Below are positions 1 through 64,000 of a DNA stretch of 64,000 nucleotides, in pieces (the first letter of the stretch is position 1; every line of letters begins with the position of its first letter). The translations under genes were made by a program, and so were the position numbers. The notes below the pieces were generated by a model. It ran no database searches. It was not told the DNA's origin and was given only the letters and a program-made list of their open reading frames with translations. The stretch lies in contig NZ_FQUU01000004.1 in assembly GCF_900129295.1 (NCBI RefSeq), forward strand, positions 62,001 through 126,000. The letters run 5' to 3'. The stretch is from Flavisolibacter ginsengisoli DSM 18119. GTDB lineage: Bacteria > Bacteroidota > Bacteroidia > Chitinophagales > Chitinophagaceae.

Positions 1-1
1 A

Positions 2-529
2 CCAAAAGAGAAAAAGGCCGCAGAAGCTATTTTCAAAGCAGAAGAATATTACCGTGCCGATTCACTGAACAAGGCCTTGAAAGGCGATGGACAGTACCCT
101 GGATTTGAAAAAGTAATAAGCCAATATGGTGGCACTGATGCCGGAAATATGGCAAAGTTCTATGCAGGAACCATTTACCTGAAAACCGGGGATTATGCTA
201 AAGCAGAAAAATCTTTAAAAGACTTCGATACTGATGCCGAACAGATCAAAGCCCGTTCTTATAAATTACTGGCTGATGCATATGCGGGTGAAGGAAAAAA
301 TGCAGATGCATTCAGCTATTATAAAAAAGCTGCCCATGAATTTGAAACAGACGAACAAGGTTCTTCAGAGTATTTGTTCCTGGCAGCTTATTTTGCTGAC
401 CGTGTTTTAAATGATAAGAAACAAGCAATTGACCTGTATAAAGAATTAAAAAAGAAGTTTCCACAAAGTACTTATACCATGGAAGCTGATAAATACCTGG
501 CACAGGCCGGAGTTTATAATGTGGATTAA
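2..529 (+). CDS. Tetratricopeptide repeat protein (5' end outside window)
   Basis: The reading frame is open from base 2, so the gene begins upstream and only the last 175 residues are seen; a TTG at 77 is inside the gene, not its start. The visible part is made of helical TPR-like units with the typical A/Y/G pattern (for example YAGTIYLKTGDYAKAEKSL and LLADAYAGEGKNADAFSYY), ending in a YfgM/YbgF-like tail (LYKELKKKFPQSTYTMEADK). Such repeats bind other proteins; no catalytic motif is present. The stop lies 11 bases before ribH, so the two are probably cotranscribed. Whether the missing N-terminus holds a signal peptide or membrane anchor cannot be seen. Confidence 0.8.
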   Translation, partial: PKEKKAAEAIFKAEEYYRADSLNKALKGDGQYPGFEKVISQYGGTDAGNMAKFYAGTIYLKTGDYAKAEKSLKDFDTDAEQIKARSYKLLADAYAGEGKNADAFSYYKKAAHEFETDEQGSSEYLFLAAYFADRVLNDKKQAIDLYKELKKKFPQSTYTMEADKYLAQAGVYNVD

Positions 530-540
530 TTGAAATCATA

Positions 541-1044
541 ATGGCAGATATTGCTAATAGTAAGCTTTTACAAGAAATTGAGGGCATCCAACAGTTAAAG
601 GATGCCCTTGTTGTTTTAGTCAAAACTGAATGGAACGCAGCGATTATTGACGAATTGGAAAGTGGTTGCAGGAAGATGTTGGAAGGCTACGGTATTGCTT
701 CAAAAACTATCGTTGTTCCAGGCGCTATAGAGATACCTTTTGCCATCAAACAATATGCAACCTGTGGCAGCCCTGCAGCAGCAACTGCCTTCATTGCGCT
801 TGCCTGCGTGATCAGGGGTGGCACACCTCATTTTGATTATGTATGCCAGTCCGTAACTGATGGCATTACCCAATTAAATCTTTTATTGGAAGTACCTGTA
901 ATTTTTGGTGTACTTACAGTAGATAATGAACAACAGGCAAGGGAAAGGATAGGAGGCATTCATGGTCATAAGGGAGAGGAAGCCGCTGTCACTGCGCTAA
1001 AGATGATGTTATTGAATAAGGAATTTAAGGAAGGAAAACAATAA
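541..1044 (+). CDS. ribH: 6,7-dimethyl-8-ribityllumazine synthase
   Basis: Penultimate enzyme of riboflavin synthesis: it condenses 5-amino-6-ribitylamino-uracil with 3,4-dihydroxy-2-butanone 4-phosphate in the cytoplasm, usually as a 60-mer or pentamer. The 167-aa length fits the family. Visible landmarks are the substrate-stacking aromatic residue W31, the VPGAIEIP loop (59-66), the IRGGTPHFDYV segment with the catalytic His at about 97, and GVLTVDNEQQARERIGG with the phosphate-binding Arg at about 135, followed by HGHKGEEAA. It sits between a TPR gene and an Fe-S protein gene with gaps of 11 and 1 bases, an operon-like arrangement. No other rib gene and no FMN riboswitch are seen in the window. 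Confidence 0.97.
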   Translation: MADIANSKLLQEIEGIQQLKDALVVLVKTEWNAAIIDELESGCRKMLEGYGIASKTIVVPGAIEIPFAIKQYATCGSPAAATAFIALACVIRGGTPHFDYVCQSVTDGITQLNLLLEVPVIFGVLTVDNEQQARERIGGIHGHKGEEAAVTALKMMLLNKEFKEGKQ

Positions 1045-1045
1045 G

Positions 1046-1765
1046 ATGAATATCCAGCTATTTATTCCCTGTTTTGTTGACCAGCTGTTTCCTGAAACCG
1101 CCTTCAACATGATCAAGGTCCTGGAAAAAGCGGGGTGTAATGTCAGCTACAATACATCCCAAACCTGCTGTGGTCAGCCGGCTTTTAATGCAGGTTTCTG
1201 GGATGATGCACGTGAGGTTTGTACTAAGTTTTTAAACGATTTTGATCCTAACCAAATCATTGTAGCGCCTAGTGCCAGTTGCATTGGCTTTATCCGTAAT
1301 TATTATCCTAAGCTATTTGAAAATTCTTCGCTGCATAATGAAGTAAAAGCTATCGGGCAAAACAGTTTTGAATTGTCTGATTTCCTGGTTAACAAATTGG
1401 GCATTACAAGTTTTGGAGCGTCCTTGCCAGGGAAAGCTACCTATCATGACTCTTGTGCAGGACTTAGAGAATGCGGGATTAAGAACGAACCCCGTTTATT
1501 GCTTTCAAAAGTGAAAGGATTAGAGATAGTTGAAATGGAGGATGTAGAAACCTGTTGTGGTTTCGGGGGAACTTTCGCTGTAAAGTTTGAAGGAATTTCA
1601 ATTGGGATGGCTGAGCAAAAAGTTGAACATGCATTAGCTACCGGTGCCGAATACCTGGTTTCCACTGACCTTTCCTGCCTGATGCATTTGCAGGGATATA
1701 TTGATAACCGGAAACATTCTTTAAAGACCATGCATTTGGCTGATGTATTGGCGCAAGGCTGGTAA
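1046..1765 (+). CDS. LutA/YkgE-family (Fe-S)-binding protein
   Basis: Two cysteine-rich CCG domains are visible: the first ends in SQTCCGQPAFNAG (about residues 39-51) and the second in DVETCCGFGGTFAVKF (about 167-182). These motifs bind iron-sulfur clusters in LutA/GlcF/HdrB-like redox subunits. At 239 aa it matches the LutA size; in Bacillus LutA works with LutB and LutC to oxidise lactate, but no LutB/C partner is next to it here. Its ATG follows the ribH stop by one base, so translation may be coupled. The exact electron donor cannot be told from sequence; calling it a lactate enzyme would be inference. Confidence 0.85.
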   Translation: MNIQLFIPCFVDQLFPETAFNMIKVLEKAGCNVSYNTSQTCCGQPAFNAGFWDDAREVCTKFLNDFDPNQIIVAPSASCIGFIRNYYPKLFENSSLHNEVKAIGQNSFELSDFLVNKLGITSFGASLPGKATYHDSCAGLRECGIKNEPRLLLSKVKGLEIVEMEDVETCCGFGGTFAVKFEGISIGMAEQKVEHALATGAEYLVSTDLSCLMHLQGYIDNRKHSLKTMHLADVLAQGW

Positions 1766-1822
1766 AAACCAGTTGTCGTACCTTATAAAATAAATGATTC
1801 TCAAAGATAATGCAGACTAAAT

Positions 1823-1853
1823 GAAGCCGCAAGTTTGTAAAACTTGCGGCTTC
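1823..1853 (+). terminator. Terminator-like hairpin between convergent genes
   Basis: A perfect 14-bp stem (1823-1836 with 1840-1853) closes a 3-base loop, GC-rich in the middle, followed by GTTATTTAT. It lies between the ends of the Fe-S protein gene (+) and the fasciclin gene (-). The T-run is weak, so termination is likely but not certain; it could serve both strands. Confidence 0.6.
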
Positions 1854-1876
1854 GTTATTTATGCTATACCTGGAAA

Positions 1877-2449
1877 TCATTTTGGCATCAGCACTGTATC
1901 TATAACATGGATTACTCCATTACTTTGATTGACATCTGCTATGCTGATCTTTGCTGTATTACCCTTTTCATCTTTTACCCATAGACCTTCTGAATTTTCA
2001 AGGATCCATAATTTTCCTCCCTGCACTGTTTTCAATTCTGCTTTACCACCTCCCTTTTTCACCCACTTCATTAATTCCTGGCTACTTAATTTTCCAGGAA
2101 CTACGTGGTAAGTTAGGATAGAAGTTAGTTGAGCTTTGTTTTCAGGCTTTAAAAGAACATCAATGGTTCCTGCAGGCAATTTATCGAATGCAGCATTAGT
2201 AGGCGCAAAGACAGTATAGGGGCCTTTTCCTTGTAACGTTTCAACAAGGCCCGCAGCTTTTACTGCTGCGACCAAAGTAGTATGGTCTTTTGAATTTACT
2301 GCATTTTCAATAATGTTTTTTGAAGGATACATAGGTGAACCTCCCACTTCTACAGTGCTTTCTTTCATTGTCATGCTGGCCTGGGCCATAGTTTTTTGCG
2401 TTGCCATAATTGCAATAAATAATGCAACGGATGTAGCGATCTTTTTCAT
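1877..2449 (-). CDS. Secreted fasciclin (FAS1) domain protein
   Basis: The N-terminus (MKKIATSVALFIAIMATQ) is a clear Sec signal peptide cut near A-Q-A. The rest is one FAS1 domain of about 140 residues, with the conserved stretches GPYTVFAPTNAAFDKLP, ILTYHVVPGKLSS and NGVIHVIDTVLMPK. FAS1 domains mediate adhesion or bind surface polymers; in bacteria they are mostly periplasmic or surface proteins of unknown ligand. No lipobox or sorting domain is present, so it is probably soluble in the periplasm. It stands alone, convergent with the Fe-S protein gene. Confidence 0.92.
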   Translation of the reverse strand: MKKIATSVALFIAIMATQKTMAQASMTMKESTVEVGGSPMYPSKNIIENAVNSKDHTTLVAAVKAAGLVETLQGKGPYTVFAPTNAAFDKLPAGTIDVLLKPENKAQLTSILTYHVVPGKLSSQELMKWVKKGGGKAELKTVQGGKLWILENSEGLWVKDEKGNTAKISIADVNQSNGVIHVIDTVLMPK

Positions 2450-2610
2450 TTGTTTTGACTTTGTATGTTAATGGATAAATTGAAGTACCAGGAATAAATA
2501 CGCAGTACTATAAAATTTAGATTTACCAATTCAAAATATTTTATCCTTGCAGTGTAAACAGCGGTTTTGTAATAAAGCCGGAAATACTTTAATTATTTAT
2601 TCTACCTACA

Positions 2611-3024
2611 ATGGCTTATTGGTTAGTAAAATCAGAACCTTCTGTATATAGCTGGGAGCAATTTCAGAAAGATGGAAAAACATCATGGGAAGGCGTAAGA
2701 AATTATGCTGCCCGCAATCATTTAAAAGCAATGAAAAAGGGAGATGAAGTTTTTTATTATCACAGCAATGAAGGGTTGTCGATAGTTGGTATTGCTAAGG
2801 TAGTAAAGGAAGCATACCAGGATCCTACTACTTCAGAAGATGCCTGGGTAACAGTAGACTTAAAACCCATTAAGAGTTTAAAGAACCCTGTGAGCATGAA
2901 GCAAATCAAAAACGATAAAAGATTACAGGAAATGGCCCTGCTTCGTATCAGCAGACTTTCTGTACAACCAGTAACAGAGACAGAATGGAAGGCCGTGCTG
3001 GAACTAGCTAAGGCAGGATCTTAA
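2611..3024 (+). CDS. EVE domain-containing protein
   Basis: Starts MAYWLVKSEPSVYSWEQF, the family hallmark, continues with WEGVRNYAARNHLKAMKKGDEVFYYHSN and closes with a PVTETEW motif. At 137 aa it is a stand-alone EVE domain of the THYN1/PUA-like fold. Family members recognise modified bases such as 5-methyl- or 5-hydroxymethylcytosine, or modified RNA; what this one binds is unknown. It is single, not next to a restriction gene. The gene ends just before a strong bidirectional terminator. Confidence 0.93.
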   Translation: MAYWLVKSEPSVYSWEQFQKDGKTSWEGVRNYAARNHLKAMKKGDEVFYYHSNEGLSIVGIAKVVKEAYQDPTTSEDAWVTVDLKPIKSLKNPVSMKQIKNDKRLQEMALLRISRLSVQPVTETEWKAVLELAKAGS

Positions 3025-3049
3025 TGTGAAACGCGATACTTATTGGAAT

Positions 3050-3089
3050 AATTAAAAAAGTAGCAATGATCATTGCTACTTTTTTAATT
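3050..3089. terminator. Bidirectional intrinsic terminator
   Basis: A perfect 40-base palindrome: core GTAGCAATGATCATTGCTAC flanked by six A on the left and six T on the right, extended by AATT on both sides. It separates the convergent EVE gene (+) and the 78-aa gene (-) and overlaps the stop codon of the latter (3089-3091). Each strand ends in a T-run, so it can terminate both transcripts. Confidence 0.88.
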
Positions 3090-3325
3090 TAAACCCGGGT
3101 TGATGACTGTAACTTTCTTGCAATTTCTAATTCCAGATTATCGGGAATAATACCTGCATCGTCATCAATGGAGGCCAGCCTGCCGAGGCTGGAATCCCAC
3201 GTAAAAATATGCTCGTTCCCATTGTATTGCACCTTGTACCGGGTTTCTGTATTGAACTCGAAAGGACTGGCTGTTACGGAATACGGAACTCCATCGAGCA
3301 ATACTTCAAATCTTTGTTCTGCCAT
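3089..3325 (-). CDS. Small conserved-looking protein of unknown function (78 aa)
   Basis: No family recognised. The protein (MAEQRFEVLLDGVPYSVTAS...) looks like a small beta-rich domain: alternating hydrophobic and polar residues, a repeated F-x-V/Y-x-V pattern and a helical end (NLELEIARKL). There is no signal peptide or membrane segment. The frame ends exactly in a strong terminator, and codon use is like its neighbours, both of which argue that it is a real gene. The overall pattern, a short protein with an internal strand pair, is also seen in PepSY/lipoyl-like small proteins, but this is only resemblance. Confidence 0.7.
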   Translation of the reverse strand: MAEQRFEVLLDGVPYSVTASPFEFNTETRYKVQYNGNEHIFTWDSSLGRLASIDDDAGIIPDNLELEIARKLQSSTRV

Positions 3326-3396
3326 ACGTATCTTTTTCTTTATTCCAACAAAAAAAAGTCCAAACTATTCACCGCTACATATGAATTGGGGAATTA

Positions 3397-3404
3397 TACC
3401 TTTG
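3397..3404 (+). promoter_or_regulatory. Putative -7 box TACCTTTG
   Basis: Matches the Bacteroidota -7 consensus TAnnTTTG, 17 bases before the ATG of the acid phosphatase gene. No good -33 TTG is at the usual spacing. Confidence 0.4.
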
Positions 3405-3421
3405 TGCCATAATATATACCC

Positions 3422-4210
3422 ATGAAAAAATATGGAATATTCGGTTTAGTGATTTTTTGTAGTTGTATAACGACCAGGCAATCGGTCACATCAGTTCCTG
3501 CCCAATCTATAGTAGTTGATGGAAAACTTTTTACAAGCATATACCAACAAAAAGCAGCGGAATATAAAGCCCTTTGTTTCCAGGCATATAATATAGCAAG
3601 GCTTAGAGTTAACGAGGCAAATAATGGATCTAAACCAAAAGCTATAATTACTGACATTGATGAAACTGTATTAGACAATAGTCCTTATGCTGTTCACCAG
3701 GCTTTGAATGGCAAAGATTATGACCCCGCATCATGGTATCAATGGACATCCAAAGCTATTGCTGATACTGTACCAGGTGCGCCATCATTTTTAAAGTATG
3801 CAGCTTCCAGGGGAATCACTATTTTCTATGTAACAAACCGCGATGAAAGGGAAAAAGCCGCCACATTAGCCAACCTGGCCAAATACCAGCTTCCCAATAC
3901 AGATAATAGCCATTTGCTCATGCGCCAGGGTGTATCCAGTAAAGAAGAAAGAAGACAAAATATAATGGCCAATTATGATGTGTTATTATTAATTGGAGAT
4001 AACCTTGCAGACTTCAGTAACCTGTTTGATAAAAAGCCGCAACAGGAAAGAGAAAATAATACCCTACAATCAGCCTTAATGTTTGGTGATCGTTTTATAA
4101 TACTTCCTAATCCAAACTATGGTGATTGGGAACCCGCATTTTATAAAAAAAGCGGGTTAAGCCTTCAGCAAAAGGACTCCGTTATAAGAATTGATTTGAA
4201 ATCCTATTGA
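3422..4210 (+). CDS. e(P4)-family 5'-nucleotidase/acid phosphatase lipoprotein
   Basis: HAD-superfamily class C acid phosphatase. The N-terminus is a lipoprotein signal with candidate lipid-bearing Cys at 13 or 15. The HAD motifs are in order: DIDETVLDNSPY (nucleophile Asp at about 78, acid/base Asp at 80), FYVTNRDE (motif II Thr), a Lys-bearing helix, and LLIGDNLADF (motif IV acids). Haemophilus e(P4) removes phosphate from NMN and other nucleotides at the outer membrane, and that role is likely here too. The 262-aa length is normal. A sirtuin gene follows 18 bases later on the same strand; linking them through NAD salvage is only a suggestion. Confidence 0.93.
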   Translation: MKKYGIFGLVIFCSCITTRQSVTSVPAQSIVVDGKLFTSIYQQKAAEYKALCFQAYNIARLRVNEANNGSKPKAIITDIDETVLDNSPYAVHQALNGKDYDPASWYQWTSKAIADTVPGAPSFLKYAASRGITIFYVTNRDEREKAATLANLAKYQLPNTDNSHLLMRQGVSSKEERRQNIMANYDVLLLIGDNLADFSNLFDKKPQQERENNTLQSALMFGDRFIILPNPNYGDWEPAFYKKSGLSLQQKDSVIRIDLKSY

Positions 4211-4228
4211 AACAAAGATGTTTTAGTT

Positions 4229-4918
4229 ATGGAAAAAAAGAAATTGGTTGTTTTAACGGGAGCAGGCATTAGTGCAGAAAGCGGCCTGAAGACTTTTCGT
4301 GATTCAGACGGACTTTGGGAAGGCTACGACATTAACGAAGTTGCAACTGCTACTGCGTGGCGCAGAAACCCTGCATTAGTACTGGAGTTTTATAATGCAA
4401 GGCGAAAAAGCGTTATAAATGCAAAACCAAATGCAGCCCACTATGCATTGGCAGAATTAGAAAAGGATTTTAATGTGACCATCATTACTCAGAATATTGA
4501 CGACTTGCATGAACGTGCAGGTTCCGGTTCAATAATTCACCTCCATGGTGAAATTCTAAAGATGCGAAGTGAGCGTAATGAAAATCTCATATATCCTATA
4601 CAAGATGAAATACAAATAGGGGATGTGGCTGAAGATGGTCATCAATTGAGGCCCCATATTGTGTGGTTTGAGGAAGCCGTACCCATGATGGAAGATGCGA
4701 TAGAAATTGCTAAAACAGCAGACATTTTTTTAATAGTGGGTACATCTCTTGTAGTTTACCCGGCTGCAGGCTTACTTCATTATGTTCCACATAACATACC
4801 CAAATTCATAGTGGATAAGAAAATTCCTTTCACTAATCAGCATAATTTTGTCGCTATTGAAAAATTAGCAAGTGAAGGGATGCAGGAGTTAAGTGTAATG
4901 TTAGCAGAATATAAATAA
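4229..4918 (+). CDS. Sir2-family NAD-dependent protein deacylase
   Basis: Rossmann-fold sirtuin with GAGISAESGLKTFRDSDGLW (11-30), QNIDDLHERAG (88-98), catalytic His at 106 (LHGE) and the late NAD-binding segment IVGTSLVVYPAAG. The Y55-x-x-R58 pair matches the acyl-pocket residues of CobB/SIRT5, so desuccinylase or demalonylase activity is possible. The four cysteines that hold structural zinc in most sirtuins are absent: the small-domain segment (about 111-141) has none. The 229-aa length is close to CobB. It follows the acid phosphatase gene by 18 bases and ends 6 bases from the convergent saccharopine dehydrogenase-like gene. Confidence 0.93.
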   Translation: MEKKKLVVLTGAGISAESGLKTFRDSDGLWEGYDINEVATATAWRRNPALVLEFYNARRKSVINAKPNAAHYALAELEKDFNVTIITQNIDDLHERAGSGSIIHLHGEILKMRSERNENLIYPIQDEIQIGDVAEDGHQLRPHIVWFEEAVPMMEDAIEIAKTADIFLIVGTSLVVYPAAGLLHYVPHNIPKFIVDKKIPFTNQHNFVAIEKLASEGMQELSVMLAEYK

Positions 4919-4924
4919 TGTATA

Positions 4925-6439
4925 TTAATTCAAAGCTATCGTCTCTTCCAAAAAGGATATTCCATGTTCTTTCAATTCCTCTAAAACAGGAAGATAAATA
5001 GATTTATAAATCGGGATCAATAGCCCTTTATCATGGATGGTTCCATTCAGGATCAATTTAGCAGCAATTCCCAATGGAAGTCCAACGGTTTTTGCCATTG
5101 CCGTATTTGCATCATTTTCACCGGTTACTACAAGAGATGCTGTAGATTTATACTTTTGGTTGTCCAGGGTATATTCGATTTCATGAAGCATAATGACCAA
5201 ATCTTTATCTCCGGGCTGTAAGGCAAGTTTTTTTTCCAACGCAAATTGCAAAACCTCTGAAGCACTGCATTTACCTTTATTGATCATCGTTGTATCATCA
5301 TCCATTCCCAAATAAAAAAGCTGTTTTAAAGTTAGGCTAGCATCATGCATTTTATCTGCTAATGTTGCAGCAGCATTAATCTTCAGGTCATCTATATCCA
5401 CTTTCTGCAGGTCACCCTTACCGTCAACCATCATAATTTCATCGGGAGTATCTACACCTTTATCTGCGGCTTTTTGTTCCAGTTCTACCAGGTTAACCAG
5501 TTCGGCTAACAAGCCCTTAGACAAATCAAATTGATCACGGAGTTTATTTTCGAGCCATTCACTAAACCCATTCTTATCCATATGCTCCCTGAAGAACATG
5601 GAAAGGCTACATTTATCTGTGTTGTAAAAAATATCTTCTGAAGTCAGCTTGAGGTCGATAATATTCTTCCAACCATATATGTAATCTGGATGACGTAAAG
5701 TAGTACGGATAAAAGTATTTGCTTCCTGTAATCCGTATTTGGAAATATAACCCAGGGAATCACGGTTGGGGTACCAGCACAAAGCTTCACTTCCCGGGAT
5801 AGCCACATACCTCTTTTCAGCAAAAAGATCTTCATAATTTAATTCAACAATCTCTCCGCCTTGTTTATAAATAGCTCCTGCCTTGCCAGCCATAACAACA
5901 TTCCTTGGGTTCCAGCTAATTTTATAATGCCATGGATTGTTATCACTTTCTTGTGCAACCAATCCACCGCAGTGCGAAATAAAGGAATTGATCCTGCCAT
6001 TTTTTTCATGGATGTCGTCGATCATTTTTTTTGCACTCATATGGTCAATTCCCGGATCCAGGCCCATTTCACATAAAAAAAGTAAATCCTTCCCTTCAAT
6101 ATTCTCACAAAGACTGCGCATGGATTCATCAATATAAGAAGCGGTCAAAAGGTTTTTAGAAAATGTTATGCAGTCTCTTGCTACAATAATATGATATGCC
6201 GGGGGCAATAATGAAATCACTATATCAGCCTGTGTAATCAGGGATATTCTCTCTTGCTCATTAGATATATCAATAGTAACAGCAGTGCCGAAAATTGATC
6301 CACCAATCTTTTCCTGGCTCATGCCAGGATGGGCATCTGCAAGCGTTAAGTGCCATTGTTCTTTTTCAGCGTTCTTTAATAAATAATCAATCAGAACAGT
6401 TGCTGATTTACCGGCACCAAATAATAAAATACTTTTCAT
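4925..6439 (-). CDS. Saccharopine dehydrogenase-family oxidoreductase
   Basis: N-terminal Rossmann domain (MKSILLFGAGKSATVLIDYL), then LTASYIDESM, LCEMGLDPGIDHMSA and CGGLVAQESDNNPWHYKISWNP typical of saccharopine reductase/dehydrogenase, and a long C-terminal part with VTGENDANTAMAKTVGLPLGIAAKLIL. The family interconverts lysine, 2-oxoglutarate and saccharopine, or acts on related amino acids such as carboxynorspermidine precursors; the length (504 aa) and motifs fit the lysine-type enzymes best. I chose the ATG at 6439 over a TTG at 6451 because a -7 box overlaps the latter. No other lysine genes are adjacent. Confidence 0.88.
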   Translation of the reverse strand: MKSILLFGAGKSATVLIDYLLKNAEKEQWHLTLADAHPGMSQEKIGGSIFGTAVTIDISNEQERISLITQADIVISLLPPAYHIIVARDCITFSKNLLTASYIDESMRSLCENIEGKDLLFLCEMGLDPGIDHMSAKKMIDDIHEKNGRINSFISHCGGLVAQESDNNPWHYKISWNPRNVVMAGKAGAIYKQGGEIVELNYEDLFAEKRYVAIPGSEALCWYPNRDSLGYISKYGLQEANTFIRTTLRHPDYIYGWKNIIDLKLTSEDIFYNTDKCSLSMFFREHMDKNGFSEWLENKLRDQFDLSKGLLAELVNLVELEQKAADKGVDTPDEIMMVDGKGDLQKVDIDDLKINAAATLADKMHDASLTLKQLFYLGMDDDTTMINKGKCSASEVLQFALEKKLALQPGDKDLVIMLHEIEYTLDNQKYKSTASLVVTGENDANTAMAKTVGLPLGIAAKLILNGTIHDKGLLIPIYKSIYLPVLEELKEHGISFLEETIALN

Positions 6440-6448
6440 ACTATATAA

Positions 6449-6456
6449 CAAATGTA
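6449..6456 (-). promoter_or_regulatory. Putative -7 box TACATTTG
   Basis: On the minus strand, TACATTTG ends 9 bases before the ATG at 6439. It overlaps an in-frame upstream TTG, which supports the downstream start. Confidence 0.4.
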
Positions 6457-6500
6457 AGCTTGTAAATTATAGGATGGGATCTGGAAATGTGGGTATTCCT

Positions 6501-7418
6501 TTATATCTCCTTTGATAAGGACTGTGGATGACTGGCATAAATGTTCAGGATTCTATAACTAACCTTAACACCCCTACGTGAAGGAGGAATACTAATTACC
6601 TTATTCCCATGGGGGGAAATAGACTCAACCTGGAAATTTTTTGTATCAAGCGTCTTTTCATTGTTATCCTTATAGGTTAATTCAATCTCTACCTGGTTAA
6701 CAAAATGATTAGATGTATTGTGAATAGTCAGGTTAAGATCACTTATGCCTCCAAAGAACCCTTTCTTATATTTATTTGATGTAAGAGTCAGGTGTTTTAT
6801 AATATCCTGAGGTGAAACAACTGTTTTACGAGCTTTCCTGAATTTCTGTTGAGGAGGTATCCATTCCCGAACCAATGCATTTTGATACATTTTCTCAGAA
6901 GCTTTTTTGATCTGGGTTTTGGAAGTGGCAACCATTGAAATTTGCTCCATAGGAAAAGTATTCCTGATTAGTTTATCAACAATATTCTTTAATAAAATGG
7001 TGCCGCCTACGATAAGTATAAAAACGTAGGCTACAGTAAAAGGATTTTGTTTAAACAACCTGATAAACCATAAAATACTATTCTCTTCAAAATCAGAATA
7101 GGGATCTTTTGGAAAAGAATTTTTGACTTTAGAGTTAATAGAGGAAAATCGCTTTTTAAAAAGGAATGGTTCGTAAGAAACATTAGGTGAAGTAAGCTTG
7201 CCTATTGATCCTTTATCAGTATTTACATCTGAAATAGTTTCTGAAAAGGTATCTTCCAGGCAGTCTTGCAATGCCTCTATTTCAAATATTGACCGCCATG
7301 TAGATTGTTCATGGTCAATACGTACCTGGTCAGACGATTGAAGCCCAAAAGACTTTAAATCTTCCAAAGTAAATGGCCCAAAAAGCTTTCCGTTCCGCAG
7401 CAACAAATAGTTAACCAT
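6501..7418 (-). CDS. GYF_2-like domain membrane protein of unknown function
   Basis: The N-terminus (YLLLRNGKLFGPFTLEDLKSF, then an aromatic STWRSI) looks like a GYF_2/DUF4339 domain, a small module that binds proline-rich peptides. A low-complexity linker follows, then one membrane segment (about 130-150, PFTVAYVFILIVGGTILL), and a C-terminal beta domain of about 80 residues (LNLTIHNTSNHFVNQVEIELTYKD..) resembling FxLYD-type domains. Predicted topology is GYF domain inside and beta domain in the periplasm. I prefer ATG 7418 (305 aa); the upstream ATG at 7445 lies on a near-consensus -7 box (7437-7444). No partner gene is obvious. Confidence 0.65.
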   Translation of the reverse strand: MVNYLLLRNGKLFGPFTLEDLKSFGLQSSDQVRIDHEQSTWRSIFEIEALQDCLEDTFSETISDVNTDKGSIGKLTSPNVSYEPFLFKKRFSSINSKVKNSFPKDPYSDFEENSILWFIRLFKQNPFTVAYVFILIVGGTILLKNIVDKLIRNTFPMEQISMVATSKTQIKKASEKMYQNALVREWIPPQQKFRKARKTVVSPQDIIKHLTLTSNKYKKGFFGGISDLNLTIHNTSNHFVNQVEIELTYKDNNEKTLDTKNFQVESISPHGNKVISIPPSRRGVKVSYRILNIYASHPQSLSKEI

Positions 7419-7581
7419 AAACTTAACATTTAGGCACAAATTCATTACTAAAAATTCCGTGCCCGCACTTTGGAATAATTCAAAAAAGGTGAAATAAGGG
7501 ATATATAGCCAAACTTTTGGATTTGATGGTAATATGTCCTTAAAATACCTCAGCTCATCAGGTTCTTAGGGCTAAAAAGGG

Positions 7582-7589
7582 TACATTTG
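7582..7589 (+). promoter_or_regulatory. Putative gyrA -7 box TACATTTG
   Basis: Exact match to TAnnTTTG, 35 bases upstream of the gyrA ATG, in a 206-base divergent intergenic region. No clear -33 TTG. Confidence 0.4.
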
Positions 7590-7624
7590 CTGACCTTAAA
7601 AATCGCATTTAACAAGTCCCGAGA

Positions 7625-10219
7625 ATGGAAGAAAATATTCAACCGCAACAAACAAATGATTTCAACCGGATCATTCCAGTAAACATCGAAGAGCAAATGA
7701 AAACCGCCTACATTGACTATTCCATGTCAGTGATCGTGGGGCGTGCATTGCCTGATGTTCGGGATGGTTTGAAACCTGTTCACCGCCGTATCCTTTTTGC
7801 CATGAATGAGCTGGGAATGGCTCATAATCGTGCCCACAAGAAATCAGCCCGTATAGTGGGAGAGGTGTTGGGTAAGTATCACCCACATGGAGACTCATCT
7901 GTATATGATGCTATGGTGCGTATGGCCCAGGAATGGAGCATGCGATATACCCTGGTTGATGGGCAAGGAAACTTCGGTAGCCAGGACGGAGATGGTCCGG
8001 CGGCTATGAGGTATACAGAGGTGAGAATGCAACGTATGGCTGAAGCCATGCTGCAGGATATTGATAAGGAAACTGTTGACTTCCAGTTCAACTTTGATGA
8101 TTCCCTGGAAGAACCAACTGTGCTACCTACCCGTATTCCGCAACTATTATTGAATGGTTCCAGCGGTATTGCTGTTGGTATGGCTACCAACATGATGCCT
8201 CATAACTTAAGTGAGGTTATTGATGGTTGCATAGCTTTCATAGACAATCGCGATATCACCATTGATGAACTCATGCAATTCGTAAAAGCCCCGGACTTTC
8301 CAACGGGTGGCACCATTTACGGAATGGAAGGTATTAAGGCAGGTTTTCATTTTGGAAGGGGAAGGGTCGTATTAAGAGGAAAACTTCATATAGATACAAA
8401 ACCAAGTGGCCGGGAGCAGATCATCATAACAGAAGTTCCTTACCAGGTAAACCGTGATTCACTTTGCGACCGTATTGGGCAGTTGGTGAATGAAAAGATC
8501 ATTGAAGGAGTTGCACACATCAACAACGAATCTAATAATAAAGAAGGCACCCGTATTGTGGTAGACCTGAAAAGGGATGCTGTTGCGAATTTGGTAGTGA
8601 ACCAGCTATTTAAGTTCACAGAATTACAAACCAGCTATGGTATAAATAATGTAGCTATTGTAAAAGGCCGTCCCCGACTGCTTAACCTCAAGGAAATGAT
8701 TAGTGAGTTCATTGAATTCCGTCATGAGGTAGTGGTACGCCGTACAAAATATGAATTGAGGGAAGCTGAGAAAAGAGCTCATATTTTACAAGGTTATTTA
8801 ATAGCCCTGGATCACCTGGACGAGGTTATTGCCTTGATCCGCGCCTCTTCTACACCTGATGTAGCTAAAGAAAACCTGATCAACGCAGGCTGGGGTCTCG
8901 ATGAGATCCAGGCTAAGGCCATCCTGGAATTGCGTCTGCAGCGATTGACAGGCATGGAAAGAGACAAGATCAAACAGGAATATGATGAACTGATGAAGCT
9001 GATAGCTCACCTTAAAGAGATCCTTGCCAATGAAGGAATACGTTTTGACATCATCAAAACAGAGCTAAAAGAAGTAAAAGATAAATTTGGAGATGCCCGT
9101 AAAACAGACATCACCTTCCTGGACAACGAGATGAGCATCAAAGATCTTATCAAGGAAGAAGATGTAGTGATCACCATTTCGCATTTAGGTTATATCAAAC
9201 GTACATCTGCTACAGAGTTCAGATCTCAAAGAAGGGGCGGCAGGGGAGCTGTAGGTGGAAAGACAAGAGAAGAGGATTACATAGAACACCTTTTCGTTGC
9301 TTCTACCCATCACACCATGATCTTCTTTACCGAGAAAGGAAGATGCTACTGGTTAAATGTATACCAGATACCTGAAGGAGAAAAGAACAGCAAAGGCAGA
9401 GCCATTCAGAATTTATTACAAATAGCTCCAGATGACAAGATCAGGGCTATCATAGATATTGCAGACTTGCAGGATGTTGATTTTGTTAGCAACCATTACA
9501 TTGTTCTTTGTACCAGGAAAGGGGTCATTAAGAAAACAGCATTGGCTGATTTCAGTCGTCCAAGACAGACGGGTGTTAATGCCATCACTATTGTAGAAGG
9601 TGACCAATTGCTGGAAGCCAAATTAACTGATGGCAATTGTGAAATAATGCTGGCAGTGGCTTCAGGCCGTGCCATTCGTTTTCCGGAAACAAAAGTTCGT
9701 CCAACCGGGCGGGGTGCAATAGGCGTCGGTGGCATTGAAGTAGATGATGTTACGGATCAGGTAGTTGGTATGATTTGTGTAAATCCAAGTACGCCAGACA
9801 GGACTGTAATGGTGGTAAGTGAAAAAGGTTTTGGAAAAAGATCACCCGTAGAAGAATATCGTATTACCAACAGAGGAGGCAAAGGGGTGAAAACCATTAG
9901 TGTAACAGAAAAGACCGGTAGATTGATAGGGATCGTTGACGTAAGTGAAAAAGAGGATATGATGATCACTTGTAAAAGCGGTGTTACCATAAGGATGAAA
10001 GTATCTGATATCAGGGAGCAGGGACGTGCTACACAAGGAGTTAAACTGATCCGGATCAATGAAGGAGATGAGATAGCAGCCATTACAAAGGTTGACGAAC
10101 AGGACGAAGTGGAGGTGGTTGCTGAGGAACATGAAGTGGCTACAGAAATAACTCCTATAGATGAAACAACCAATTTAAAGGAAAATACATCTGAAGGAGA
10201 GGATCCCGTTCAATCATAA
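7625..10219 (+). CDS. gyrA: DNA gyrase subunit A
   Basis: Breakage-reunion subunit of the type IIA topoisomerase that puts negative supercoils into DNA with GyrB and ATP. Winged-helix/tower region at the N-terminus contains the catalytic Tyr at 130 ([10 protein letters not shown]). The quinolone pocket [13 protein letters not shown] carries Ser91 and Asp95, the sensitive-type residues equivalent to E. coli S83 and D87. The C-terminal six-bladed DNA-wrapping domain has the GyrA box QRRGGRG at about 534-540, which distinguishes it from ParC. The acidic tail ([17 protein letters not shown]..) is common in the phylum. 864 aa is normal. A TPR gene follows after 20 bases. Confidence 0.98.
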
Positions 10220-10239
10220 ATATTAAAAACAAGAAAACA

Positions 10240-11493
10240 ATGCGAAAACTGTTATTATCAGTATTGCTTGCTTCATCTATCAGCAGTGTTTTTGCACAGA
10301 AGCTGGATGATGTCCAGGAAAAGATCAGCAAAGGAAAATATGACGAAGCAAAGGAAAAGATTGACAAGGTATTAGCCGACCCTAAAAACCAGATAAATGC
10401 AAACGCCTGGTATTACAAGGGTAAGGTATATACAGAATTAGCACGCCAGGACAGCACTGGTAGCCTGACTTATGATGCGAAAAAAGAAGCCTATGATGCT
10501 TTCAAAAAGTACCAGGAACTGGAGCCTAAGAATACCATGATGGTCCTTGATCAGAATGTTGGCTTATTTAGCCTGTACGACATGTATTATAATAAAGGAG
10601 TTAAAAATTATAATAACAAGGATTATGCTGCAGCCTTTGACCAAATGAAGAATGCGCTTGATATAGAAACTTATATTGCAAAAAGAGGTTATTCTTATAA
10701 TGGATTTTCCTTTCCTGTCCTTGACACTCAATTAGTGAACCTGACCGCATCATCTGCATACCTGGCTAAGAAGGAAGATGATGCTATACCTTATTTTGAA
10801 CAGTTGGCTAATGCCAAGATCAAAGACAAGGAATACAAAGAAGTCTATGGTTTGCTGGCAGAATATTATGCGAAGAAAAATGATGCAGCTAAAGCTGATA
10901 AATACCTTGCTTTAGGTCGTGAATTATTCCCTGATGAAGGTTATTGGACAGCTTTGGAATATGGTAACATACCTTCCACAGATACTACCAAAAGGCTGGC
11001 CCGCTATGAACAAATGCTACAGAAATATCCCAATAATTTTCCTTTAGCACTTGATTACGCCACGGAGCTTTTCAACTATACGTATACGTATGATAAAAAG
11101 CCTTCGGATTATGAAGCCCGGCAACAAAAGTTACAAGCTGCATTGGAAAAAGCCGTGAGCCTGCAATCATCAGCTTTTGCCAACTATATTATGGCGCAAC
11201 ATATCTATAATCAAATATACGATCTGGATGATGCCTTAAGGGCGGTGCGTGGAACCACAGCTGCCGACAAAGCAAAAAAAGCAGATTTAGTGGCAAAAAC
11301 TGATAAAAAGTATGATGAGTTTTATACATACGCTCAAAAAGCATTTGATCTGTATACTCAGGACAATGCTCATACAAAAGCGCAGGATAAAGCTAACTAT
11401 CGCAAGATCATCAACCAGTTAATCGATTATCACCAAAGGAAAAAGCAGGCAGATAAAGTCGCCTCCTTACAGGAAAAACTGAAGACTTTATAA
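10240..11493 (+). CDS. Secreted tetratricopeptide repeat protein
   Basis: Signal peptide MRKLLLSVLLASSISSVFAQ with a clean VFA-Q cut site. The mature protein (about 395 aa) is built of TPR-like helical hairpins: ISKGKYDEAKEKIDKVL, NAWYYKGKVYTELA, SSAYLAKKEDDAIPYFEQL, YGLLAEYYAKKNDAAKADKYL and FAYxxKAFDLY-like units toward the end. It is lysine-, alanine- and tyrosine-rich with no catalytic motif, so a periplasmic scaffold role is likely. The position 20 bases after gyrA suggests cotranscription; the transcript ends at the hairpin at 11517. Confidence 0.85.
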   Translation: MRKLLLSVLLASSISSVFAQKLDDVQEKISKGKYDEAKEKIDKVLADPKNQINANAWYYKGKVYTELARQDSTGSLTYDAKKEAYDAFKKYQELEPKNTMMVLDQNVGLFSLYDMYYNKGVKNYNNKDYAAAFDQMKNALDIETYIAKRGYSYNGFSFPVLDTQLVNLTASSAYLAKKEDDAIPYFEQLANAKIKDKEYKEVYGLLAEYYAKKNDAAKADKYLALGRELFPDEGYWTALEYGNIPSTDTTKRLARYEQMLQKYPNNFPLALDYATELFNYTYTYDKKPSDYEARQQKLQAALEKAVSLQSSAFANYIMAQHIYNQIYDLDDALRAVRGTTAADKAKKADLVAKTDKKYDEFYTYAQKAFDLYTQDNAHTKAQDKANYRKIINQLIDYHQRKKQADKVASLQEKLKTL

Positions 11494-11516
11494 TATTCGA
11501 TAGGTAAATAAATTTT

Positions 11517-11540
11517 AAAGCCTCCCCACCGGGAGGCTTT
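11517..11540 (+). terminator. Intrinsic terminator after the gyrA-TPR unit
   Basis: Stem GCCTCCC (11520-11526) and GGGAGGC (11531-11537) with loop CACC, preceded by AAA and followed by TTT ATTAATTAAT. Lies 24 bases after the TPR stop codon. Confidence 0.8.
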
Positions 11541-11601
11541 ATTAATTAATGAACTTCACTCAATGAAATGCAAAGTAAAATCCTTCTATACCTTTTCAAT
11601 T

Positions 11602-12366
11602 CTAGACTATAGTAATTTCAATTCCCATTCCCTTCAGACTCTCCACCATATGGTCGGAAATGCCACTGTCAGTGATGATTTGTTCAATATCTTCCAGGCC
11701 GCAGATTCTACCAAAGCCTCTTTTTCCAAATTTGGTCGAATCCGCAAGAACGATGGTCTTTTGAGAAGCCTTAATCATTTTTTTATTAAGCTGTGCCTCC
11801 ATCATATTGGTAGTAGTTAGCCCAAATTCAAGGTCTATTCCGTCCACGCCCAGGAAAAGTTTACTGCAGGAAAAATCCTCAAGGATCTTCTCTGCATAAC
11901 TGCCAGTAACAGACGAAGAACTTTTTCTTAATATTCCACCCAGTTGAATCACTTCTATTTCGGGGTGACGTATCAACTCCATAGCCACATTCAGCGCTGC
12001 TGTGATTACTGTGAGGCTGCCCTTAGGATAGATGTTCCTGGCTAGAGATAATACTGTTGTTCCGGAGGCAATAAGAATACAGTCATTAGGCTCAACAAGG
12101 TTGGCTGCGGCCTCACCAATATTGGATTTCTCGCCTGATTGTATCTTTTCTTTTTCTTTTACTGGCTTGTCTGCTGTATAAGGATTGCTCATTGTACCAC
12201 CACCATGGGTTCGAAATAAAAGGTGCTTATCCTCCAATAATTTCAGATCCTTTCGAATGGTTACAGATGAAACATTTAGTTCAGAACAAAGGTCAACAAC
12301 TTTCACATTGCCTTCTTTTCTCAATTTGGTGATGATATGCTGATGCCTGTCAGTTAGACTACTCAT
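11602..12366 (-). CDS. glpR: DeoR/GlpR-family transcriptional repressor
   Basis: N-terminal DeoR helix-turn-helix (RHQHIITKLRKEGNVKVVDL, then ELNVSSVTIRKDLKLLE), followed by the family junction FRTHGGG and a DeoRC sugar-phosphate sensor domain (DCILIASGTTVLSLARNI, VTGSYAEKILEDFSCSKLFLGVDGID, LADSTKFGKRGFGRIC). 254 aa is typical. GlpR of other bacteria is released from DNA by glycerol-3-phosphate; the divergent position next to glpD makes the same effector very likely here. It lies 211 bases from glpD across an AT-rich region with repeated TTTCGTTT motifs, probable operators for both genes. The symbol is assigned from context and family. Confidence 0.88.
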   Translation of the reverse strand: MSSLTDRHQHIITKLRKEGNVKVVDLCSELNVSSVTIRKDLKLLEDKHLLFRTHGGGTMSNPYTADKPVKEKEKIQSGEKSNIGEAAANLVEPNDCILIASGTTVLSLARNIYPKGSLTVITAALNVAMELIRHPEIEVIQLGGILRKSSSSVTGSYAEKILEDFSCSKLFLGVDGIDLEFGLTTTNMMEAQLNKKMIKASQKTIVLADSTKFGKRGFGRICGLEDIEQIITDSGISDHMVESLKGMGIEITIV

Positions 12367-12489
12367 AAGTTCTTTGAGGGTACAAAATAATAACGGGGAA
12401 TTTGAATTCCAATAATTCGTATCTAAAATATTTAAATAGGTTCTTTCCCCAAATGTGGAAAACTTATTATTATTAATTGTTTCATAATC

Positions 12490-12566
12490 CTTTCGTTTAT
12501 AAATAAAATTGTTAAAATTGCTTTCGTTTTGTTTAGTTTCATTAATAAAACAAAATAAACTGAAAC
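12490..12566. promoter_or_regulatory. Candidate GlpR operator region
   Basis: In the glpR-glpD divergent spacer, CTTTCGTTT occurs twice (12490-12498 and 12521-12529, 31 bases apart). The second copy starts a 20-base arm (12521-12540) that matches the reverse complement of 12547-12566 at 14 of 20 positions, with a 6-base centre. TTTC/GTTT repeats of this kind are typical DeoR-family binding sites. It ends 11 bases before the glpD ATG, where a bound repressor would block transcription. Confidence 0.55.
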
Positions 12567-12577
12567 ATATTTAAGGA

Positions 12578-14173
12578 ATGAATGATCTGCAATTTAAAGT
12601 GAATTCTATAGACAGGGAACGACTGGCTTTACAATTAGCTGATGAGTCAAAACAATGGGACGTACTTGTGATTGGTGGTGGGGCTACCGGTCTTGGAGTA
12701 GCCATGGATGCTGTAGCCAGGGGATATAATACCCTTTTATTAGAACAATCTGACTTTGCCAAGGGAACTTCAAGCCGGAGCACCAAACTAGTACACGGAG
12801 GTGTTCGTTACCTGGCGCAGGGTGACATTAGACTGGTGCGGGAAGCTAGTGTGGAAAGAGGACGTCTTTGCAGGAATGCTCCCCACCTTGTAAAGAATCA
12901 AACTTTTATCATTCCCATTTACAATTACTGGGATAAGATCAAATATACTTTAGGCCTTAAAATGTATGACTGGATTTCAGGCCGCCTGACACTTGGCTCT
13001 TCTGTTTTTGTTTCCAGGAAAAAGACCATTGAAAGCCTTCCAGGTATAAAACAGGAAGGTTTGCTGGGTGGTGTATTATACCATGACGGACAATTTGACG
13101 ATTCCAGGCTGGCTATTAACCTGGTACAAAGCATCATAGAAAAAGGCGGCTGTGCCATCAATTATATAAAGGTTACAGGCTTACTAAAAGACAATCAGGG
13201 AAAAATTGAAGGAGCTCTTGTGGTGGATACTGAAAACGGAAAAAATTTCCGGGTCCGTGCAAAAGCGGTGATTAATGCCACAGGTGTGTTTGTCGACGAT
13301 ATCCTTCATATGGATAATCCAAAGAGTTTAAAGAGCATATGCGTGAGCCAGGGTGTGCACCTGGTACTTGATAAAGCTTTTTATCCTTCAGAACATGCAT
13401 TAATGATACCGGAAACAAGCGATGGGCGTGTGTTATTTGCAGTGCCCTGGCATGATAAGGTGGTCCTGGGCACTACTGATACACCAGTGGAGGAAGCCTC
13501 CCTGGAACCCCAGGCGCTGGAAAAAGAGATCAATTTTATACTGGAAACTGCTGCGGATTATTTTACGAAGAAGCCTACACGCAGTGATGTGTTGAGTGTG
13601 TTTGCAGGCCTGCGTCCCCTGGCTGCTCCGCAGGGTGAAGAACAAACCACAAAGGAAATTTCAAGAAGCCATAAGATCATGGTTTCTGCTTCCCACCTTT
13701 TTACCATTCTTGGTGGTAAGTGGACGACATACCGAAAAATGGGAGAAGACATGATGAATCGCGTGGAAAAGGAGTTGCAATGGAAGCACCAAAAAACAAC
13801 CACTTCCCTGATGCACATTCATGGTTATGCGGAAGGAATGAACTGGAACGACCCACTGTACTTCTATGGCAGCGATTGCCAATTAATAAAAAAACAAATG
13901 AATGGCAGTTCTGGTCAATGGATAAGCGATAGTCTGAAGATTCATAAAATGCAGGTTCGCTGGGCTGTGGAGAATGAGATGGCAAGAACGGTGGAGGATG
14001 TGCTTGCCAGGAGAACTCGCGCCTTGTTACTGAATGCCGGTGAGAGCATTCGCATTGCCCCTGAAGTGGCAAGGATCATGGCCGAGGAGATGGATAAGGA
14101 CCAGGCCTGGCAAAAAGAGCAGGTTGAAAATTATACCAGTCTCGCTAACCAATATATTCTGAAAACAAACTAA
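12578..14173 (+). CDS. glpD: Glycerol-3-phosphate dehydrogenase (FAD-dependent)
   Basis: Oxidises sn-glycerol-3-phosphate to dihydroxyacetone phosphate and passes electrons to the quinone pool at the inner membrane. The dinucleotide fold [21 protein letters not shown] (29-49) binds FAD; the signature [17 protein letters not shown] follows at about 64-80, then [20 protein letters not shown] and [12 protein letters not shown] with the substrate Arg. The C-terminal DAO_C domain (about 390-530) is complete. 531 aa fits the aerobic GlpD type. First gene of the run leading to glpT (14-base gap) and the SusCD genes; the putative GlpR operator lies directly upstream. Confidence 0.96.
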
Positions 14174-14187
14174 AAGCGCTTGCTATA

Positions 14188-15519
14188 ATGGGATTGCTGA
14201 CTTATTTACAACCGCCGGCACATAAAGAGTTAATGCCAGCGAAAGAAGTGGATGAAGCGTATAAGAAAAAACGGATCCAGGTATTTGTTGGAATTTTTAT
14301 AGGTTATGCAGGTTATTACCTGGTGAGAAAAAACTTTTCTCTTGCCATGCCCGACCTTATTGAAAGAGGCTTTTCAAAGGGCGAACTGGGAATAGCTCTT
14401 TCAGGCGTTTCTATTGCTTACGGCATCAGCAAATTCCTGATGGGAAACTTATCCGACCGAAGTAATGCGCGTATATTCCTCCCCGTTGGACTCCTTTTAT
14501 CTGCACTTACAATGATAGCCATGGGAACAATCCCGTTTGCTCTTTCATCGATAGTGATCATGTTTAGCCTGCTTTTTATCAACGGTTGGTTCCAGGGAAT
14601 GGGATGGCCTCCCTGTGGAAGGGTAATGGTTCATTGGTTTTCGCTCAGGGAAAGAGGCGTGAAGATGTCCATCTGGAATGTGGCACATAATGTAGGAGGT
14701 GGATTGATCGGTCCACTGGCTATTGCAGGATTGGCCATTTTCGGCACCTGGCAAAGCAAGTTTTACTTCCCGGGAATGATCGCCATTTTTATTGCTTTCA
14801 TTGCGTATTTACTAATCAGGGATACACCCCAATCTTGCGGGTTGCCACCCATTGAAACATATAAGAATGACCATCCTGTAGATTATTCACATCAACATGA
14901 AAAAGAATTATCAGCAAAGCAGATCTTCATAGATTATGTTTTGGTTAACAGGGTGTTGTGGTACATAGCTTTTGCCAATGCCTTTATATATTTGGTGCGT
15001 TATGGGGTTTTGGATTGGGCACCGACTTATTTAAAGGAAGCAAAGGGGTTTACAGTCAATGAAACAGGCTGGGCCTATTTTGCTTATGAATATGCAGGTA
15101 TTCCCGGAACATTATTATGTGGATGGTTAAGTGACAAAGTATTCAGAGGCAGGCGAGCTCCGGCAACCATTATTTACATGTTATTAGTACTGGCAGCAGT
15201 TATCGTTTACTGGAAGAATCCTGCGGGGCATCCTTCTATAGATAATATTGCCCTGATCATAATTGGCTTCCTGATCTATGGTCCTGTAATGCTTATTGGT
15301 GTACAGGCCCTTGACCTGGTTCCCAAAAAAGCTGCCGGAACTGCAGCAGGATTAACAGGTTTATTCGGATACCTGGGCGGAGCTCTATTTGCAAATATTG
15401 CTATGGGATATGTTGTAGATGCCTGGGGATGGAATGGTGGCTTTTTAGTTATGATTGCCGCCTGCGTGCTTGCTATATTTTTTACCGCCTTAACCTGGAA
15501 TAAAGAAAAAGCTTTTTAA
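14188..15519 (+). CDS. glpT: Glycerol-3-phosphate:phosphate antiporter (MFS)
   Basis: Organophosphate:Pi antiporter family of the major facilitator superfamily, about 12 membrane segments in 443 aa. Landmarks: an N-terminal [16 protein letters not shown] segment with the phosphate-binding Arg, [14 protein letters not shown] in the 2-3 loop, [22 protein letters not shown] (with the GWPPCGR signature), [16 protein letters not shown], and a second Arg in [19 protein letters not shown]. It brings G3P from the periplasm in exchange for phosphate. Placed 14 bases after glpD, it supplies GlpD's substrate from the periplasmic hydrolysis encoded downstream. UhpT-type hexose-phosphate transport is the alternative but fits the context less well. 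Confidence 0.92.
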
Positions 15520-15547
15520 TCATTTATAATCTTTAATCAACTTGCGT

Positions 15548-18500
15548 ATGAGATCATTTGCGACTGCTGTAGAAAAACTTTGCACTCCGAGAGTGCTGCT
15601 GTTTTTCTTCCTGCTACTAACCGGCTCCTGGGTATCCGCACAGGAAAAAACAGTGACAGGCCAGGTTAGAAATTCTGAAGACAAAGCACCGGTAGTTAGA
15701 GCTACAGTGCAGGTAAAAGGAACCAAAGTATTTACCAGCACGGATGAAAAAGGACATTTTTCAATTAAAGCATCTGACCAACAGGTTCTTGTTGTTTCTG
15801 CTGTAGGCTACAGGCCTCTTGAAAAACGGGTTGGTAACCAATCTGTGCTCAACTTTGATATGATCAGTACTAATACTGAGATGGAAAGTGTTGTAGTAAC
15901 AGCCCTGGGAATTAAAAGAGAAGAAAAAGCCCTTGGTTATTCTGTTGCTAAAGTGAAAGGAGAGGAGTTGACAGAAGCACTTTCCAGCAACTGGACAGAT
16001 GCCTTGTCGGGAAAAGTAGCAGGCCTTAACCTGGTGCGTTCTAACAGCGGACCTGCAGGATCTAATAAAATCATTCTCAGGGGTGAAAGCAACCTTACCG
16101 GTGGTAGTGAAAATGAGGCATTGATAGTAGTTGATGGAGTTGTTATTAACCAGGGAAGTGGCAGAAGAAGTGCTGTGGGGGGTGAAACTGCATATGGTAC
16201 AGGCAGCGATAATATGCCTGCAGATTATGGAAGCGGTCTTAATGATATAAACCCTGAAGACATTGAATCCGTGAGTGTATTAAAAGGGCCCGGTGCAGCA
16301 GCCTTATATGGACAGCGTGGCGCGAATGGAGCTATCATTATTACTACAAAATCAGGAAGTGCAAAAAGAAAAGGTTGGGGAGTCACCCTTAATTCCAATG
16401 CATCAATGGAAAAGGTGAACAGGTGGCCTGATTTCCAGTATGAATACGGCCAGGGTAATGATGGCAAACCTTATTATTCTTTTGGTGCATCCGTAGATGG
16501 ACCTAGTACGAGCGCCACCAGTTCGGCTTATGGTCCCAGGTTTGAAGGACAATCATTTTTTCAGTTTGACCCTGTAACGCAAACGCAGGGAACCGAAAGA
16601 ACTCCATGGGTGCCCTATCCAAATAAAATAAAAAACTATTTCAATACAGGTAATACTGTTACCAATTCAATCAGCGTGGATGGTGGTACTGACAAAACCA
16701 CTGCCCGTTTTTCTGTTACTAATGTTTCAAATAAATGGATCATACCTAATACTGGTTATAAAAGAAATACAATTGCTTTATCTGTAAACTCAAAAGTTAA
16801 TGAGAAGCTCCAGATTTCCTCAAAGATCAATTATACCAATAAATGGAGCGACAATCTTCCGGGTGCTGGCTATGGTAACCAGTCCATCATGTACTGGTTT
16901 ATTTTCTGGCAGCCGAATGCTGACCTGGATTGGTTAAGAAATTATTGGAGAAATGGGCTGGAAGGAAGAAAGATCATGTATCCTTACAGTTCCTTCCCTG
17001 AAAACCCTTATGCCGTAGCCTACGAATTTATCAATCGCTCGAATCGTCATAACATTACCGGCAATGTGCAGGCAAGCTATAATTTCTCCAAAGAGTTAAG
17101 TTTGCAGGTAAGAACATCTCTTGATCTTTCCTATGAGCAGCGTGCACAAGAGCGTCCATTTGATGCAGGTTCAAAATACCAGCTAGGTAGTTTTAGAACT
17201 CAAAATATCTTTTCACAGGAAGCTACAACCGATTTCCTATTGAGGTATGCTAAAAAACTAAAAGATTTTGATTTTTCCGTAACTGCAGGTGGTAGTGCAT
17301 TAAGAAATACATACAACAAAGATGAAGTACGTGCAGACTCATTGATTTACCCGCAGATCTACTCAATGTCCAATGCAGCAGGCCCACTTGTAACATTACC
17401 ATACAATACCAAATACGCTATTAACAGTTTTTACGGACTCGTATCAGGCGCATTTAAAAACTTCCTGTTTCTCGATCTTACTGCAAGGCAGGACTGGAAC
17501 AGTGTACTGGCAACTCCAACAAGAACAGAAAATGCAGGATTTTTTTACCCCTCTGCCAACTTAAGCTTTATTGCTTCCGAAGTACTAAAGCTTCCGTCAT
17601 CGATTGATTTCGCAAAACTTAGATTTTCTGCTTCTGGTGTTGGTAGTGGTGGTACCACTCCCTATCGTACAGCATATAATTATACTTCTGCAGGAAGTTT
17701 ATACAGCGGAGGATTACAAAACCCGTCTATATTGGCTAATCCAGACCTGAAATCATTAAGAACAGTTAGTTATGAAACAGGAATGGAGATAAAGATGTTC
17801 CATAATCGCCTGAATATGGACCTTGCATTATATACCGGGAATACTAAGGACCAGATCCTGGAACGTATACTTGACCGTTCTTCCGGATATACCAAAGTAT
17901 TGATCAATGCGGGTAAGGTTAATAATAAAGGGGTTGAAGTATCCCTCAATGGTACTCCCATATCTTCCAAGAAAGGGTTGAAATGGAATACAGGCATTGT
18001 ATTCTCTGCAAATAGTAATACCATTAAAGAACTGGCTGATAGTTCTGTGGTGCTGCAAACAGGCCCGGTAGGTGGTGGTCAGATCGTTGCCAAAGTAGGA
18101 GGCAGTATGGGAGATCTTTATGGAAGAGGGTATGAGCGTGCACCTGACGGCCAGGTGGTTTATGATGCCAATACCGGATTCGCAAAGATCACCCAGGATG
18201 TTATTTTCCTGGGAAATACAATTCCCAAATGGAAGCTTGGATTCAATAATGAATTTCAATATAAAGGATTCCGTCTTAATCTTTTATTTGATGGACAATA
18301 TGGTGCAGTGGCACATTCCCTGATGCACTACAAGCTGGCAGAACAGGGTAAAACGAAAAACACTTTACCAGGTAGATATAATGGCATTATCGGTAATGGA
18401 GTAGTTATGGGAACAGATGGCAAATACAAACAGAATGATGTAATTGCTACTGATATTGATGAATACTACCGTTCGCATTTTGGAATTGACAATGCGGAAG

Positions 18501-18760
18501 GAAGTACATTCAGCACTGACTTCATCAAATTCAGGGAAGCAAGACTTGACTATACTTTACCAACCAGCATTACCAAAAAAATAGGTATTCAACGGGCAAC
18601 ATTAGGTGTTTATGGACGTGACCTGTATATCTGGTCCAAATGGCCAATATTCGATCCTGAATTCGGAACCGTTAGCGGAACAGATATTGTTCGTGGTTTC
18701 GAAGTTGGTCAGTTTCCATCAACCCGCACAATGGGAGTGAATCTAATTGTTGGATTTTAA
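15548..18760 (+). CDS. SusC/RagA-family TonB-linked outer-membrane transporter
   Basis: Signal peptide ending near VSA-QEK, a carboxypeptidase-like beta domain (TVTGQVRNSEDKAPVVRATV..), the MESVVVTALGIKREEKALGY stretch of SusC proteins, a plug domain with ALSGKVAGLNLV and IESVSVLKGPGAAALYG (the LYG motif), and a C-terminal barrel ending in LIVGF. 1070 aa is standard. ATG 15548 is preferred to a TTG at 15542. With the SusD gene 10 bases downstream it forms an import pair that moves oligomers across the outer membrane using TonB energy. Being sandwiched between glpT and periplasmic phosphodiesterases suggests a glycerol-phosphate-containing substrate. Confidence 0.95.
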   Translation: MRSFATAVEKLCTPRVLLFFFLLLTGSWVSAQEKTVTGQVRNSEDKAPVVRATVQVKGTKVFTSTDEKGHFSIKASDQQVLVVSAVGYRPLEKRVGNQSVLNFDMISTNTEMESVVVTALGIKREEKALGYSVAKVKGEELTEALSSNWTDALSGKVAGLNLVRSNSGPAGSNKIILRGESNLTGGSENEALIVVDGVVINQGSGRRSAVGGETAYGTGSDNMPADYGSGLNDINPEDIESVSVLKGPGAAALYGQRGANGAIIITTKSGSAKRKGWGVTLNSNASMEKVNRWPDFQYEYGQGNDGKPYYSFGASVDGPSTSATSSAYGPRFEGQSFFQFDPVTQTQGTERTPWVPYPNKIKNYFNTGNTVTNSISVDGGTDKTTARFSVTNVSNKWIIPNTGYKRNTIALSVNSKVNEKLQISSKINYTNKWSDNLPGAGYGNQSIMYWFIFWQPNADLDWLRNYWRNGLEGRKIMYPYSSFPENPYAVAYEFINRSNRHNITGNVQASYNFSKELSLQVRTSLDLSYEQRAQERPFDAGSKYQLGSFRTQNIFSQEATTDFLLRYAKKLKDFDFSVTAGGSALRNTYNKDEVRADSLIYPQIYSMSNAAGPLVTLPYNTKYAINSFYGLVSGAFKNFLFLDLTARQDWNSVLATPTRTENAGFFYPSANLSFIASEVLKLPSSIDFAKLRFSASGVGSGGTTPYRTAYNYTSAGSLYSGGLQNPSILANPDLKSLRTVSYETGMEIKMFHNRLNMDLALYTGNTKDQILERILDRSSGYTKVLINAGKVNNKGVEVSLNGTPISSKKGLKWNTGIVFSANSNTIKELADSSVVLQTGPVGGGQIVAKVGGSMGDLYGRGYERAPDGQVVYDANTGFAKITQDVIFLGNTIPKWKLGFNNEFQYKGFRLNLLFDGQYGAVAHSLMHYKLAEQGKTKNTLPGRYNGIIGNGVVMGTDGKYKQNDVIATDIDEYYRSHFGIDNAEGSTFSTDFIKFREARLDYTLPTSITKKIGIQRATLGVYGRDLYIWSKWPIFDPEFGTVSGTDIVRGFEVGQFPSTRTMGVNLIVGF

Positions 18761-18770
18761 TTTTTTAAAA

Positions 18771-20300
18771 ATGAATAAGACCAAAAAAATAATACTCGGA
18801 ATAGCTGTTATGTGCAGCGTTGTAGTTAGTTCCTGCACTAAAGACTTCCAGGAGATCAATACAGATCCTAATAATACAAGCAGTGCCTTGCCGCAGCAAT
18901 TGCTGGCACCTGCACTGGTAAGCACATTGTCCTATAACATGCTACGCAACCGCAATTTCAATAATGAACTCATGCAGGTTACTGTGGATATGAGTGATGG
19001 AGATGGCAGGGTGTTCAGGTATGATTACCGCGCCAACTGGTCGGATTACCTGTATAATGGCTGGTATTCAGAACTGACCAACTTTAAGGATATATACAAG
19101 TTTGCAAGTGAAGAACTGAACTATAATAAATCCTATATGGGCATATCATTGATCTGCCAGTCATGGATCTATTCCTTGCTCACAGACACCTATGGCGATG
19201 TTCCCTATTTTGAATCCAACCTGGCAAGGGACAGTAGTATCTATGAACCAAAGTTTGACCGCCAGAAAGATATTTACCTTGATATCTTCAAAAAGCTGGA
19301 GGCTGCTGATACATTGTTAGCAAGTAAAAAAAGTATACAGGCTTCAAGTGATCCGGTATTTTATGGTGATGTTACCAAGTGGCAAAAGTTTGGCAATTCT
19401 CTTTACTTAAGGTTATTGTTAAGACTCTCCGGCAAAGCTGAAGTGTCACAGGAAGTAATTGCCAAGATGAAACAGATCGTTGATAACCCTTTGGACTATC
19501 CGATCATGACAAGCAATGAAGAATCTGCCATTTTAAGATGGACAGGGGTTGCGCCTTATACATCACCCTTTACTACGGTCAGGGAACAGGATTTCAGGGC
19601 ACCGGGCATTGCCAGTTTCTTTATAGACAACCTTTCTGTCTGGCACGATCCAAGAATTGATGTTACCTATGGAACAGGCTCTCCTACCAAGACCAACAGG
19701 TGGGCTATTGCACCCTACCAGGGAGCTTATGAAGGTGTGCCAAGTGGGTATGCTATAGGGGATAATCCAACGCGTAAATCTTATTTCTATTCTTCTTCCA
19801 ATAACGGTAATACAGGGCCAAGCCTGGTAAATGAACCACTTACAGGCATGATTATGAACTATGCAGAATTGCAGTTCATTCTCGCAGAGGCAGCTGCAAA
19901 GGGTTACATTGATGGATCTGCAGAAACCTATTACAATAATGGAGTGGAAGCAAGCATCAAACTTTGGTTGCCTACCTGGCCTGTTGCAGTTACGGATTAT
20001 CTTGCTGCAGCCGATATGCAATGGAACGATACTCAGAGCATTGACCAGAAAATGGAAAAGATTCATTTGCAAAAGTACTATGCACTGTTTCTCGTTGACC
20101 TGCAGCAATGGTTTGAATACCGCCGCACTGGCCACCCTATTTTACCAAAAGGAACAGGATTGAGAAACAATGGAGAAATGCCTGCCAGGATGACTTACCC
20201 GGTGTATGTTCAATCAACCAATCCAACCAATTACAAAGCTGCTGTAGCTGCACAGGGTCCTGATGTCATATCAACTCCTGTATGGTGGCAAAAACCCTAA
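18771..20300 (+). CDS. SusD/RagB-family surface lipoprotein (SusD-like_2 type)
   Basis: Lipoprotein signal MNKTKKIILGIAVMCSVVVSSC with the lipidated Cys at 22, followed by TKDFQEINTDPN as in most SusD proteins. The body shows SusD-like_2 landmarks: NWSDYLYNGWYSELTNFKDI, QSWIYSLLTDTYGDVPYFES and MNYAELQFILAEAAAKG (the helical TPR part). It covers the SusC barrel and binds the ligand on the cell surface. 509 aa from the ATG at 18771; a TTG at 18747 lies inside the susC 3' end and is less likely. Ligand chemistry cannot be read from the sequence. Confidence 0.93.
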   Translation: MNKTKKIILGIAVMCSVVVSSCTKDFQEINTDPNNTSSALPQQLLAPALVSTLSYNMLRNRNFNNELMQVTVDMSDGDGRVFRYDYRANWSDYLYNGWYSELTNFKDIYKFASEELNYNKSYMGISLICQSWIYSLLTDTYGDVPYFESNLARDSSIYEPKFDRQKDIYLDIFKKLEAADTLLASKKSIQASSDPVFYGDVTKWQKFGNSLYLRLLLRLSGKAEVSQEVIAKMKQIVDNPLDYPIMTSNEESAILRWTGVAPYTSPFTTVREQDFRAPGIASFFIDNLSVWHDPRIDVTYGTGSPTKTNRWAIAPYQGAYEGVPSGYAIGDNPTRKSYFYSSSNNGNTGPSLVNEPLTGMIMNYAELQFILAEAAAKGYIDGSAETYYNNGVEASIKLWLPTWPVAVTDYLAAADMQWNDTQSIDQKMEKIHLQKYYALFLVDLQQWFEYRRTGHPILPKGTGLRNNGEMPARMTYPVYVQSTNPTNYKAAVAAQGPDVISTPVWWQKP

Positions 20301-20349
20301 GCTATCGTACTATTTTTAAAACCATGTTGTAAAACATAATCATACTACA

Positions 20350-21849
20350 ATGAAAAAAATATTATGCTATTCCTTCTTATTGCTTTTCATGGGCATGATG
20401 TGGGGATGTAAAAAAGATAATTACCCTGGCGCAAAGGTGAGCCCCTACATGTCCATATTCGATATCAGGAACATATATAAGGGGAAAGATGTAACACTGA
20501 CCACAGAGAATATGTTTGGAGCTGATAAGATAGCAGCAGTGGTGGTGTCGGATCATTCAGGAGGCAATTTACCTGCAGGTTTGCTTGTGGTTCAGGATAG
20601 CCGCCGACTGGCACAATTAAGAGGTATTTCCATTCCCATTGGAGATGCAGCCAATGAATACACGACAGGTGATTCTGTCATCATTAACGTTAGCGGGGGT
20701 ATACTGAAAAGGGTAAATGGCATCCTTCAGCTAACAGGGATAAAAAGTAGTGCGGTAACAAAAGTTTCGTCTGGTATAGCCGTAGAGGTGCCTATTAAAA
20801 AAGCAAACGAGGTGCTTGCTACACCGGAATTATATGAAAGCACATTGATATCAATAGCCAAGGCTGGATTTGATGCTTCAGTTCCTGCAGGATCTACCTA
20901 TGCCGGTGATTATATGATCAATGATGGATTCGGAAATATAACATTACATACCGAAGCAGGTGCAGAGTTTGCGAATGATCCGCTACCATTCCTCTCAAAC
21001 TTTTCAGGTATTCTATTCCTGGATCAGAATGGTGCCCCGCAATTATGGCCACGTAGTAAAGATGATATCACCGTATTGAGTTCAACTGCTCCAAAAATCG
21101 CCCCTGTAGTTATTACTGGTTACCTGATTGATCCTTCAGGTACAGATGCCAACTATGAGTACATACAATTAATGGCAACAAAGAATATTGATTTCTCTGC
21201 AACTCCTTTCTCTGTGGTGACTACCAACAATGCAGGTTCGGCCACACCCACTGGTTTCCCGACAAATGGCTGGGCTACTGGTGACCTGAGAACCTACAAA
21301 ATAAACCTCACATCGGGAACTGTGCAAAAGGGTCAGTACTTCTATGTGGGCGCAAATAAAAACATCTGGGGTGCAGGGTCTACCGACATCAGTTCTTCCA
21401 CCTGGTTTTCCAAGATGTATGCAACTGATCCGGGAGACGGATTTGGAACTAAGACCAACAACCTCCTGGCAAACAGTGGAAATGCCGGCGGTATTGCCGT
21501 GTTTGACAAAACAGAAGTAGATCTGGAAACCATTCCTGTTGATGTTATATTTTATGGAGGTAATGGAAGTCTTTATACAGCAGGTCCGCCTGAAAAGGGA
21601 TACCGTATCACCAATACTGATTATTATGATACAAAAAATCCATCAACACAGGAAGACCAGCCTTATTTTGCAATGGGCTCTAACAAAAGTAAATTAGGAT
21701 TTAGCCTTGCAACTAATTTCTCACAATTAGGAGGCACCTATAATAAAACAACTGGAAGGTGGACAACTGCAAGAACATTACATAATTTGGTTCTTACAGC
21801 CACTTCAAATGTTAGCGCGATTGAAGGTGCAACCACTATTGAAGAATAA
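20350..21849 (+). CDS. DUF5689-domain lipoprotein of the SusCD locus
   Basis: Lipoprotein signal with Cys at 20 (MGMMWGCKKDNYPG). Residues of about 30-220 resemble DUF5689: MSIFDIRNIYKGKDVTLT, VVSDHSGGNLPAGLLVVQD, GDSVIINVSGGILKRVNG and DITVLS at the end of an OB-like beta domain. The rest (about 250-490) is a second beta-rich region (YEYIQLMATKNIDFSAT.., WATGDLRTYKINL) like lamin-tail or surface-binding modules. Proteins of this kind accompany SusCD pairs and probably help bind substrate on the cell surface. It lies 49 bases after susD. No catalytic residues were identified. Confidence 0.8.
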   Translation: MKKILCYSFLLLFMGMMWGCKKDNYPGAKVSPYMSIFDIRNIYKGKDVTLTTENMFGADKIAAVVVSDHSGGNLPAGLLVVQDSRRLAQLRGISIPIGDAANEYTTGDSVIINVSGGILKRVNGILQLTGIKSSAVTKVSSGIAVEVPIKKANEVLATPELYESTLISIAKAGFDASVPAGSTYAGDYMINDGFGNITLHTEAGAEFANDPLPFLSNFSGILFLDQNGAPQLWPRSKDDITVLSSTAPKIAPVVITGYLIDPSGTDANYEYIQLMATKNIDFSATPFSVVTTNNAGSATPTGFPTNGWATGDLRTYKINLTSGTVQKGQYFYVGANKNIWGAGSTDISSSTWFSKMYATDPGDGFGTKTNNLLANSGNAGGIAVFDKTEVDLETIPVDVIFYGGNGSLYTAGPPEKGYRITNTDYYDTKNPSTQEDQPYFAMGSNKSKLGFSLATNFSQLGGTYNKTTGRWTTARTLHNLVLTATSNVSAIEGATTIEE

Positions 21850-21907
21850 GGGACATTTAATAACGGCTCGGTTTACCTTAGGCCGGTTTAGTCATTATAA
21901 ATAAGAA

Positions 21908-21943
21908 GCCAGGTTAGATAATAACATCTTTGTCTAGCCTGGC
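21908..21943 (+). other. Hairpin inside the operon, before the phosphoesterase gene
   Basis: GCCAGGTTAGA (21908-21918) pairs with TCTAGCCTGGC (21933-21943), one G-T pair, 14-base loop, followed by CAATTAAAT with no long T-run. A second weaker GGCC-type hairpin sits at 21863-21887. In this 108-base gap, the largest within the run up to the alpha-galactosidase gene, it may lower read-through or mark an mRNA processing point. Confidence 0.4.
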
Positions 21944-21957
21944 CAATTAAATCCAAC

Positions 21958-23379
21958 ATGCAAAGAAGACGATTTCTTCAAAATTTTGCCTGGCTTACAG
22001 GAGGATTATTAGTTGGCTGCAATAAAAAGCTCTATTCATCAAAGGAAGAAGCAAATCTTTTAAAGGGTGTTGTCAGATCTGGCAACAGGGGAGTAGCTAA
22101 TGTTGTTGTCAGCGATGGATATAACCTGGTGCTTACAGATAAATCAGGTGCCTATGAATTTGCACTGCATCCCGAAGCAACTTCTGTTTTTATATCAACG
22201 CCCTCAGGGTATAGTTTCATAGAAGAGAAAAGTATTGCAAGGCATTACCACCTTGTACAGGATATTGAGAACAGGAAGGCAGTAAATTTTGAATTACAAC
22301 AATTGGATAAAGATGATAACGAACACCAGTTCATCATCTGGGCAGACCCACAGGTAAAAAACGCCAAAGATGTGGAGAAAATGATGGCTCATTCCGTGCC
22401 GGATGTTCAGAAGATCATAGCTGCTGCAGGTTCAAGCGCCCTTATACATGGTATTACGGTTGGTGATATAGTTTGGGATGAACATAAACATTTTGCTGAC
22501 TATGATATAGCCGTTGGCAAAATGGGCATTCCGTTTTTCCAATGCCTGGGCAACCATGACATGGATTACAATAAAGGAGGTGATGAAACCTCTGATGACA
22601 CCTTCCAGGAAAAATATGGCCCTACCTGGTATTCATTTAACAGGGGCAAAGTGCATTATGTGGTGATGGATAATGTTAGGTACCTTGGCAAAGACCGGGA
22701 TTATGATGGATTCATACCACAACACCAGCTCGACTGGCTTCAAAAGGATTTGTCTTATATACCTAAAGAAAATCTCATCATACTTTGCCTGCACATCCCT
22801 GTTCATAATGGTGTGAAGAATAATTCAGATCTCTATGCTTTGTTGCAGGAAAGAAATGTACATATTATGTCGGGCCATACACATTATCACCGCAATGTGA
22901 TAAAGGATAATATTTATGAGCACAACCATGGCACAGTATGTGGCGCCTGGTGGACTGGTCCCATCTGTGAAGATGGTACACCTTGCGGCTACGGGGTTTA
23001 TAAAGTAAATGGTACGGAACTAAGCTGGCATTACCAGGCTACAGGTGAAACAGCAGATTATCAGCAAAAGATATTTGTAACCGATTATAATGCCACCCAA
23101 AAGCAGGTACAGGTAAATATCTGGAACTATGACCCTGCATGGAAAACTGAATATTTTGTAGATGGAGTAAGCAAAGGAGAACTGGAACAGTTTATAGGCC
23201 TTGATCCCGGGGCTTACGCTACAATGCTGGGCCCTAATCTTCCCCAACCGCGCAGCTTTGCTGAACCTAAACAGACTGACCATTTATTCAAGGCATTTAT
23301 TCCAGTTAACACCAAAAATATTGTAGTGAAAACTACTGATCGATTTGGAAAAGTGTATGAATCTTCCTTATCAATATGA
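21958..23379 (+). CDS. Calcineurin-like phosphoesterase (lipoprotein, Tat-type signal)
   Basis: Starts MQRRRFLQNFAWLTGGLLVGC: a twin-arginine motif joined to a lipobox with Cys at 21. An N-terminal beta domain (MetallophosN-like, LLKGVVRSGNRGVANVVVSDG) is followed by the metal site: WADPQV, GDIVWD, LGNHDMD, LCLHIPVHN and SGHTHYHRN, which supply the Asp/Asn/His ligands for two metals. A C-terminal beta domain (about 360-470) completes the architecture. It would hydrolyse phosphomono- or diesters in the periplasm. Its last four bases overlap the next start (ATGA), which implies translational coupling to the SGNH esterase. Confidence 0.92.
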   Translation: MQRRRFLQNFAWLTGGLLVGCNKKLYSSKEEANLLKGVVRSGNRGVANVVVSDGYNLVLTDKSGAYEFALHPEATSVFISTPSGYSFIEEKSIARHYHLVQDIENRKAVNFELQQLDKDDNEHQFIIWADPQVKNAKDVEKMMAHSVPDVQKIIAAAGSSALIHGITVGDIVWDEHKHFADYDIAVGKMGIPFFQCLGNHDMDYNKGGDETSDDTFQEKYGPTWYSFNRGKVHYVVMDNVRYLGKDRDYDGFIPQHQLDWLQKDLSYIPKENLIILCLHIPVHNGVKNNSDLYALLQERNVHIMSGHTHYHRNVIKDNIYEHNHGTVCGAWWTGPICEDGTPCGYGVYKVNGTELSWHYQATGETADYQQKIFVTDYNATQKQVQVNIWNYDPAWKTEYFVDGVSKGELEQFIGLDPGAYATMLGPNLPQPRSFAEPKQTDHLFKAFIPVNTKNIVVKTTDRFGKVYESSLSI

Positions 23380-24065
23380 AACCTATGCGTACCAAAATTT
23401 TTAATGTTGTTCCCTTTCTGATATTTTCTTTTTTTGCCAATGCCCAGGCAACCAGGTGGGACAGTACTTACCGGCCTGCCAGTTATTCACTGAAAGTTGC
23501 ACAGTTCAAAAGCTTTCCCAATAGCTGTAATGATTATATTTTCCTGGGCAACAGCATTACTGCCGGTGTAGACTGGAACGAATTGCTGGAAAGAACCAAT
23601 GTCCGCAACAGGGGCATATCAAGTGACATAACATTTGGTGTATTGGAAAGATTAGATGAGGTCATTGAAGGACAACCGGCAAAAGTGTTTATCCTTATAG
23701 GAATCAATGATATCTCGCGTAACATTCCTGACAGCTTTATTGTATCCAATTACAAAAAGATCATTGACAGGATAAAAGCAGGCAGTCCGAAAACATCCAT
23801 TTACATGCAAACCCTGCTTCCTGTTAACAATGAATTCACACAGTTCAAAAATCATTACAATAAAGATGCACATATTACATATGTCAATACAGCATTAAAA
23901 CAGTTGGCCAGGGATTGTAAGGTGAACCTGATCGACCTGAATCCAAATTTCCAGGATGCCAATGGTAAACTGGATAAGAAATACACAGAGGACGGATTGC
24001 ACCTTAACATCGAAGGATATAAACTGTGGGCATCCATTTTAAAGAAAGGTAATTATTTAAACTAG
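23376..24065 (+). CDS. Periplasmic SGNH/GDSL-family esterase
   Basis: Signal peptide ending FFANAQA. The four SGNH blocks are present: FLGNSITAGVDW (Ser nucleophile), GISSDITFG (oxyanion Gly), LIGINDIS (oxyanion Asn) and DGLHLNIEGY (Asp-x-x-His dyad). 229 aa is usual. Family members remove acyl or acetyl esters from glycans and lipids. In this operon plausible ester substrates are acyl chains of glycerolipids or D-alanyl/acetyl groups of a decorated glycerol polymer; this is inference. The start overlaps the phosphoesterase stop by 4 bases. Confidence 0.9.
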   Translation: MKPMRTKIFNVVPFLIFSFFANAQATRWDSTYRPASYSLKVAQFKSFPNSCNDYIFLGNSITAGVDWNELLERTNVRNRGISSDITFGVLERLDEVIEGQPAKVFILIGINDISRNIPDSFIVSNYKKIIDRIKAGSPKTSIYMQTLLPVNNEFTQFKNHYNKDAHITYVNTALKQLARDCKVNLIDLNPNFQDANGKLDKKYTEDGLHLNIEGYKLWASILKKGNYLN

Positions 24066-24070
24066 ATCTT

Positions 24071-24991
24071 ATGAAGCATATAGTTTATTGTATGGCAACA
24101 GCTTTGCTGGCATTTTCCTGTGCTGACACTAAAAAAGTAACAGGAAATAAACATGCAACAGTAGCTTTTCCTGCCTTTGATGAAGAAGCGCATAGGGGAG
24201 GCAGGGGATTGATGCCAGAGAATACTATTCCGGCCATGCTGAATGCTATTGACCTGGGTGTAACCACACTTGAAATGGATACGCATATTACCAAAGACAA
24301 TAAGGTAATCTTATCTCACGATCCCTATTTCAATGAGAATTTTACCACGACACCGGAAGGAAATACATTGACTAAAGCAGAGGCAGTACAACGCCTGCTG
24401 TATACAATGACCTATGACAGCATTCAGAAATATGATGTTGGATTAAAGCCTTATGCGGCCTTTCCCAGGCAAAAGAAAATTGCTGTACACAAACCCTTGC
24501 TGGCCGATTTGCTGGATGCAACAGAAAAACATGCAGGGGAAACAGGAAAGGCCATGTTTTATAATATCGAGATCAAGTCGAAGCCGGAGAATGACGGAAA
24601 AAAACATCCTCCTGTTGAAGCATTCGTTGACCTTGTCATGCAGGTGATACTGCAGAAAGGAACTGAGGCCCGCACAGTCATCCAGTCCTTTGATCCGAGG
24701 GCTTTACAGGTAATGCATCGCAAATATCCTTCTGTTGCCACTTCCTTATTAATTGAGGATTATGATAAACGTTCAGTGGAAGAACAGTTACAGCAATTGG
24801 GCTTTACACCATTTGTCTACAGCCCGCATTTTTCATTGGTCACTCCGCAACTGGTGCAACAATGCCGTTCCAGGCAAATGAAGCTGGTACCATGGACCAT
24901 CAACACCCTTGAACAAATACAACAGCTAAAGAACACGGGTGTTGATGGCATCATTACCGATTACCCCGACCTGTTTCAACAATTGAAATAA
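24071..24991 (+). CDS. Glycerophosphodiester phosphodiesterase lipoprotein
   Basis: GlpQ-type GDPD with lipobox LLAFSC (Cys17). TIM-barrel landmarks: EAHRGGRGLMPENTIPA (catalytic HR and metal-binding PENT), TLEMDTHITKDNKVILSHDP (Glu/Asp ligands and catalytic His) and NIEIKSKPEND, ending LVPWTINTLEQIQQL and DGIITDYPD. It cleaves glycerophosphodiesters to sn-glycerol-3-phosphate plus an alcohol; some GlpQ enzymes also attack poly(glycerol phosphate) teichoic acids. Placed on the periplasmic side it would feed GlpT. It lies 5 bases after the SGNH gene and 18 before the alpha-galactosidase gene. Confidence 0.95.
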   Translation: MKHIVYCMATALLAFSCADTKKVTGNKHATVAFPAFDEEAHRGGRGLMPENTIPAMLNAIDLGVTTLEMDTHITKDNKVILSHDPYFNENFTTTPEGNTLTKAEAVQRLLYTMTYDSIQKYDVGLKPYAAFPRQKKIAVHKPLLADLLDATEKHAGETGKAMFYNIEIKSKPENDGKKHPPVEAFVDLVMQVILQKGTEARTVIQSFDPRALQVMHRKYPSVATSLLIEDYDKRSVEEQLQQLGFTPFVYSPHFSLVTPQLVQQCRSRQMKLVPWTINTLEQIQQLKNTGVDGIITDYPDLFQQLK

Positions 24992-25009
24992 TCCTATTAC
25001 CCTTAATAG

Positions 25010-27175
25010 ATGATAATGTATCGTTCTATTTCGTTATTGCTACTAATTGTTTCTTTTTCTGTTAGGATATGCGCCCAGGTGGCACCTATTGTTATTGAAA
25101 CAGCAAAAACAAGTATTGTTTATAAAGTAAAGAAAAACGGGAGATTGTACCAGGCATACCTGGGAGAGAAATTGAAAGATGCCGCTGAATATGCTTCCTT
25201 AGCGGATACACGGAACGAAGCCTATATTGGTGCCGGCATGGAGGACCTGTTCACACCTGCTATACAAGTGGAACATGCAGATAAGAACCCATCCCTGGAA
25301 TTACATTTTCAGTCAGTGCAGGTAAAACAACCAGATAAGAATACCACCATTACTTCCATTTTGCTGATAGATCCAAAATATGCTTTTGAAGTAAGATTAA
25401 ACTTTGCTGCCTTTTACCGAGAGAATATAATAAAAACCTGGACAGAGATCAGCAACAAAGAGAAGGGTAGCGTATGGTTGCAAAATTATGCCTCCTCCCT
25501 TTTACACCTGGATGCACAGCAATACTGGTTAACGCAGTTTCATGGTGACTGGGGCATGGAAGCCAGGATGGAAGAAACCCAATTAACAGCAGGAATTAAA
25601 GAGATCGATTCCAAACTGGGAACACGGGCCAATAAGTTTCTTTCTCCTATGTTCCTGTTGGCATTAAATGCACCTGCTAAAGAAAATACCGGTGATCTAC
25701 TTGCAGGCACACTAGCCTGGACAGGCAATTATAACCTGCACTTCGAGATTGACAATATAAATTCCCTGAGGATACTTAGTGGAATCAATTCCTATGCTTC
25801 TGCCTATGAACTAAAGCCAGGTGCCCTGTTTGTAACTCCTGTTTTTATATTCACGTTTTCAACACACGGTAGAGGAGAGGCTACACGTAATCTTCACCAA
25901 TGGGCAAGGCATTATGGGATAATGGATGGTGATCGTCCACGTTATACATTGCTCAATAACTGGGAGGCTACGGGATTTAATTTTACACAGGATACACTGG
26001 TGAAATTGTTTGATGATGCTGCCAAACTGGGAGTAGATCTTTTCTTACTCGATGATGGCTGGTTTGGCAATAAATACCCGCGAACTGATGCCAGGGCTGG
26101 CCTGGGCGATTGGCAGGAAAACAAGCAAAAGCTGCCGGGAGGTATTGGTTACCTCGTCAAAGAAGCGGAAAGTAAAGGGGTGAAGTTTAGTATCTGGCTG
26201 GAACCTGAAATGGTGAATCCCAAAAGTGAATTATATGAACAACACCCGGAGTGGATCATCAGGCTGCCCAACAGGGATGAAAATTACCAGCGCAACCAAT
26301 TAGTCCTTGATCTAAGTAATCCCCGGGTACAGGATTTCATTTTCAACATGGTAGATAATATGCTCACCTCCAATCCTCATTTGGCCTATATCAAATGGGA
26401 TTGCAACCGTACTATGACCAATAGTTATTCCAACTATTTAGGCAACAGGCAGTCCCATTTGTTTATTGATTATGTCAATGGTTTATATAAAGTATTGGAG
26501 CGCCTGCATAGCAAACATCCGCACCTGCCAATGATGCTATGTTCTGGTGGCGGCGGCCGTACAGATTATGGCGCTTTAAAATACTTCACTGAATTCTGGC
26601 CAAGTGACAATACCGATGGACTGGAAAGAGTATATATCCAATGGGGGTATTCCTATTTTTTCCCAGCACTTGCAGTTGCCAATCATATCACTTCATCAGG
26701 CAAGCAATCCTTAAAGTTCAGGACTGATGTGGCCATGATGGGGAAGTTGGGATATGATATAAATATCAAAGAGCTGAAGCCTGAAGAACTTGAATTCAGC
26801 AAGGCTGCTGTACAGAATTATAAGCGTATCAGTCCTGTTATCTGGTATGGAGACCTGTACCACCTCGTCTCTCCATATGATGAGAACAGGGCAGTGCTGA
26901 TGTATGTTGACAGCACACAAAACAAGGCTGTGGTTTTTAACTACAATCTCAATACACGCTTTGGCGAACAGCTTGATGAAGTAAAATTGCAGGGACTGGA
27001 TGCAAATAAAAAGTATAAAATAGAAGAGATCAATTTAATGCCTGGCTCTAAACCTGTAACAATGTATCATGACAAGATATATAGCGGTGATTATTTAATG
27101 AAGGTTGGATTGCAATTTAATAAAGGAAGACCATTGGCATTAAGCAGTATTGTTTTGCAGTTAACTGCCCAATAA
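25010..27175 (+). CDS. Secreted alpha-galactosidase, GH36 family
   Basis: Signal peptide MIMYRSISLLLLIVSFSV.. cut near ICA-Q. N-terminal beta-sandwich, then the GH36 barrel: FLLDDGWFG, FSIWLEPEMVNPKSELY, the nucleophile Asp464 in IKWDCNR and the acid/base Asp533 in WPSDNTDG, 69 residues later as in known GH36 enzymes; a C-terminal beta domain ends the 721 aa. It releases terminal alpha-galactose. In a raffinose context this would be ordinary, but here no other sugar enzyme is present and all neighbours handle glycerol phosphate. Galactosyl-glycerol compounds or galactose-decorated teichoic acid are therefore the likelier targets. Confidence 0.95.
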   Translation: MIMYRSISLLLLIVSFSVRICAQVAPIVIETAKTSIVYKVKKNGRLYQAYLGEKLKDAAEYASLADTRNEAYIGAGMEDLFTPAIQVEHADKNPSLELHFQSVQVKQPDKNTTITSILLIDPKYAFEVRLNFAAFYRENIIKTWTEISNKEKGSVWLQNYASSLLHLDAQQYWLTQFHGDWGMEARMEETQLTAGIKEIDSKLGTRANKFLSPMFLLALNAPAKENTGDLLAGTLAWTGNYNLHFEIDNINSLRILSGINSYASAYELKPGALFVTPVFIFTFSTHGRGEATRNLHQWARHYGIMDGDRPRYTLLNNWEATGFNFTQDTLVKLFDDAAKLGVDLFLLDDGWFGNKYPRTDARAGLGDWQENKQKLPGGIGYLVKEAESKGVKFSIWLEPEMVNPKSELYEQHPEWIIRLPNRDENYQRNQLVLDLSNPRVQDFIFNMVDNMLTSNPHLAYIKWDCNRTMTNSYSNYLGNRQSHLFIDYVNGLYKVLERLHSKHPHLPMMLCSGGGGRTDYGALKYFTEFWPSDNTDGLERVYIQWGYSYFFPALAVANHITSSGKQSLKFRTDVAMMGKLGYDINIKELKPEELEFSKAAVQNYKRISPVIWYGDLYHLVSPYDENRAVLMYVDSTQNKAVVFNYNLNTRFGEQLDEVKLQGLDANKKYKIEEINLMPGSKPVTMYHDKIYSGDYLMKVGLQFNKGRPLALSSIVLQLTAQ

Positions 27176-27193
27176 GTTTAAGAAAACAAACTA

Positions 27194-27201
27194 TAGTTTT
27201 G
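27194..27201 (+). promoter_or_regulatory. Putative glpK -7 box TAGTTTTG
   Basis: Exact TAnnTTTG match in the 75-base gap after the alpha-galactosidase gene, 49 bases before the glpK ATG. It suggests that glpKF can also be transcribed separately. Confidence 0.4.
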
Positions 27202-27250
27202 AAAATTCTGAAATAACAACGTACCATTATAAAATTTTATAAGCAAGGCA

Positions 27251-28750
27251 ATGTCGAAATATATCTTATCATTTGACCAGGGAACTACCAGCTCAAGGGC
27301 CATAGTATTTAACAAGCAGGGAGAAGTAGTGTCTGTTGCACAAAAAGAGTTCACCCAGTTTTTCCCTGAGCCGGGGTGGGTTGAACATGATGCGAATGAG
27401 ATCTGGTATACACAGTTGGGTGTTGCAGCGGAGGCAGTGGTTAAGGCTGGTCTCTCCACACAGGATATCGCCGCCATTGGTATCACCAATCAACGGGAGA
27501 CAACAGTGGTTTGGGACCGTGCCACACATCAGCCAATACATAAAGCCATCGTATGGCAGGACAGGAGAACGGCATCCTATTGCGATGAGCTGAAAAGGCA
27601 GGGTCATGCAGAAGATATACAAAAACGAACAGGCCTGATCCCGGACGCTTATTTTTCTGCCACCAAGGTCAAATGGATATTGGATAATGTTGAAGGCGCA
27701 AGAGAAAAAGCAAACAGGGGAGAACTCTGTTTTGGTACTGTTGACGCATGGTTATTATTCAAGCTTACAAATGGAAAAGTACATGCAACGGATGTCACCA
27801 ATGCTTCCCGGACCATGTTGTATAATATCAATTCACTGCAGTGGGATGAAGCTATGCTGAAACTCTTTGATATTCCTGCTGCCATTCTTCCTGAGGTTCG
27901 CTCCAGCAGTGAGATCTACGGTTATACCGACCAGGTACTAACGGGTACCAATATTCCCATTAGTGGCATTGCCGGCGATCAGCAGGCAGCCTTGTTTGGC
28001 CAGATGTGCACGCAACCAGGCATGGTGAAAAACACCTATGGTACCGGTTGTTTCATGTTAATGAATACAGGTACGCAGCCCATCTTATCCAAAAACAACC
28101 TGCTTACGACCATAGCCTGGAAAATAGGTGAAACAACCACCTATGCTTTGGAAGGAGGTGTATTCATAGCCGGCGCGGTAGTGCAATGGTTACGAGATGG
28201 CCTGGGAATTATAAAAACATCCGGTGAAGTGGAAAAACTGGCTGCTTCTGTTGAAGACAATGGTGGCGTTTATTTTGTTCCTTCATTTGCCGGGCTTGGG
28301 GCTCCTTACTGGAACCAGCATGCGCGGGGAACCATGATGGGTATTACCAGGGGTACTACAGCTGCACATATTGCCCGTGCTTCTATTGAAAGTATAGCCT
28401 TTCAAACCATGGATGTACTCCAGGCAATGAATGCAGATGCATCTATTCCTATCAAACAGATAAGGGTTGATGGCGGAGCTACTGTGAATGACCTGTTAAT
28501 GCAGTTTCAAAGCGATATGCTGGAGTGCTCCGTCGTTCGGCCTAAGATCACGGAGACCACTGCAGCAGGTGCGGCCTACCTGGCCGGCCTGGCCATTGGA
28601 CTTTGGAAAGACCTTGCAGAAATAGAGCAGTACTGGAAAGAGGAAAGAACATTTGAGCCATCCATAGAAACTACAAAGCGTCAAAAACAAATTCTGAAAT
28701 GGCACACTGCTGTTAAAGCAGCACAGGTATGGGGTGAACTTGAAAACTAA
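27251..28750 (+). CDS. glpK: Glycerol kinase
   Basis: FGGY-family kinase that makes sn-glycerol-3-phosphate from glycerol and ATP, trapping glycerol that enters through GlpF. Landmarks: [14 protein letters not shown] near the start (phosphate-binding loop 1), [25 protein letters not shown] (adenosine motif), [19 protein letters not shown], and the FGGY signature region [20 protein letters not shown]. The 499-aa length matches GlpK (about 500) rather than other FGGY kinases. Followed by glpF after 15 bases. Its product is the substrate of the GlpD encoded at the start of the locus. Confidence 0.97.
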
Positions 28751-28765
28751 TCATCAAACATTCGT

Positions 28766-29479
28766 ATGTCTATATTTATATCTGAACTCATTGGAACTGC
28801 ACTGCTCATTATTTTAGGTAATGGAGTGGTGGCTAACGTAGTACTCAACAAGACAAAGGGCAATAATGGCGGCTGGATCGTTATTACATTTGGCTGGGCC
28901 ATAGCTGTATTTGTAGGTGTGTTTGTTGCTGCTAAAACTAGTGGCGCACATTTGAATCCTGCCATCACTTTAGCCTTTGCCTACCTGGGTAAGATCAATA
29001 TCGATAAAATTCCTCTTTACCTGGGAGGCCAATTTGCAGGTGCAATGATTGGTGCATTCATTGTGTGGCTTACCTACCAGTTACACTTTAATGCAACGGA
29101 AGACAAGACCTTAAAGCTGGCTTGTTTTGCTACTATACCTGCCATCAGGAATACCACGCATAATTTGATCAGCGAGATCGTAGGAACTTTCATACTTGTG
29201 ATCAGTGTATTGTATATGGCTTCACCAGACAATAGCCTGGGAGCCCTCGATGCATTGCCTGTAGCATTATTGGTATTGGGAATAGGATTGAGCGTGGGCG
29301 GAACTACCGGCTATGCCATCAATCCAGCAAGGGATCTCGGTCCGCGCATCATCCATGCCATTTTGCCGATGAAAAATAAAGGAACAAGTGATTGGAGCTA
29401 TAGCTGGATTCCTATTGTTGGTCCCATCATAGGAGCTTTCCTGGGAGCTGTAGTTTTTCATGTGATCAGTAAGCTTTGA
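28766..29479 (+). CDS. glpF: Glycerol facilitator (aquaglyceroporin)
   Basis: Major intrinsic protein with six membrane segments and both half-helix motifs: SGAHLNPAITLAFA (first NPA) and GYAINPARDLGPR (second NPA). The Asp after the second NPAR is characteristic of glycerol-conducting GlpF proteins as opposed to water-only aquaporins, which supports glycerol transport, as does the position 15 bases after glpK. 237 aa, slightly shorter than E. coli GlpF (281). Last gene of the locus; no strong terminator is visible after it. Confidence 0.95.
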   Translation: MSIFISELIGTALLIILGNGVVANVVLNKTKGNNGGWIVITFGWAIAVFVGVFVAAKTSGAHLNPAITLAFAYLGKINIDKIPLYLGGQFAGAMIGAFIVWLTYQLHFNATEDKTLKLACFATIPAIRNTTHNLISEIVGTFILVISVLYMASPDNSLGALDALPVALLVLGIGLSVGGTTGYAINPARDLGPRIIHAILPMKNKGTSDWSYSWIPIVGPIIGAFLGAVVFHVISKL

Positions 29480-29538
29480 TCCTGGGCCAATATACCAAGG
29501 GTATAAATTATTTTACCATAGTACAACTTTACGAGGCT

Positions 29539-29578
29539 TGTTGCAGCTGAACTCGATGCTATTTAATAGCACCAACAA
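29539..29578. other. Stem-loop region after glpF
   Basis: TTGTTG (29539-29544) can pair with CAACAA (29573-29578), enclosing the perfect GCTATT-T-AATAGC hairpin (29558-29570). No T-run follows, so it is a poor intrinsic terminator. It marks the junction between the glycerol locus and the accessory islet. Confidence 0.3.
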
Positions 29579-29601
29579 CTACTGTGATTGGCACCCGAAG
29601 A

Positions 29602-30165
29602 CTATGGTTCAAGTCCACCCGTATTGGTGCGACCTTTAATGGCATCTTCCAAAGGTTTTAATGCACAAATTGATACTTCTAATATCCCATATAATGAAAT
29701 GGACGGCATATCCTTTATGTGTGGATATGCTTTATGAATTAACGTAAATGTATTTTGCTTTTCATCGGACGGTAATCCAGCATGAATACCTCCTAAAAAA
29801 TGTGAGAAGTAATCTATAAGGTCATATACTGTATAGGTATGTTCTTCATAAATACAAATCGGCCATTTCAGGAATTTATTTAATGATAATTCTATAGGTA
29901 TTTTCCTATTAATAGGATAAAGTCGACCCCACCACTTATCTGGCATTTTATATAGTTCAGAAGAGTTGTCTCTAACTAAAAATTTAATTTTTAAACATTC
30001 TTTTTTATTAGCACGATGAATCAATGATTTATCTCCATCAATGAACAGTTGTCTTAGTAATCCACTTGCTCTGATAATATCATAAAGGGTTCCATTTTGT
30101 CTTTTCCTTAATTCGTCTATAACACATAGGAAAAGCTTTTCCCAGAATCTAACTTTTTCTTCCAT
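29602..30165 (-). CDS. Unrecognised 187-aa protein in accessory islet
   Basis: No family recognised. The protein is mostly helical and charged at the start (MEEKVRFWEKLFLCVIDELR), with an aromatic centre (MPDKWWGRLYPINRKIPI, then LNKFLKWPICIYEEHTYTVYD) and the phrase FSHFLGGIHAGLPSDEKQ. No signal peptide or membrane segment. Its third positions are more AT-rich than the flanking genes, in keeping with recent arrival. It points toward glpF and stands alone next to a MITE-like repeat. It might be an islet cargo gene; no function should be assumed. Confidence 0.6.
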   Translation of the reverse strand: MEEKVRFWEKLFLCVIDELRKRQNGTLYDIIRASGLLRQLFIDGDKSLIHRANKKECLKIKFLVRDNSSELYKMPDKWWGRLYPINRKIPIELSLNKFLKWPICIYEEHTYTVYDLIDYFSHFLGGIHAGLPSDEKQNTFTLIHKAYPHIKDMPSISLYGILEVSICALKPLEDAIKGRTNTGGLEP

Positions 30166-30291
30166 AAGCAGTAAGGGTAGTAGTTAGTTGATTCTCCAAT
30201 ATACACATTATGTATTATGAGGAAAACCTTAAAATTTCAACAACCTCAAACGGTCGAAGCCACGTCAAGCAAGAAAAATACAAACATGCCC

Positions 30292-30483
30292 TGTGTGCCT
30301 ATTTAACATAATATAAATTATAGGCAAATACAGATACATGAAATTATAAGGGTCGTTTATGCCGCCTTCGAATTTAAACGATTTTCGAGAACACAGCTTG
30401 GAACAAATTTGTAGTGTGTCGAAAATCGTTTAAATTCGAAGGCGGCTTGCCTATAATTAGTCGTTATGCTAAACAGGCGCACA
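30292..30483. repeat. MITE-like nested inverted repeat element
   Basis: Outer arms 30292-30327 and 30447-30483 are imperfect inverted copies (about 29 of 37 positions), identical over the inner 12 bases AATTATAGGCAA. Inside, a perfect 28-bp inverted repeat (30361-30388 and 30419-30446, beginning GCCGCC and ending TTTTCGA) surrounds a 30-base spacer. No ORF fits inside. This also accounts for most of the 336-base gene-free stretch 30166-30501. It could be a non-autonomous mobile element; an attC-like integron site is a less likely reading because of the GCATAAC/GTTATGC cores. Confidence 0.65.
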
Positions 30484-30501
30484 AAAGGCCGTTATTAAAA
30501 C

Positions 30502-30699
30502 ATGATTACAAACCCAAACGTAGAGCAGCCCGACCCCAACGAACTTTTCAAACATATTAGACCTGCTGCAAAAGAGGAAACACTCGAAAGGATTGAAGAT
30601 TTATTATGGGCTTTGTCTGATGCTCTACTCTCGGATGAGCAAAGAATAAAATTCAGCGAGGCTTACGCCAACCGCCAAAGTCGGCGACAATCATCTTAG
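30502..30699 (+). CDS. Small unrecognised ORF (65 aa) beside the repeat
   Basis: Short, acidic, helical protein (for example LFKHIRPAAKEETLERIEDL) starting 18 bases after the repeat element. No ribosome-binding site or promoter box was found. The end (ANRQSRRQSS) looks unlike the start and may be a run-on after truncation. It may be a real small gene or the stump of a longer one; nothing else can be said. Confidence 0.3.
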   Translation: MITNPNVEQPDPNELFKHIRPAAKEETLERIEDLLWALSDALLSDEQRIKFSEAYANRQSRRQSS

Positions 30700-30940
30700 A
30701 TTCAGTTGATAATCGAGTATAGTCAGTTAATCTGCCCGATGTGTCTATAACCATTGGCGGTAAGCCATGCTCATCCAGCTCCACAAAATCATGTTTTAGC
30801 TCACTCCGTAGCACGGGTTTTCGTTTTGAGATAACATACGAAAACCTGCTAACCTGAATAACATAACGCTTAATTATAGGCAAAAAGCAGAATTGGAAAG
30901 TATATAGGATTAGTCCTTTAATACCGGGCTTGCAGGTCAA
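30653..30940 (-). pseudogene. Possible gene remnant
   Basis: A minus-strand open frame whose C-terminal half reads like protein (FVELDEHGLPPMVIDTSGR and onward) while its first half is Phe/Ile/Tyr-rich and not convincing, and contains a third copy of the islet repeat. Best read as the tail of a gene whose start was replaced by the repeat. No family recognised. Confidence 0.2.
30861..30883 (+). repeat. Third copy of the islet repeat end
   Basis: ACATAACGCTTAATTATAGG plus CAA closely matches the inner part of the outer arms of the element at 30292-30483 (same orientation as its left arm). Supports a repeat family rather than a single chance palindrome. Confidence 0.55.
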
Positions 30941-30965
30941 AAGCCATTAAATAATTGATTAAGCT

Positions 30966-32270
30966 TTATTGAGACTTGAGCTTCTCCAATTTGGAAGAAT
31001 TGATTAGATCTTCTGAAGCAACCGGCAGGTCAATAATAAACTTCGCTCCAAAACCAATTTCACTTTCAGCTGAAATATATCCATTATGACGCTCAACGAT
31101 CTTTTTGCATATTGATAAGCCAACACCGCTACCTTCAAATTCATGGTAACTATGAAGGCGCTTGAAAACGGTAAAAATATCATCTGCAAATTTTGAGTCG
31201 AATCCAATCCCATTATCCTGAATAACAATACGGCTCAATTCCTTTTCCTGTCCGTTTGACATTTTCCTGGGTTCTGAATATATATGTATAACCGGTGTCA
31301 ATTGCTTTTTCCTGAACTTAAGTGAATTGCTAACGAGGTTCTGAAACAATTGCCGCATCTGGCTGGATATACCCCAAACTTGGGGCAGGTTTTCAATTTT
31401 TACCTGGGCTTCATAGCGTTCAATATCTACCTCCATGTCATTTAAAACCTCGGTGATCAGTTGTTCAAGGTTGATAGATGTAAAGTCTTCGCTATTGGAA
31501 CTATTTCTTGAAAAACGCAGCAGGTCATTGATCAGCAATTGCATGCGTTCTGATGCCTTAACGATCTTGGCCAGGTTCCTATCCATTTCCTGGTCGATCA
31601 CGTTGCTGTACTTAGTCTGTATCTTATCGCTGAAAACCAGGATCTTACGCAATGGCTCCTGCAGATCATGTGATGCTACATAGGCAAACCGGTCCAGTTC
31701 TTCAATGGTATTCTTTAACTGCTGGTTATTTATAACCAATTGCTGATTCAGCAGTTTTATTTTTTCCTCAGATGCCCTTCGTTCTTCAATCTCTATTTCC
31801 AGCTTTTTGTTGGCAGCTACAAGACTTTTTTCATGGCTGATCAGTTGGTGCGTCTTCTGATACAGCTCCACGAAGACGCTTACCTTATAACGGAGCAACT
31901 CAGGGTTTATGGGTTTGTAGATAAAATCCACACCACCCATTTTATAACCTTCATACATCCTTTCTTCACCCTGGTTGTGGGCGGTTATGAATATAATGGG
32001 AATATGGCGGAGCTTTTCCCGTTCGTAAATGAGTGAAGCTGTCTCAAAACCATTCATATCGGGCATTTGCACGTCCATCAGGATCAGGGTAAAATCCTGC
32101 TCAGTAAGCAGGATTTTCAGGGCAGCCCTGCCTGAAGTGGCTTTGACTACAGTATAATCTTCCTGTTCCAGGATAGTTTCTATTGACAACAGGTTATCTT
32201 CCCTGTCGTCAACAGCCAGTATCTTCACAGGCCGTTTATATTCTATTTCTTCTGATTTCTGTATTTCCAT
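30966..32270 (-). CDS. Response regulator-histidine kinase protein
   Basis: Receiver domain first (ILAVDDREDNLLSIETIL, phosphoacceptor Asp in LILMDVQMPDMNGFE, Lys in FIYKPINPE), then a coiled coil (about 130-195), a HisKA dimerisation helix with the H-box YVASHDLQEPLRK, and a HATPase_c domain with QNLVSNSLKF, DNGIGFD and GSGVGLSICKKIV. 434 aa, no membrane segment. It lies 49 bases after the giant hybrid kinase gene on the same strand, so the two are likely one transcript and may form a phosphorelay in which this receiver takes phosphate from the larger protein. There is no DNA-binding output domain. Confidence 0.92.
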   Translation of the reverse strand: MEIQKSEEIEYKRPVKILAVDDREDNLLSIETILEQEDYTVVKATSGRAALKILLTEQDFTLILMDVQMPDMNGFETASLIYEREKLRHIPIIFITAHNQGEERMYEGYKMGGVDFIYKPINPELLRYKVSVFVELYQKTHQLISHEKSLVAANKKLEIEIEERRASEEKIKLLNQQLVINNQQLKNTIEELDRFAYVASHDLQEPLRKILVFSDKIQTKYSNVIDQEMDRNLAKIVKASERMQLLINDLLRFSRNSSNSEDFTSINLEQLITEVLNDMEVDIERYEAQVKIENLPQVWGISSQMRQLFQNLVSNSLKFRKKQLTPVIHIYSEPRKMSNGQEKELSRIVIQDNGIGFDSKFADDIFTVFKRLHSYHEFEGSGVGLSICKKIVERHNGYISAESEIGFGAKFIIDLPVASEDLINSSKLEKLKSQ

Positions 32271-32319
32271 TAAGCCCCTTGTTATATGAATTGCCTGTTT
32301 TGATCATCCAAATTATACC

Positions 32320-35300
32320 TTATTTATAGAGCCATACCCTCATTAAGGAAAGAAGCTGGTCTATTTTAACAGGTTTGGTGATATAATCCGATGCACCTGC
32401 TTCAATACACTTCTCCCTGTCACCCTTCATTGCTTTTGCTGTTACTGCAATGATCGGAAGGTTATTATTTTTATGTTCCCTGCGGATCTTCTGGGTGGTC
32501 TCATAACCATCCATTTCCGGCATCATGATGTCCATCAACACCATATCCACTGATGGATTTTCCATTAAAATGTTAATGGCTTCCTGGCCGCTTTCTGCGG
32601 TAATGGTATTAATATTATAGCGTTCAAAAGCTGTTGTCAGAGCAAACAGGTTTCTGACGTCATCATCAACCACAAGAATGGTTTTATTTGTAAGAACATC
32701 TTCTTTAGAACGAAGATTCTCAATGATCATTTGTTTCTCCGGCAGCATGTCTTTGTGATCAATATGCATATGCAGGACAGCTTCTTCCAGCAATAGCTCC
32801 ATGGAATTGAAGTCTTTTAAAAGAATCCTGTTGGCATACTGCTTCAATTGTGTCTTTTCCTTTGGAGAAAAGTCTTTCGCCGAATAGATCAAAACTGGCG
32901 TCATCTGGAAGCGCTTGATATTATTGATCTCTTTTACAAAGTCAAGACCGTTGATATCCGGAAGCATATAATCCACAATAATGCAATCATATTGATTGTT
33001 TGCTATCAGTTCAACACCCTGTTTCCCTGTATCTGCAATAGTGATATCAATCAATTCGCCATTATCCATGATCCTGGCTATTTGTGAAGAATCCATCTGG
33101 TTGTCCTCCACAATGAGCAAATGCCTTGGTTTATGCAACTGGTACTGAACTATATCTTTAAACAGGATATCCAGGTCCTCATTCTTTAAAGGTTTCAGGT
33201 TAAAGCTCCTAGCGCCCCGTTGCATTGCCAGTAAACGGTTTTCTTCACCGGATATCAGGTGAACCGGTATATGCCTGAAATTGATATCATTTTTAAAGAG
33301 GTCAAGCACTCTCCAGCCACTCGCATCAGGAAGTTTCACATCAAGGGTAACTGCAATTGGATTGTATTTATTGGTAAGTTCAAATACTTCTCCAAAGCTA
33401 CCGGCTACAACTACTTTTAACTGCATTTCATGAGCCTTATCGATCATGATCTTGGCAAAACGAAGATCATCCTCCACGACAAGTACGGCTCGGTCATTAC
33501 CATATATATTATTGCGGTCATCACCGGTTTCATTGATGATCTCATTCAAACCTTCCAGGTCTTTGGCTTCCACTTTAATGGTGGGCACAGACTGGAGGGA
33601 CATATCTTCAGAAGTTTCTGCCAGCTTGTACTCACTTATTGTTAAACTTGATTGTTTTTCCTTTTTTATAATGGAAGGATTATAGCTGATAGGCAGGAAT
33701 AAGGTAAACGTACTTCCCGAACCTGATTCACTTTCCAGTTCAATAGAACCTCCTAACAGGTCGGCAAGTCCCCGGCTAATGGATAATCCCAAACCTGTAC
33801 CTCCGTATTTCCGGCTGGTAGATCCTTCTGCCTGCTGGAATGCTTCAAATATGATGTTCTGTTTATCTTTTGAAATTCCAATTCCACTGTCCTTGATCTC
33901 AAATGCAACCACGCGGCGGGCATTATCCAGGCTGGAATTCCCGGGTTTCCAGTTCTTCTTTGCATCGTAGATCCTTAATTGCACACCTCCTTTTTCGGTA
34001 AACTTAAAGGCATTAGACAATAGGTTTTTAAGGATCTGGTTAAGCCTTTGAACGTCAGTTTCCATAGCATCCGGAAGCTGGCTGTCTACTTCAATTCCAA
34101 ATTTGAGGTTCTTGCTCTCGGAAACGTGCTTGAAGGTAGTTTCCACAAATGAAGTGATCTCGTTGAACCTGACATTAATAAAGTCGGTAGATATATAACC
34201 TGATTCGATCTTCGAAAGATCCAGGATATCATTGATCAACTGGATAAGGTCATCACCACAACTATGAATGGTCTTGGCATAACGTACCTGCTTTTCTGAC
34301 AGGTTTCCTTCCCTGTTCTCATATAATTGTTGAGCAAGGATCAGCAACGAGTTTAACGGTGTCCGTAACTCATGCGACATATTTGCCAGGAACTCAGATT
34401 TGTATTTAGATGTTAGCTGCAGCTGTTCTGCCTTCTCTTCCAATGATTTACGTGCATCTTCCACCTCTTTGTTCTTAGCTTCCACTTCTTCTTTTTGCTT
34501 AACAAGAAGGTGAGCTTTATCCTGTAGTTCTTCGTTTGTTCTTCTTAGCTCCTCTGTCAGTGATTGCGACTGCTCCAGCAATTCTTCTGTTCTTGAGTTG
34601 GCTTCAATGGTATTCAAAACGATACCAATTGATTCCGTCAACTGTCCTAAAAAATCAAGGTGAGTTTCACTGAACTCATCAAAAGACGCCAATTCAATTA
34701 CTGCTTTGATCTCCGTTTCAAATAATACGGGTAAAACAATAACACTGGCCGGCGAAGATTCTCCAAGCCCTGAACTGATCCTTATATAATCTTTTGGAAC
34801 ATTATTTAAAAGAATCCTTTCTTTTTGAACGGCTACCTGGCCCACAAGTCCCTGGCCTAATGAAAATTCCTTGTTTATGCTTATCTCATCATTAAATGCG
34901 TAGGCAGAGAATAGCTTTAATTTTTTGTTTTGCTCATTCTCATCCTGTTCCAAAATATAGAACATACCCTGCTGCGCATTTACCACCTGTGCCAGCTCCG
35001 AAAGGATCCTTCGTGTTACCGTATTCAGGTCTTTCTGACCCTGGAGCATCTGGGTAAATTTCGCAAGGTTTGATTTTAACCAGTCCTGTTCCTGGTTTAG
35101 TAAAGTTGTTTCCTTCAGGTTGGCGATCATCTGGTTGATGGTATCCTTCAACTCTTCTACCTCACCTTTGGCTTCTACACGAATCATCCGGGTAAGGTCA
35201 CCTTTAGTTACCGCAGAAGCAACCTCGGAGATCGCACGTACCTGAGTAGTAAGGTTTTCTGCAAGCTGATTCACATTTTCCGTGAGGTTCTTCCAGATAC

Positions 35301-38300
35301 CTGAGGCACCTGGTACCGAGGCCTGTCCACCCAGTCTTCCTTCCACTCCCACTTCACGTGCCACAGTCGTTACCTGGTCCGCAAACACGGCCAGCGTATC
35401 GATCATTTCATTGATAGTCTCCGTTAACTGGGCTACCTCGCCTCTTGATACGATAGATAATTTTTGTTTTAGGTTACCGGTTGCCACCGCAGTTACCACC
35501 TTGGCAATTCCCCGTACCTGGTTGGTAAGGTTTGAGGCCATCATGTTTACTGAGTCGGTCAGATCCTTCCATGTACCGGCCACTCCCTGTACCTCAGCCT
35601 GTCCGCCTAATTTACCTTCCGTTCCCACCTCTCTCGCCACACGGGTTACCTCGAAGGCAAAGGAGTTCAACTGGTCCACCATGGTATTGATGGTATTCTT
35701 AAGGTCAAGGATCTCACCCTTAACGTCGATCGTTACTTTTTTAGAAAGATCACCAGAAGCCACCGCTTTGGTCACCTCGGCAATGTTACGTACCTGCAGT
35801 GTCAGGTTACCAGTCATCTGGTTCACAGAGTCGGTAAGGTCTTTCCAGGTTCCTGCTACTCCCGGTACAAAGGCCTGGCCTCCCAATTTACCTTCAGAAC
35901 CTACCTCCCGGGCCACCCTCGTTACCTCCGAAGCGAAGGCACGCAGCTGGTCCACCATGGTATTGAGGGTTTCTTTTAACTGCAGGATCTCACCCCGTAC
36001 ATCCACCGTGATCTTTTTACTCATATCCCCGTTAGCCACCGCAATCGCCACATCAGCGATATTACGTACCTGGGCTGTAAGGTTACCGGCCATACCATTT
36101 ACTGAGTCAGTAAGGTCCTTCCATGTACCACCTACTCCAGGCACATTGGCCTGGCCTCCCAGTTTTCCTTCCGTTCCCACCTCTCTCGCCACACGCGTTA
36201 CCTCGGAGGCAAAGGCGCGGAGCTGTTCCACCATGGTATTGATGGTATTTTTCAATTCAAGGATCTCTCCTTTTACGTCCACTTCAATTTTGCGCGACAG
36301 GTCACCGTTAGCCACAGCCGTAGTTACCTCCGCGATGTTTCGCACCTGGCCTGTCAAGTTAGAGGCCATTTTATTTACGGAATCAGTAAGGTCTTTCCAA
36401 AGTCCTTCCACACCCGGCACATCCGCCTGGCCTCCCAACATTCCTTCAGATCCTACCTCTCGCGCCACACGGGTTACCTCGGAACCAAAGGAGTTCAACT
36501 GGTCCACCATCGTGTTGATCGTATTCTTTAACTCGAGGATCTCTCCTTTTACGTCCACCGTGATCTTACGGGAAAGGTCACCTTTTGCCACGGCGGTTGT
36601 CACCTCGGCGATGTTACGCACCTGGGCCGTCAGGTTAGAGGCCATCTGGTTCACTGATTCAGTCAGATCCTTCCATGTACCACCCACACCCTGCACCTTG
36701 GCCTGTCCGCCAAGCTTTCCTTCTGTACCTACCTCCAGGGCCACACGGGTCACCTCTGAGGCAAATGAGTTCAACTGGTCCACCATCGTATTGATGGTCT
36801 TTTTCAATTCAAGGATCTCACCGGCAACGTCCACCGTGATCTTTTTGGAAAGGTCACCATTGGCCACCGCTGTTGTTACCTCGGCAATATTTCGTACCTG
36901 GGCAGTCAGGTTTGAGGCCATCTGGTTTACTGAGTCTGTCAAATCTTTCCATGTACCACCCACTCCCTGCACCTTGGCCTGTCCGCCAAGCTTTCCTTCT
37001 GTACCTACCTCCAGGGCCACACGGGTTACCTCTGAGGCAAAGGAGTTCAACTGGTCCACCATCCTGTTGATCACATCCTTGATCTGTAAGATCTCGCCTT
37101 TTACATCCACTGTGATTTTTTGTGTAAGGTCACCATTCGCAATGGCAGTTGCCACCTTGGATACGTCACGAAGCTGCACCGTAAGATTACCAGCCAGCTG
37201 GTTCACGTTATCCGTCAGGTCTTTCCATACACCACCTACTCCTTTTACTGTTGCCTGGCCTCCCAGCTTTCCTTCAGATCCTACTTCGCGTGCCACACGG
37301 GTCACCTCGGCAGAGAATGAATTCAGCTGATCCACCATCGTATTGATCGTATTCTTTAACTCGAGGATCTCTCCTTTTACGTCCACTGTAATTTTACGGG
37401 AAAGGTCACCCCTTGCCACCGCCGTCGTCACCTCGGCGATGTTACGTACCTGGCCTGTCAGGTTAGAGGCCATCTGGTTCACCGAGTCAGTCAGATCCTT
37501 CCAGGTACCTGCTACTCCTGGTACTTCGGCCTGGCCTCCCAGTTTTCCGTCAGTACCTACTTCCCGGGCCACCCTTGTCACCTCTGAAGAGAATGAGTTC
37601 AGCTGGTCCACCATCGTATTGATGGTATTCTTTAACTCGAGGATCTCTCCCTGCACATCCACCGTGATCTTTTTACTTAAGTCACCTTTCGCCACAGCTG
37701 TTGTTACCTCGGCAATGTTTCGCACCTGGGCTGTCAGGTTACCTGCCATCTGGTTCACTGAGTCTGTCAGATCCTTCCACACACCTGCTACACCTTTAAC
37801 CTTTGCCTGGCCTCCCAGTTTACCTTCAGATCCTACCTCCCTGGCCACACGCGTCACCTCCATCGAGAACAGGTTCAATTGCTTCACCATGTCGTTCACT
37901 TCAGAGGCGATACGGGCAAACTCACCCTGCAAAAGGTGATCGCCGATCTTCAATGGCATTTCCTGTGAAAGATTTCCTTTTGCAACCGAAGAAATTACGT
38001 GAGCTATCTCAATGGTTGGATGCACAAGGTCAGAGATCAAACTATTGATTGAATCAACAGCTGTACTCCATGAACCACCCGCAAGCCTGGGCAATTCCAC
38101 CCTGTGGTTTAGTTTTCCCTGCTTGCCTATAATTTTACGTGCCTGGTTTAATTCCTGAACCAGTATCTCATTTAAAGCAATTATATCATTTAGTGTATCA
38201 TAAATCTTCCCGGTAACACCTACCTGGTCATTTGAAACCCTGATAGCAAAATTTCCATTCTTTACCTGGGATAGTACAGCCAGCAATTGCCGCTGATCTA

Positions 38301-38448
38301 TCAAACCATCAAATTCAGAAGTGATGATTTTGGGGACTTTGGCTGCCTGGGAGCCATTTGAAGTTTTTGTTTTTGATTTTACCTCTTCTAATATAACGTG
38401 ATCAGATGCAGGTGCTGCACCATTCGCTTTCGTTTTTCTGGTACCCAT
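32320..38448 (-). CDS. Giant soluble hybrid histidine kinase with tandem HAMP array
   Basis: 2042 aa with no membrane segment. Order: an N-terminal region with degenerate HAMP units (about 45-241), nine near-identical 92-residue units (242-1069) each carrying HAMP signatures ([28 protein letters not shown], [20 protein letters not shown]), a tenth half unit, a GAF domain (about 1150-1280), a coiled coil, HisKA with His1359 in [10 protein letters not shown], HATPase ([27 protein letters not shown]), and three receivers ([36 protein letters not shown]). Layout recalls fungal group III osmosensing kinases (Nik1/Os-1). Signal and output are unknown. The adjacent response-regulator kinase is probably its partner. 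Confidence 0.93.
35242..37725 (-). repeat. Nine tandem 276-bp coding repeats (HAMP units)
   Basis: Within the hybrid kinase, residues 242-1069 are nine in-register 92-residue units, each 276 bp without indels. Units 3 and 4 (around 36650-37060) are nearly identical in DNA and both carry VALEV where the others carry VAREV, pointing to recent duplication or gene conversion. Confidence 0.93.
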
Positions 38449-38753
38449 AGTTAAGTGGTGAAATTATGTTTCAAACCTAATAAAAAAATAGTATACTATT
38501 TGATTCGTTTTAAATAATTACCTGTTCATTAAGAGATGATAATGCATTATAAATTAAGGTATAATGTAAAACCCTTATTTATTTTGCAAGATTGATTTTG
38601 GCTTGGTCATTTGCCTATGTAACAGAAAAGGATAGAAAGCCTATTCTATACGTATTTATACATTCTAATAACCTCAATTATTTATTCGAATGACCTCTAA
38701 CAATTTTCAGTGTTCCCCATTTATATTATTTAAATTAGCCACAAAATTTTAAG
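38449..38753. promoter_or_regulatory. AT-rich divergent intergenic region with -7 box and palindrome
   Basis: 305 gene-free bases. On the minus strand TAGGTTTG (38472-38479) fits the -7 consensus, 23 bases from the hybrid kinase ATG. A perfect 14-base palindrome AATAGTATACTATT (38487-38500) sits just upstream and could be an operator. The rest is AT-rich with nothing further recognised. Confidence 0.45.
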
Positions 38754-39230
38754 ATGGGATTTAAAATATTGATTGGCATTATCATATTCCTGGTTTTAAT
38801 TCAATTTATACAACCCTCTCATAACAATGGAACTGCGGAGGCTGCTACAGATATAACACATACAATTCCTGTGCCCGACACCGTCATGACTCTTTTAAAG
38901 GTATCCTGCTACGATTGTCATTCCAATCATACCGAATACCCCTGGTATAGCAAGATCACGCCGGTGAACTGGTGGCTGAACAACCATATAAATGAAGGGA
39001 AAAGAGAACTAAATTTTAGCACATTCTCTACCGGAAGTTATAAAAGAAAAGACAAGAAAATGAAAGAAATCAGTGAACAGTTAGATAAGCACGAAATGCC
39101 TTTAGATTCTTACCTGTGGATACATACAAATGCAAAGCTGAATGATGCACAGCGTAAAATGATCATTGACTGGACTAAAACATCCCGCGAGAAAATAATG
39201 CAGGATTCCCTTGCTAACAAGAGGATGTAA
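38754..39230 (+). CDS. Heme-binding-domain (Haem_bd) protein
   Basis: An N-terminal membrane anchor (ILIGIIIFLVLIQFI) is followed by a periplasmic domain with the c-type heme motif CYDCH (VSCYDCHSNHTEYPWYSKI), the conserved PVNWWLNNHINEGKRELNFS and the closing NDAQRKMIIDWTK. This is the Haem_bd family, common in Bacteroidota, thought to bind one covalent heme and take part in periplasmic electron transfer. 158 aa is normal. It stands alone; the redox partner is unknown. Confidence 0.92.
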   Translation: MGFKILIGIIIFLVLIQFIQPSHNNGTAEAATDITHTIPVPDTVMTLLKVSCYDCHSNHTEYPWYSKITPVNWWLNNHINEGKRELNFSTFSTGSYKRKDKKMKEISEQLDKHEMPLDSYLWIHTNAKLNDAQRKMIIDWTKTSREKIMQDSLANKRM

Positions 39231-39267
39231 GCATGGAAAACATTACATAATCTTTAAAACCCTGTAT

Positions 39268-40503
39268 TTAATAGAGCAGCCGCACTTTAATAGTATTTGG
39301 AACTTCCTTCAATAACTGTGTTGCTTTTCTTGATAATTGCTTATCAACATCTACTACCACGTAGCCAATAGCATCATTTGTCTTGAGGTATTGTCCAACG
39401 ATATTGATCTTATTCCTCGAAAGTGCACTGTTGATCTCCGATAGTACACCTGGAACATTTCTATGGATATGAAGTATGCGGTGACTGCCTTCCTGTGGAG
39501 GCAATGATAACGCAGGAACAGTATGAGACCCCAGTGAAACACCTTTTTCCAGGTAATTCAACAATTTATTGCTAACATCCTCACCAATATTTTGCTGCGC
39601 TTCCTCGGTAGACCCTCCAATATGTGGTGTTAACAATACGTTGGGTAAATTTTGAATAGGGGATTCAAAATGATCTCCATTTTTCTCAGGCTCTACAGGA
39701 AAAACATCTATGGCTGCACCAGCTATCTGACCACTTTCAATGAATTTGCGCAGGTCATTCAATTCAATCACTTCTCCCCTTGCATAGTTCAATATAATGG
39801 AACCTTTTTTACAGTATTTAAGATTACTCTTATTCAGGAGATTTTTAGTTTGGGCTGTCTCAGGTACATGTAGGGTTACAATATCAGCCTTGCTCAATAC
39901 TTCTTTTAAGCTCCGCATATCTTCTGCATTACCCAATGGCATTTTGGTTTCAATATCATAAAAGATAACACGCATACCCAACGACTCTGCCAATACACTT
40001 ACCTGGGTTCCTATATTTCCATATCCAATGATTCCCAGGGTCTTTCCCCTGAGTTCATAACTACCGCTGGACTCCTTCATCCAGGTGCCTTTATGAGCAG
40101 CTATATTCTTATCTGGAATTCTTCTTATCAGCATAATGGACGCTCCTATCACTAACTCAGCAACAGACCGGGTATTGGAATAGGGAGCATTGAATACAGC
40201 TATCCCATTTTCAGTAGCCACATCCAGGTTCACCTGGTTCACTCCAATACAAAAGCAGCCTATAGCCTGCAATTTCTCTGCGGCATCCAACACAGCTTTA
40301 GTAACCTGGGTTTTAGAACGGATACCTAATAAGTGAACATTTTTAATAGCCTGGATCAATTCCGCCTCTGGTAAAGCTTTGGTAAGTTTTTCAACATGTG
40401 AATAACCTTGCCTGGCGAAGTTTTTTACGGCTACGTCACTTACATTCTCCAGTAATAAAATTTTAATCTTTTCTTTGGGGTAACTTGTTTGCGCGGCATC
40501 CAT
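39268..40503 (-). CDS. serA: D-3-phosphoglycerate dehydrogenase
   Basis: First step of serine synthesis: 3-phosphoglycerate to 3-phosphohydroxypyruvate with NAD. Contains the NAD fold GKTLGIIGYGNIGTQVSVLA, the VTLHVPETAQTKNLL and NYARGEVIEL stretches with active-site Arg, a Glu in DVFPVEPEKN, the catalytic His in LLTPHIGGSTEEAQ, and a C-terminal ACT domain (HRNVPGVLSEINSALSRNKI) for serine feedback control. I take ATG 40503 (411 aa, like E. coli SerA at 410) rather than 40542; a near-consensus -7 box (CATATTTG, 40508-40515) lies between. serB and serC are not in the window. Confidence 0.94.
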   Translation of the reverse strand: MDAAQTSYPKEKIKILLLENVSDVAVKNFARQGYSHVEKLTKALPEAELIQAIKNVHLLGIRSKTQVTKAVLDAAEKLQAIGCFCIGVNQVNLDVATENGIAVFNAPYSNTRSVAELVIGASIMLIRRIPDKNIAAHKGTWMKESSGSYELRGKTLGIIGYGNIGTQVSVLAESLGMRVIFYDIETKMPLGNAEDMRSLKEVLSKADIVTLHVPETAQTKNLLNKSNLKYCKKGSIILNYARGEVIELNDLRKFIESGQIAGAAIDVFPVEPEKNGDHFESPIQNLPNVLLTPHIGGSTEEAQQNIGEDVSNKLLNYLEKGVSLGSHTVPALSLPPQEGSHRILHIHRNVPGVLSEINSALSRNKINIVGQYLKTNDAIGYVVVDVDKQLSRKATQLLKEVPNTIKVRLLY

Positions 40504-40621
40504 CTTGCAAATATGAGGAATAATAAAAAAACCAGCCTGCAAGAATTAACAAATTGGATTTGTTTTTGTAGACTTAAATAATAATTTTATCAGGTATCCT
40601 GTTCATCAAAATAATTATCTT

Positions 40622-41785
40622 TTGAAAAACTTTCTTCTTACCGGAGCGATAATTACCCTTTTATGGGGTTGCCAATCTTCATCACAAAGCAGCCAGCCAG
40701 TTGCTATACAGGAACCTGCACCTACTCCTGCACCATTATTTCCCGCTTTAACTGTGCAGGAAAAACAACATTATCATGATGCAGTTGAAGATATGCTCAG
40801 GCATACACTTTACAGGAGTTCATTCAATGGCGGTATCATAGTAGCTAAGAATGGAGAGATCGTTTATGAAAATTATGTGGGCTTCCATGACCTCAGGCAG
40901 AAAGATTCACTGAATGCAGATATCCCATTTCAGATCGCTTCTACCAGCAAAACCATGACATCTGCAGCGGTATTAAAACTGGTACAGGAAGGAAAGCTTA
41001 GCTTAAATGACTCAGTAAATAAATTCTTTCCACAATTCCCCTACCAGGGCATCACGGTAAAAATGCTTTTGAACCACAGAAGTGGTTTACCTAATTACCT
41101 GAATTATATGGAAGCTGGCAAATGGCCCCGCACGCAACAAGCCAGTAATAATGAAGTATTAGCTACATTGATCAACTGGCATCCCCCACACGCCTACCAG
41201 CCTGACCGTCATTTCAATTATTGCAATACCAATTACGTATTGCTCGCACTCATCGTAGAAAAGGCAAGCGGGCTATCCTTCCCTGAATACATGAAAAAGA
41301 ACTTCTTCGTTCCATTAGGCATGACCAATACATTTGTTCATACCATGAACGACTCTACTATCACCCAATCATACCAGCGTAATGGCGCACCATGGACGCT
41401 TGATTTTTCTGATGGCCCTTATGGTGATAAAAATGTTTTTTCAACACCAAGGGATCTCCTGAAATGGGACCAGTCTTTATATGCTCAATCAATCATCAAG
41501 CAACCATTACTTGACTCAGCATATACTCCTTACAGCAATGAAAAACCAGGCATTCATAATTATGGCCTGGGCTGGAGGATGCTTTTATTGCCTAATAAAA
41601 AGAAGGTGATCTATCACAATGGTCATTGGCATGGATTCAATTCAGCTTTTGCCCGCCTACCTGAAGAAAATGCTACTATTATCATTTTGTCAAACAAGTA
41701 CAATACGAATGTGTACACCACAGCCAAAAAATTGTATAACTTGTTTGGGAATTATGATGGCAAGCAGGATGACGGTGAGGAATAG
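40622..41785 (+). CDS. Serine hydrolase, class C beta-lactamase family (lipoprotein)
   Basis: Begins with TTG (no in-frame ATG upstream; the signal sequence is intact from here): KNFLLTGAIITLLWGC with Cys16 as lipidated residue, then a Pro/Gln-rich linker. The serine-hydrolase motifs are S-x-x-K in ASTSKTM, Y-x-N in YCNTNYVLL and HNGHWHGFNS near the end in place of the KTG box. Such proteins are usually D-aminopeptidases, esterases or penicillin-binding-like enzymes, seldom true beta-lactamases. 387 aa. The NAD(P)HX repair gene follows after 22 bases. Confidence 0.88.
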   Translation: MKNFLLTGAIITLLWGCQSSSQSSQPVAIQEPAPTPAPLFPALTVQEKQHYHDAVEDMLRHTLYRSSFNGGIIVAKNGEIVYENYVGFHDLRQKDSLNADIPFQIASTSKTMTSAAVLKLVQEGKLSLNDSVNKFFPQFPYQGITVKMLLNHRSGLPNYLNYMEAGKWPRTQQASNNEVLATLINWHPPHAYQPDRHFNYCNTNYVLLALIVEKASGLSFPEYMKKNFFVPLGMTNTFVHTMNDSTITQSYQRNGAPWTLDFSDGPYGDKNVFSTPRDLLKWDQSLYAQSIIKQPLLDSAYTPYSNEKPGIHNYGLGWRMLLLPNKKKVIYHNGHWHGFNSAFARLPEENATIIILSNKYNTNVYTTAKKLYNLFGNYDGKQDDGEE

Positions 41786-41807
41786 ATGATCCAAAGTTTA
41801 CAAGACC

Positions 41808-43310
41808 ATGCAGATCTTATCAAGGGAGCAAATACAGGCATGGGATCAATATACCATTTACAATGAACCTATACGCTCGGTTGATCTAATGGAACGGGCT
41901 GCTACCTGTTGCTTTGATTGGATCAGGGCACAACACTGGCGTGGACATTCCTTTAAAATATTTTGTGGCAAGGGTAACAATGGTGGCGACGGATTAGCCA
42001 TTGCAAGAATGTTACTACAAGCAGGCTTCAGTACCATTATTTATATACTTGAAAATGGCAGGCCTGGCAGCCCCGATTTCCAGGAGAACCTTCAACGCCT
42101 TCATGAGATCACTACTGATATACATTTTATACAATCGGAAAATATTGTTATTTCCATCACGGAGACTGACATTATCATTGATGCACTCTTCGGATCCGGA
42201 TTGAATAAGCCTCTGTCTGGTATCGCAGCATTGCTTGTTGAACATATTAATTCAGCCCATGCAATCGTAGTTTCCATAGATGTCCCTTCAGGTCTTTTTT
42301 TAGATAAATCATCCAAAGGGCATCCTATCATAGTGGCAGATCATACGCTTACTTTCCAGGTGTATAAATTATGCCTGCTGGTCCAGGAGAATGCACCATA
42401 TATAGGAAGAATTCACATTCTGGATATTCAATTGCACCCCGGCTTTTTAAAGGATAACATATTCCATAAGGAATTGACAGAACCTGCTTTGATAAGATCC
42501 ATATTCAAACCAAGAAATGAATTCTCACACAAGGGAAATTTTGGCCATGCACTTCTTATAACTGGGAGTTATGGTAAGATAGGAGCTGCTGTTTTAGCCA
42601 CCAGGGCCTGTATGCGTTCGGGGGCAGGACTTACCACTGTTTTTGTACCCAGGTGTGGTTATTCCATTTTACAAAGCGTTGCACCTGAAGCCATGGTGAT
42701 GACAGATGAAAACGATGAACATTTATCTTCCCTGCCCGGTGACCTGGATAAATATGCTGCCATTGGAATTGGCCCTGGGATAGGCACTGAGGAAGCTACG
42801 CAAAAGATGGTTTCTTTTATTGCCAGGCGTTATACAATGCCACTTGTTATAGATGCCGATGCTTTAAATATCTTATCACTACACAAAGAATTATTGACCC
42901 ATATCCCTGCTGACAGTATCCTTACCCCACACCCTAAGGAATTTGACAGGCTGTTTGGAGATCATACCAATGATTTCGACAGGTTATCAACTGCTACTGC
43001 AAAAGCTGCTGAATTGAAATGCATCATTGTATTAAAGGGACATCATACAATCATTGCCACGCCCGGCAGACAAATATTTTTCAACAACACAGGCAACGCA
43101 GGCATGGCCAAAGGAGGAAGTGGAGATGTTTTGACCGGGATACTTACAGCACTTAGAGCACAGGGATATGAATCGGAAAAGGCTGCCATACTTGGTGTCT
43201 ATATCCATGGGCTGGCAGGTGACCTTGCAGCATCAAAACTTTCTATGGAAAGCATGCTTGCATCAGATATTATTGAAGCTATTTCACTTGCTTTTCCACA
43301 AATCTATTAA
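41808..43310 (+). CDS. Bifunctional NAD(P)H-hydrate epimerase/dehydratase
   Basis: Repairs hydrated NADH/NADPH. The N-terminal YjeF_N epimerase domain (about 1-215) has CGKGNNGGDGLAIARML and the IIDALFGSGLNKPL loop; the C-terminal ribokinase-like dehydratase domain (about 225-500) has HKGNFGHALLITGSYGKIGA, IGPGIGTEE, DADALNILS, LTPHPKEFDRL and the ATP/ADP site AGMAKGGSGDVLTGILTA. The two-domain length of 500 aa matches the fused bacterial enzyme (NnrE+NnrD, E. coli YjeF). It probably shares a transcript with the preceding serine hydrolase and is followed by a DUF721 gene. Confidence 0.96.
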   Translation: MQILSREQIQAWDQYTIYNEPIRSVDLMERAATCCFDWIRAQHWRGHSFKIFCGKGNNGGDGLAIARMLLQAGFSTIIYILENGRPGSPDFQENLQRLHEITTDIHFIQSENIVISITETDIIIDALFGSGLNKPLSGIAALLVEHINSAHAIVVSIDVPSGLFLDKSSKGHPIIVADHTLTFQVYKLCLLVQENAPYIGRIHILDIQLHPGFLKDNIFHKELTEPALIRSIFKPRNEFSHKGNFGHALLITGSYGKIGAAVLATRACMRSGAGLTTVFVPRCGYSILQSVAPEAMVMTDENDEHLSSLPGDLDKYAAIGIGPGIGTEEATQKMVSFIARRYTMPLVIDADALNILSLHKELLTHIPADSILTPHPKEFDRLFGDHTNDFDRLSTATAKAAELKCIIVLKGHHTIIATPGRQIFFNNTGNAGMAKGGSGDVLTGILTALRAQGYESEKAAILGVYIHGLAGDLAASKLSMESMLASDIIEAISLAFPQIY

Positions 43311-43349
43311 GGTCATGATTACTGAAACTAATAGTATTATTTTTACCCC

Positions 43350-43631
43350 ATGGGGCAATATTCAATTGGAGATGTTTTAAAGCAATACCTGGCTCAAAGT
43401 CGCATCAAGGGCGATATACAGGCTTTACAGATTGACCAGGTCTGGGAAAATGTCATGGGAAAAACAATAGCCCGCTACACAGAAAGTTTAAAGGTGATCA
43501 ATAAAACACTTTTTATTACTACCAATGTAGCACCGCTGAAGCAGGAACTTAATTTTCAGAAAGAAAAAATAAAGCTTCGCGTTAACGAAGCTTTAGGTGA
43601 GAAAGTGATTGAGAATATTGTCATTCAATAA
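43350..43631 (+). CDS. DUF721 (DciA-like) family protein
   Basis: 93 aa with the family pattern: an N-terminal YSIGDVLKQYLAQSRIKGD, VWENVMGKTIARYTESL, LFITTNVAPLKQELNFQKEKI and LRVNEALGEKVIENIVI. DUF721/DciA proteins interact with the replicative helicase in bacteria lacking DnaC; a similar role is plausible but not proven for this short form. Its last 7 bases overlap the 3' end of the convergent CBS gene. Confidence 0.88.
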   Translation: MGQYSIGDVLKQYLAQSRIKGDIQALQIDQVWENVMGKTIARYTESLKVINKTLFITTNVAPLKQELNFQKEKIKLRVNEALGEKVIENIVIQ

Positions 43632-44068
43632 TTCCAAGGATACCCCTGGCGAATAGCTCCTTCCTCCTCAAATATCGACTTACGTTTACTTAACGCCTCC
43701 TGTATCAGGTCGTAAGAAGAAAGCACTCCTTTGAATAAAAAGTTATCATAGATAGCAAGGTGCCGTGCGTTAAAACGTTCCATTAATTGCATACAGTGTT
43801 CCAGTGAATCCTGCGAAGTGGCAACCGGCAGTGTACGGGTCATGAATTCTTTTACCCTTATACTTTTCAATGGCCGATCATCAAACAGTACCTTACTTGC
43901 AATGTCATGATCGGTCAGCACCCCCATGAATTTATCATTTTCCAACACGATCAAATGGTCTACGTTTTCACACGCCATTTGATACAATGCATCGCTAACA
44001 AAACAGTCAGGGGAAACAGTGTTGAATTGGGGATACTTGCGGTCCAATACCTCAGCAACTTTTTCCAT
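43625..44068 (-). CDS. CBS-domain protein
   Basis: Two CBS motifs in 147 aa: DALYQMACENVDHLIVLENDK with GVLTDHDIASKVL (first) and SLEHCMQLMERFNARHLAIYD with GVLSSYDLIQEAL (second). Together they form one Bateman module, which binds adenine nucleotides such as AMP, ATP or SAM and signals energy state to a partner. No catalytic or transport domain is attached, so the target is unknown. It overlaps the DUF721 gene tail-to-tail by 7 bases. Confidence 0.92.
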   Translation of the reverse strand: MEKVAEVLDRKYPQFNTVSPDCFVSDALYQMACENVDHLIVLENDKFMGVLTDHDIASKVLFDDRPLKSIRVKEFMTRTLPVATSQDSLEHCMQLMERFNARHLAIYDNFLFKGVLSSYDLIQEALSKRKSIFEEEGAIRQGYPWNY

Positions 44069-44179
44069 AGAAATAGTTTTTAAAAGGATGATAAAATGGG
44101 TGGTAATCTATTGCTGGTTCGTATTAAAGTTAAGCTTTTACACCCGTGAAACTGCCAAACCCTTCAACAAAATTTGTAC

Positions 44180-45226
44180 CTATTTAACTCGTACCCTGGG
44201 GTCAATTATACCGTAGAGAATATCTGCGAGGATATTGATGAGTATGAAGAAAGTAGCCGAGATAAGTACTGATCCCATAACTACGGGAAAGTCCAGCTTT
44301 TCCAGGGCATCAACGGTAACTTTACCTATCCCCTTCCATCCGAAGATGTATTCAATAAAAAAAGCTCCTGCCAACAGCTCAGCAAACCATCCGGTAATGG
44401 CTGTGATTACCGGGTTAAGTGCATTACGCAATGCATGTTTCCAAATAACCTGGCTCTTACTAAGCCCTTTTGCGTAAGCTGTCCTGATATAATCCTGGTC
44501 AAGCACATCCAGCATGGCGCTCCTGGTCAATTGAGTTATAATGGAAAGTGGACGAATTCCTAAAGTCACTGCTGGCAATACAAGATTTTGAAGCGTGAGT
44601 CTTTTTACTCCCTTTTCGTCAATATCAAACCAGCTCCCTGTAATATGTAGCCCGGTCCAGTCTGTCCAGACAAAACCAAAAAGATAGGCGATGATGATGC
44701 CCATAAAAAAAGAAGGGGCGGAAATACCTATGATACTGGAAAATACAGCACCAGTATCCATCCATGTATTTTGTTTAACTGCTGCCAGCATGCCAAGTGG
44801 GATACCAATAAGCACAGCAATGGTCATGGCGGCAATGGCCAAAAGCAAGGTGCCTGGAAGGGCCTCCAACAAGATGGCGCTGACAGATTTCTTTGTCTGG
44901 TAAGATTTTCTGAGATAAGGAAGCTTAAAGGCAAATTTTGTATCCCCTCCAATAAATAGTCCTTTTAGTTCCTTTTTTTGTATCTCTTCTTTAGAATGAA
45001 ATGCTACAGGCGAGACATCATTCAGGTAATACAGGAATTGTTTCCATTTGGGCTGGTCCAGGTAAAGCTCCTTACGAATATTTGCCTGTGTGGCAGCATC
45101 ACCCGTCTGACCCATTACCAGTCGTGCAGGATCTCCAAATCCCTGGAATAAAACAAACACCAGCACCACTACCCCTACCAGTACCAGCAGGCCATAAACT
45201 ATCTTTCGGAAAATAAAAGGTAACAC
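44180..45226 (-). CDS. DppB/OppB-type ABC transporter permease
   Basis: 348 aa, about six membrane segments, with an N-terminal periplasmic insert (about 35-100). The coupling EAA loop is clear: DYIRTAYAKGLSKSQVIWKH followed by ALRNALNPVITAITG. The family imports di- or oligopeptides or nickel. No DppC, binding protein or ATPase gene lies next to it; instead it is the third gene of an operon behind the DUF1599 and BT_3928-type genes (13-base gap). The partner subunits must be elsewhere, as often in Bacteroidota. Confidence 0.92.
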   Translation of the reverse strand: MLPFIFRKIVYGLLVLVGVVVLVFVLFQGFGDPARLVMGQTGDAATQANIRKELYLDQPKWKQFLYYLNDVSPVAFHSKEEIQKKELKGLFIGGDTKFAFKLPYLRKSYQTKKSVSAILLEALPGTLLLAIAAMTIAVLIGIPLGMLAAVKQNTWMDTGAVFSSIIGISAPSFFMGIIIAYLFGFVWTDWTGLHITGSWFDIDEKGVKRLTLQNLVLPAVTLGIRPLSIITQLTRSAMLDVLDQDYIRTAYAKGLSKSQVIWKHALRNALNPVITAITGWFAELLAGAFFIEYIFGWKGIGKVTVDALEKLDFPVVMGSVLISATFFILINILADILYGIIDPRVRVK

Positions 45227-45239
45227 GGTTTCTCTTTTG

Positions 45240-46400
45240 TTAGGGTTGAAGAAAAGACAGGTCGTTACCAGCCTTCCCTAATTGTTGTGAACTGTATTTA
45301 TTCCAGATTGACCCATTTTTTAGTATATATACGGCAGGTTCGGTTCTTGCCGCAATGCGCACTACTGTAAAATCGCAATTAAAGAATTGTAAACCAGTTG
45401 TGTCTTTGAATAATTTCGAAGCATCCGGGGCTGATGGAGATAGAATGCAAAGTGGAATTCCTTTTTTATTGGCAGCCATAATCAGCGATTCAAGGTCTTT
45501 GTTGATCCATTTACCTGAATGTACATCCTGGAAAAACAATAACACAGCTAATTGCTGTGATAAGATGGCAGTGGTTGAATCCTGGCCGCTGACGCCTGTC
45601 AGGGAAAATCCTTTCAATGCAGGTTCAGCATTTCCTTTGCGAACCAATTGATCCTTCCTGTCAATGAATTTGTAGGTATTAAAGTCCGCAGGTAAATTCT
45701 CAGGCGCAAATTCAAATTGTTTTCCACCTTTTTCATATATAAAACGAATGGCAAAGCTATCAGGAACTGAACCCGGAGGTGGTTTCATTTGCAGAGCGAT
45801 GTTGTTTCCCTTTTTTAATGAAAGGCAATCTACCAGGGGCAGGTAATTTAACACATACCATTGTAACAGTAATGTAAGTCCTAAAGATGCCGCAACAATA
45901 AATCCGCGTGTTGCACTGGTAAATACGGGTGTGATGTATTTTTTACCAAGGAGCAATGCAATGATAAATACAAGTAGAAAAAGGTCCTTGGTAAAAGATG
46001 TTAATGGCGTAATAGGCAAGCAATCACCAAAGCATCCGCAGTTGGTAAACTTGCCCGATAAATAAGCATAGCCCGTTAAGAAAGTAAAGAATACAATAAG
46101 TGTTAATAACAGCCAGAGAATAAAATTCTTTTTCCATCCCAAAAGCAGGGCCACACCCGCAATGATCTCAAGCGTGATCATAAATATGGAAAGTGAAAGG
46201 GATTGCTGGTGAAGAAAATCAAAAAAACCGATCAACCCACCTTTCAGAAAAAAATGACCTGTTGTCAATTCACTGCTCCATAGTTCAAAGAACTCCTGCA
46301 TCTTGTAACTCAGTCCCAATGGATCATTGGCTTTCACCAATCCTGAGATAATAAATAAGATGCCTACAGCCGCCTGGATGATACGAATAAGAATTCGCAT
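45240..46400 (-). CDS. BT_3928-type DoxX-like membrane protein
   Basis: Four N-terminal membrane helices of the DoxX/MauE kind (IRIIQAAVGILFIISGLVKA, with AGVALLLGWKKNFILWLLL) and a CGCFGDCLPI cysteine motif after helix 3, followed by a fifth hydrophobic segment and a C-terminal periplasmic domain of about 190 residues resembling a thioredoxin-like fold (VLLFFQDVHSGKWINKDLESL). MauE-type proteins help form disulfides or handle quinone redox. The start codon overlaps the DUF1599 stop by one base (TAATG), so translation is coupled. Confidence 0.82.
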   Translation of the reverse strand: MRILIRIIQAAVGILFIISGLVKANDPLGLSYKMQEFFELWSSELTTGHFFLKGGLIGFFDFLHQQSLSLSIFMITLEIIAGVALLLGWKKNFILWLLLTLIVFFTFLTGYAYLSGKFTNCGCFGDCLPITPLTSFTKDLFLLVFIIALLLGKKYITPVFTSATRGFIVAASLGLTLLLQWYVLNYLPLVDCLSLKKGNNIALQMKPPPGSVPDSFAIRFIYEKGGKQFEFAPENLPADFNTYKFIDRKDQLVRKGNAEPALKGFSLTGVSGQDSTTAILSQQLAVLLFFQDVHSGKWINKDLESLIMAANKKGIPLCILSPSAPDASKLFKDTTGLQFFNCDFTVVRIAARTEPAVYILKNGSIWNKYSSQQLGKAGNDLSFLQP

Positions 46401-46957
46401 TACTGTTGTTTTGATTCTTCCATTAATATTAATGCAAAAACAGCATAATTGATCATATCATAATAATTGGCATCCAGGCCTTCGCTGATAAGGGTTTTAC
46501 CTTTGTTTGAAATGATCTGCCGCATACGCTGCAGTTTCATCAATATCAGGTCAACAAAACTTTCCTGTGTCATATTTCTCCAGGCCTCTCCATAATCGTG
46601 GTTCTTACTTTGCATCAGCATCCTTGCGGCTGTAAAATACCTGTCGTATAAGGTTTCGACCGCATCTACTTCCAGTTCTTCGGGATCGTTTTCGGACAGT
46701 TCCATCTGGATCAGGCCTATAATGGAATAGTTAATAATACCAATGAATTCAGATGCAATATCATCCCCGGTGTTTCCAACCTTCTGTTCTCCCTTTTCCT
46801 GGATGGTCCTGATGCGCTGTGCTTTGATATAGATCTGGTCAACGATGGAAATATTTCTTAGTACTCTCCAGGCAGTACCATAATCTTTTGTTTTATGGAT
46901 AAATATATCCTGGCATTTATGTTCAATTGCTTCGTATTGCTGGTTGGTATCGGACAT
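46400..46957 (-). CDS. DUF1599 (Nmad1-like) protein with internal duplication
   Basis: 185 aa containing two copies of the DUF1599 unit: residues about 14-85 (HKTKDYGTAWRVLRNISIVD .. YIKAQRIRTIQEKGEQKVG) and about 105-180 (SKNHDYGEAWRNMTQESFVD .. MKLQRMRQIISNKGKTLIS). Both keep the DYGxAWR box. The family has been named nucleotide-modification-associated domain 1 from phage contexts, but its biochemical role is not established. It is divergent from folP (49 bases) and coupled to the BT_3928-type gene. Confidence 0.88.
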   Translation of the reverse strand: MSDTNQQYEAIEHKCQDIFIHKTKDYGTAWRVLRNISIVDQIYIKAQRIRTIQEKGEQKVGNTGDDIASEFIGIINYSIIGLIQMELSENDPEELEVDAVETLYDRYFTAARMLMQSKNHDYGEAWRNMTQESFVDLILMKLQRMRQIISNKGKTLISEGLDANYYDMINYAVFALILMEESKQQ

Positions 46958-46984
46958 GAAATGATTTATTATCTACATTAGCTT

Positions 46985-46992
46985 CAAAAGTA
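46985..46992 (-). promoter_or_regulatory. Putative -7 box TACTTTTG
   Basis: Minus-strand TAnnTTTG match 27 bases before the DUF1599 ATG. The same octamer occurs before nrnA, the UbiD gene and lptD. Confidence 0.4.
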
Positions 46993-47006
46993 ATAAACGG
47001 CGCTTA

Positions 47007-47837
47007 ATGTTTACACTTAATTGTAAAGGACGATTGATGGTTATTGATAAGCCTATTGTAATGGGCATCATTAATACAACACCTGATTCCTTTTATCCGG
47101 GGAGTCGCTCAGCTAATGAAAAAGAGGTATTGATGCGGGCTGAAAAAATGTTGCAGGATGGTGCGACCATACTTGACATCGGTGGGCAAAGTACAAGGCC
47201 GGGAAGTGAACAGGTAGGCGCAGAAGAAGAATTGAGAAGAGTATTGCCTGCCATAGAATCTATTGCCAAAAGATTTCCGGAAGCATTTATTTCTATAGAC
47301 AGCTTTTACTCAAAAGTAGTTAAGGAATCCATTCATGCAGGCGCGCATATAATTAACGACGTAAGTGCCGGCGCGATTGACGAAGACTTATTGCCAACCG
47401 TTGCTGCTTTAAAAGCGCCCTATGTATTGATGCACATGAAGGGGCATCCACAAACCATGCAACTGAACCCCAGTTATGAAAATGTAGTAACAGAGGTTTT
47501 CGACTCACTCAATTTCAAAATGGCTGAACTCATAAAAAGCGGCATCAATGATATTATAATCGACCCGGGCTTTGGATTTGGAAAAACAGCTACCCATAAT
47601 TTCACCTTGCTTAAAGAATTGCAGTATTTCCGGCAGCTAAATAAACCATTAATGGTGGGCTTGTCGCGCAAAGCAACAGTCTATAAAACATTAGGTATAA
47701 AAGCGGAGGAAGCGCTGAATGGCACTACTGTATTACATACAATGGCATTATTGAACGGAACCAATATTTTAAGGGTGCATGATGTGAAAGAAGCAATGGA
47801 AGCTATTAAACTGGTGCAGAAATATTCAGAGGCCTGA
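47007..47837 (+). CDS. folP: Dihydropteroate synthase
   Basis: Joins p-aminobenzoate to 6-hydroxymethyl-dihydropterin pyrophosphate in folate synthesis; the target of sulfonamides. TIM-barrel signatures: VMGIINTTPDSFYPGS, ILDIGGQSTRPGSEQV, ISIDSFYSKVVKESI, HIINDVSAG, VLMHMKGHPQTMQ, IIDPGFGFGKTATHN, LMVGLSRKATVYKTL and LRVHDVKEA. 276 aa is typical. It is divergent from DUF1599 and has no clear terminator of its own on the plus strand. Confidence 0.97.
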   Translation: MFTLNCKGRLMVIDKPIVMGIINTTPDSFYPGSRSANEKEVLMRAEKMLQDGATILDIGGQSTRPGSEQVGAEEELRRVLPAIESIAKRFPEAFISIDSFYSKVVKESIHAGAHIINDVSAGAIDEDLLPTVAALKAPYVLMHMKGHPQTMQLNPSYENVVTEVFDSLNFKMAELIKSGINDIIIDPGFGFGKTATHNFTLLKELQYFRQLNKPLMVGLSRKATVYKTLGIKAEEALNGTTVLHTMALLNGTNILRVHDVKEAMEAIKLVQKYSEA

Positions 47838-47862
47838 GTGAAATATAAACACAAAAAAAAGA

Positions 47863-47878
47863 GCAGTGTACGCACTGC
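47863..47878 (-). terminator. Minus-strand terminator-like hairpin
   Basis: GCAGTG (47863-47868) pairs with CACTGC (47873-47878), loop TACG; on the minus strand it runs into CTC and eight T. It is oriented against folP and about 190 bases beyond the FKBP terminator, which hints at a minus-strand small RNA or a backup terminator. Confidence 0.5.
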
Positions 47879-47915
47879 CCTTCCGCCTCAATAACGCAAG
47901 TATAGAATTCAAATT

Positions 47916-48029
47916 ATGGTATTGTTTCCAACAGGTCTACAGATGGTAGCTCAGAAAAGTACGGGCGGGTACGACGTTAAAACAGGTTACTGGATTAAAT
48001 GGAAATTTGGACTAAAAACGGGACATTAG
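47916..48029 (+). other. Short ORF of 37 codons, doubtful
   Basis: From ATG 47916 to TAG 48027-48029 the frame encodes a lysine/glycine/tryptophan-rich peptide (includes TGGYDVKTGYWIKWKFGL), which resembles the end of an outer-membrane or secreted protein. A 37-codon open frame is not unlikely by chance. It could be a remnant; no promoter seen. Confidence 0.15.
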
Positions 48030-48049
48030 CATTTTCCATTCAATAGAAA

Positions 48050-48071
48050 AAGCCCATCTTTCGATGGGCTT
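48050..48071 (-). terminator. Intrinsic terminator of the nrnA-FKBP operon
   Basis: Stem AAGCCCATC (48050-48058) and GATGGGCTT (48063-48071), loop TTTC, reading into TTTCTATTG on the minus strand, 27 bases after the FKBP stop codon. Confidence 0.8.
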
Positions 48072-48097
48072 CAAAGTTCGGAATTTTTTTAATACTA

Positions 48098-49084
48098 TTA
48101 TTGCTTTTGAGCTCTTGTCGTATCAATATTTCCCTGTGGATTTTGTGCTGGAGGCGTATCTGAGATATCAAGCAACTCCATTTCAAATACCAGGATCTCG
48201 TTTGGTCCAATCTTGGGACCGCTTCCATTTGGTCCATAAGCAAGCGTGGAAGGAATGTAAATATTTGCCTTACCACCTTTTGCCAGTTCTCTTGCTCCCA
48301 TATCAAAACCAGGTATTGATCCACCCATGCCTGCCTGTAAAGGAAAAGTGCCGGAGTCAAATACTTCACCTGATAATTTATGCCCTTTGTAGCGTACAGT
48401 ACCATACTGTCCAACTTTTAACTTTGGTCCCTGGCCCGGGTTGAGGATCTGTACATAAACACCCCAACTTGTTTTTTGAGCCTGGATATTATTCTTAGCC
48501 AGGTACGCTTCAATGGTTTTTGCGTCCTTGCTTACCATTGCCTGGGCTGCTGTATCTTTCTTAAACTTTTCAAGGCTTTCTTTTTCCATCTTATCTGCGT
48601 TCGCTATCCTGTCCTTATTAACAGCAGCCTGAGCTTCTTCAGGCGTCTTGAAAACTTCAAGCACCTTGATGGTAGTAATGAACTCCTGTCCTTTTTTGAT
48701 CTTAGCCTGCTCTGCCATCTGCGGGTTCTGCTTGATCAATGAATCCGTAGATTGCACCATATAGATGCTATCACCGTTTTTTGCATTCATAAAGATCTCC
48801 ATGATATTAGAGCCTATATCATTGTAGCTAAAGGTGGCTGGTATGGGCTGGATCTGGATGAACTGGGGTTGACCCATTTTGTAGGAACTATACAAAACAG
48901 AATCCTTTGTTTTCTGGATCACCTCAAACTTAACAATGTTGTTTTGTTTAATGGAATCACCTTTCCCATTACCAAAAACCTTATACGGTACACCTGCCTT
49001 TGTTTTTTTAAAATCAACGCTGTTGCATGCTGCAAAAAGCATAGCTACAGACAAAACACCTAGAATAGTTTTTGAAAATTGCAT
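48098..49084 (-). CDS. FKBP-type peptidyl-prolyl isomerase lipoprotein
   Basis: Lipobox MLFAAC (Cys20) and N-terminal dimer-like region with a degenerate FKBP-like half (GVPYKVFGNGKGDSI, then VKFEVIQKTKDSVLYSSY), a charged helical linker (about 150-210) and a C-terminal catalytic FKBP domain with GQYGTVRYKGHKLSGEVFDS, IPGFDMGARELAKGGKANIY and LAYGPNGSGPKIGPNEILVF. It speeds proline isomerisation of periplasmic or outer-membrane proteins. The tail (PAQNPQGNIDTTRAQKQ) is disordered. Lies 13 bases after nrnA on the same strand. Confidence 0.93.
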   Translation of the reverse strand: MQFSKTILGVLSVAMLFAACNSVDFKKTKAGVPYKVFGNGKGDSIKQNNIVKFEVIQKTKDSVLYSSYKMGQPQFIQIQPIPATFSYNDIGSNIMEIFMNAKNGDSIYMVQSTDSLIKQNPQMAEQAKIKKGQEFITTIKVLEVFKTPEEAQAAVNKDRIANADKMEKESLEKFKKDTAAQAMVSKDAKTIEAYLAKNNIQAQKTSWGVYVQILNPGQGPKLKVGQYGTVRYKGHKLSGEVFDSGTFPLQAGMGGSIPGFDMGARELAKGGKANIYIPSTLAYGPNGSGPKIGPNEILVFEMELLDISDTPPAQNPQGNIDTTRAQKQ

Positions 49085-49097
49085 TTGGATTGTTTAA

Positions 49098-50105
49098 TTA
49101 TTGTAAAAGAGAACTATTTTCTTTAATTGCATTTTTAAATTTCTGAACAGTTTCCTGCAAAGAAGCAGAATCATTTCCGCCGGATGCATTATAATGGCCA
49201 CCGCCATTAAAATATTTGCGGGCAAATGTATTACAGTCAAACTGACCTTTGCTCCTGAATGACCATTTTCTTTCTTCATCCCTGTCAATGACACAGCCTA
49301 CAAGTTTGATTCCCTGTATAGATAATGGATAATTTACCAAACCCTCTGTATCTCCTGTTTTGATCTCATATTTAAGCAATTCTATCTTAGATATATAGAT
49401 CAGAGCAGTGTTAAGCTCATAAAATATCTCCATCCTGTTCGTGAGTACATGACCAAGGAAACGAAGCCTGTTCTCCAGGAAATTGTCATACAGTGCTTCA
49501 TGAACCTTTGTATGCTCCAGGCCGTGTTCCTTTAAAGCGGCTACCATATGATGCACATTGGCGGTGGTAGATGAAAAGCGGAAGGAACCAGTATCAGCAA
49601 CTACCCCGGCATACAGGCATTCTGATATTACTTTATTGATCTTATCCCTGTGACCGGAATTGACAATCAGGTCATAGATCATTTCGCAGGTAGAGCTTTT
49701 CCCAGTATTGGAAATACCATAATTGAAAGAAGCGCAATCAGGCTCCTGGTGGTGGTCTATCAATATTTTTACGCAATCAATGGCCGCAAGTTTTGGAGCC
49801 ATGGACTTGGCCCTGCTGAAATGATTGTGATCCAGGCAAAATAACCATTCTGTCCGGTCAAGAATTTCGTTGGCTTCCACCTTATTCAGTTCATAATCCA
49901 GCACCTCGCTGACACCATCCATCCAGTTCAGCCAACGGGCCCAGTTGGTTGGAGATATGACAATGACATCATGCCCAAATTCCTTTAGAAAATGAAACAA
50001 TGCCAATGCCGAGCCCATAGCATCGGCATCAGGTTTCTGATGCATAGTAATCACGACGCGCTTTGGGTCCTTCAATTGACCATATATTTCCTGTATTGCC
50101 TGCAT
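49098..50105 (-). CDS. nrnA: NrnA-type DHH phosphoesterase (oligoribonuclease/pAp phosphatase)
   Basis: DHH/DHHA1 phosphoesterase: MHQKPDADAMGSALAL, CLDHNHFSRA, ILIDHHQEPD (the DHH box) and VADTGSFRFSSTT carry the metal ligands; the DHHA1 part ends in FARKYFNGGGHYNASGG. It degrades nanoRNAs and dephosphorylates 3'-phosphoadenosine-5'-phosphate. I use ATG 50105 (335 aa); an upstream ATG at 50117 overlaps a -7 box. It shares a transcript with the FKBP gene. Confidence 0.93.
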   Translation of the reverse strand: MQAIQEIYGQLKDPKRVVITMHQKPDADAMGSALALFHFLKEFGHDVIVISPTNWARWLNWMDGVSEVLDYELNKVEANEILDRTEWLFCLDHNHFSRAKSMAPKLAAIDCVKILIDHHQEPDCASFNYGISNTGKSSTCEMIYDLIVNSGHRDKINKVISECLYAGVVADTGSFRFSSTTANVHHMVAALKEHGLEHTKVHEALYDNFLENRLRFLGHVLTNRMEIFYELNTALIYISKIELLKYEIKTGDTEGLVNYPLSIQGIKLVGCVIDRDEERKWSFRSKGQFDCNTFARKYFNGGGHYNASGGNDSASLQETVQKFKNAIKENSSLLQ

Positions 50106-50114
50106 AAAGAGCGG

Positions 50115-50122
50115 CAAAAGTA
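50115..50122 (-). promoter_or_regulatory. Putative nrnA -7 box TACTTTTG
   Basis: Minus-strand TAnnTTTG match only 9 bases before the ATG at 50105, implying a very short leader. Confidence 0.4.
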
Positions 50123-50292
50123 GGGCAAAGTTTGTTGTTTCGCTTTTAGTATAGCAGGATTAGGCTTTTTATTAAGTTTCCATCCAGGTATGCCTGTCAA
50201 ATGGCCTTTCCAGCCTACATTATGAAGTCATTGACGCTTGTTCATAGAAACTCCAGTCAGGTGTTTATTAGAATAGTTTGTATCTTTTTGAT

Positions 50293-50871
50293 ATGGATCA
50301 GGGTCTTATAACGACCATAGCCATGGGAATTGCCCTCAGCGCCACTGCAGGCTTCAGGGTATTCCTTCCTATGCTTGCAGCAGCTGTAGCAGGCCATTTT
50401 AATATAATACACCTGCCACCAGATATGGGGTGGCTAAGCAGTTGGACATCTATTATATGCTTCGCAACGGCCGCAATAGCGGAAATAGCCGCTTATTACA
50501 TACCATTTATTGATAACCTGCTTGATACGATCGCTACACCCTTGTCGGTGGCAGCGGGAACATTACTTGCGTTTTCCATACTTCCCCTTTCCGGCCAGGA
50601 ACCCATTGTCAGGTGGGGACTTGCCTTCCTGGCGGGTGGTTCCACTGCCGGTACTATCCAGTTGGGAACCGGCCTGTTGCGGTTGTTAAGCAGTAAGGCA
50701 ACCATTGGCACCGGAAATGCAGTAGTGGCTACAACCGAGAATGTCGCTGCAGTTACAAGCTCCTTATTAAGCTTTGTCATTCCTGTCATGGTGGCATTGC
50801 TACTTTTGATCTTATGTGTTTGGGTTGTCGCAAGACTATTTAAAAGAATAACCCGCAGACGACCCCTCTGA
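50293..50871 (+). CDS. DUF4126 membrane protein
   Basis: About five hydrophobic segments in 192 aa: ATAGFRVFLPMLAAAVAGHF, SIICFATAAIAEIAAYYIPF, GTLLAFSILPL, WGLAFLAGGSTAGTIQLGTG and a long C-terminal helix ending in a basic tail (RLFKRITRRRPL). The opening TAGFRVFLPM and IDNLLDTIATPLSVAAGTLL are marks of DUF4126. Function unknown; probably in the inner membrane. ATG 50293 is preferred to a TTG at 50278. It stands alone. Confidence 0.88.
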   Translation: MDQGLITTIAMGIALSATAGFRVFLPMLAAAVAGHFNIIHLPPDMGWLSSWTSIICFATAAIAEIAAYYIPFIDNLLDTIATPLSVAAGTLLAFSILPLSGQEPIVRWGLAFLAGGSTAGTIQLGTGLLRLLSSKATIGTGNAVVATTENVAAVTSSLLSFVIPVMVALLLLILCVWVVARLFKRITRRRPL

Positions 50872-51022
50872 TTTCAATGTCTAAAGCATCATTACTTTTT
50901 ATATAAAGTAGTATTGCAAGCAGCTACCAATACAATATTGATAACCAATGCTTAATTAATATAATCATTATTACACCTTCCTCCTATTCACCATTAAGGC
51001 CAGTTGATAGTTACTTCATACC

Positions 51023-51110
51023 TACCTCCTATCAACAGTATAGTAACGGTATAGATACTCCGTGCTGGTACGGAGTATCTATACCGTAGATAGGTAGTTG
51101 ATAGGAAGTA
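51023..51110. repeat. Nested palindromic element in a 423-base gap
   Basis: A perfect 18-bp inverted repeat (51046-51063 and 51070-51087, beginning ACGGTATAG, 6-base loop GCTGGT) sits inside outer arms 51023-51036 and 51097-51110 (14 bp, one mismatch, containing CCTATCAAC/GTTGATAGG). GTTGATAG occurs again at 51003-51010. No T-run follows, so it is not a simple terminator. The gap 50872-51294 holds nothing else but the ndk promoter box. Likely a REP/MITE-like repeat or a structured RNA. Confidence 0.7.
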
Positions 51111-51261
51111 AAGCAGGCGAAACTATATGGTAAGTGATATTTATGGTAGGGTGTTAGGACAAACTGTCAGCTCTGCAATAATCAAACAACAGCATGTTAA
51201 GTTTTGAACAACACTCTTGATTACTAAACCACAGAACGTTAGCTAATCGATAAGTTCTCCC

Positions 51262-51269
51262 TATTTTTG
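51262..51269 (+). promoter_or_regulatory. Putative ndk -7 box TATTTTTG
   Basis: Exact TAnnTTTG match 25 bases before the ndk ATG. Confidence 0.4.
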
Positions 51270-51294
51270 CGGCCAAATTTGAAAAATAAGAGTA

Positions 51295-51711
51295 ATGACT
51301 AACAGAACATTTACAATGATTAAGCCTGATGCCATGAAGAATGGCCATGCAGGTGCTATATTGGATAAGATCATTAAATCGGGATTTCGTATCGTGGCAT
51401 TGAAGCAAACCAAATTGACAGAAGAGAAAGCCGGTGAGTTCTACGCGGTACATAAGGCAAGGCCTTTTTACGGCGAGTTAGTGGAATTCATGAGCAGTGG
51501 TGTGATCATAGCGGCTATTCTTGAAAAAGATAATGCAGTTGCAGATTTCAGAACTCTGATAGGTGCCACCGATCCTTCCAAGGCGGATGAAGGGACAATC
51601 AGGAAACTTTTCGCTACTTCTGTAGGCGAAAATGCAGTACACGGGAGTGACAGTGATGAAAATGCAAAGATCGAAGGTGATTTCTTCTTCTCCGGACTGG
51701 AGCAGTTCTAA
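51295..51711 (+). CDS. ndk: Nucleoside-diphosphate kinase
   Basis: Moves the terminal phosphate from ATP to other nucleoside diphosphates through a phosphohistidine. Landmarks: [20 protein letters not shown] (nucleotide-binding Lys), [19 protein letters not shown], an [18 protein letters not shown] stretch and the active site His116 in [12 protein letters not shown]. 138 aa is typical of the family. Single gene with its own -7 box and a strong terminator after it. Confidence 0.97.
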
Positions 51712-51730
51712 TGCTTTCGGTATTTCCAAT

Positions 51731-51769
51731 AAAAAAAGGTTGATGGTTTGCAAGCCATCAACCTTTTTT
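51731..51769. terminator. Bidirectional terminator between ndk and TraB gene
   Basis: GGTTGATGG (51738-51746) pairs with CCATCAACC (51755-51763), preceded by seven A and followed by six T, so each strand ends in a T-run. It lies 19 bases after ndk and beyond the end of the convergent TraB gene. Confidence 0.88.
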
Positions 51770-51833
51770 ATAATATTTGATCTATCTTTTGATGAAACAG
51801 TATTAATATAATTTCAATTCCTGTTTTCTTTGA

Positions 51834-52751
51834 TCAGATCTCTTTGGTTTTCTTCCTGATCATTTTATTTTCCACAGGCTCCACTTTATACCCTGCTTTT
51901 CTCAACAAATTTATCACTCCCCTGTCTCCAGGCAAATGACCTGCACCCACTGCTACTACCAACGACTTGCCGGGCAACAAACCATCGAGCTTCCTGGCCC
52001 AGTTAGCATTGCGGTTGTATAAAAGCATATCAGCAAAATTCTTGATGCCCAGGTCTTCATTTTTGGTGAGCTCTTCCATTTTATCCAATTGTTGATCCCG
52101 GTAAGCGTTGGTCAGTGTCTGCATTTCATTGTCTTCGTTTTTATTACCTTCCTCTACCATTTTTACCAGTTGCTTTGCCTGGAAACCGTAAGGAATGCTA
52201 TCGAATATGCTCATTTGATATTCCATAGTTTCCATTCCTTTTATGCCCACATCATTCCTTTTGGCTTCTTTCATGATCAGTTGCTCCATGGATATCATAT
52301 TGTCGCAAGCCCCTGCCTGCTTTTCCATGATCATAGATGCTGCCAGGAGAGGCTTGTAAGTTTCCAGCATGGAAAAAGGAATCATGGAGCTATTTTCTTT
52401 GAAATAGTTTTTTACTTTTTCATACTCTTCTTTTGAAAGAAGATCAGATAACGTGGTGTCATTTCTCATCTTCATTTTGGTCATGGCGGCCATCATTTCA
52501 AATAGGTTGTCCATGTCCAGTTCCAAATACACATTATCGGCCTTGCGAATGGCATTTACCAGACTATCACTCAGGTCAATATCATCAGCACAAAGCATAT
52601 GCATGGTTCCGAAAAGATAGGATGGCTGCACAATATTCTTACCCGTAATGCGCCATAGCAATGTGTTGTTGGCTGATGTTTTCTTTACAGGCTGACCATT
52701 GGCTACAAATGCAATTATAGCCAGTACCCCAAGCCACAGAATTCTTTTCAT
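51834..52751 (-). CDS. TraB/GumN-family protein
   Basis: Signal peptide (LWLGVLAIIAFVANG-Q). The TraB/GumN pattern is complete: SYLFGTMHMLCADD (first GTMH box), NVYLELDMDN, IKGMETMEYQM (second Glu), YNRNANWARKLDGLL and VAVGAGHLPGDRGVINLLRK (GAGH box). The family shares the fold of Tiki-type metalloproteases, and the paired GxxH/GAGHLxG motifs fit metal binding. Substrate unknown; probably periplasmic. Follows the ATP-grasp gene by 60 bases. Confidence 0.92.
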   Translation of the reverse strand: MKRILWLGVLAIIAFVANGQPVKKTSANNTLLWRITGKNIVQPSYLFGTMHMLCADDIDLSDSLVNAIRKADNVYLELDMDNLFEMMAAMTKMKMRNDTTLSDLLSKEEYEKVKNYFKENSSMIPFSMLETYKPLLAASMIMEKQAGACDNMISMEQLIMKEAKRNDVGIKGMETMEYQMSIFDSIPYGFQAKQLVKMVEEGNKNEDNEMQTLTNAYRDQQLDKMEELTKNEDLGIKNFADMLLYNRNANWARKLDGLLPGKSLVVAVGAGHLPGDRGVINLLRKAGYKVEPVENKMIRKKTKEI

Positions 52752-52811
52752 GTGAGCAATTTACGTTTTCAATTGAATAACAAAATGGTAAGATCCACAG
52801 TTTAACAAGGA

Positions 52812-53852
52812 CTAATAAAAAACCTCTGTCCAGTAGCGGGAAAACCTTGTACCCCATTTTACATTCAACTCTGATGGATCAATGTCAAGTCCCATTTCCT
52901 GCTTGATAGCTAATAAGGGAAGGTTTACGCCCGCCCCCAGTGCAGCTACAATGGTACCCTGTACCCGGGGGTTTACCTCTACCAACAAAGGTTTGCCTGA
53001 AGCTGATCTTTTTAACTGGATGCCTATATTGCCATGCAGGCCTATAAGAGATATGAGTCTTTTGCAGTAATCAATGATGTCATTGTCATTCACAAACTGG
53101 CCCTGCACACTAATACCATTGATCATTTTTGTGCGCAGCCTTGGAACAATCAGTTTAGCTTCTCCATTTTGTGCCAGGCAGTCTATGGAATATTCTTCTG
53201 CAGGCAAATACTCTGTAACCAGCAACTCGGGGAATGCCTGTGATGAAAGGATCTTTAAGGCATGTGCGTATGTGATGAAGACTGTAAATGGTTTGTTTTT
53301 AAACAACTCGTCAGATTCATTGATGGAATCAGATACTACCCTGAAGCCCCTGCTGCCGTTGGAAAGAGAAGGCTTAAAACAAAATGATCGTTGCGGATGC
53401 CCCAGTTCGTAGGCGGCGTGTATAAATTCTTCTGTTGTCCTGGCAATATGAAATCCAGGAAGCTCGAATCCTTTTGTTTGCAGGAAACGGTAACAGGCTG
53501 ATTTATCATTGGAGCTCCTGATAGCCTCTGCAGATGACACCAACACTTTCGTACCCTGTAGTTCAAATGCCTGTTTATTTATTGAAAGCGGGAATAATTC
53601 TTTGGTGACCAGGGGCAACAAAATATCGATCTTTTGATCATGACATATCTCCAACAATTTATCCGTATACTGCGGATCATCAGCCATTGGCACCTGGATA
53701 AATTGATGATGCAGATACCTGCCTATGGCATTAGGATCTGCATCTGCTACCAGGAGGTTTATGGAAGGATCGCTAAGCAGGCATTTGATGATACCAGGCG
53801 CACCAGGTGCTCCTGCACCTGTCATTAATACATTCAATGCTTTTGCTGGCAT
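52812..53852 (-). CDS. ATP-grasp enzyme (carbamoyl-phosphate-synthase-like)
   Basis: 346 aa with an N-terminal Rossmann-like preATP-grasp part (VLMTGAGAPGAPGIIKCLL), a lid region (SFCFKPSLSNGSRGFRVVSD), and the Mg-ATP site toward the end (GKPLLVEVNPRVQGTIVAAL). Such enzymes join a carboxylate to an amine or thiol with ATP. The two substrates cannot be inferred. The gene starts 14 bases after the UbiD gene, so the two are cotranscribed; a peptide or cofactor-ligation role next to a decarboxylase is possible. Confidence 0.85.
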   Translation of the reverse strand: MPAKALNVLMTGAGAPGAPGIIKCLLSDPSINLLVADADPNAIGRYLHHQFIQVPMADDPQYTDKLLEICHDQKIDILLPLVTKELFPLSINKQAFELQGTKVLVSSAEAIRSSNDKSACYRFLQTKGFELPGFHIARTTEEFIHAAYELGHPQRSFCFKPSLSNGSRGFRVVSDSINESDELFKNKPFTVFITYAHALKILSSQAFPELLVTEYLPAEEYSIDCLAQNGEAKLIVPRLRTKMINGISVQGQFVNDNDIIDYCKRLISLIGLHGNIGIQLKRSASGKPLLVEVNPRVQGTIVAALGAGVNLPLLAIKQEMGLDIDPSELNVKWGTRFSRYWTEVFY

Positions 53853-53866
53853 CTGTTGGTTTTTGA

Positions 53867-55795
53867 TTAAGCCTGGACCACAGCTTCCAATCCATACACC
53901 TGGTCCTGGAACTTGAGTGAAGGTGAAGGTAAGAATTCTCCTAATCCAAGCTTATCCCATTTGGCATCTACCGATTTGATGGTAGCTTCATCTGAAACGA
54001 TAATATTTGGCCAGTCCCGCTGGAAGTTGTCCATTTCTTTGCTTTTAATGGTTCCATCAAGGCCCATGCAGGAATAGGTTTTTGATTCATCAATACTAGA
54101 AGGACGTTGAACGAGGGTATTGTCTCTTTTAGGATCCAGGTTATTGCAAAAGCGCCATAAGGCTACTGTAAGGTCATTGGCATTGACAGTATGCTCTACA
54201 TAAAGCACCATTTTCACTGCTTCCATTTCAGGAGCCTGGCAAAGCTGTTGATGTAAATCCCTGACCTGGCCTTTCTTTGATTTCTTTACAGAAATCACCA
54301 ATACCGGGATATCTTTTTTCAGCAGGGAAGTATTTACTGCGTGTACCTCATCAAACTTGTCAGCAATAGTATTCAGCCAGTCATTATTTATAGATTTCCA
54401 TGCGCTTGTATCATCTTTTTCTTCTTCATACTTTGCTGTACCGTCGATACACATTTTGCCACCAAATCCAAGCTTGCTGCAGCTATGATCCAGGACATCC
54501 ATTGGTCCCTGGGAAAAATAAATATCTGCTGCCGGGTCAAGGTTGCTGAATGCATATTGGGCTAATTTCTCATAGTCCTGTATCTGCACCCCGGTATCTG
54601 CCACCACCAGTATCTTATTGAACATCATCTGCCCTGCTCCCCACATAGCATTCATCACTTTTTGTCCCTGCCCTGCATATTCTTTTTTGATCTGGGCAAT
54701 GACCAGGTTATGGAATACACCTTCCACCGGCATATCCATGTCCACGATCTCAGGCACCATGGTCATTTTCATTGGTGCCAGGAATATTCGCTCAGTAGCC
54801 TTTCCCAGCCAGGCATCTTCCTGCGGGGGTATTCCAACAATTGTAGCAGGATAGACAGCGCCTTGTTTATGCGTGATGCAGGTAATATGAAAGCGAGGAT
54901 ACCAATCAGGCAAAGAATAATAGCCGGTATGGTCTCCAAAAGGACCTTCCCAGATCAGTTCATCTGCGGGATCAACATAACCTTCAATTACAAAATCAGC
55001 ATCTGCAGGCACTTCTATTTCAGGTTGTGTTATACATTTTACCAGCTCTACTTTTTTCTTACGAAGGAAGCCAGCCAGCATGTATTCATCAACATTCTCT
55101 GGTAAAGGAGCTGTGGCTGAATAAGCATAGGCAGGATCTCCACCCAATGCAACAGCTACAGGCATTTTCCTACCGAGCTTTTTATATTCATTGAAATGCT
55201 TTGCTGAAACTTTGTGCTTATGCCAGTGCATCCCGGTTAATTGTGGTCCGAATACCTGCATACGGTACATGCCCACATTACGGGTAGATGTAGATGGGTC
55301 TTTTGTATGGATCACGGGGAGTGTAACAAACGGACCACCATCTTTAGGCCAGCAGGTAATTACTGGCAATTTGGAAATATCAGCATCCTTTCCCTGCCAA
55401 ACCACCTGTTGGCATTCTCCTCTTCCTGATCGGACCTTCGGCATCCAGCTGGCGAACTGCCCGAGCTTAGGCAGCAATTTTAATTTATCAACTATGCTTT
55501 CTTTAGGAGAAGCAAGCATTTTAAAAAGAGCTTCAATATCATGAGCTACATCATCCAGGTGATTGACACCCAATGCCAGGCACATTCTTTTTTCACTGCC
55601 ATAGGCATTCATCAATACAGGAAAATCGTAGCCGGTATTTTCGAAAAGCAAGGCCTTGCCACCGCCGGGAGTTTTGCTGATGCGGTCTGTGATCTCTGCT
55701 ATTTCCAATTTGGGATCGACGTATTCTTTGATGCGAACCAGTTCGCCCTCACGTTCCAATACATCTATGAACTGCTGTTGATTTTTATATGCCAT
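53867..55795 (-). CDS. UbiD-family decarboxylase (menaquinone-type, large form)
   Basis: 642 aa, the long UbiD form common in this phylum. Visible marks: LLFENTGYDFPVLMNAYGSE, GKDADISKLPVITCWPKDGG, DPSTSTRNVGMYRMQVFGPQ, EGPFGDHTGYYSLPDWYP (the central motif) and VGIPPQEDAWLGKATERI. UbiD enzymes need prenylated FMN made by UbiX and remove carboxyl groups from aromatic or enoic acids. A role in menaquinone synthesis is commonly assigned but unproven. First gene of an operon with the ATP-grasp gene. Confidence 0.9.
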   Translation of the reverse strand: MAYKNQQQFIDVLEREGELVRIKEYVDPKLEIAEITDRISKTPGGGKALLFENTGYDFPVLMNAYGSEKRMCLALGVNHLDDVAHDIEALFKMLASPKESIVDKLKLLPKLGQFASWMPKVRSGRGECQQVVWQGKDADISKLPVITCWPKDGGPFVTLPVIHTKDPSTSTRNVGMYRMQVFGPQLTGMHWHKHKVSAKHFNEYKKLGRKMPVAVALGGDPAYAYSATAPLPENVDEYMLAGFLRKKKVELVKCITQPEIEVPADADFVIEGYVDPADELIWEGPFGDHTGYYSLPDWYPRFHITCITHKQGAVYPATIVGIPPQEDAWLGKATERIFLAPMKMTMVPEIVDMDMPVEGVFHNLVIAQIKKEYAGQGQKVMNAMWGAGQMMFNKILVVADTGVQIQDYEKLAQYAFSNLDPAADIYFSQGPMDVLDHSCSKLGFGGKMCIDGTAKYEEEKDDTSAWKSINNDWLNTIADKFDEVHAVNTSLLKKDIPVLVISVKKSKKGQVRDLHQQLCQAPEMEAVKMVLYVEHTVNANDLTVALWRFCNNLDPKRDNTLVQRPSSIDESKTYSCMGLDGTIKSKEMDNFQRDWPNIIVSDEATIKSVDAKWDKLGLGEFLPSPSLKFQDQVYGLEAVVQA

Positions 55796-55802
55796 GAGAC
55801 CC

Positions 55803-55810
55803 CAAAAGTA
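55803..55810 (-). promoter_or_regulatory. Putative -7 box TACTTTTG for the UbiD operon
   Basis: Minus-strand TAnnTTTG match only 7 bases before the UbiD gene ATG. Confidence 0.4.
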
Positions 55811-55846
55811 GGAACCGATGACTTATAAATTCATGAGAATTGTTAT

Positions 55847-56683
55847 TTAGAAAACTTTAGGGCATCCATAACCTCCACGTCCACCACTTTTGCCTTCCCC
55901 TCCACCAAGGGCGAAGGAAAGATGCAGACCCGAAAAATAGTAATAATCCTTTGCCTTGGGATTGCCGCGTGTAAACCCTTTGGTTGGGTAAGCTGGATTG
56001 CCTATTTCATCACCCCTGTAGGACAGATCCACGGACTGCTGGCCCTTACCTGCTAAAAGATCGGCAGGATCTGCATAGCCACCACTTACATCATCAAGAT
56101 AATCAGTAAAGGTTTTGCGAAGGCCCACTTCAAGGCCTATTTGCACCCTGTCGCTAATGGCATATTTTATACCTGCGCCAAAAGGAAGCGAGAGTTGCGT
56201 CAATGTGTAAGGTTTTTCCGGATATCCTTGCAAACCCTGGCCTTCGGTGCTGAGAGGTTGCAGGTACACTTTAGTTTGGGTAGAGTCGTAAGTAAAAGGA
56301 TTGAAATGAAAAAGAGCAAGACCACCAAAAACATAAGGCGTCCAGCGGGTATCATCTATATTAAAAATATCATACTGAGCAAGCACACTGAATTCAGTGA
56401 TTTTTGACTGGAAACTTAAATTGCGGGCTATTAATTCAGGCTTGTCGCTAAGGCTATCTGCACCTGCAATTTTTCCCAGGGTCAAACCTGTCCTGATACT
56501 GAATCTTTGTGCAATGGGAAAAGATGCGGTGATACCAAAAGCAGCTTTTGAGCTTTTATATAATTTATCGGTAAGGTCGCCCTGGTAATTGGATAAGCCC
56601 CCGAAAATTCCCAATCTAACCTGGCTAAATGATGGTAAAGTGATAATGGATACAAGAAAATAAACAATGGTTTTTCGCATCAA
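55847..56683 (-). CDS. DUF6089-like outer-membrane beta-barrel protein
   Basis: Signal peptide MMRKTIVYFLVSIITLPSFS-Q. The mature part alternates polar and hydrophobic residues with aromatic girdles in eight or so strands: VRLGIFGGLSNYQGDLTDK, TASFPIAQRFSIRTGLTLGK, YDIFNIDDTRWTPYVFGGLA, LSLPFGAGIKYAISDRVQIG and LEVGLRKTFTDYLDDVSGGY. This is the DUF6089-type porin-like barrel found across Bacteroidota. The end is glycine-rich (GGGEGKSGGRGGYGCPKVF). Role unknown. Confidence 0.85.
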   Translation of the reverse strand: MMRKTIVYFLVSIITLPSFSQVRLGIFGGLSNYQGDLTDKLYKSSKAAFGITASFPIAQRFSIRTGLTLGKIAGADSLSDKPELIARNLSFQSKITEFSVLAQYDIFNIDDTRWTPYVFGGLALFHFNPFTYDSTQTKVYLQPLSTEGQGLQGYPEKPYTLTQLSLPFGAGIKYAISDRVQIGLEVGLRKTFTDYLDDVSGGYADPADLLAGKGQQSVDLSYRGDEIGNPAYPTKGFTRGNPKAKDYYYFSGLHLSFALGGGEGKSGGRGGYGCPKVF

Positions 56684-56706
56684 AGGGAAATTTTATTCCT
56701 ATTTAA

Positions 56707-56714
56707 CAAATTTA
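56707..56714 (-). promoter_or_regulatory. Putative -7 box TAAATTTG
   Basis: Minus-strand TAnnTTTG match 23 bases before the barrel protein ATG. Confidence 0.35.
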
Positions 56715-56805
56715 AGGCCGCTTTATTGTACTAAAGGCATTAAAAGCACTTTTGAGAATCAAGTTTCTGCAATTCAAACGGCCAGCAGCAGACAACATAC
56801 GTGTC

Positions 56806-58035
56806 TTATTTATTTTCTGAAGGAACGTCAGTAACCAAATCATCCAGGTGATTCATATTCACTACGTTGGCTGCTGTCCACCTGATATTAAACAAGCCGC
56901 CGGCTAACAACTTAATATTTGTAAATCCCTTTTGCACCAATGTATTTGCAGCCATGTAAGCCTCGGGTGAACCGGAAAATGCATACACGTAAACAGGTTT
57001 ATTTCGATAAGACTGAATCTCATTATCCCGGGAAGCTAATTCTGTATAGGGAATGTTGACTGCATTTTTCATATGGCCAATGTTCTTATAACTTTCTTTT
57101 GCTTTGTTAGAAACCTCATCCTGGGTTCTTACATCAAGGATAAGGTGATCTGTTTTATCTTTTACCAGATTTCCAAATTCAGCAGAGCTGATAATGCTGT
57201 AACTGACGGCAGGAATATATAAGCCTTTACATGACGTGTTTTTATTGCTTGTCAATAACCACCTGTCAATACCTTCCAGCAAAACTGAAACTTTTGCAAA
57301 GCCTTTATCAACCAGTAAGCTGGCTGCTTTTGCTGCATCAGCACCAAAATTATCTGTCAGTATGATTTCTTTGTTCCCTGGGAGATTATTGATTTGTGAT
57401 GATAGTTCATCCAGGGCAATATGCATGGTGTTTTTAAAACTTCCCATGGCATTGACCTTTGGATTGGAAGTAATATGTTGCCAGGCTGAATCAGGACGCA
57501 CATCCAGTAATATGATATTCTTTTGATGATCCTTCCACTGACGGCACAGATCTGTAGCGGGGATAACTGCATATTTATTTTTCGTTTCCAGCAAGGTTTT
57601 GCTGCAAGGCACCTGGTCATCATCCAGAGCCCTGATTGCTGTCATACCGCCATTGATGTTAATGACATAATGAAAACCACTATCTGCTAGCAACTTACTG
57701 GCTCTTCGGCTCCGCTGGCTATGCGAGCAATAAACAAAAACAGGTTTGTCTTTATAAGCGTCCAATGAATGCAATTGTTTTGGCAACTCCCGCACATCTA
57801 TATTTATGGCATTTTTCAAACGCCCGATATTCAATCCTGTGCTGAAAGAAGTGTCATTAAATTCTCCCGCTGATCTTACATCAAGTATAAGAGCACCAGG
57901 GTATTTCTTCAATTCCCCGCACAAGCTTTCCGGGTACACTGTTTTAAAAAGGAGGTTATCATTTTTATACTGAGCACGGCAACAAAAAATAATCAACAGG
58001 AAGGGAAATAATAGTACCGTCTTTTTCATCTTCAA
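56806..58035 (-). CDS. Secreted protein with three rhodanese domains
   Basis: Signal peptide with Cys-rich end (MKMKKTVLLFPFLLIIFCCR). Three rhodanese-like domains follow: about 25-140 (LILDVRSAGEF and the active-site loop YCSHSQRSRRAS), about 150-260 (ILLDVRPDSAW, loop reads LTDNFGADAAKAAS), and about 270-390 (LILDVRTQDEVSN, loop reads YAFSGSPEAYMAA). Only the first keeps the catalytic Cys, so domains 2 and 3 are probably binding modules. The likely site is the periplasm. Possible functions are sulfur transfer or redox sensing. No neighbour suggests a partner. Confidence 0.9.
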   Translation of the reverse strand: MKMKKTVLLFPFLLIIFCCRAQYKNDNLLFKTVYPESLCGELKKYPGALILDVRSAGEFNDTSFSTGLNIGRLKNAINIDVRELPKQLHSLDAYKDKPVFVYCSHSQRSRRASKLLADSGFHYVININGGMTAIRALDDDQVPCSKTLLETKNKYAVIPATDLCRQWKDHQKNIILLDVRPDSAWQHITSNPKVNAMGSFKNTMHIALDELSSQINNLPGNKEIILTDNFGADAAKAASLLVDKGFAKVSVLLEGIDRWLLTSNKNTSCKGLYIPAVSYSIISSAEFGNLVKDKTDHLILDVRTQDEVSNKAKESYKNIGHMKNAVNIPYTELASRDNEIQSYRNKPVYVYAFSGSPEAYMAANTLVQKGFTNIKLLAGGLFNIRWTAANVVNMNHLDDLVTDVPSENK

Positions 58036-58369
58036 TGTTTTTATTAATTAATATATATAAGTTAGGGAACAATTTGAGCCCTAATGTTATGAATGGAAAC
58101 CCTTCCAGTAATTATTATTGTAATCATTCCCAGGATTATTCTGGATAAGGGGAAACAGCTGTAGAGGGTAAAGGACAAAAATGAATTCCCCCGTCACAAT
58201 TAAACCGGGTGATGCGCTCCTTCGGAACGTCGGTTTTTTGCACAATTATTTAGGGAAAACAAGCCTTTCTTTGTAACTTTAAAATACAACTCCAGCATCC
58301 TGCAAAAAGCTGTTTTTTTACCAATTTTTCGTGGCAAAGCTTTTGAATCAATACAAAAAAAGATTGGTT

Positions 58370-58531
58370 ATGTACTTAATGGAAATTGCCGGGGATATTA
58401 CTGAAAGGATCCAGGAAATTGCTTTTGGATTATCTATCATTATTTCAGGATTATTCCTGCTTGAGTATAAACGCTTTACACAAGAACAGGAAAAACAGGA
58501 AATGATAGATGGTTTTTTAAATGACAACTGA
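58370..58531 (+). CDS. Small membrane protein (53 aa)
   Basis: ATG at 58370 gives MYLMEIAGDITERIQEIAFG, a hydrophobic helix (LSIIISGLFLLEY) and a charged tail (KRFTQEQEKQEMIDGF). A GTG at 58331 would add 13 residues. The 295-base region before it (58036-58330) has a GC-rich hairpin with a T-run near 58205-58245, possibly a leader or terminator. No family recognised; single-pass membrane protein likely if real. Confidence 0.45.
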   Translation: MYLMEIAGDITERIQEIAFGLSIIISGLFLLEYKRFTQEQEKQEMIDGFLNDN

Positions 58532-58714
58532 TCCTACTGCAACTACATCAGTAGAAAAAGTGCTGAAATTTGTTCCCTTTCAGATACTTCAAAATATACT
58601 TTACATACCTTTTTATTTGAGGTCATTATTTCTGCAACTCCGGATGAACCTGGTTGATAGTGCACAGATAATTCAATAATTGATACCTTCAGCCTTTTTA
58701 AATAGTAAGAACAG

Positions 58715-59386
58715 ATGAATGTCAAGATTGAATCGTCCTGGAAAACCCAATTAAAGGATGAATTCAAAAAGCCCTATTTTAAGAATATTGCAGAACATTT
58801 AAAGACGGAAAAAGCGCAGGGCAAAGTTATTTATCCTCCAGGCCCATTGATCTTTAATGCATTTGATAAAACTCCTTTTGATAAAGTAAAGGTGGTCATT
58901 CTCGGACAGGACCCATACCATGGTCCAAAACAAGCTATGGGACTAAGTTTTTCTGTGCCTAAAGGCATACCTGAACCACCATCACTGGTAAATATTTTTA
59001 AAGAACTACAGGATGATGTAGGCATACCCATTCCGAAAGATGGTGACCTGACCCCATGGGCGCTTCAGGGTGTACTTTTATTAAACGCTTCTCTTACCGT
59101 GAGGGCCGGGGAGCCGATGAGTCATTCTAAAATTGGCTGGCATACCTTCACCAATTGTGTGATCCAGACACTGTCGAACAAAAAGGAGCATATTGTATTT
59201 CTGTTATGGGGGAAGTTTGCACAGGAAAAGGTGGAGTTGATCAACACAAAAAAGCACCATATATTAAAGGCAGCACACCCCTCTCCGCTTAGTGCTCATA
59301 ACGGTTTTTTCGGGTGCAGGCATTTTTCTAAAACAAATACCTATTTAATGAAACAGAATTTGGATCCAATTGATTGGGCTTTATAA
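58715..59386 (+). CDS. ung: Uracil-DNA glycosylase
   Basis: Family 1 UDG that excises uracil from DNA to begin base-excision repair. The catalytic motif GQDPYHGP is at 64-71 (Asp66), the uracil-binding segment LNASLTVR lies near 120-127, LLWGKFAQ follows, and the DNA-intercalating HPSPLSAHNGFFGCRHFS loop is near 187-204. 223 aa is typical. A PlsC gene follows 9 bases after its stop, so the two probably share a transcript. Confidence 0.97.
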   Translation: MNVKIESSWKTQLKDEFKKPYFKNIAEHLKTEKAQGKVIYPPGPLIFNAFDKTPFDKVKVVILGQDPYHGPKQAMGLSFSVPKGIPEPPSLVNIFKELQDDVGIPIPKDGDLTPWALQGVLLLNASLTVRAGEPMSHSKIGWHTFTNCVIQTLSNKKEHIVFLLWGKFAQEKVELINTKKHHILKAAHPSPLSAHNGFFGCRHFSKTNTYLMKQNLDPIDWAL

Positions 59387-59395
59387 TATTTGCAC

Positions 59396-60130
59396 ATGAA
59401 TTTATTGAAGAATATACTGGGAAGAGTCTTTGCATTGTGGTCTTTATTGGTTTTTGCTGTTTCGCTACTTGTTTATTTTATACCCATATGGATAACAGGC
59501 TTGTGGCCGGAACCAAAAAGAACTATTTATGTGTTTAAGATATTTGATATATGGATGACTACTTTTTTTATTTTCTCAGGTGTAAAAAGAAAGATCACAG
59601 GTAAAGACAACTTTAAAAAAGGGCAGGTTTACGTAGTGGTGTGCAATCACAATTCTTTCATGGATGTGCCACTATCAAGTTCAGCAATTCCCGGGGCTAA
59701 TAAAACCATAGCAAAGGATGAAATGGCAAAAATTCCGGTATTTGGCACTATTTATAAAAGAGGCAGCGTGCTTGTAAACCGGAAAAGCGAAGAAAGTCGT
59801 AGGGCCAGCTACACCAAAATGAAAGAAGTACTAAAAATGGGTTTACATATGTGCATCTACCCGGAGGGAACCCGTAATAAAACATCGCAACCACTGCAAC
59901 GTTTTCATGATGGTGCCTTTAAGTTGGCTGTGGAAACGGGGAAAGCGGTTATACCAGCAGTTATATTTAATACAACCAAAGTGCTCCCAACGAACAAGAC
60001 CTTTTTCTTCTGGCCTCAGCAGGTTGAAATGCATTTCCTTCCTGCCATTGAATCCCCGGGCAGATCTACTCAGGAATTAAAGGAGGAAGTGTTTGAAGTA
60101 ATGAAGAACTATTACTTAAATCATCAATAG
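59396..60130 (+). CDS. plsC: 1-acyl-sn-glycerol-3-phosphate acyltransferase
   Basis: Adds the second acyl chain to lysophosphatidic acid at the inner membrane. A hydrophobic N-terminal helix pair (about 10-35) anchors it. The acyltransferase boxes are NHNSFMDVPL (His85-x4-Asp90, catalytic) and IYPEGTRNK (motif III), with VNRKSEESRRASYTK between them. 244 aa from ATG 59396 (a TTG at 59390 is weaker). Its last 7 bases overlap the 3' end of convergent lptD. Confidence 0.93.
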   Translation: MNLLKNILGRVFALWSLLVFAVSLLVYFIPIWITGLWPEPKRTIYVFKIFDIWMTTFFIFSGVKRKITGKDNFKKGQVYVVVCNHNSFMDVPLSSSAIPGANKTIAKDEMAKIPVFGTIYKRGSVLVNRKSEESRRASYTKMKEVLKMGLHMCIYPEGTRNKTSQPLQRFHDGAFKLAVETGKAVIPAVIFNTTKVLPTNKTFFFWPQQVEMHFLPAIESPGRSTQELKEEVFEVMKNYYLNHQ

Positions 60131-62871
60131 TTAACAAAGGTCCTGGTACGGTTGATTCTCAGATCCTGGAGAATGGAAGATTTAGGACTAATGCTAATAT
60201 TAAAATAGCGATAGTTACCAATGGGCGTAACGTTAATGGCCATTTGCCAGCAATGCATGTCCCTGGAAATGGACATTGTAAAGGTGGTCAGCTGCTTGGT
60301 TTTAAAATCATAAAAGCCATTTGTAGTAAAATTCCATTTGGGAGTAAGGCTGAAACTGTTATTAAAGGAAGCACTGGAAGTGACAGAAGTCTTGAACTTC
60401 TTTGTCTCACGGTCAAATTGCTTAAAAAAGCTCAAAGAATAAGATAATCCAATTGACCAGGGAATATTGAAATCTACAAATTCGGCTGGATTCCTTCGCA
60501 TATAATCCTGCAATCGCTGTTCATCTGCCATCAACGCCGGGTCATTAATATGTCGCCCGATTTGTGCATTTGGATTGGTTCCCTGTTTCGGATCGCGGGG
60601 TTTGCTCTGAAACTGAGTGGACATGGAGATACTTCCTGATCTCAATTGCCCAATATTTACACGACCATCACTCCAGGCATATCTTTTAGTTTGTCTACCC
60701 AATGTGTCATATAAATAAGGATCCAAAAGACCTTGTGCGGAAAGACTTAGTTTTTCAAACAGTGTGCTTCTGAGGTAAAGATTAAAAGGTTGCAATTTGA
60801 AGGAATCCAAAAGGAAGTTATACCCGCTCTGGAAACCAAAACCATCTATCAGCCTGATCTTTTTAATGGCCGCATCGCCTGTATCTTTTTTACTGCGCCA
60901 TTTCATTTCAAGGTTATTATCCACCCCAAAACTGATGCCCCCGAACCTGCCATAGCTGTAGCCGGTAAATATCCTGTTATTAACGAATTGGGGCAGCGCT
61001 GAAATATGTCCAAAAGTATCAACCTGTATCACATCATATTTTCCTTTGGAAAGATTAGGCGTATAATTTAAACTAAAGCTTGGGCGTATCACGTGACGAA
61101 TGGCCATGAGCCTGGACTTTTTAAATGCCAGGGTTCCATAAATATTTGTATTGACCCCCAGTGAAAAGCTCATACGCCTGTCTGTAAAAAAACCTTTTTC
61201 ATTTGAGAGGGTATCCACCTTACCTGCAACAGGATTCCACTGGCGTCTCAATCTATGGGTAAGCCAGGTCTCTTCATACGATATTGAAGGAGATACTATG
61301 AATTTTCCTAATGGTGGCAAGGAAAGACTAATGGGAAAACGGTGTTGTGCACCCCATTCTAATGTATCCAAAAGACTGCTAATGGTATTAGAAGCTGTGT
61401 CATAAAAAGATAATTGATTCCTGGCTGAAACAGTATAGCCCAATCCTATTTTCTCATACCATTTGGGAGAGCCAATCACCTCTTTACGCTGAAATGGATA
61501 AAAAGTACTGATATTAAACCCTGCATCCGGCAATGTAAGGTTCATCAAATGGTTAACACTATTCTGGCTTTGGTTCGCACTCATGGTAAAATTCATGGGT
61601 GTGGTCCCGGTCCAGGTCCTGGAATAGTTGATAGAAGATTGCTGGGTGTTTGTTACATTTCGAATAGGATTATCTGATATATACGAGTTGTATTTTGAGG
61701 ATCCAAAATTCACATTTGCACCGAAGTTGGTTCCGGGTTTTGCCTTACTGTCAACAGAATGATTCCAGGAAATATTAAAGGTCTTATTAACACTAAAATC
61801 CGGATCACCTTTAAAATTCTGCTTATTACGTATCAGGCTTATATTCAGCGATCCATAGTAATGGTAGCGTCTCCTGTAGGTAGGTGTCAGGTTAACCATC
61901 CAGCCACCATAAGAATAGATATTCCCCCTGAGTGTTACATCTACATAATCATTCAGCACATGGTAATAGCCGCCATTGATCAGCCCTATACCATATTGTT
62001 CATTTACCTCAAAAGTTGGCGCCAATATACCCGAATGCCTACCGGGATTCAAAGGGAATAATCCAAAAGGCAAATAAATAGGTATGGGAACGCCTTCAAA
62101 TTCCGGATGAATGGGCCCTGTAATAGCTATTTTATTATTTATGAATTTTCCTTTACTGCTTACAAAACCAAAATGAGGTTCATCATAATCGCAGGTAGTC
62201 ATGATGACATGCTTTGCAAATGTGGTATTGGCGTTAACTTTCTTTATAAGATTGGCTTGCACCCACATATCCTGTTGCTTGGTGTAGGTATTGAACGTCA
62301 ATCCACGCTGTGTTTTAAAATTATAGGTTATGGTATCGCTTTCGAAATTCTGTTCCGTACCCTGCTGAAAGCGTGCCCGCGTTGCCACATTGCCAAGGCT
62401 ATCCCTGGAATTATAAGCCGTAACGATGCCTGTTTCCTGGTTGATCAACACTTTAGGTGCAGTAAGTGTTACATCTTTATAGATAGTTTTCGTTTTTCCG
62501 TAGAGAATGAACATTTTATCCTTAACCAGTAATACTGCGCTATCCTCAGCTTCATATTCAACAGGAGCATCCAATGTATCTTTTGACATTCTTATTGAGA
62601 ATGTATCTATTTTAGGAGTCGGGGGAAGTGTATCAGAACGTTGTAAGGAATCGCGTAATGTATCAGTGCTGCGGGAAATAGAATCATTCCTGGTAACACT
62701 GTCCCTAAGGTTATTTTTACGAACTGGTATTGTGTCGGATGTTAAAGTGCTGTAAATTTCAGGCGTGAATAAACCATGGGCCTGGGTTTTACACGTTATG
62801 GCAATGCTAAATGCAAGAGCTGCAAATACAAAACAGAAATATTTTGGCCTAAATTTGTGCAGTTGAGCCAT
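60124..62871 (-). CDS. lptD: LPS-assembly outer-membrane protein LptD
   Basis: Outer-membrane translocon that inserts lipopolysaccharide. N-terminal signal helix, a low-complexity Ser/Asp/Arg linker, an OstA/LptA-like jellyroll (VEYEAEDSAVLLVKDKMFIL, LTAPKVLINQETGIVTAYNS, YNFKTQRGLTF), then the LptD barrel from about 250 on (YLPFGLFPLNPGRHSGIL, YGGWMVNLTPTYRRRYHYYG, ending RINRTRTFVNY). 915 aa, long as in other Bacteroidota. A -7 box lies 13 bases upstream of the ATG. It is convergent with plsC and divergent from the amidase gene, which also acts in envelope biogenesis. Confidence 0.92.
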   Translation of the reverse strand: MAQLHKFRPKYFCFVFAALAFSIAITCKTQAHGLFTPEIYSTLTSDTIPVRKNNLRDSVTRNDSISRSTDTLRDSLQRSDTLPPTPKIDTFSIRMSKDTLDAPVEYEAEDSAVLLVKDKMFILYGKTKTIYKDVTLTAPKVLINQETGIVTAYNSRDSLGNVATRARFQQGTEQNFESDTITYNFKTQRGLTFNTYTKQQDMWVQANLIKKVNANTTFAKHVIMTTCDYDEPHFGFVSSKGKFINNKIAITGPIHPEFEGVPIPIYLPFGLFPLNPGRHSGILAPTFEVNEQYGIGLINGGYYHVLNDYVDVTLRGNIYSYGGWMVNLTPTYRRRYHYYGSLNISLIRNKQNFKGDPDFSVNKTFNISWNHSVDSKAKPGTNFGANVNFGSSKYNSYISDNPIRNVTNTQQSSINYSRTWTGTTPMNFTMSANQSQNSVNHLMNLTLPDAGFNISTFYPFQRKEVIGSPKWYEKIGLGYTVSARNQLSFYDTASNTISSLLDTLEWGAQHRFPISLSLPPLGKFIVSPSISYEETWLTHRLRRQWNPVAGKVDTLSNEKGFFTDRRMSFSLGVNTNIYGTLAFKKSRLMAIRHVIRPSFSLNYTPNLSKGKYDVIQVDTFGHISALPQFVNNRIFTGYSYGRFGGISFGVDNNLEMKWRSKKDTGDAAIKKIRLIDGFGFQSGYNFLLDSFKLQPFNLYLRSTLFEKLSLSAQGLLDPYLYDTLGRQTKRYAWSDGRVNIGQLRSGSISMSTQFQSKPRDPKQGTNPNAQIGRHINDPALMADEQRLQDYMRRNPAEFVDFNIPWSIGLSYSLSFFKQFDRETKKFKTSVTSSASFNNSFSLTPKWNFTTNGFYDFKTKQLTTFTMSISRDMHCWQMAINVTPIGNYRYFNISISPKSSILQDLRINRTRTFVNY

Positions 62872-62884
62872 AAGGATGTTAAAA

Positions 62885-62892
62885 CAAAAGTA
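62885..62892 (-). promoter_or_regulatory. Putative lptD promoter: TACTTTTG with upstream TTG
   Basis: Minus-strand TAnnTTTG box 13 bases before the lptD ATG, with TTG (62910-62912) 17 bases further upstream, the best -33/-7 pair found in the window. Confidence 0.45.
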
Positions 62893-62946
62893 ACCCTTTG
62901 AAACTTAAACAATTTGTGAAGATTAAACCGTCAAACAAAATCTGAT

Positions 62947-63966
62947 ATGCTTAAAAAAACTTTAGTGCTTGCTTCTTTCCTTGCAGGTTCTGCTCTTCTC
63001 TATTCATTTACTAAAGTTACTCCACACCAACAGGTTTTAAAGACGATAATTATTGATGCCGGCCATGGTATTATGTCAAATGGTGGGTACAATGGAGCTC
63101 GTGGTTCTTATTCTTATGAGGACGAGATCTGTCTTTCAGTTTCAAAGAAATTAGTGGCAATGGTTGCCAAAGATCTTCCCAATATTAAGATCATTGAAAC
63201 CAGGCCAACAAAATATATAACAGATCTGCATGAACGAGCAGATATAGCTAACCAGAACAGGGGCGATCTATTTGTGTCTATCCATGTAAATGCAATGCCT
63301 CCTATTCAAAAAAGGGAATTTCTTGGATATAAAACCCATGTATATTATACGGGCAAAGGCAAGAAAAAGAGAAAGCACTCAAGTAAGGTAGCCCAGTATA
63401 GATACTATGAAGTACCCAATACATCAGCACGTGGTACTCAAACCTATATTTGGGGTGCACACAAAAGTGAAGACAAAGAAGTGGCGGTGAGAGAAAATGC
63501 CCCAATGCTTGCTGAAGACAACTATAAGGAGAAATATGGGGATATAGATCCTAACTCCCCTGAGTTTGTTGCACTTTCACTGGTAAAAACAAGGCAATTT
63601 GCTAAACGAAGTGTAACCCTTGCTGAAATGGTTGAAGATCAGTTTTCTAAAGTTGGGCGTATCAGTGGCGGAGCCCACCAGCGCCAGGTTGGTATATGGG
63701 TATTACAAGCCACTGCTATGCCCAGTATATTAGTAGAAACTGGCTTCATAACCAATCCCCAGGAAGAAGAATACCTGAATAGTGAAACAGGACAAACAGA
63801 AATTGCTCAATGTATTACCAATGCCCTGAAGAATTACGTTGACTGGTTGGAAAAGAAACAGAACAATAATGCTGTAACCAGCTTTAGCTCTCCCAAAAAA
63901 TCTATTAGTGCTGATTCTTTCCTGCAGGATGTAGAACTGGCTGAAAGAAAACATGCTTCCCGGTAA
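62947..63966 (+). CDS. N-acetylmuramoyl-L-alanine amidase (Amidase_3)
   Basis: Zinc amidase that cuts the bond between MurNAc and the stem peptide during cell separation. N-terminal signal helix (LVLASFLAGSALLYSF), then zinc ligands in TIIIDAGHGIMSNGGY (His), YSYEDEICLSV (Glu) and LFVSIHVNAMP (His), and the catalytic Glu in SILVETGFITNPQEEEYL. A long insertion with THVYYTGKGKKKRKHSS and SARGTQTYIWGAH interrupts the fold, typical of Bacteroidota amidases. 339 aa. Ends 34 bases before the window edge. Confidence 0.95.
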   Translation: MLKKTLVLASFLAGSALLYSFTKVTPHQQVLKTIIIDAGHGIMSNGGYNGARGSYSYEDEICLSVSKKLVAMVAKDLPNIKIIETRPTKYITDLHERADIANQNRGDLFVSIHVNAMPPIQKREFLGYKTHVYYTGKGKKKRKHSSKVAQYRYYEVPNTSARGTQTYIWGAHKSEDKEVAVRENAPMLAEDNYKEKYGDIDPNSPEFVALSLVKTRQFAKRSVTLAEMVEDQFSKVGRISGGAHQRQVGIWVLQATAMPSILVETGFITNPQEEEYLNSETGQTEIAQCITNALKNYVDWLEKKQNNNAVTSFSSPKKSISADSFLQDVELAERKHASR

Positions 63967-64000
63967 TATTATATAATAATTACCTCTATAGGAAATAGTC

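Follow-up and report, generated by a model that had tools for sequence, protein, structure and literature searches.

A SusCD Import Pair Within a Glycerol-3-Phosphate Gene Cluster of Flavisolibacter ginsengisoli

Closest Described Systems

In Bacteroidota, the SusCD pair is the hallmark of a glycan diet, and the substrates of many such pairs are unknown. The locus described here lies in a window of 64,000 nucleotides (the whole stretch of DNA analysed) from Flavisolibacter ginsengisoli DSM 18119 and places such a pair among glp genes. In the glp regulon of Escherichia coli, GlpT and an exported glycerophosphodiester phosphodiesterase (glpTQ) act together with glpD, glpK and glpF under a DeoR-family repressor. 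The window locus shares with this arm GlpT, an exported-type glycerophosphodiester phosphodiesterase (GDPD), glpD/K/F and a DeoR-family regulator. However, the E. coli system has no TonB-dependent outer-membrane import, whereas the window adds an active outer-membrane step, and the window regulator is nearer to AgaR by NCBIfam. With SusCD loci controlled by ECF sigma factors and FecR, the window has the SusC/SusD pair in common; unlike them, the glp-linked loci carry neither an upstream ECF/FecR gene (0/32) nor a conserved glycoside hydrolase.

SusCD pairs serving phosphorus compounds are already in print, as PusCD of Flavobacterium johnsoniae (PMC8115612). There, the pairs are co-localised with phosphodiesterases and phosphomonoesterases rather than glycoside hydrolases, a likeness to the metallophosphoesterase (MPE) and GDPD of the window. 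As far as that account goes, PusCD are induced by phosphate depletion, whereas the window locus combines genes of glp catabolism with a regulator of the DeoR family; in addition, PUSII has a FecR-like regulator and PusD2 belongs to pf07980/pf14322 (PMC8115612), while the window SusD belongs to PF12771. A Rhizobium GlpR is treated in PMC9123166, which is not relevant here. A search of the open-licence literature found no account of a SusCD pair placed in a glp regulon. The earlier note likewise knew of no described system of this form.

Gene Content and Regulator

The locus comprises 12 genes (Table 1): eleven lie on the plus strand, and the regulator is divergent from them. Gene families were assigned with Pfam and NCBIfam models, comparing bit scores with model cut-offs. 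MPE and SGNH overlap by 4 bases, the widest gap within the operon is 108 bases (DUF5689–MPE), and the divergent gap between the regulator and glpD is 211 bases. Gene content, divergence and spacing are therefore as first read from the open reading frames. SusC and SusD are adjacent and form a SusCD pair of the PUL type; the listed susC start is a TTG, with an ATG two codons downstream. The best NCBIfam model for the glpD-type FAD enzyme is PRK12266 (302 bits, under the equivalog cut-off of 360). A scan for sigma-70-like promoters returned 67 sites (shuffles 50.1, sd 7.5), and one for terminator-like sites 22 (shuffles 15.6, sd 4.3); the terminator-like sites on the plus strand of the operon are all intragenic.

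Table 1. Features of the glp–SusCD locus, in window positions
Feature	Position	Strand	Evidence
DeoR-family regulator, GlpR by context	11602..12366	-	PF00455 174 bits, PF08220 53 bits (DeoRC + HTH_DeoR)
Predicted operator GCTTTCGTTTTGTTTAGTTT	12520..12539	+	First base 58 bp before glpD start
glpD-type glycerol-3-phosphate dehydrogenase	12578..14173	+	PF01266, PF16901 (DAO + DAO_C)
glpT, glycerol-3-phosphate transporter	14188..15519	+	TIGR00712 729 bits, cut-off 633
SusC outer-membrane TonB-dependent transporter	15542..18760	+	TIGR04056 551 bits, cut-off 368
SusD-like surface lipoprotein (SusD-like_2)	18774..20300	+	PF12771 356 bits, cut-off 27
DUF5689 protein	20350..21849	+	PF18942 96 bits; lipoprotein-type N-terminus by eye
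Metallophosphoesterase (MPE), MetallophosN/C	21958..23379	+	PF16370/PF16371; RR (Tat-like) N-terminus by eye
SGNH/GDSL esterase (Lipase_GDSL_2)	23376..24065	+	PF13472 106 bits; signal peptide by eye
GDPD glycerophosphodiester phosphodiesterase	24071..24991	+	PF03009 127 bits; lipoprotein-type N-terminus by eye
GH36 alpha-galactosidase (Melibiase)	25010..27175	+	PF02065 350 bits
glpK glycerol kinase	27251..28750	+	TIGR01311 747 bits, cut-off 590
glpF-type MIP channel	28766..29479	+	TIGR00861 187 bits, cut-off 171

The regulator had been read as DeoR/GlpR-type. The DeoR family holds, while the GlpR type does not by sequence model, as the closest NCBIfam model is AgaR (NF040755; 249 bits, below the cut-off of 260), and neither the E. 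coli GlpR model PRK10906 (107 bits, far under 331) nor the haloarchaeal GlpR model (181 bits, cut-off 300) is passed. On the other hand, glpD is present in the fetched flank of 69 of the 80 named regulator-orthologue loci. The protein is GlpR by genomic context, not by sequence model.

Recurrence in Relatives

A neighbourhood search, proposed in the earlier note, finds the association of SusCD with glp genes from both ends. SusD matches outside the window were obtained at 53 places in 146 sampled genomes of the family; 40 of these loci were fetched, and ten of the 40 adjoin glp genes. Under an expectation of 1–2%, a rough, unmeasured estimate, this has a binomial probability of 6e-12 to 5e-9, with relatedness ignored. 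Starting from the regulator, 26 of the 80 loci hold this SusCD, and in the fetched flank of the other 54 it was not found. The linkage spans at least three families and five gene arrangements, so a private fusion of unrelated operons is rejected. The recurrent module consists of SusCD, DUF5689, MPE, SGNH and GDPD together with glpD/T/K/F. It is found in Flavisolibacter and Terrimonas (L091, L093, L098), Rufibacter (L106, L107, L113, L167) and Flavihumibacter soli (L182), in Pontibacter, where glpR lies convergent at the far end (L171–L173, L175, L176), and in Daejeonella lutea, where it is a convergent operon of its own (L174).

The SusCD homologues are thus not always found with unrelated sugar genes, the outcome that was named beforehand as speaking against the glp reading; yet the eight closest SusD homologues (69–75% identical, L031–L038) all lie outside glp loci. 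DUF5689 accompanies all eight, and a phosphoesterase five, from another clade than the MPE of the glp loci. Mapping the glp label on the SusD tree takes 16 changes, at least nine of them forced, and the type of the pair is therefore no proof of its substrate.

The single carbohydrate-active enzyme of the locus is GH36, with AgaB (4fnq) as nearest solved structure. Its presence, claimed from the start, is borne out; its membership in the recurrent module is not, with no match in fetched loci L031–L198, and it seems to have been added in this genome. An ordinary alpha-galactoside locus fallen by chance into a glp operon, with GH36 as key enzyme, would account for this gene, but it is a most improbable origin for a SusCD–glp linkage that recurs in loci where GH36 is absent, and GH36 is rejected in that role.

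Predicted Operator

An operator motif was learned from 64 non-redundant glpR–glpD gaps, thinned from 88, with L074 and L118 omitted as too long. It resembles what we take to be the AgaR consensus. The exact AgaR-like pattern TTTCRTTTYRTTT is not a universal site: no more than 9 of 81 upstream regions contain it, the window's among the nine, and for this reason a weight matrix was used. The window operator scores 22.3, its own gap being in the training set, against control percentiles of 7.4 (95%) and 11.0 (99%). Its sequence has no other exact copy in the genome, and a second operator there is rejected, the sole other near match having three mismatches where the reversed control gave two matches. 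In the motif scan, no internal operator stands out before the other genes of the window operon. The DUF5689 row of L146 was invalid in the first motif scan of upstream regions.

That the motif is a general promoter signal is rejected on two control sets, of 686 and 866 upstream regions, and by a family-held-out test with 599 control regions, trained on 18 Chitinophagaceae gaps only. Twelve susC rows were scored in this test: eight test rows plus L195, L178, L179 and L181. At four of the eight separately transcribed susC genes, all from other families, the held-out motif ranks above all 599 controls, with scores of 16.0–20.9 (L174, L180, L190, L194); the susC genes of L190 and L194 lie ~61 and ~73 kb away from glpR. 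The remaining four are not outstanding (L193, L191, L183 and L192, equalled or exceeded by 7, 11, 28 and 292 of 599 controls), nor are L195, L178, L179 and L181 (77, 589, 161 and 578). Of five Pontibacter glpD promoters, four are outscored by 7 to 36 controls. By the held-out test, the operator is thus common to glp and some susC promoters. At 39 susC promoters outside glp loci, the motif has a median of -0.6 and a maximum of 9.4 (L183 shifted from this set to the test set, L195 placed in it), while 27 of 32 glp-linked loci are at or over the threshold of 13.2, many of them scored on training gaps; the five below it are L041, L044, L172, L176 and L191. As a point against the operator, a 15-base pattern matched 21 times across nine genomes and its reversal still 14 times.

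Operator and ECF Sigma/FecR Control

The family of the window SusCD pair is one whose other members are often under ECF sigma/FecR genes. Such genes lie upstream of close homologues of the pair (L031, L034), and by Pfam and NCBIfam the window locus contains none. The STN probe consisted of the N-terminal parts of SusC from L031 and L034, of which Pfam finds an STN domain in L031 only; the window SusC has no Pfam STN match.

Across 67 SusCD loci (40 SusD-anchored and 27 hand-picked with SusCD), 29 have the operator, 18 an ECF sigma/FecR gene, none both and 20 neither. These counts are partly circular, as training gaps are among them: 20 of the 29 operator loci hold a training-set glpR–glpD gap and 19 were scored there, and two records are duplicates (L098 and L111 of L055 and L058). 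For the 40 SusD-anchored loci only, the corresponding numbers are 8, 15, 0 and 17 (Fisher, 0.016). An ECF/FecR gene lies upstream in 0 of 32 glp-linked loci, two genomes being counted twice, versus 18 of 35 others. Given this non-overlap, the usual SusCD control seems to be replaced by the DeoR-family regulator. Control of SusCD by a glp regulator, as proposed in the earlier note, gains support from an operator that recurs before some separate, even unlinked, susC operons of relatives and in the loci examined does not co-occur with ECF/FecR genes.

Accessory Enzymes and Probable Substrate

Together with GlpT, GlpD, GlpK and GlpF, the recurrent MPE, SGNH esterase and GDPD suggest that the carbon source consists of glycerophosphodiesters or glycerol-phosphate polymers. 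The glycerol-phosphate substrate first suggested for this locus is thereby strengthened, these enzymes and SusCD recurring with glpD/T/K/F across gene orders and families. The repeated arrangement suggests glycerol-phosphate compounds as the probable food of the importer, for example remains of phospholipids or polymers of bacterial walls. The MPE model (pLDDT 90) has Rv0805 and the glycerophosphodiesterase GpdQ as best folds, and in a tree that leaves out the MPE of L183 (stops within its stretch), the window MPE falls inside a glp-locus clade of 35 rows (support 100/99), 32 of them glp-linked. A PLD-like protein is added in 6 of 35 glp-type loci, in keeping with the glycerol-phosphate reading.

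Phosphate scavenging as in PusCD, with phosphorus as the gain and phosphate starvation as the trigger, would likewise explain SusCD beside phosphodiesterases and phosphomonoesterases, the combination described in PMC8115612. It is improbable for a predicted operator that is that of the glpR–glpD gap and an operon with glpD, glpK and glpF for carbon, and the PusD2 families reported in that paper differ from the window's PF12771. The transporter bears on the same question: GlpT exchanges glycerol-3-phosphate for phosphate, and carbon rather than phosphorus is therefore the likely gain.

The DUF5689 model (pLDDT 89) weakly resembles OB-type (HIN) and lamin-tail folds, and the PLD-like accessory protein is weakly similar to nucleases. 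Both could fit a SusCD that takes up nucleic acid or nucleotides, in which MPE and DUF5689 would handle the nucleic acid and the glp linkage would be secondary; in Riemerella, moreover, natural transformation is reported to require a DUF5689 protein among others (PMC8459023). Still, this is very unlikely, since the operon families by Pfam and NCBIfam include no nucleotide-use genes and the recurring partners are GDPD, GlpT, GlpD and GlpK instead.

As a special case of the glycerol-phosphate reading, the ligand could tentatively be a polymer, for instance the teichoic or lipoteichoic acid that Gram-positive neighbours carry. This polyanion would be bound by SusD and DUF5689 and cut by MPE or PLD-like enzymes; SGNH would remove acyl or alanyl esters, GH36 alpha-galactose, and GDPD would free glycerol-3-phosphate. 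SusCD pairs usually serve oligomers, the weak DUF5689 fold matches include nucleic-acid-binding OB folds, and an esterase, phosphodiesterases and, here, GH36 suit a decorated phosphodiester polymer. GDPD, whose nearest solved structure is 3ch0 (1.6e-68), also matches 5t91 (8e-20), presumably a Bacillus subtilis enzyme acting on teichoic acid. Nevertheless, the same enzymes suit deacylated phospholipids, GH36 is missing from every fetched relative, and the structures nearest to SGNH are 6njc (entered as sialate O-acetylesterase/lysophospholipase L1) and 7pzg (lysophospholipase L1).

Proposed Mechanism and Significance

We favour, with a probability of about 0.72, a reading of the locus as an operon that leads glycerol-phosphate compounds from the outer membrane to glycolysis and belongs to the glp regulon. 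As a model, the DeoR-family regulator, most likely a repressor, would bind TTTCG(T/A)TTTGTTT-type repeats in the gap that separates its own gene from glpD, and would be released by an intracellular intermediate, probably glycerol-3-phosphate. The ligand would be captured at the surface by SusD and DUF5689 and imported by SusC; in the periplasm, MPE, SGNH esterase and GDPD would strip and split it into glycerol-3-phosphate and glycerol, which would enter the cytoplasm via GlpT and GlpF. GlpK and GlpD would then lead to dihydroxyacetone phosphate and glycolysis. The data show the gene content, its recurrence across orders and families, the recurring operator and its non-overlap with ECF/FecR; the repressor mode, the effector, the substrate and the order of these steps are what we infer here.

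More speculatively, and with somewhat less than even odds, environmental Bacteroidota may hold a dedicated glp-controlled SusCD for eating the glycerol-phosphate polymers or phospholipids of others, the teichoic-acid option included, assembled several times through a change from ECF sigma to DeoR-family glp control. The operator-marked recurrent set gives SusCD/DUF5689/metallophosphoesterase loci a testable substrate class, glycerol-phosphate catabolism. It also suggests that SusCD pairs can switch from ECF sigma control to a cytoplasmic metabolite-sensing regulator, and that there may be a route returning the membrane and wall debris of dead cells to carbon flow.

The Window Locus and Its Genes

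All twelve genes that the earlier note had listed for the locus, together with their order and spacing, were borne out by ORF positions and family profiles. The DeoR-family regulator and glpD are separated by a divergent gap of 211 bases. The label "glpR-like" holds for this regulator by context but not by sequence, because the AgaR model gives it 249 bits (below its cut-off of 260) and the E. coli GlpR model only 107 bits (cut-off 331). The glpD-type protein lies under its NCBIfam equivalog cut-off (302/360); GlpT (TIGR00712), GlpK, and SusC pass theirs. The GH36 gene was found in none of the fetched relative loci.

Features of the window and of three loci fetched from relatives (L044, L172, and L173, each in its own coordinates)
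Feature	Position	Strand	Remark
HAD-IIIB acid phosphatase (PF03767)	3422-4210	+	~8 kb before the glp operon
TPR-like gene	10240-11493		
Terminator-like hairpin	11516-11541	-	Strong (11 pairs); follows the regulator gene on the side of the TPR-like gene
DeoR-family regulator	11602-12366	-	
Predicted operator	12520-12539		GCTTTCGTTTTGTTTAGTTT; starts 58 bases before the glpD start
glpD, glpT, susC, susD, DUF5689, metallophosphoesterase (MPE), SGNH esterase, GDPD, GH36, glpK, MIP/glpF channel	ending 29479	+	In this order
Small G+C stem, then T-rich sequence	15582-15596		Within the first susC codons; may be chance
Regulator/kinase-like ORF	30966-32270		Adjoins the kinase-like protein
Kinase-like protein, 2042 residues	32320-38448	-	Extended series of nearly identical repeats (HAMP-like on visual inspection); apparent receiver domains
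Tandem SusD-DUF5689 sets, L044	7141-10234 and 16679-19885		Flank glpD-glpT
Internal GFO/IDH/MocA oxidoreductase, L172 (Pontibacter operon)	5784-7172		RR N-terminus
Internal GFO/IDH/MocA oxidoreductase, L173 (Pontibacter operon)	5518-6909		RR N-terminus

Recurrence of SusCD with glp Genes

The earlier note had proposed a search for the same neighborhood elsewhere, and the association does recur. A SusD search of a 146-genome sample of the family gave 53 matching places besides the window, of which 40 were fetched (~20 kb each); glp genes surround SusCD in ten of these (L039, L040, L041, L044, L045, L048, and L055-L058) and in none of the other 30. No glp genes lie around any of the eight closest SusD homologues (L031-L038, 69-75% identity), all of which have DUF5689 and five of which have a more distant MPE (41-44%). 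From the regulator side, among the best 80 of 558 orthologous loci, the fetched flank holds glpD in 69, this SusCD in 26, MPE in 23, and GDPD in 34, all lower bounds since flanks reach at most 10 kb and 8/80 records are shorter than 15 kb; in Daejeonella lutea (L146), SusCD sits just past the fetched flank, as seen in L174. As sampling was anchored on SusD, the regulator, and MPE, these frequencies are not those of nature. In six loci (L118, L119, L130, L136, L145, and L151, from three Niastella, two Longitalea, and one other), MPE accompanies glpD/glpK/glpF but no SusCD appears in the fetched flank, so that the enzymes occur there apart from the import pair.

Gene order varies. It is window-like in Flavisolibacter and Terrimonas, glpR-glpD-glpK-glpF-glpT-susC-susD in Rufibacter, and glpD-(glpK-glpF)-glpT-susC-susD followed by MPE, GDPD, and SGNH in Pontibacter (L171-L173, L175, and L176), with glpR convergent at the far end. 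In D. lutea (L174), susC-susD-DUF5689-MPE-GDPD-glpT-SGNH forms a separate operon convergent to glpF-glpK-glpD, and Flavihumibacter soli (L182) shows still another order. When 395 genomes from the class were searched with the MPE, 12 matched at E <= 1e-90, including F. ginsengisoli; seven belong to one other family, probably Sphingobacteriaceae, since their MPEs group with that of D. lutea. SusCD, MPE, GDPD, and SGNH occur together in six of these seven (L189-L194), and the four remaining loci of this search (L195-L198) do not show the set. Such conservation of gene content under changing order is the pattern of a functional module.

The trees separate the enzyme from the import pair. All glp-locus MPEs fall within one clade of 35 rows (support 100/99), comprising 32 glp-linked and three unlinked loci (L190, L192, and L194), and none of the 18 rows outside it is glp-linked; this enzyme thus goes with the glp module. 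Mapping the glp label onto the 73-row SusD tree requires 16 changes, at least nine of them forced by well-supported branches, which suggests that the import pair has repeatedly been exchanged or moved, or that glp linkage has repeatedly been lost.

A Predicted Operator

De novo search of 64 non-redundant glpR-glpD gaps yielded the motif agTTTCgtTTTgTTTtnTTT, which resembles what we take to be the AgaR consensus. The window site, whose genome position was confirmed, scores 22.3, being itself a training sequence, compared with 11.0 at the 99th percentile of 686 upstream regions used as controls. In 350-base regions before eight susC genes with their own promoter (866 controls, 99th percentile 13.2), scores were 19.3 (L190), 18.5 (L180), 17.5 (L194), 17.0 (L174), and 16.2 (L193), with lower values in L183 (11.3), L191 (5.7), and L192 (3.6). 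For the 39 susC genes outside glp loci, the median is -0.6 and the highest score 9.4 (Mann-Whitney 4e-7 against the eight, relatedness ignored). The susC genes of L190 and L194 are unlinked to glpR, ~61 kb and ~73 kb away, respectively.

With a held-out matrix trained on 18 Chitinophagaceae gaps only, the susC promoters of L174, L180, L190, and L194 score above all 599 controls, and controls as high number 7 for L193, 11 for L191, 28 for L183, and 292 for L192. One of five Pontibacter glpD promoters exceeds all controls, the others being outscored by 7 to 36, and another four susC genes from non-glp loci are unremarkable against the 599. Genome-wide in nine genomes, a 15-base pattern has 21 sites versus 14 for its reverse.

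A Proposed Exchange of Control: Operator versus ECF/FecR

Relatives lacking the operator often hold the ordinary control by an ECF sigma factor and FecR, identified by Pfam in L031 and L034 and by similarity to these in others. An N-terminal extension matching that of the L031/L034 SusC proteins occurs in five SusC proteins; Pfam calls it STN in L031 only. ECF or FecR genes lie upstream in 0/32 glp-linked loci versus 18/35 others, and among the 40 SusD-anchored loci in 0/10 versus 15/30 (Fisher 0.006). Of 67 loci, 29 show only the operator and 18 only ECF/FecR; 20 show neither, and no locus combines the two. Two of the 29 operator loci are duplicate records, and a training gap is present in 20 of the 29, 19 being scored there while L180 was scored at susC, so that ten are independent of training. 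The SusD-anchored counts are 8 with the operator, 15 with ECF/FecR, 0 with both, and 17 with neither (Fisher 0.016). L192 and L183, without a strong operator, have ECF/FecR, as does L195, from a genome in which no match to the regulator reaches E <= 1e-80. Operator scores fall below threshold in five of the 32 glp-linked loci (L041, L044, L172, L176, and L191).

Enzymes and Candidate Substrate

No solved relative of the MPE was found by sequence search. Its model (pLDDT 90) has Rv0805 (E 4e-12) and the glycerophosphodiesterase GpdQ (E 2e-8) as nearest folds, at a low identity of 13-16%. The protein has an N-terminal RR motif, and its metal-site motifs are invariant across 35 aligned sequences, motif I being DxQ; the usual form is DxH. 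Among solved structures, 3ch0 is closest to GDPD; the nearest entries to the SGNH esterase are lysophospholipase L1 and sialate O-acetylesterase, and DUF5689 has only weak matches (OB/HIN and lamin-tail). A PLD-like protein is added in 6/35 glp-type loci, and wherever it was found among fetched loci, the locus is glp-linked; in L044, L172, L173, L175, L176, and L193, it is placed between DUF5689 or SusD and MPE. This enzyme set fits glycerophosphodiesters, phospholipid remains, or glycerol-phosphate polymers and singles out none of the three.

Comparison with Known Systems

The closest published idea is PusCD of Flavobacterium, which is induced by phosphate depletion and co-localized with phosphoesterases (PMC8115612). 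In agreement with the earlier note, no described system of SusCD within a glp regulon was found in the open-licence literature. The locus would encode a route similar to glpTQ of E. coli; its joining to a SusCD outer-membrane step with apparently exchanged control is what we judge to be new here.

Follow-up and report, generated by a model that had tools for sequence, protein, structure and literature searches.

SusC/SusD (SusCD) pairs are usually read as glycan importers, and their occurrence among glycerol-3-phosphate (G3P) genes raises the question of what they import there and which regulator is in charge. Such an arrangement is found in Flavisolibacter ginsengisoli DSM 18119 (GCF_900129295.1, NZ_FQUU01000004.1:62,001-126,000, forward strand), in a window, that is, the whole stretch of DNA analysed, of 64,000 nt. 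According to ORF coordinates and family profiles, one DeoR-type regulator gene is divergent from 11 close-packed genes (11602-29479) ordered glpD-glpT-susC-susD-DUF5689-phosphoesterase-SGNH-GDPD-GH36-glpK-glpF. An earlier note on this DNA had described twelve tightly spaced genes, the regulator divergent from the others; all are present where it placed them, with matching families. Spacing within the unit goes from a 4-base overlap (phosphoesterase/SGNH) up to 108 bases (DUF5689/phosphoesterase), and the four terminator-like matches on the + strand are all intragenic, with none in the gaps of the unit.

The glp catabolic set (glpD, glpK, glpF, glpT) is complete at the locus. The best NCBIfam model for glpD, the glycerol-3-phosphate dehydrogenase gene (12578..14173, +; PF01266, PF16901, DAO/DAO_C), is NF008899 (glycerol-3-phosphate dehydrogenase), at 302.1 bits and below its cut-off of 360, and the glycerol-3-phosphate transporter gene glpT (14188..15519, +) passes TIGR00712 (728.7 bits, cut-off 632.55). 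The glycerol kinase gene glpK (27251..28750, +; FGGY family, PF00370, PF02782) and the glycerol facilitator gene glpF (28766..29479, +; MIP family, PF00230) are assigned by family only and take their names from the glp context. The TonB-linked outer-membrane importer SusC (15542..18760, +) scores above the cut-offs of TIGR04056 and TIGR04057 and has Plug and CarbopepD_reg_2 domains; the STN domain is absent from its Pfam matches. SusD, the surface lipoprotein lid (SusD-like_2; 18747..20300, +), matches PF12771 (2.7e-106) and PF12741 as its only Pfam families, and its translation shows a lipobox Cys followed by TKDFQE. As listed, susD has a TTG start and overlaps susC by 14 bases; the true start is probably an ATG near 18771.

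The adjacent SusC and SusD genes, together with a surface lipoprotein and exported hydrolases in one unit, recall polysaccharide utilisation loci. In contrast to such loci, however, the hydrolases are phosphoesterases, the regulator is DeoR-type and conserved carbohydrate-active enzymes were not found, the sole glycoside hydrolase being present in the window only. This GH36 alpha-galactosidase (25010..27175, +; PF02065), whose closest solved structure is AgaB (4fnq, E 3e-114), has no match in any of the 185 other fetched loci (blastp, E<=1e-8). Since relatives keep the other genes without it, GH36, which the earlier note had listed with the other genes, lies outside the conserved unit, and as a window-only gene it was rejected as the key to the substrate.

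The neighbours of SusCD belong to phosphodiesterase families. The exported metallophosphoesterase (MetallophosN/C; 21958..23379, +; PF16370, PF16371) carries a twin-arginine-like signal with a lipobox. It has zero matches to the PDB by sequence, but its structure model (pLDDT 88) retrieves Rv0805 (E 6e-11) and GpdQ (E 5e-9) in Foldseek; a GpdQ/Rv0805-like fold is thus predicted, and residues D130, D170, N199, H200, H279, H307 and H309 are invariant in 22 aligned rows. The GDPD-family glycerophosphodiester phosphodiesterase (24071..24991, +; PF03009), with a lipoprotein-like signal, is closest to 3ch0 (E 1.6e-68) and also matches 5t91/5t9b/5t9c (E 8e-20), which we take to be the teichoic-acid hydrolase GlpQ of Bacillus. 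The secreted SGNH esterase (23376..24065, +; PF13472) is closest to 6njc (Sialate O-acetylesterase / Lysophospholipase L1) and 7pzg (E 1e-47). Finally, the DUF5689 lipoprotein (20350..21849, +; PF18942) gives a model with a mean pLDDT of 62 and a pTM of 0.51, in which residues ~31-240 are mostly above 90 and the C-terminal half is poorly modelled. Its Foldseek matches are the OB folds of Teb1 and HIN-200 (best E 4e-6), and its N-terminal half is predicted to consist of tandem OB folds.

The regulator (11602..12366, -; PF00455 and PF08220, DeoRC/HTH_DeoR) was said in the earlier note to be a DeoR/GlpR-type sensor of G3P. Membership of the DeoR family holds, whereas E. coli-type GlpR was rejected as its family on model scores (NF008154, 106.8 bits for a cut-off of 331; NF041397, 181 bits for a cut-off of 300). 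The protein falls slightly below the cut-off of the AgaR model NF040755 (249.2 bits, cut-off 260). Being nearest to AgaR and far under the cut-off of the E. coli GlpR model, it can be called GlpR-like by context only; that its ligand is G3P is what we infer. The context is itself recurrent: 44 of 47 orthologues (at least 45% identity; duplicate loci counted) lie beside glpD or glpK.

Does this regulator control the importer? A TTTCrTTT-repeat motif is conserved in the regulator/glpD gap. In a training set without L038 and L098 (duplicates of L006 and L028), real gaps scored 513.8 (width 20) and 538.2 (width 24), and three shuffled sets 371.6 to 376.6 (width 24), the best of 12 starts being compared with the best of 6. 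A fixed operator pattern was not enriched genome-wide (84 occurrences vs 89 in the reversed control), so a position-weight scan with held-out rows was adopted. With the window left out of the training, the top site on both strands of the 64 kb is 12520..12539 (+; 23.1 bits), and it scores 23.2 bits when five same-genus loci are also left out; the highest-scoring site beyond the regulator/glpD gap reaches 11.5 and 12.8 bits in the two trainings. A second predicted operator, between the first one and the glpD start (12548..12567, -), is the window's second-best site (12.8 / 13.9 bits). With 200 dinucleotide shuffles per gap, and after removal of nine loci that were duplicates or incomplete (L001, L002, L003, L038, L098, L100, L132, L136, L163), the held-out glpR/glpD gaps, from which the trained window row is excluded, gave p<=0.05 in 11/11 and p<=0.01 in 9/11; the glpR/glpD gap of L033 has no clear operator site. 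Among glpD gaps without an adjacent regulator, p<=0.05 was obtained in just 8/20, and among susC gaps in just 8/45 (the duplicate pair L058/L099 being kept among the 45). A predicted operator nevertheless stands immediately 5' of susC in L080 (p 0.005), L094 (0.015), L095 (0.005) and L056 (0.005). Sites in the susC gaps of L140, L152 and L177, which are not glp-linked, have p near 0.04 to 0.05 and match chance expectation, so that the clear pre-susC sites are only four. These four loci are all from Sphingobacteriaceae-like genomes and represent few independent events; the regulator lies on the same contig at 77 kb in L094 and 64 kb in L095, and beyond the sequence stretch examined in L080 and L056. 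By conservation, the predicted operator is shared at the head of the unit, as expected of a glp regulon. Control of the SusCD importer by the glp regulator thus appears well supported at the sequence level, by the conserved operator and in particular by the sites directly before susC in four relatives.

In E. coli and Bacillus, the glp regulon comprises glpTQ, glpD, glpFK and GlpR. The window shares with it a GDPD gene with GlpT, GlpD, GlpK, GlpF and a DeoR-type regulator. It differs by its TonB-driven outer-membrane importer, a dedicated form of which is, to our knowledge, absent from the E. coli and Bacillus regulons, by a regulator nearer to the AgaR model, and by a predicted operator made of TTTC repeats.

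The gene set was found in several genera and families, and is therefore more than a chance assembly. Among the loci retrieved via GlpT, 25/80 carry the window's SusD family. Together with GlpT and SusD, these contain gdpd (21), glpD (21), DUF5689 (19), the phosphoesterase (19), SGNH (16), glpK (16), glpF (14) and the regulator (12), many of the 25 ending at a flank or contig edge. A PLD-like protein is added in eight of them, all from Pontibacter or Rufibacter. Within the family, GlpT was found in 6/224 genomes, with SusD about 3 kb away in all six; in the phylum sample, the other nine GlpT genomes have SusD nearby in three cases and not in six. With retrieval by SusD only, 16/52 loci of the family are glp-linked, ten of these without glpT, and in 14 of the 16 the gene run also includes a phosphoesterase; SusCD homologues thus do lie with glp genes elsewhere, a point on which the earlier note had made its reading depend. 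This tally takes in the genes of the same-strand run and the divergent regulator; the 53 SusD places give 52 loci in it, since the region boundaries cut through one SusD, the second of G459. Phylum-wide, the part of the SusD places examined comprises 35 stretches (L092-L126). The conserved gene set and the conserved operator together support the earlier proposal that the importer belongs to the glp regulon.

An exclusive linkage of this SusCD to glp genes was rejected: in 18 of the 52 SusD-only loci, ECF-sigma and/or FecR-like genes lie upstream of susC. These labels come from blastp, some at 24-28% identity; Pfam confirms ECF in L144, and FecR in L144, L138, L142 and L097. Nine further loci have a phosphoesterase only, and nine have neither, including L156, so classed because its phospholipase C gene is divergent and hence outside the scope of the tally. 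In a quick SusD tree with SH-aLRT support only (L001, L002, L003, L038, L098, L099, L100 and L163, as duplicates or incomplete loci, and SusD below 36% identity left out), the closest rows to the window are ECF-linked. The glp state is clustered on this tree, which includes the GlpT-fetched loci (17 changes vs 29.6 in shuffles, 0/500). L184, a 4.5 kb contig counted as 'other', is nearly identical to the glp-linked L173. The claim that SusCD serves a glycerol-phosphate substrate is favoured by the phosphodiesterase families next to it and weakened by a SusCD family that is not glp-exclusive.

We consider it likely that the locus is a glycerol-phosphate utilisation locus, in which a SusCD importer and exported phosphodiesterases are placed under a glycerol/G3P regulator. 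Most likely, glycerophosphodiester compounds are imported and hydrolysed, yielding G3P and glycerol as sources of carbon and phosphorus. The regulator would act on the glpD promoter through the TTTCrTTT-repeat operators (12520-12567), most likely as a repressor; its release would require a phosphorylated ligand, G3P being the most likely one. As their families suggest, a compound containing a glycerophosphodiester would be caught on the cell surface by SusD and the DUF5689 lipoprotein and taken in through SusC. GDPD and the GpdQ-like metallophosphoesterase may then cleave phosphodiester bonds outside the inner membrane, the SGNH esterase stripping ester groups. G3P would enter via GlpT, and glycerol via GlpF before phosphorylation by GlpK; GlpD would deliver dihydroxyacetone phosphate to glycolysis. 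The route through GlpT, GlpF/GlpK and GlpD to dihydroxyacetone phosphate is an established pathway. The natural substrate may be lipid-derived or else a poly(glycerol phosphate) such as teichoic acid; a polymer would be compatible with the predicted tandem OB fold of DUF5689.

The substrate could also be, more specifically, the poly(glycerol phosphate) of Gram-positive walls, imported by SusCD and the OB-fold lipoprotein, a reading that we regard as rather unlikely. SusCD importers serve oligomers, and tandem OB folds would suit a polyanionic polymer, although the ligands of OB folds are many. The roles it would assign are equally tentative: SGNH would act on D-alanyl esters, GDPD (sequence-related to the putative GlpQ structures) and the phosphoesterase would depolymerise the chain and, in this strain, GH36 would act on alpha-galactosyl groups. 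GH36 is present in the window but unconserved, a teichoic-specific gene is absent from the locus, and relatives with phospholipase C (L157, and divergently L156) or PLD-like proteins point to lipids. A dedicated teichoic-acid locus under glp control, with an importer module shifted repeatedly between ECF/FecR and glp control, is likewise a doubtful proposition; if poly(glycerol phosphate) were the substrate, Bacteroidota would graze on Gram-positive walls. It may alternatively be supposed, with a similarly low probability, that phosphorus supply is the main job and that the glp genes merely clear leftover glycerol. Relatives of this SusCD have as neighbours a phospholipase C gene in L157 and type I phosphodiesterase genes in L165 and L169. 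Moreover, the nearest described systems are the Pi-regulated PusCD phosphate utilisation systems of Flavobacterium, where SusCD lies beside exported phosphodiesterases and phosphatases, with inner-membrane organophosphorus transporters according to the authors, and where organic phosphorus uptake is proposed (PMC8115612). Phosphate depletion induces these systems, and PUSI to PUSIII contain ECF or FecR genes, whereas here a DeoR-type regulator and its predicted operator are conserved at the head of the unit; the carbon genes glpD, glpK and glpF travel with it, which argues for carbon supply besides phosphorus. PusD1 and PusD2 are pf07980/pf14322, in contrast to PF12771 in the window, but PusD is called polyphyletic, so that the mismatch is not decisive (PMC8115612). 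The word 'glycerol' is absent from the main text of that paper.

Two further readings would leave glycerol phosphate aside. Nucleic-acid or nucleotide uptake, with DUF5689 binding DNA, SusCD importing oligonucleotides and the glp genes as chance neighbours, is quite improbable. The top Foldseek matches of DUF5689 are DNA-binding OB folds, and in Riemerella a DUF5689 protein next to a carboxypeptidase-regulatory-like outer-membrane protein (RA0C_RS04920/RA0C_RS04915) is discussed among natural-transformation essentials, in a text with 0 occurrences of SusD (PMC8459023). Against this reading, glp-linked SusD group together on the tree (with its GlpT-fetched loci), glp-linked loci share the operator, and nuclease and nucleoside families have no match among the 12 genes. 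An alpha-galactoside locus (galactosyl-glycerol, floridoside, galactolipid) centred on GH36 is disfavoured and highly improbable: GH36 does lie within the operon, and glycerol freed from galactosyl-glycerol could go in through GlpF/GlpK, but the other fetched loci retain the remaining genes without it.

In open-access full text, partly judged by title or abstract start, no paper was found on SusCD inside a glp operon. The earlier note knew of no described system of this form; a related concept, PusCD, has been published (PMC8115612). In B. thetaiotaomicron, BT4724-25 (TonB receptor, SusD) lie near BT4727 (GDPD), a likeness by gene names only, from one line of an iron-response table (PMC10434189). 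The present locus would widen the range of SusCD importers to include a glycerol-phosphate regulon whose operator is conserved, and suggests a possible route by which lipid head groups or teichoic acids could provide Bacteroidota with carbon and phosphorus. Its recurrence in related bacteria points to dedicated feeding on glycerol-phosphate compounds, and such loci may easily be mistaken for sugar loci. The outer-membrane component also varies: a different SusCD family occurs in the glp loci L029, L039 and L042, and Porin_O_P with GDPD in nine other glp loci, which makes three outer-membrane entries beside glpT and a GDPD, two SusCD families and one Porin_O_P. G459 has a second complete SusCD-DUF5689 set 5' of glpD.

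The region from 11602 to 29479 holds twelve genes, a divergent DeoR-family regulator (11602-12366, − strand) and eleven genes on the + strand, in the order glpD (12578-14173), glpT, susC (15542-18760), susD (18747-20300), a DUF5689 lipoprotein, a MetallophosN/C phosphoesterase, an SGNH esterase, a GDPD, a GH36 protein, glpK and glpF. All of the genes listed in the earlier note were recovered here with family matches. Spacing ranges from a 4-base overlap to 108 bases, and the four terminator-like matches on the + strand each fall within a gene. The best-supported reading, which we consider likely, is a locus for glycerol-phosphate utilisation, with a TonB-driven importer under a glp regulator. 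Searches of open-access full texts turned up no description of SusCD within a glp operon. The nearest systems in print are the PusCD systems, which, as portrayed in PMC8115612, differ from the present locus in control and in the families of PusD1 and PusD2; inner-membrane organophosphorus transporters are said there to belong to them. The concept is restated in PMC8812569. In B. thetaiotaomicron, BT4724-25 (TonB receptor and SusD) stand near BT4727 (GDPD) in one table of PMC10434189.

The earlier note had proposed a neighbourhood search for glpT, susC, susD and GDPD in other Bacteroidota, and the set does recur. When the best 80 loci from a GlpT scan of the GTDB species collection were laid out against the window proteins, 25 contained a SusD of this family (at least 33% identity across at least 400 residues). 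These 25 loci carry glpD (21), gdpd (21), DUF5689 (19), phosphoesterase (19), SGNH (16), glpK (16), glpF (14), the regulator (12) and a PLD-like protein (8), counts that are lower bounds because many loci end at the 10 kb flank or at a contig end; GH36 was found in none of the 25. By their titles, they include Chitinophagaceae, Pedobacter, Mucilaginibacter, Sphingobacterium, Pontibacter and Rufibacter. Gene order is not fixed, since three Pedobacter loci (L028, L031, L034) read susC-susD-DUF5689-phosphoesterase-GDPD-glpT-SGNH. Two glp loci from the genus of the window (L009, 4083-10398; L010, 11131-16595) have no match to susC, susD, DUF5689 or the phosphoesterase, and their glpT is reduced to fragments, as are SGNH in L009 and GDPD in L010, some of these fragments containing stops. 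These two loci represent module loss.

Whether the importer belongs to glp genes alone was addressed starting from SusD. In 224 genomes of the family of the window, taken to be Chitinophagaceae, SusD (E<=1e-100) occurs in 46 and GlpT in 6, all six having SusD about 3 kb from GlpT. The 53 SusD places were examined as 52 loci, of which 16 are glp-linked, so that the homologues do lie beside glp genes elsewhere, contrary to the refuting outcome named in the earlier note; 14 of the 16 have a phosphoesterase gene in the run and ten lack glpT (L145, L151, L154, L155, L161, L096, L171, L175, L176, L183). In another 18, susC is preceded by ECF-sigma and/or FecR genes (named by blastp, with a Pfam check on L144, L138, L142 and L097), while nine loci have a phosphoesterase only and nine have neither. 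The importer family is thus shared, and its glp linkage recurs without being exclusive. In a phylum-wide sample of 392 Bacteroidota genomes, 10 have GlpT (E<=1e-90) and 55 have SusD (E<=1e-50). Among the nine GlpT genomes other than that of the window, SusD lies 2 to 4 kb away in three (G176, G399, G431), and the other six have none. Eight genomes besides that of the window have a SusD of at least 49% identity: three are glp-linked (G323, G431, G399), two have phosphoesterase-GDPD-SGNH alongside and no glp genes (G134, G192), and three have neither (G204, G059, G307). A SusD tree with 90 rows (40 glp, 21 ECF, 29 other, GlpT-fetched loci among them) requires 17 changes of the glp state, at least 12 of these being forced by starred branches, and shuffles gave 29.6 changes, with none of 500 as low. 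Glp linkage is therefore clustered on the tree, yet repeatedly switched. The rows closest to the window SusD are ECF-linked, L144 by path and L138 by identity (74%). Genome G459 (L159/L160) has a SusC-SusD-DUF5689 set on each side of glpD-glpT, two sets in total. In L173 (8449-14040, genome G631), susC is split into parts of 253 and 828 residues and the DUF5689 protein has no more than 247; either the copy is defective or the sequence contains an error.

Control by the glp regulator is suggested by a predicted operator. In 27 loci, the gap between the regulator and glpD (glpK in a single locus) contains a common TTTCrTTT-type repeat with a spacing of about 10 bases, with motif scores of 513.8 (width 20) and 538.2 (width 24) from 12 search starts, as against 371.6 to 376.6 (width 24) in three shuffled sets given 6 starts. 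With the window left out of training, its top site over 64 kb and both strands is 12520-12539 (23.1 bits), followed by 12548-12567 (12.8 bits), the best elsewhere reaching 11.5; omitting five same-genus loci as well gives 23.2, 13.9 and 12.8 bits, respectively. Judged by dinucleotide shuffles, held-out gaps between glpR and glpD score p<=0.01 in 9 of 11 and p<=0.05 in all 11, and glpD gaps without an adjoining regulator score p<=0.05 in 8 of 20. Of these regulator-less gaps, seven of the nine with this SusD family are positive (L016, L019, L020, L025, L026, L096, L161), the sites in L155 and L159 not reaching p<=0.05. A fixed-pattern search showed no enrichment genome-wide.

Upstream of susC itself, 8 of 45 gaps have p<=0.05. 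The site is clear in L056, L080, L094 and L095; in the last two, the regulator adjoins glpD, 77 and 64 kb distant on the same contig as susC, and in L080 and L056 the sequence covered stops about 0.9 kb before susC and inside glpD. The L028 gap has p = 0.050, and L140, L152 and L177, which have no glp link, 0.04 to 0.05. For L031 and L034, the shuffle p values are 0.18 and 0.075, versus 0.018 and 0.008 when the comparison is with 499 other upstream regions. Sites of this kind also precede ECF-labelled genes (p<=0.05 in 6 of 24), including those of the ECF-FecR-susC loci L178, L179, L167 and L146 (p 0.005 to 0.03, L178 being at 0.005), a hint that certain ECF-linked SusCD copies may respond to the same regulator.

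The name "glpR-like" used in the earlier note holds for context, 44 of 47 regulator orthologues of at least 45% identity (duplicates counted) lying beside glpD or glpK; sequence models favour AgaR over GlpR, and the predicted operator resembles what we take to be AgaR sites. Because the orthologues keep this place, we infer that the regulator ligand would be glycerol 3-phosphate.

A glycerophosphodiester compound is the probable substrate, and it may be lipid-derived or teichoic in form. The phosphoesterase model (pLDDT 88) has Rv0805 and the glycerophosphodiesterase GpdQ as nearest folds; its likely metal ligands do not vary in 22 aligned rows and presumably correspond to those of GpdQ. Among solved structures, the GDPD lies close to 3ch0 and has 5t91/5t9b/5t9c as further relatives, and those most similar to the SGNH protein are 6njc and 7pzg. 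Loci L151, L171, L175, L176 and L183 have glpK/glpF and lack glpT, in keeping with glycerol being released as a second product. Relatives of this SusCD adjoin a phospholipase C in L157 and, divergently, in L156, and a type I phosphodiesterase in L165 and L169. The PLD-like protein occurs in eight loci, exclusively of Pontibacter or Rufibacter, five with DUF5689 and three without. The DUF5689 model is poor overall (mean pLDDT 62) and good in its N-terminal half, which resembles Teb1 and HIN-200 in their tandem OB folds (lowest E value about 4e-6; target-based TM score up to 0.52). OB folds bind nucleic acids and other ligands as well. PMC8459023 discusses a Riemerella DUF5689 protein among proteins essential for natural transformation.

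Other outer-membrane proteins accompany glp genes. In three Bacteroidales loci (L029, L039, L042), glpD-glpT and a GDPD stand with a RagB-family SusCD (PF07980/PF14322 by Pfam on L042) and a phosphoesterase of distant similarity (26-28%), two of the three also having the divergent regulator and a HAD protein. Nine loci from Marinifilum, Lutibacter and others (L018, L041, L044, L045, L047, L049, L051, L054, L055) carry a glpT-GDPD-Porin_O_P trio, the porin assignment coming from a Pfam run on L044; this trio is possibly a simpler outer-membrane entry for the same substrates. Several kinds of outer-membrane protein thus partner with glp genes.

The window is a portion of a 4.68 Mb draft genome. 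Past glpF, on the opposite strand, a 187-residue ORF (29602-30165, −) has no Pfam match. Farther on, a receiver/kinase protein (30966-32270) accompanies a hybrid kinase of 2042 residues (32320-38448, −) with ten or eleven HAMP repeats, GAF, HisKA and three receiver domains, around which G+C is elevated (0.516 at 36-38 kb).
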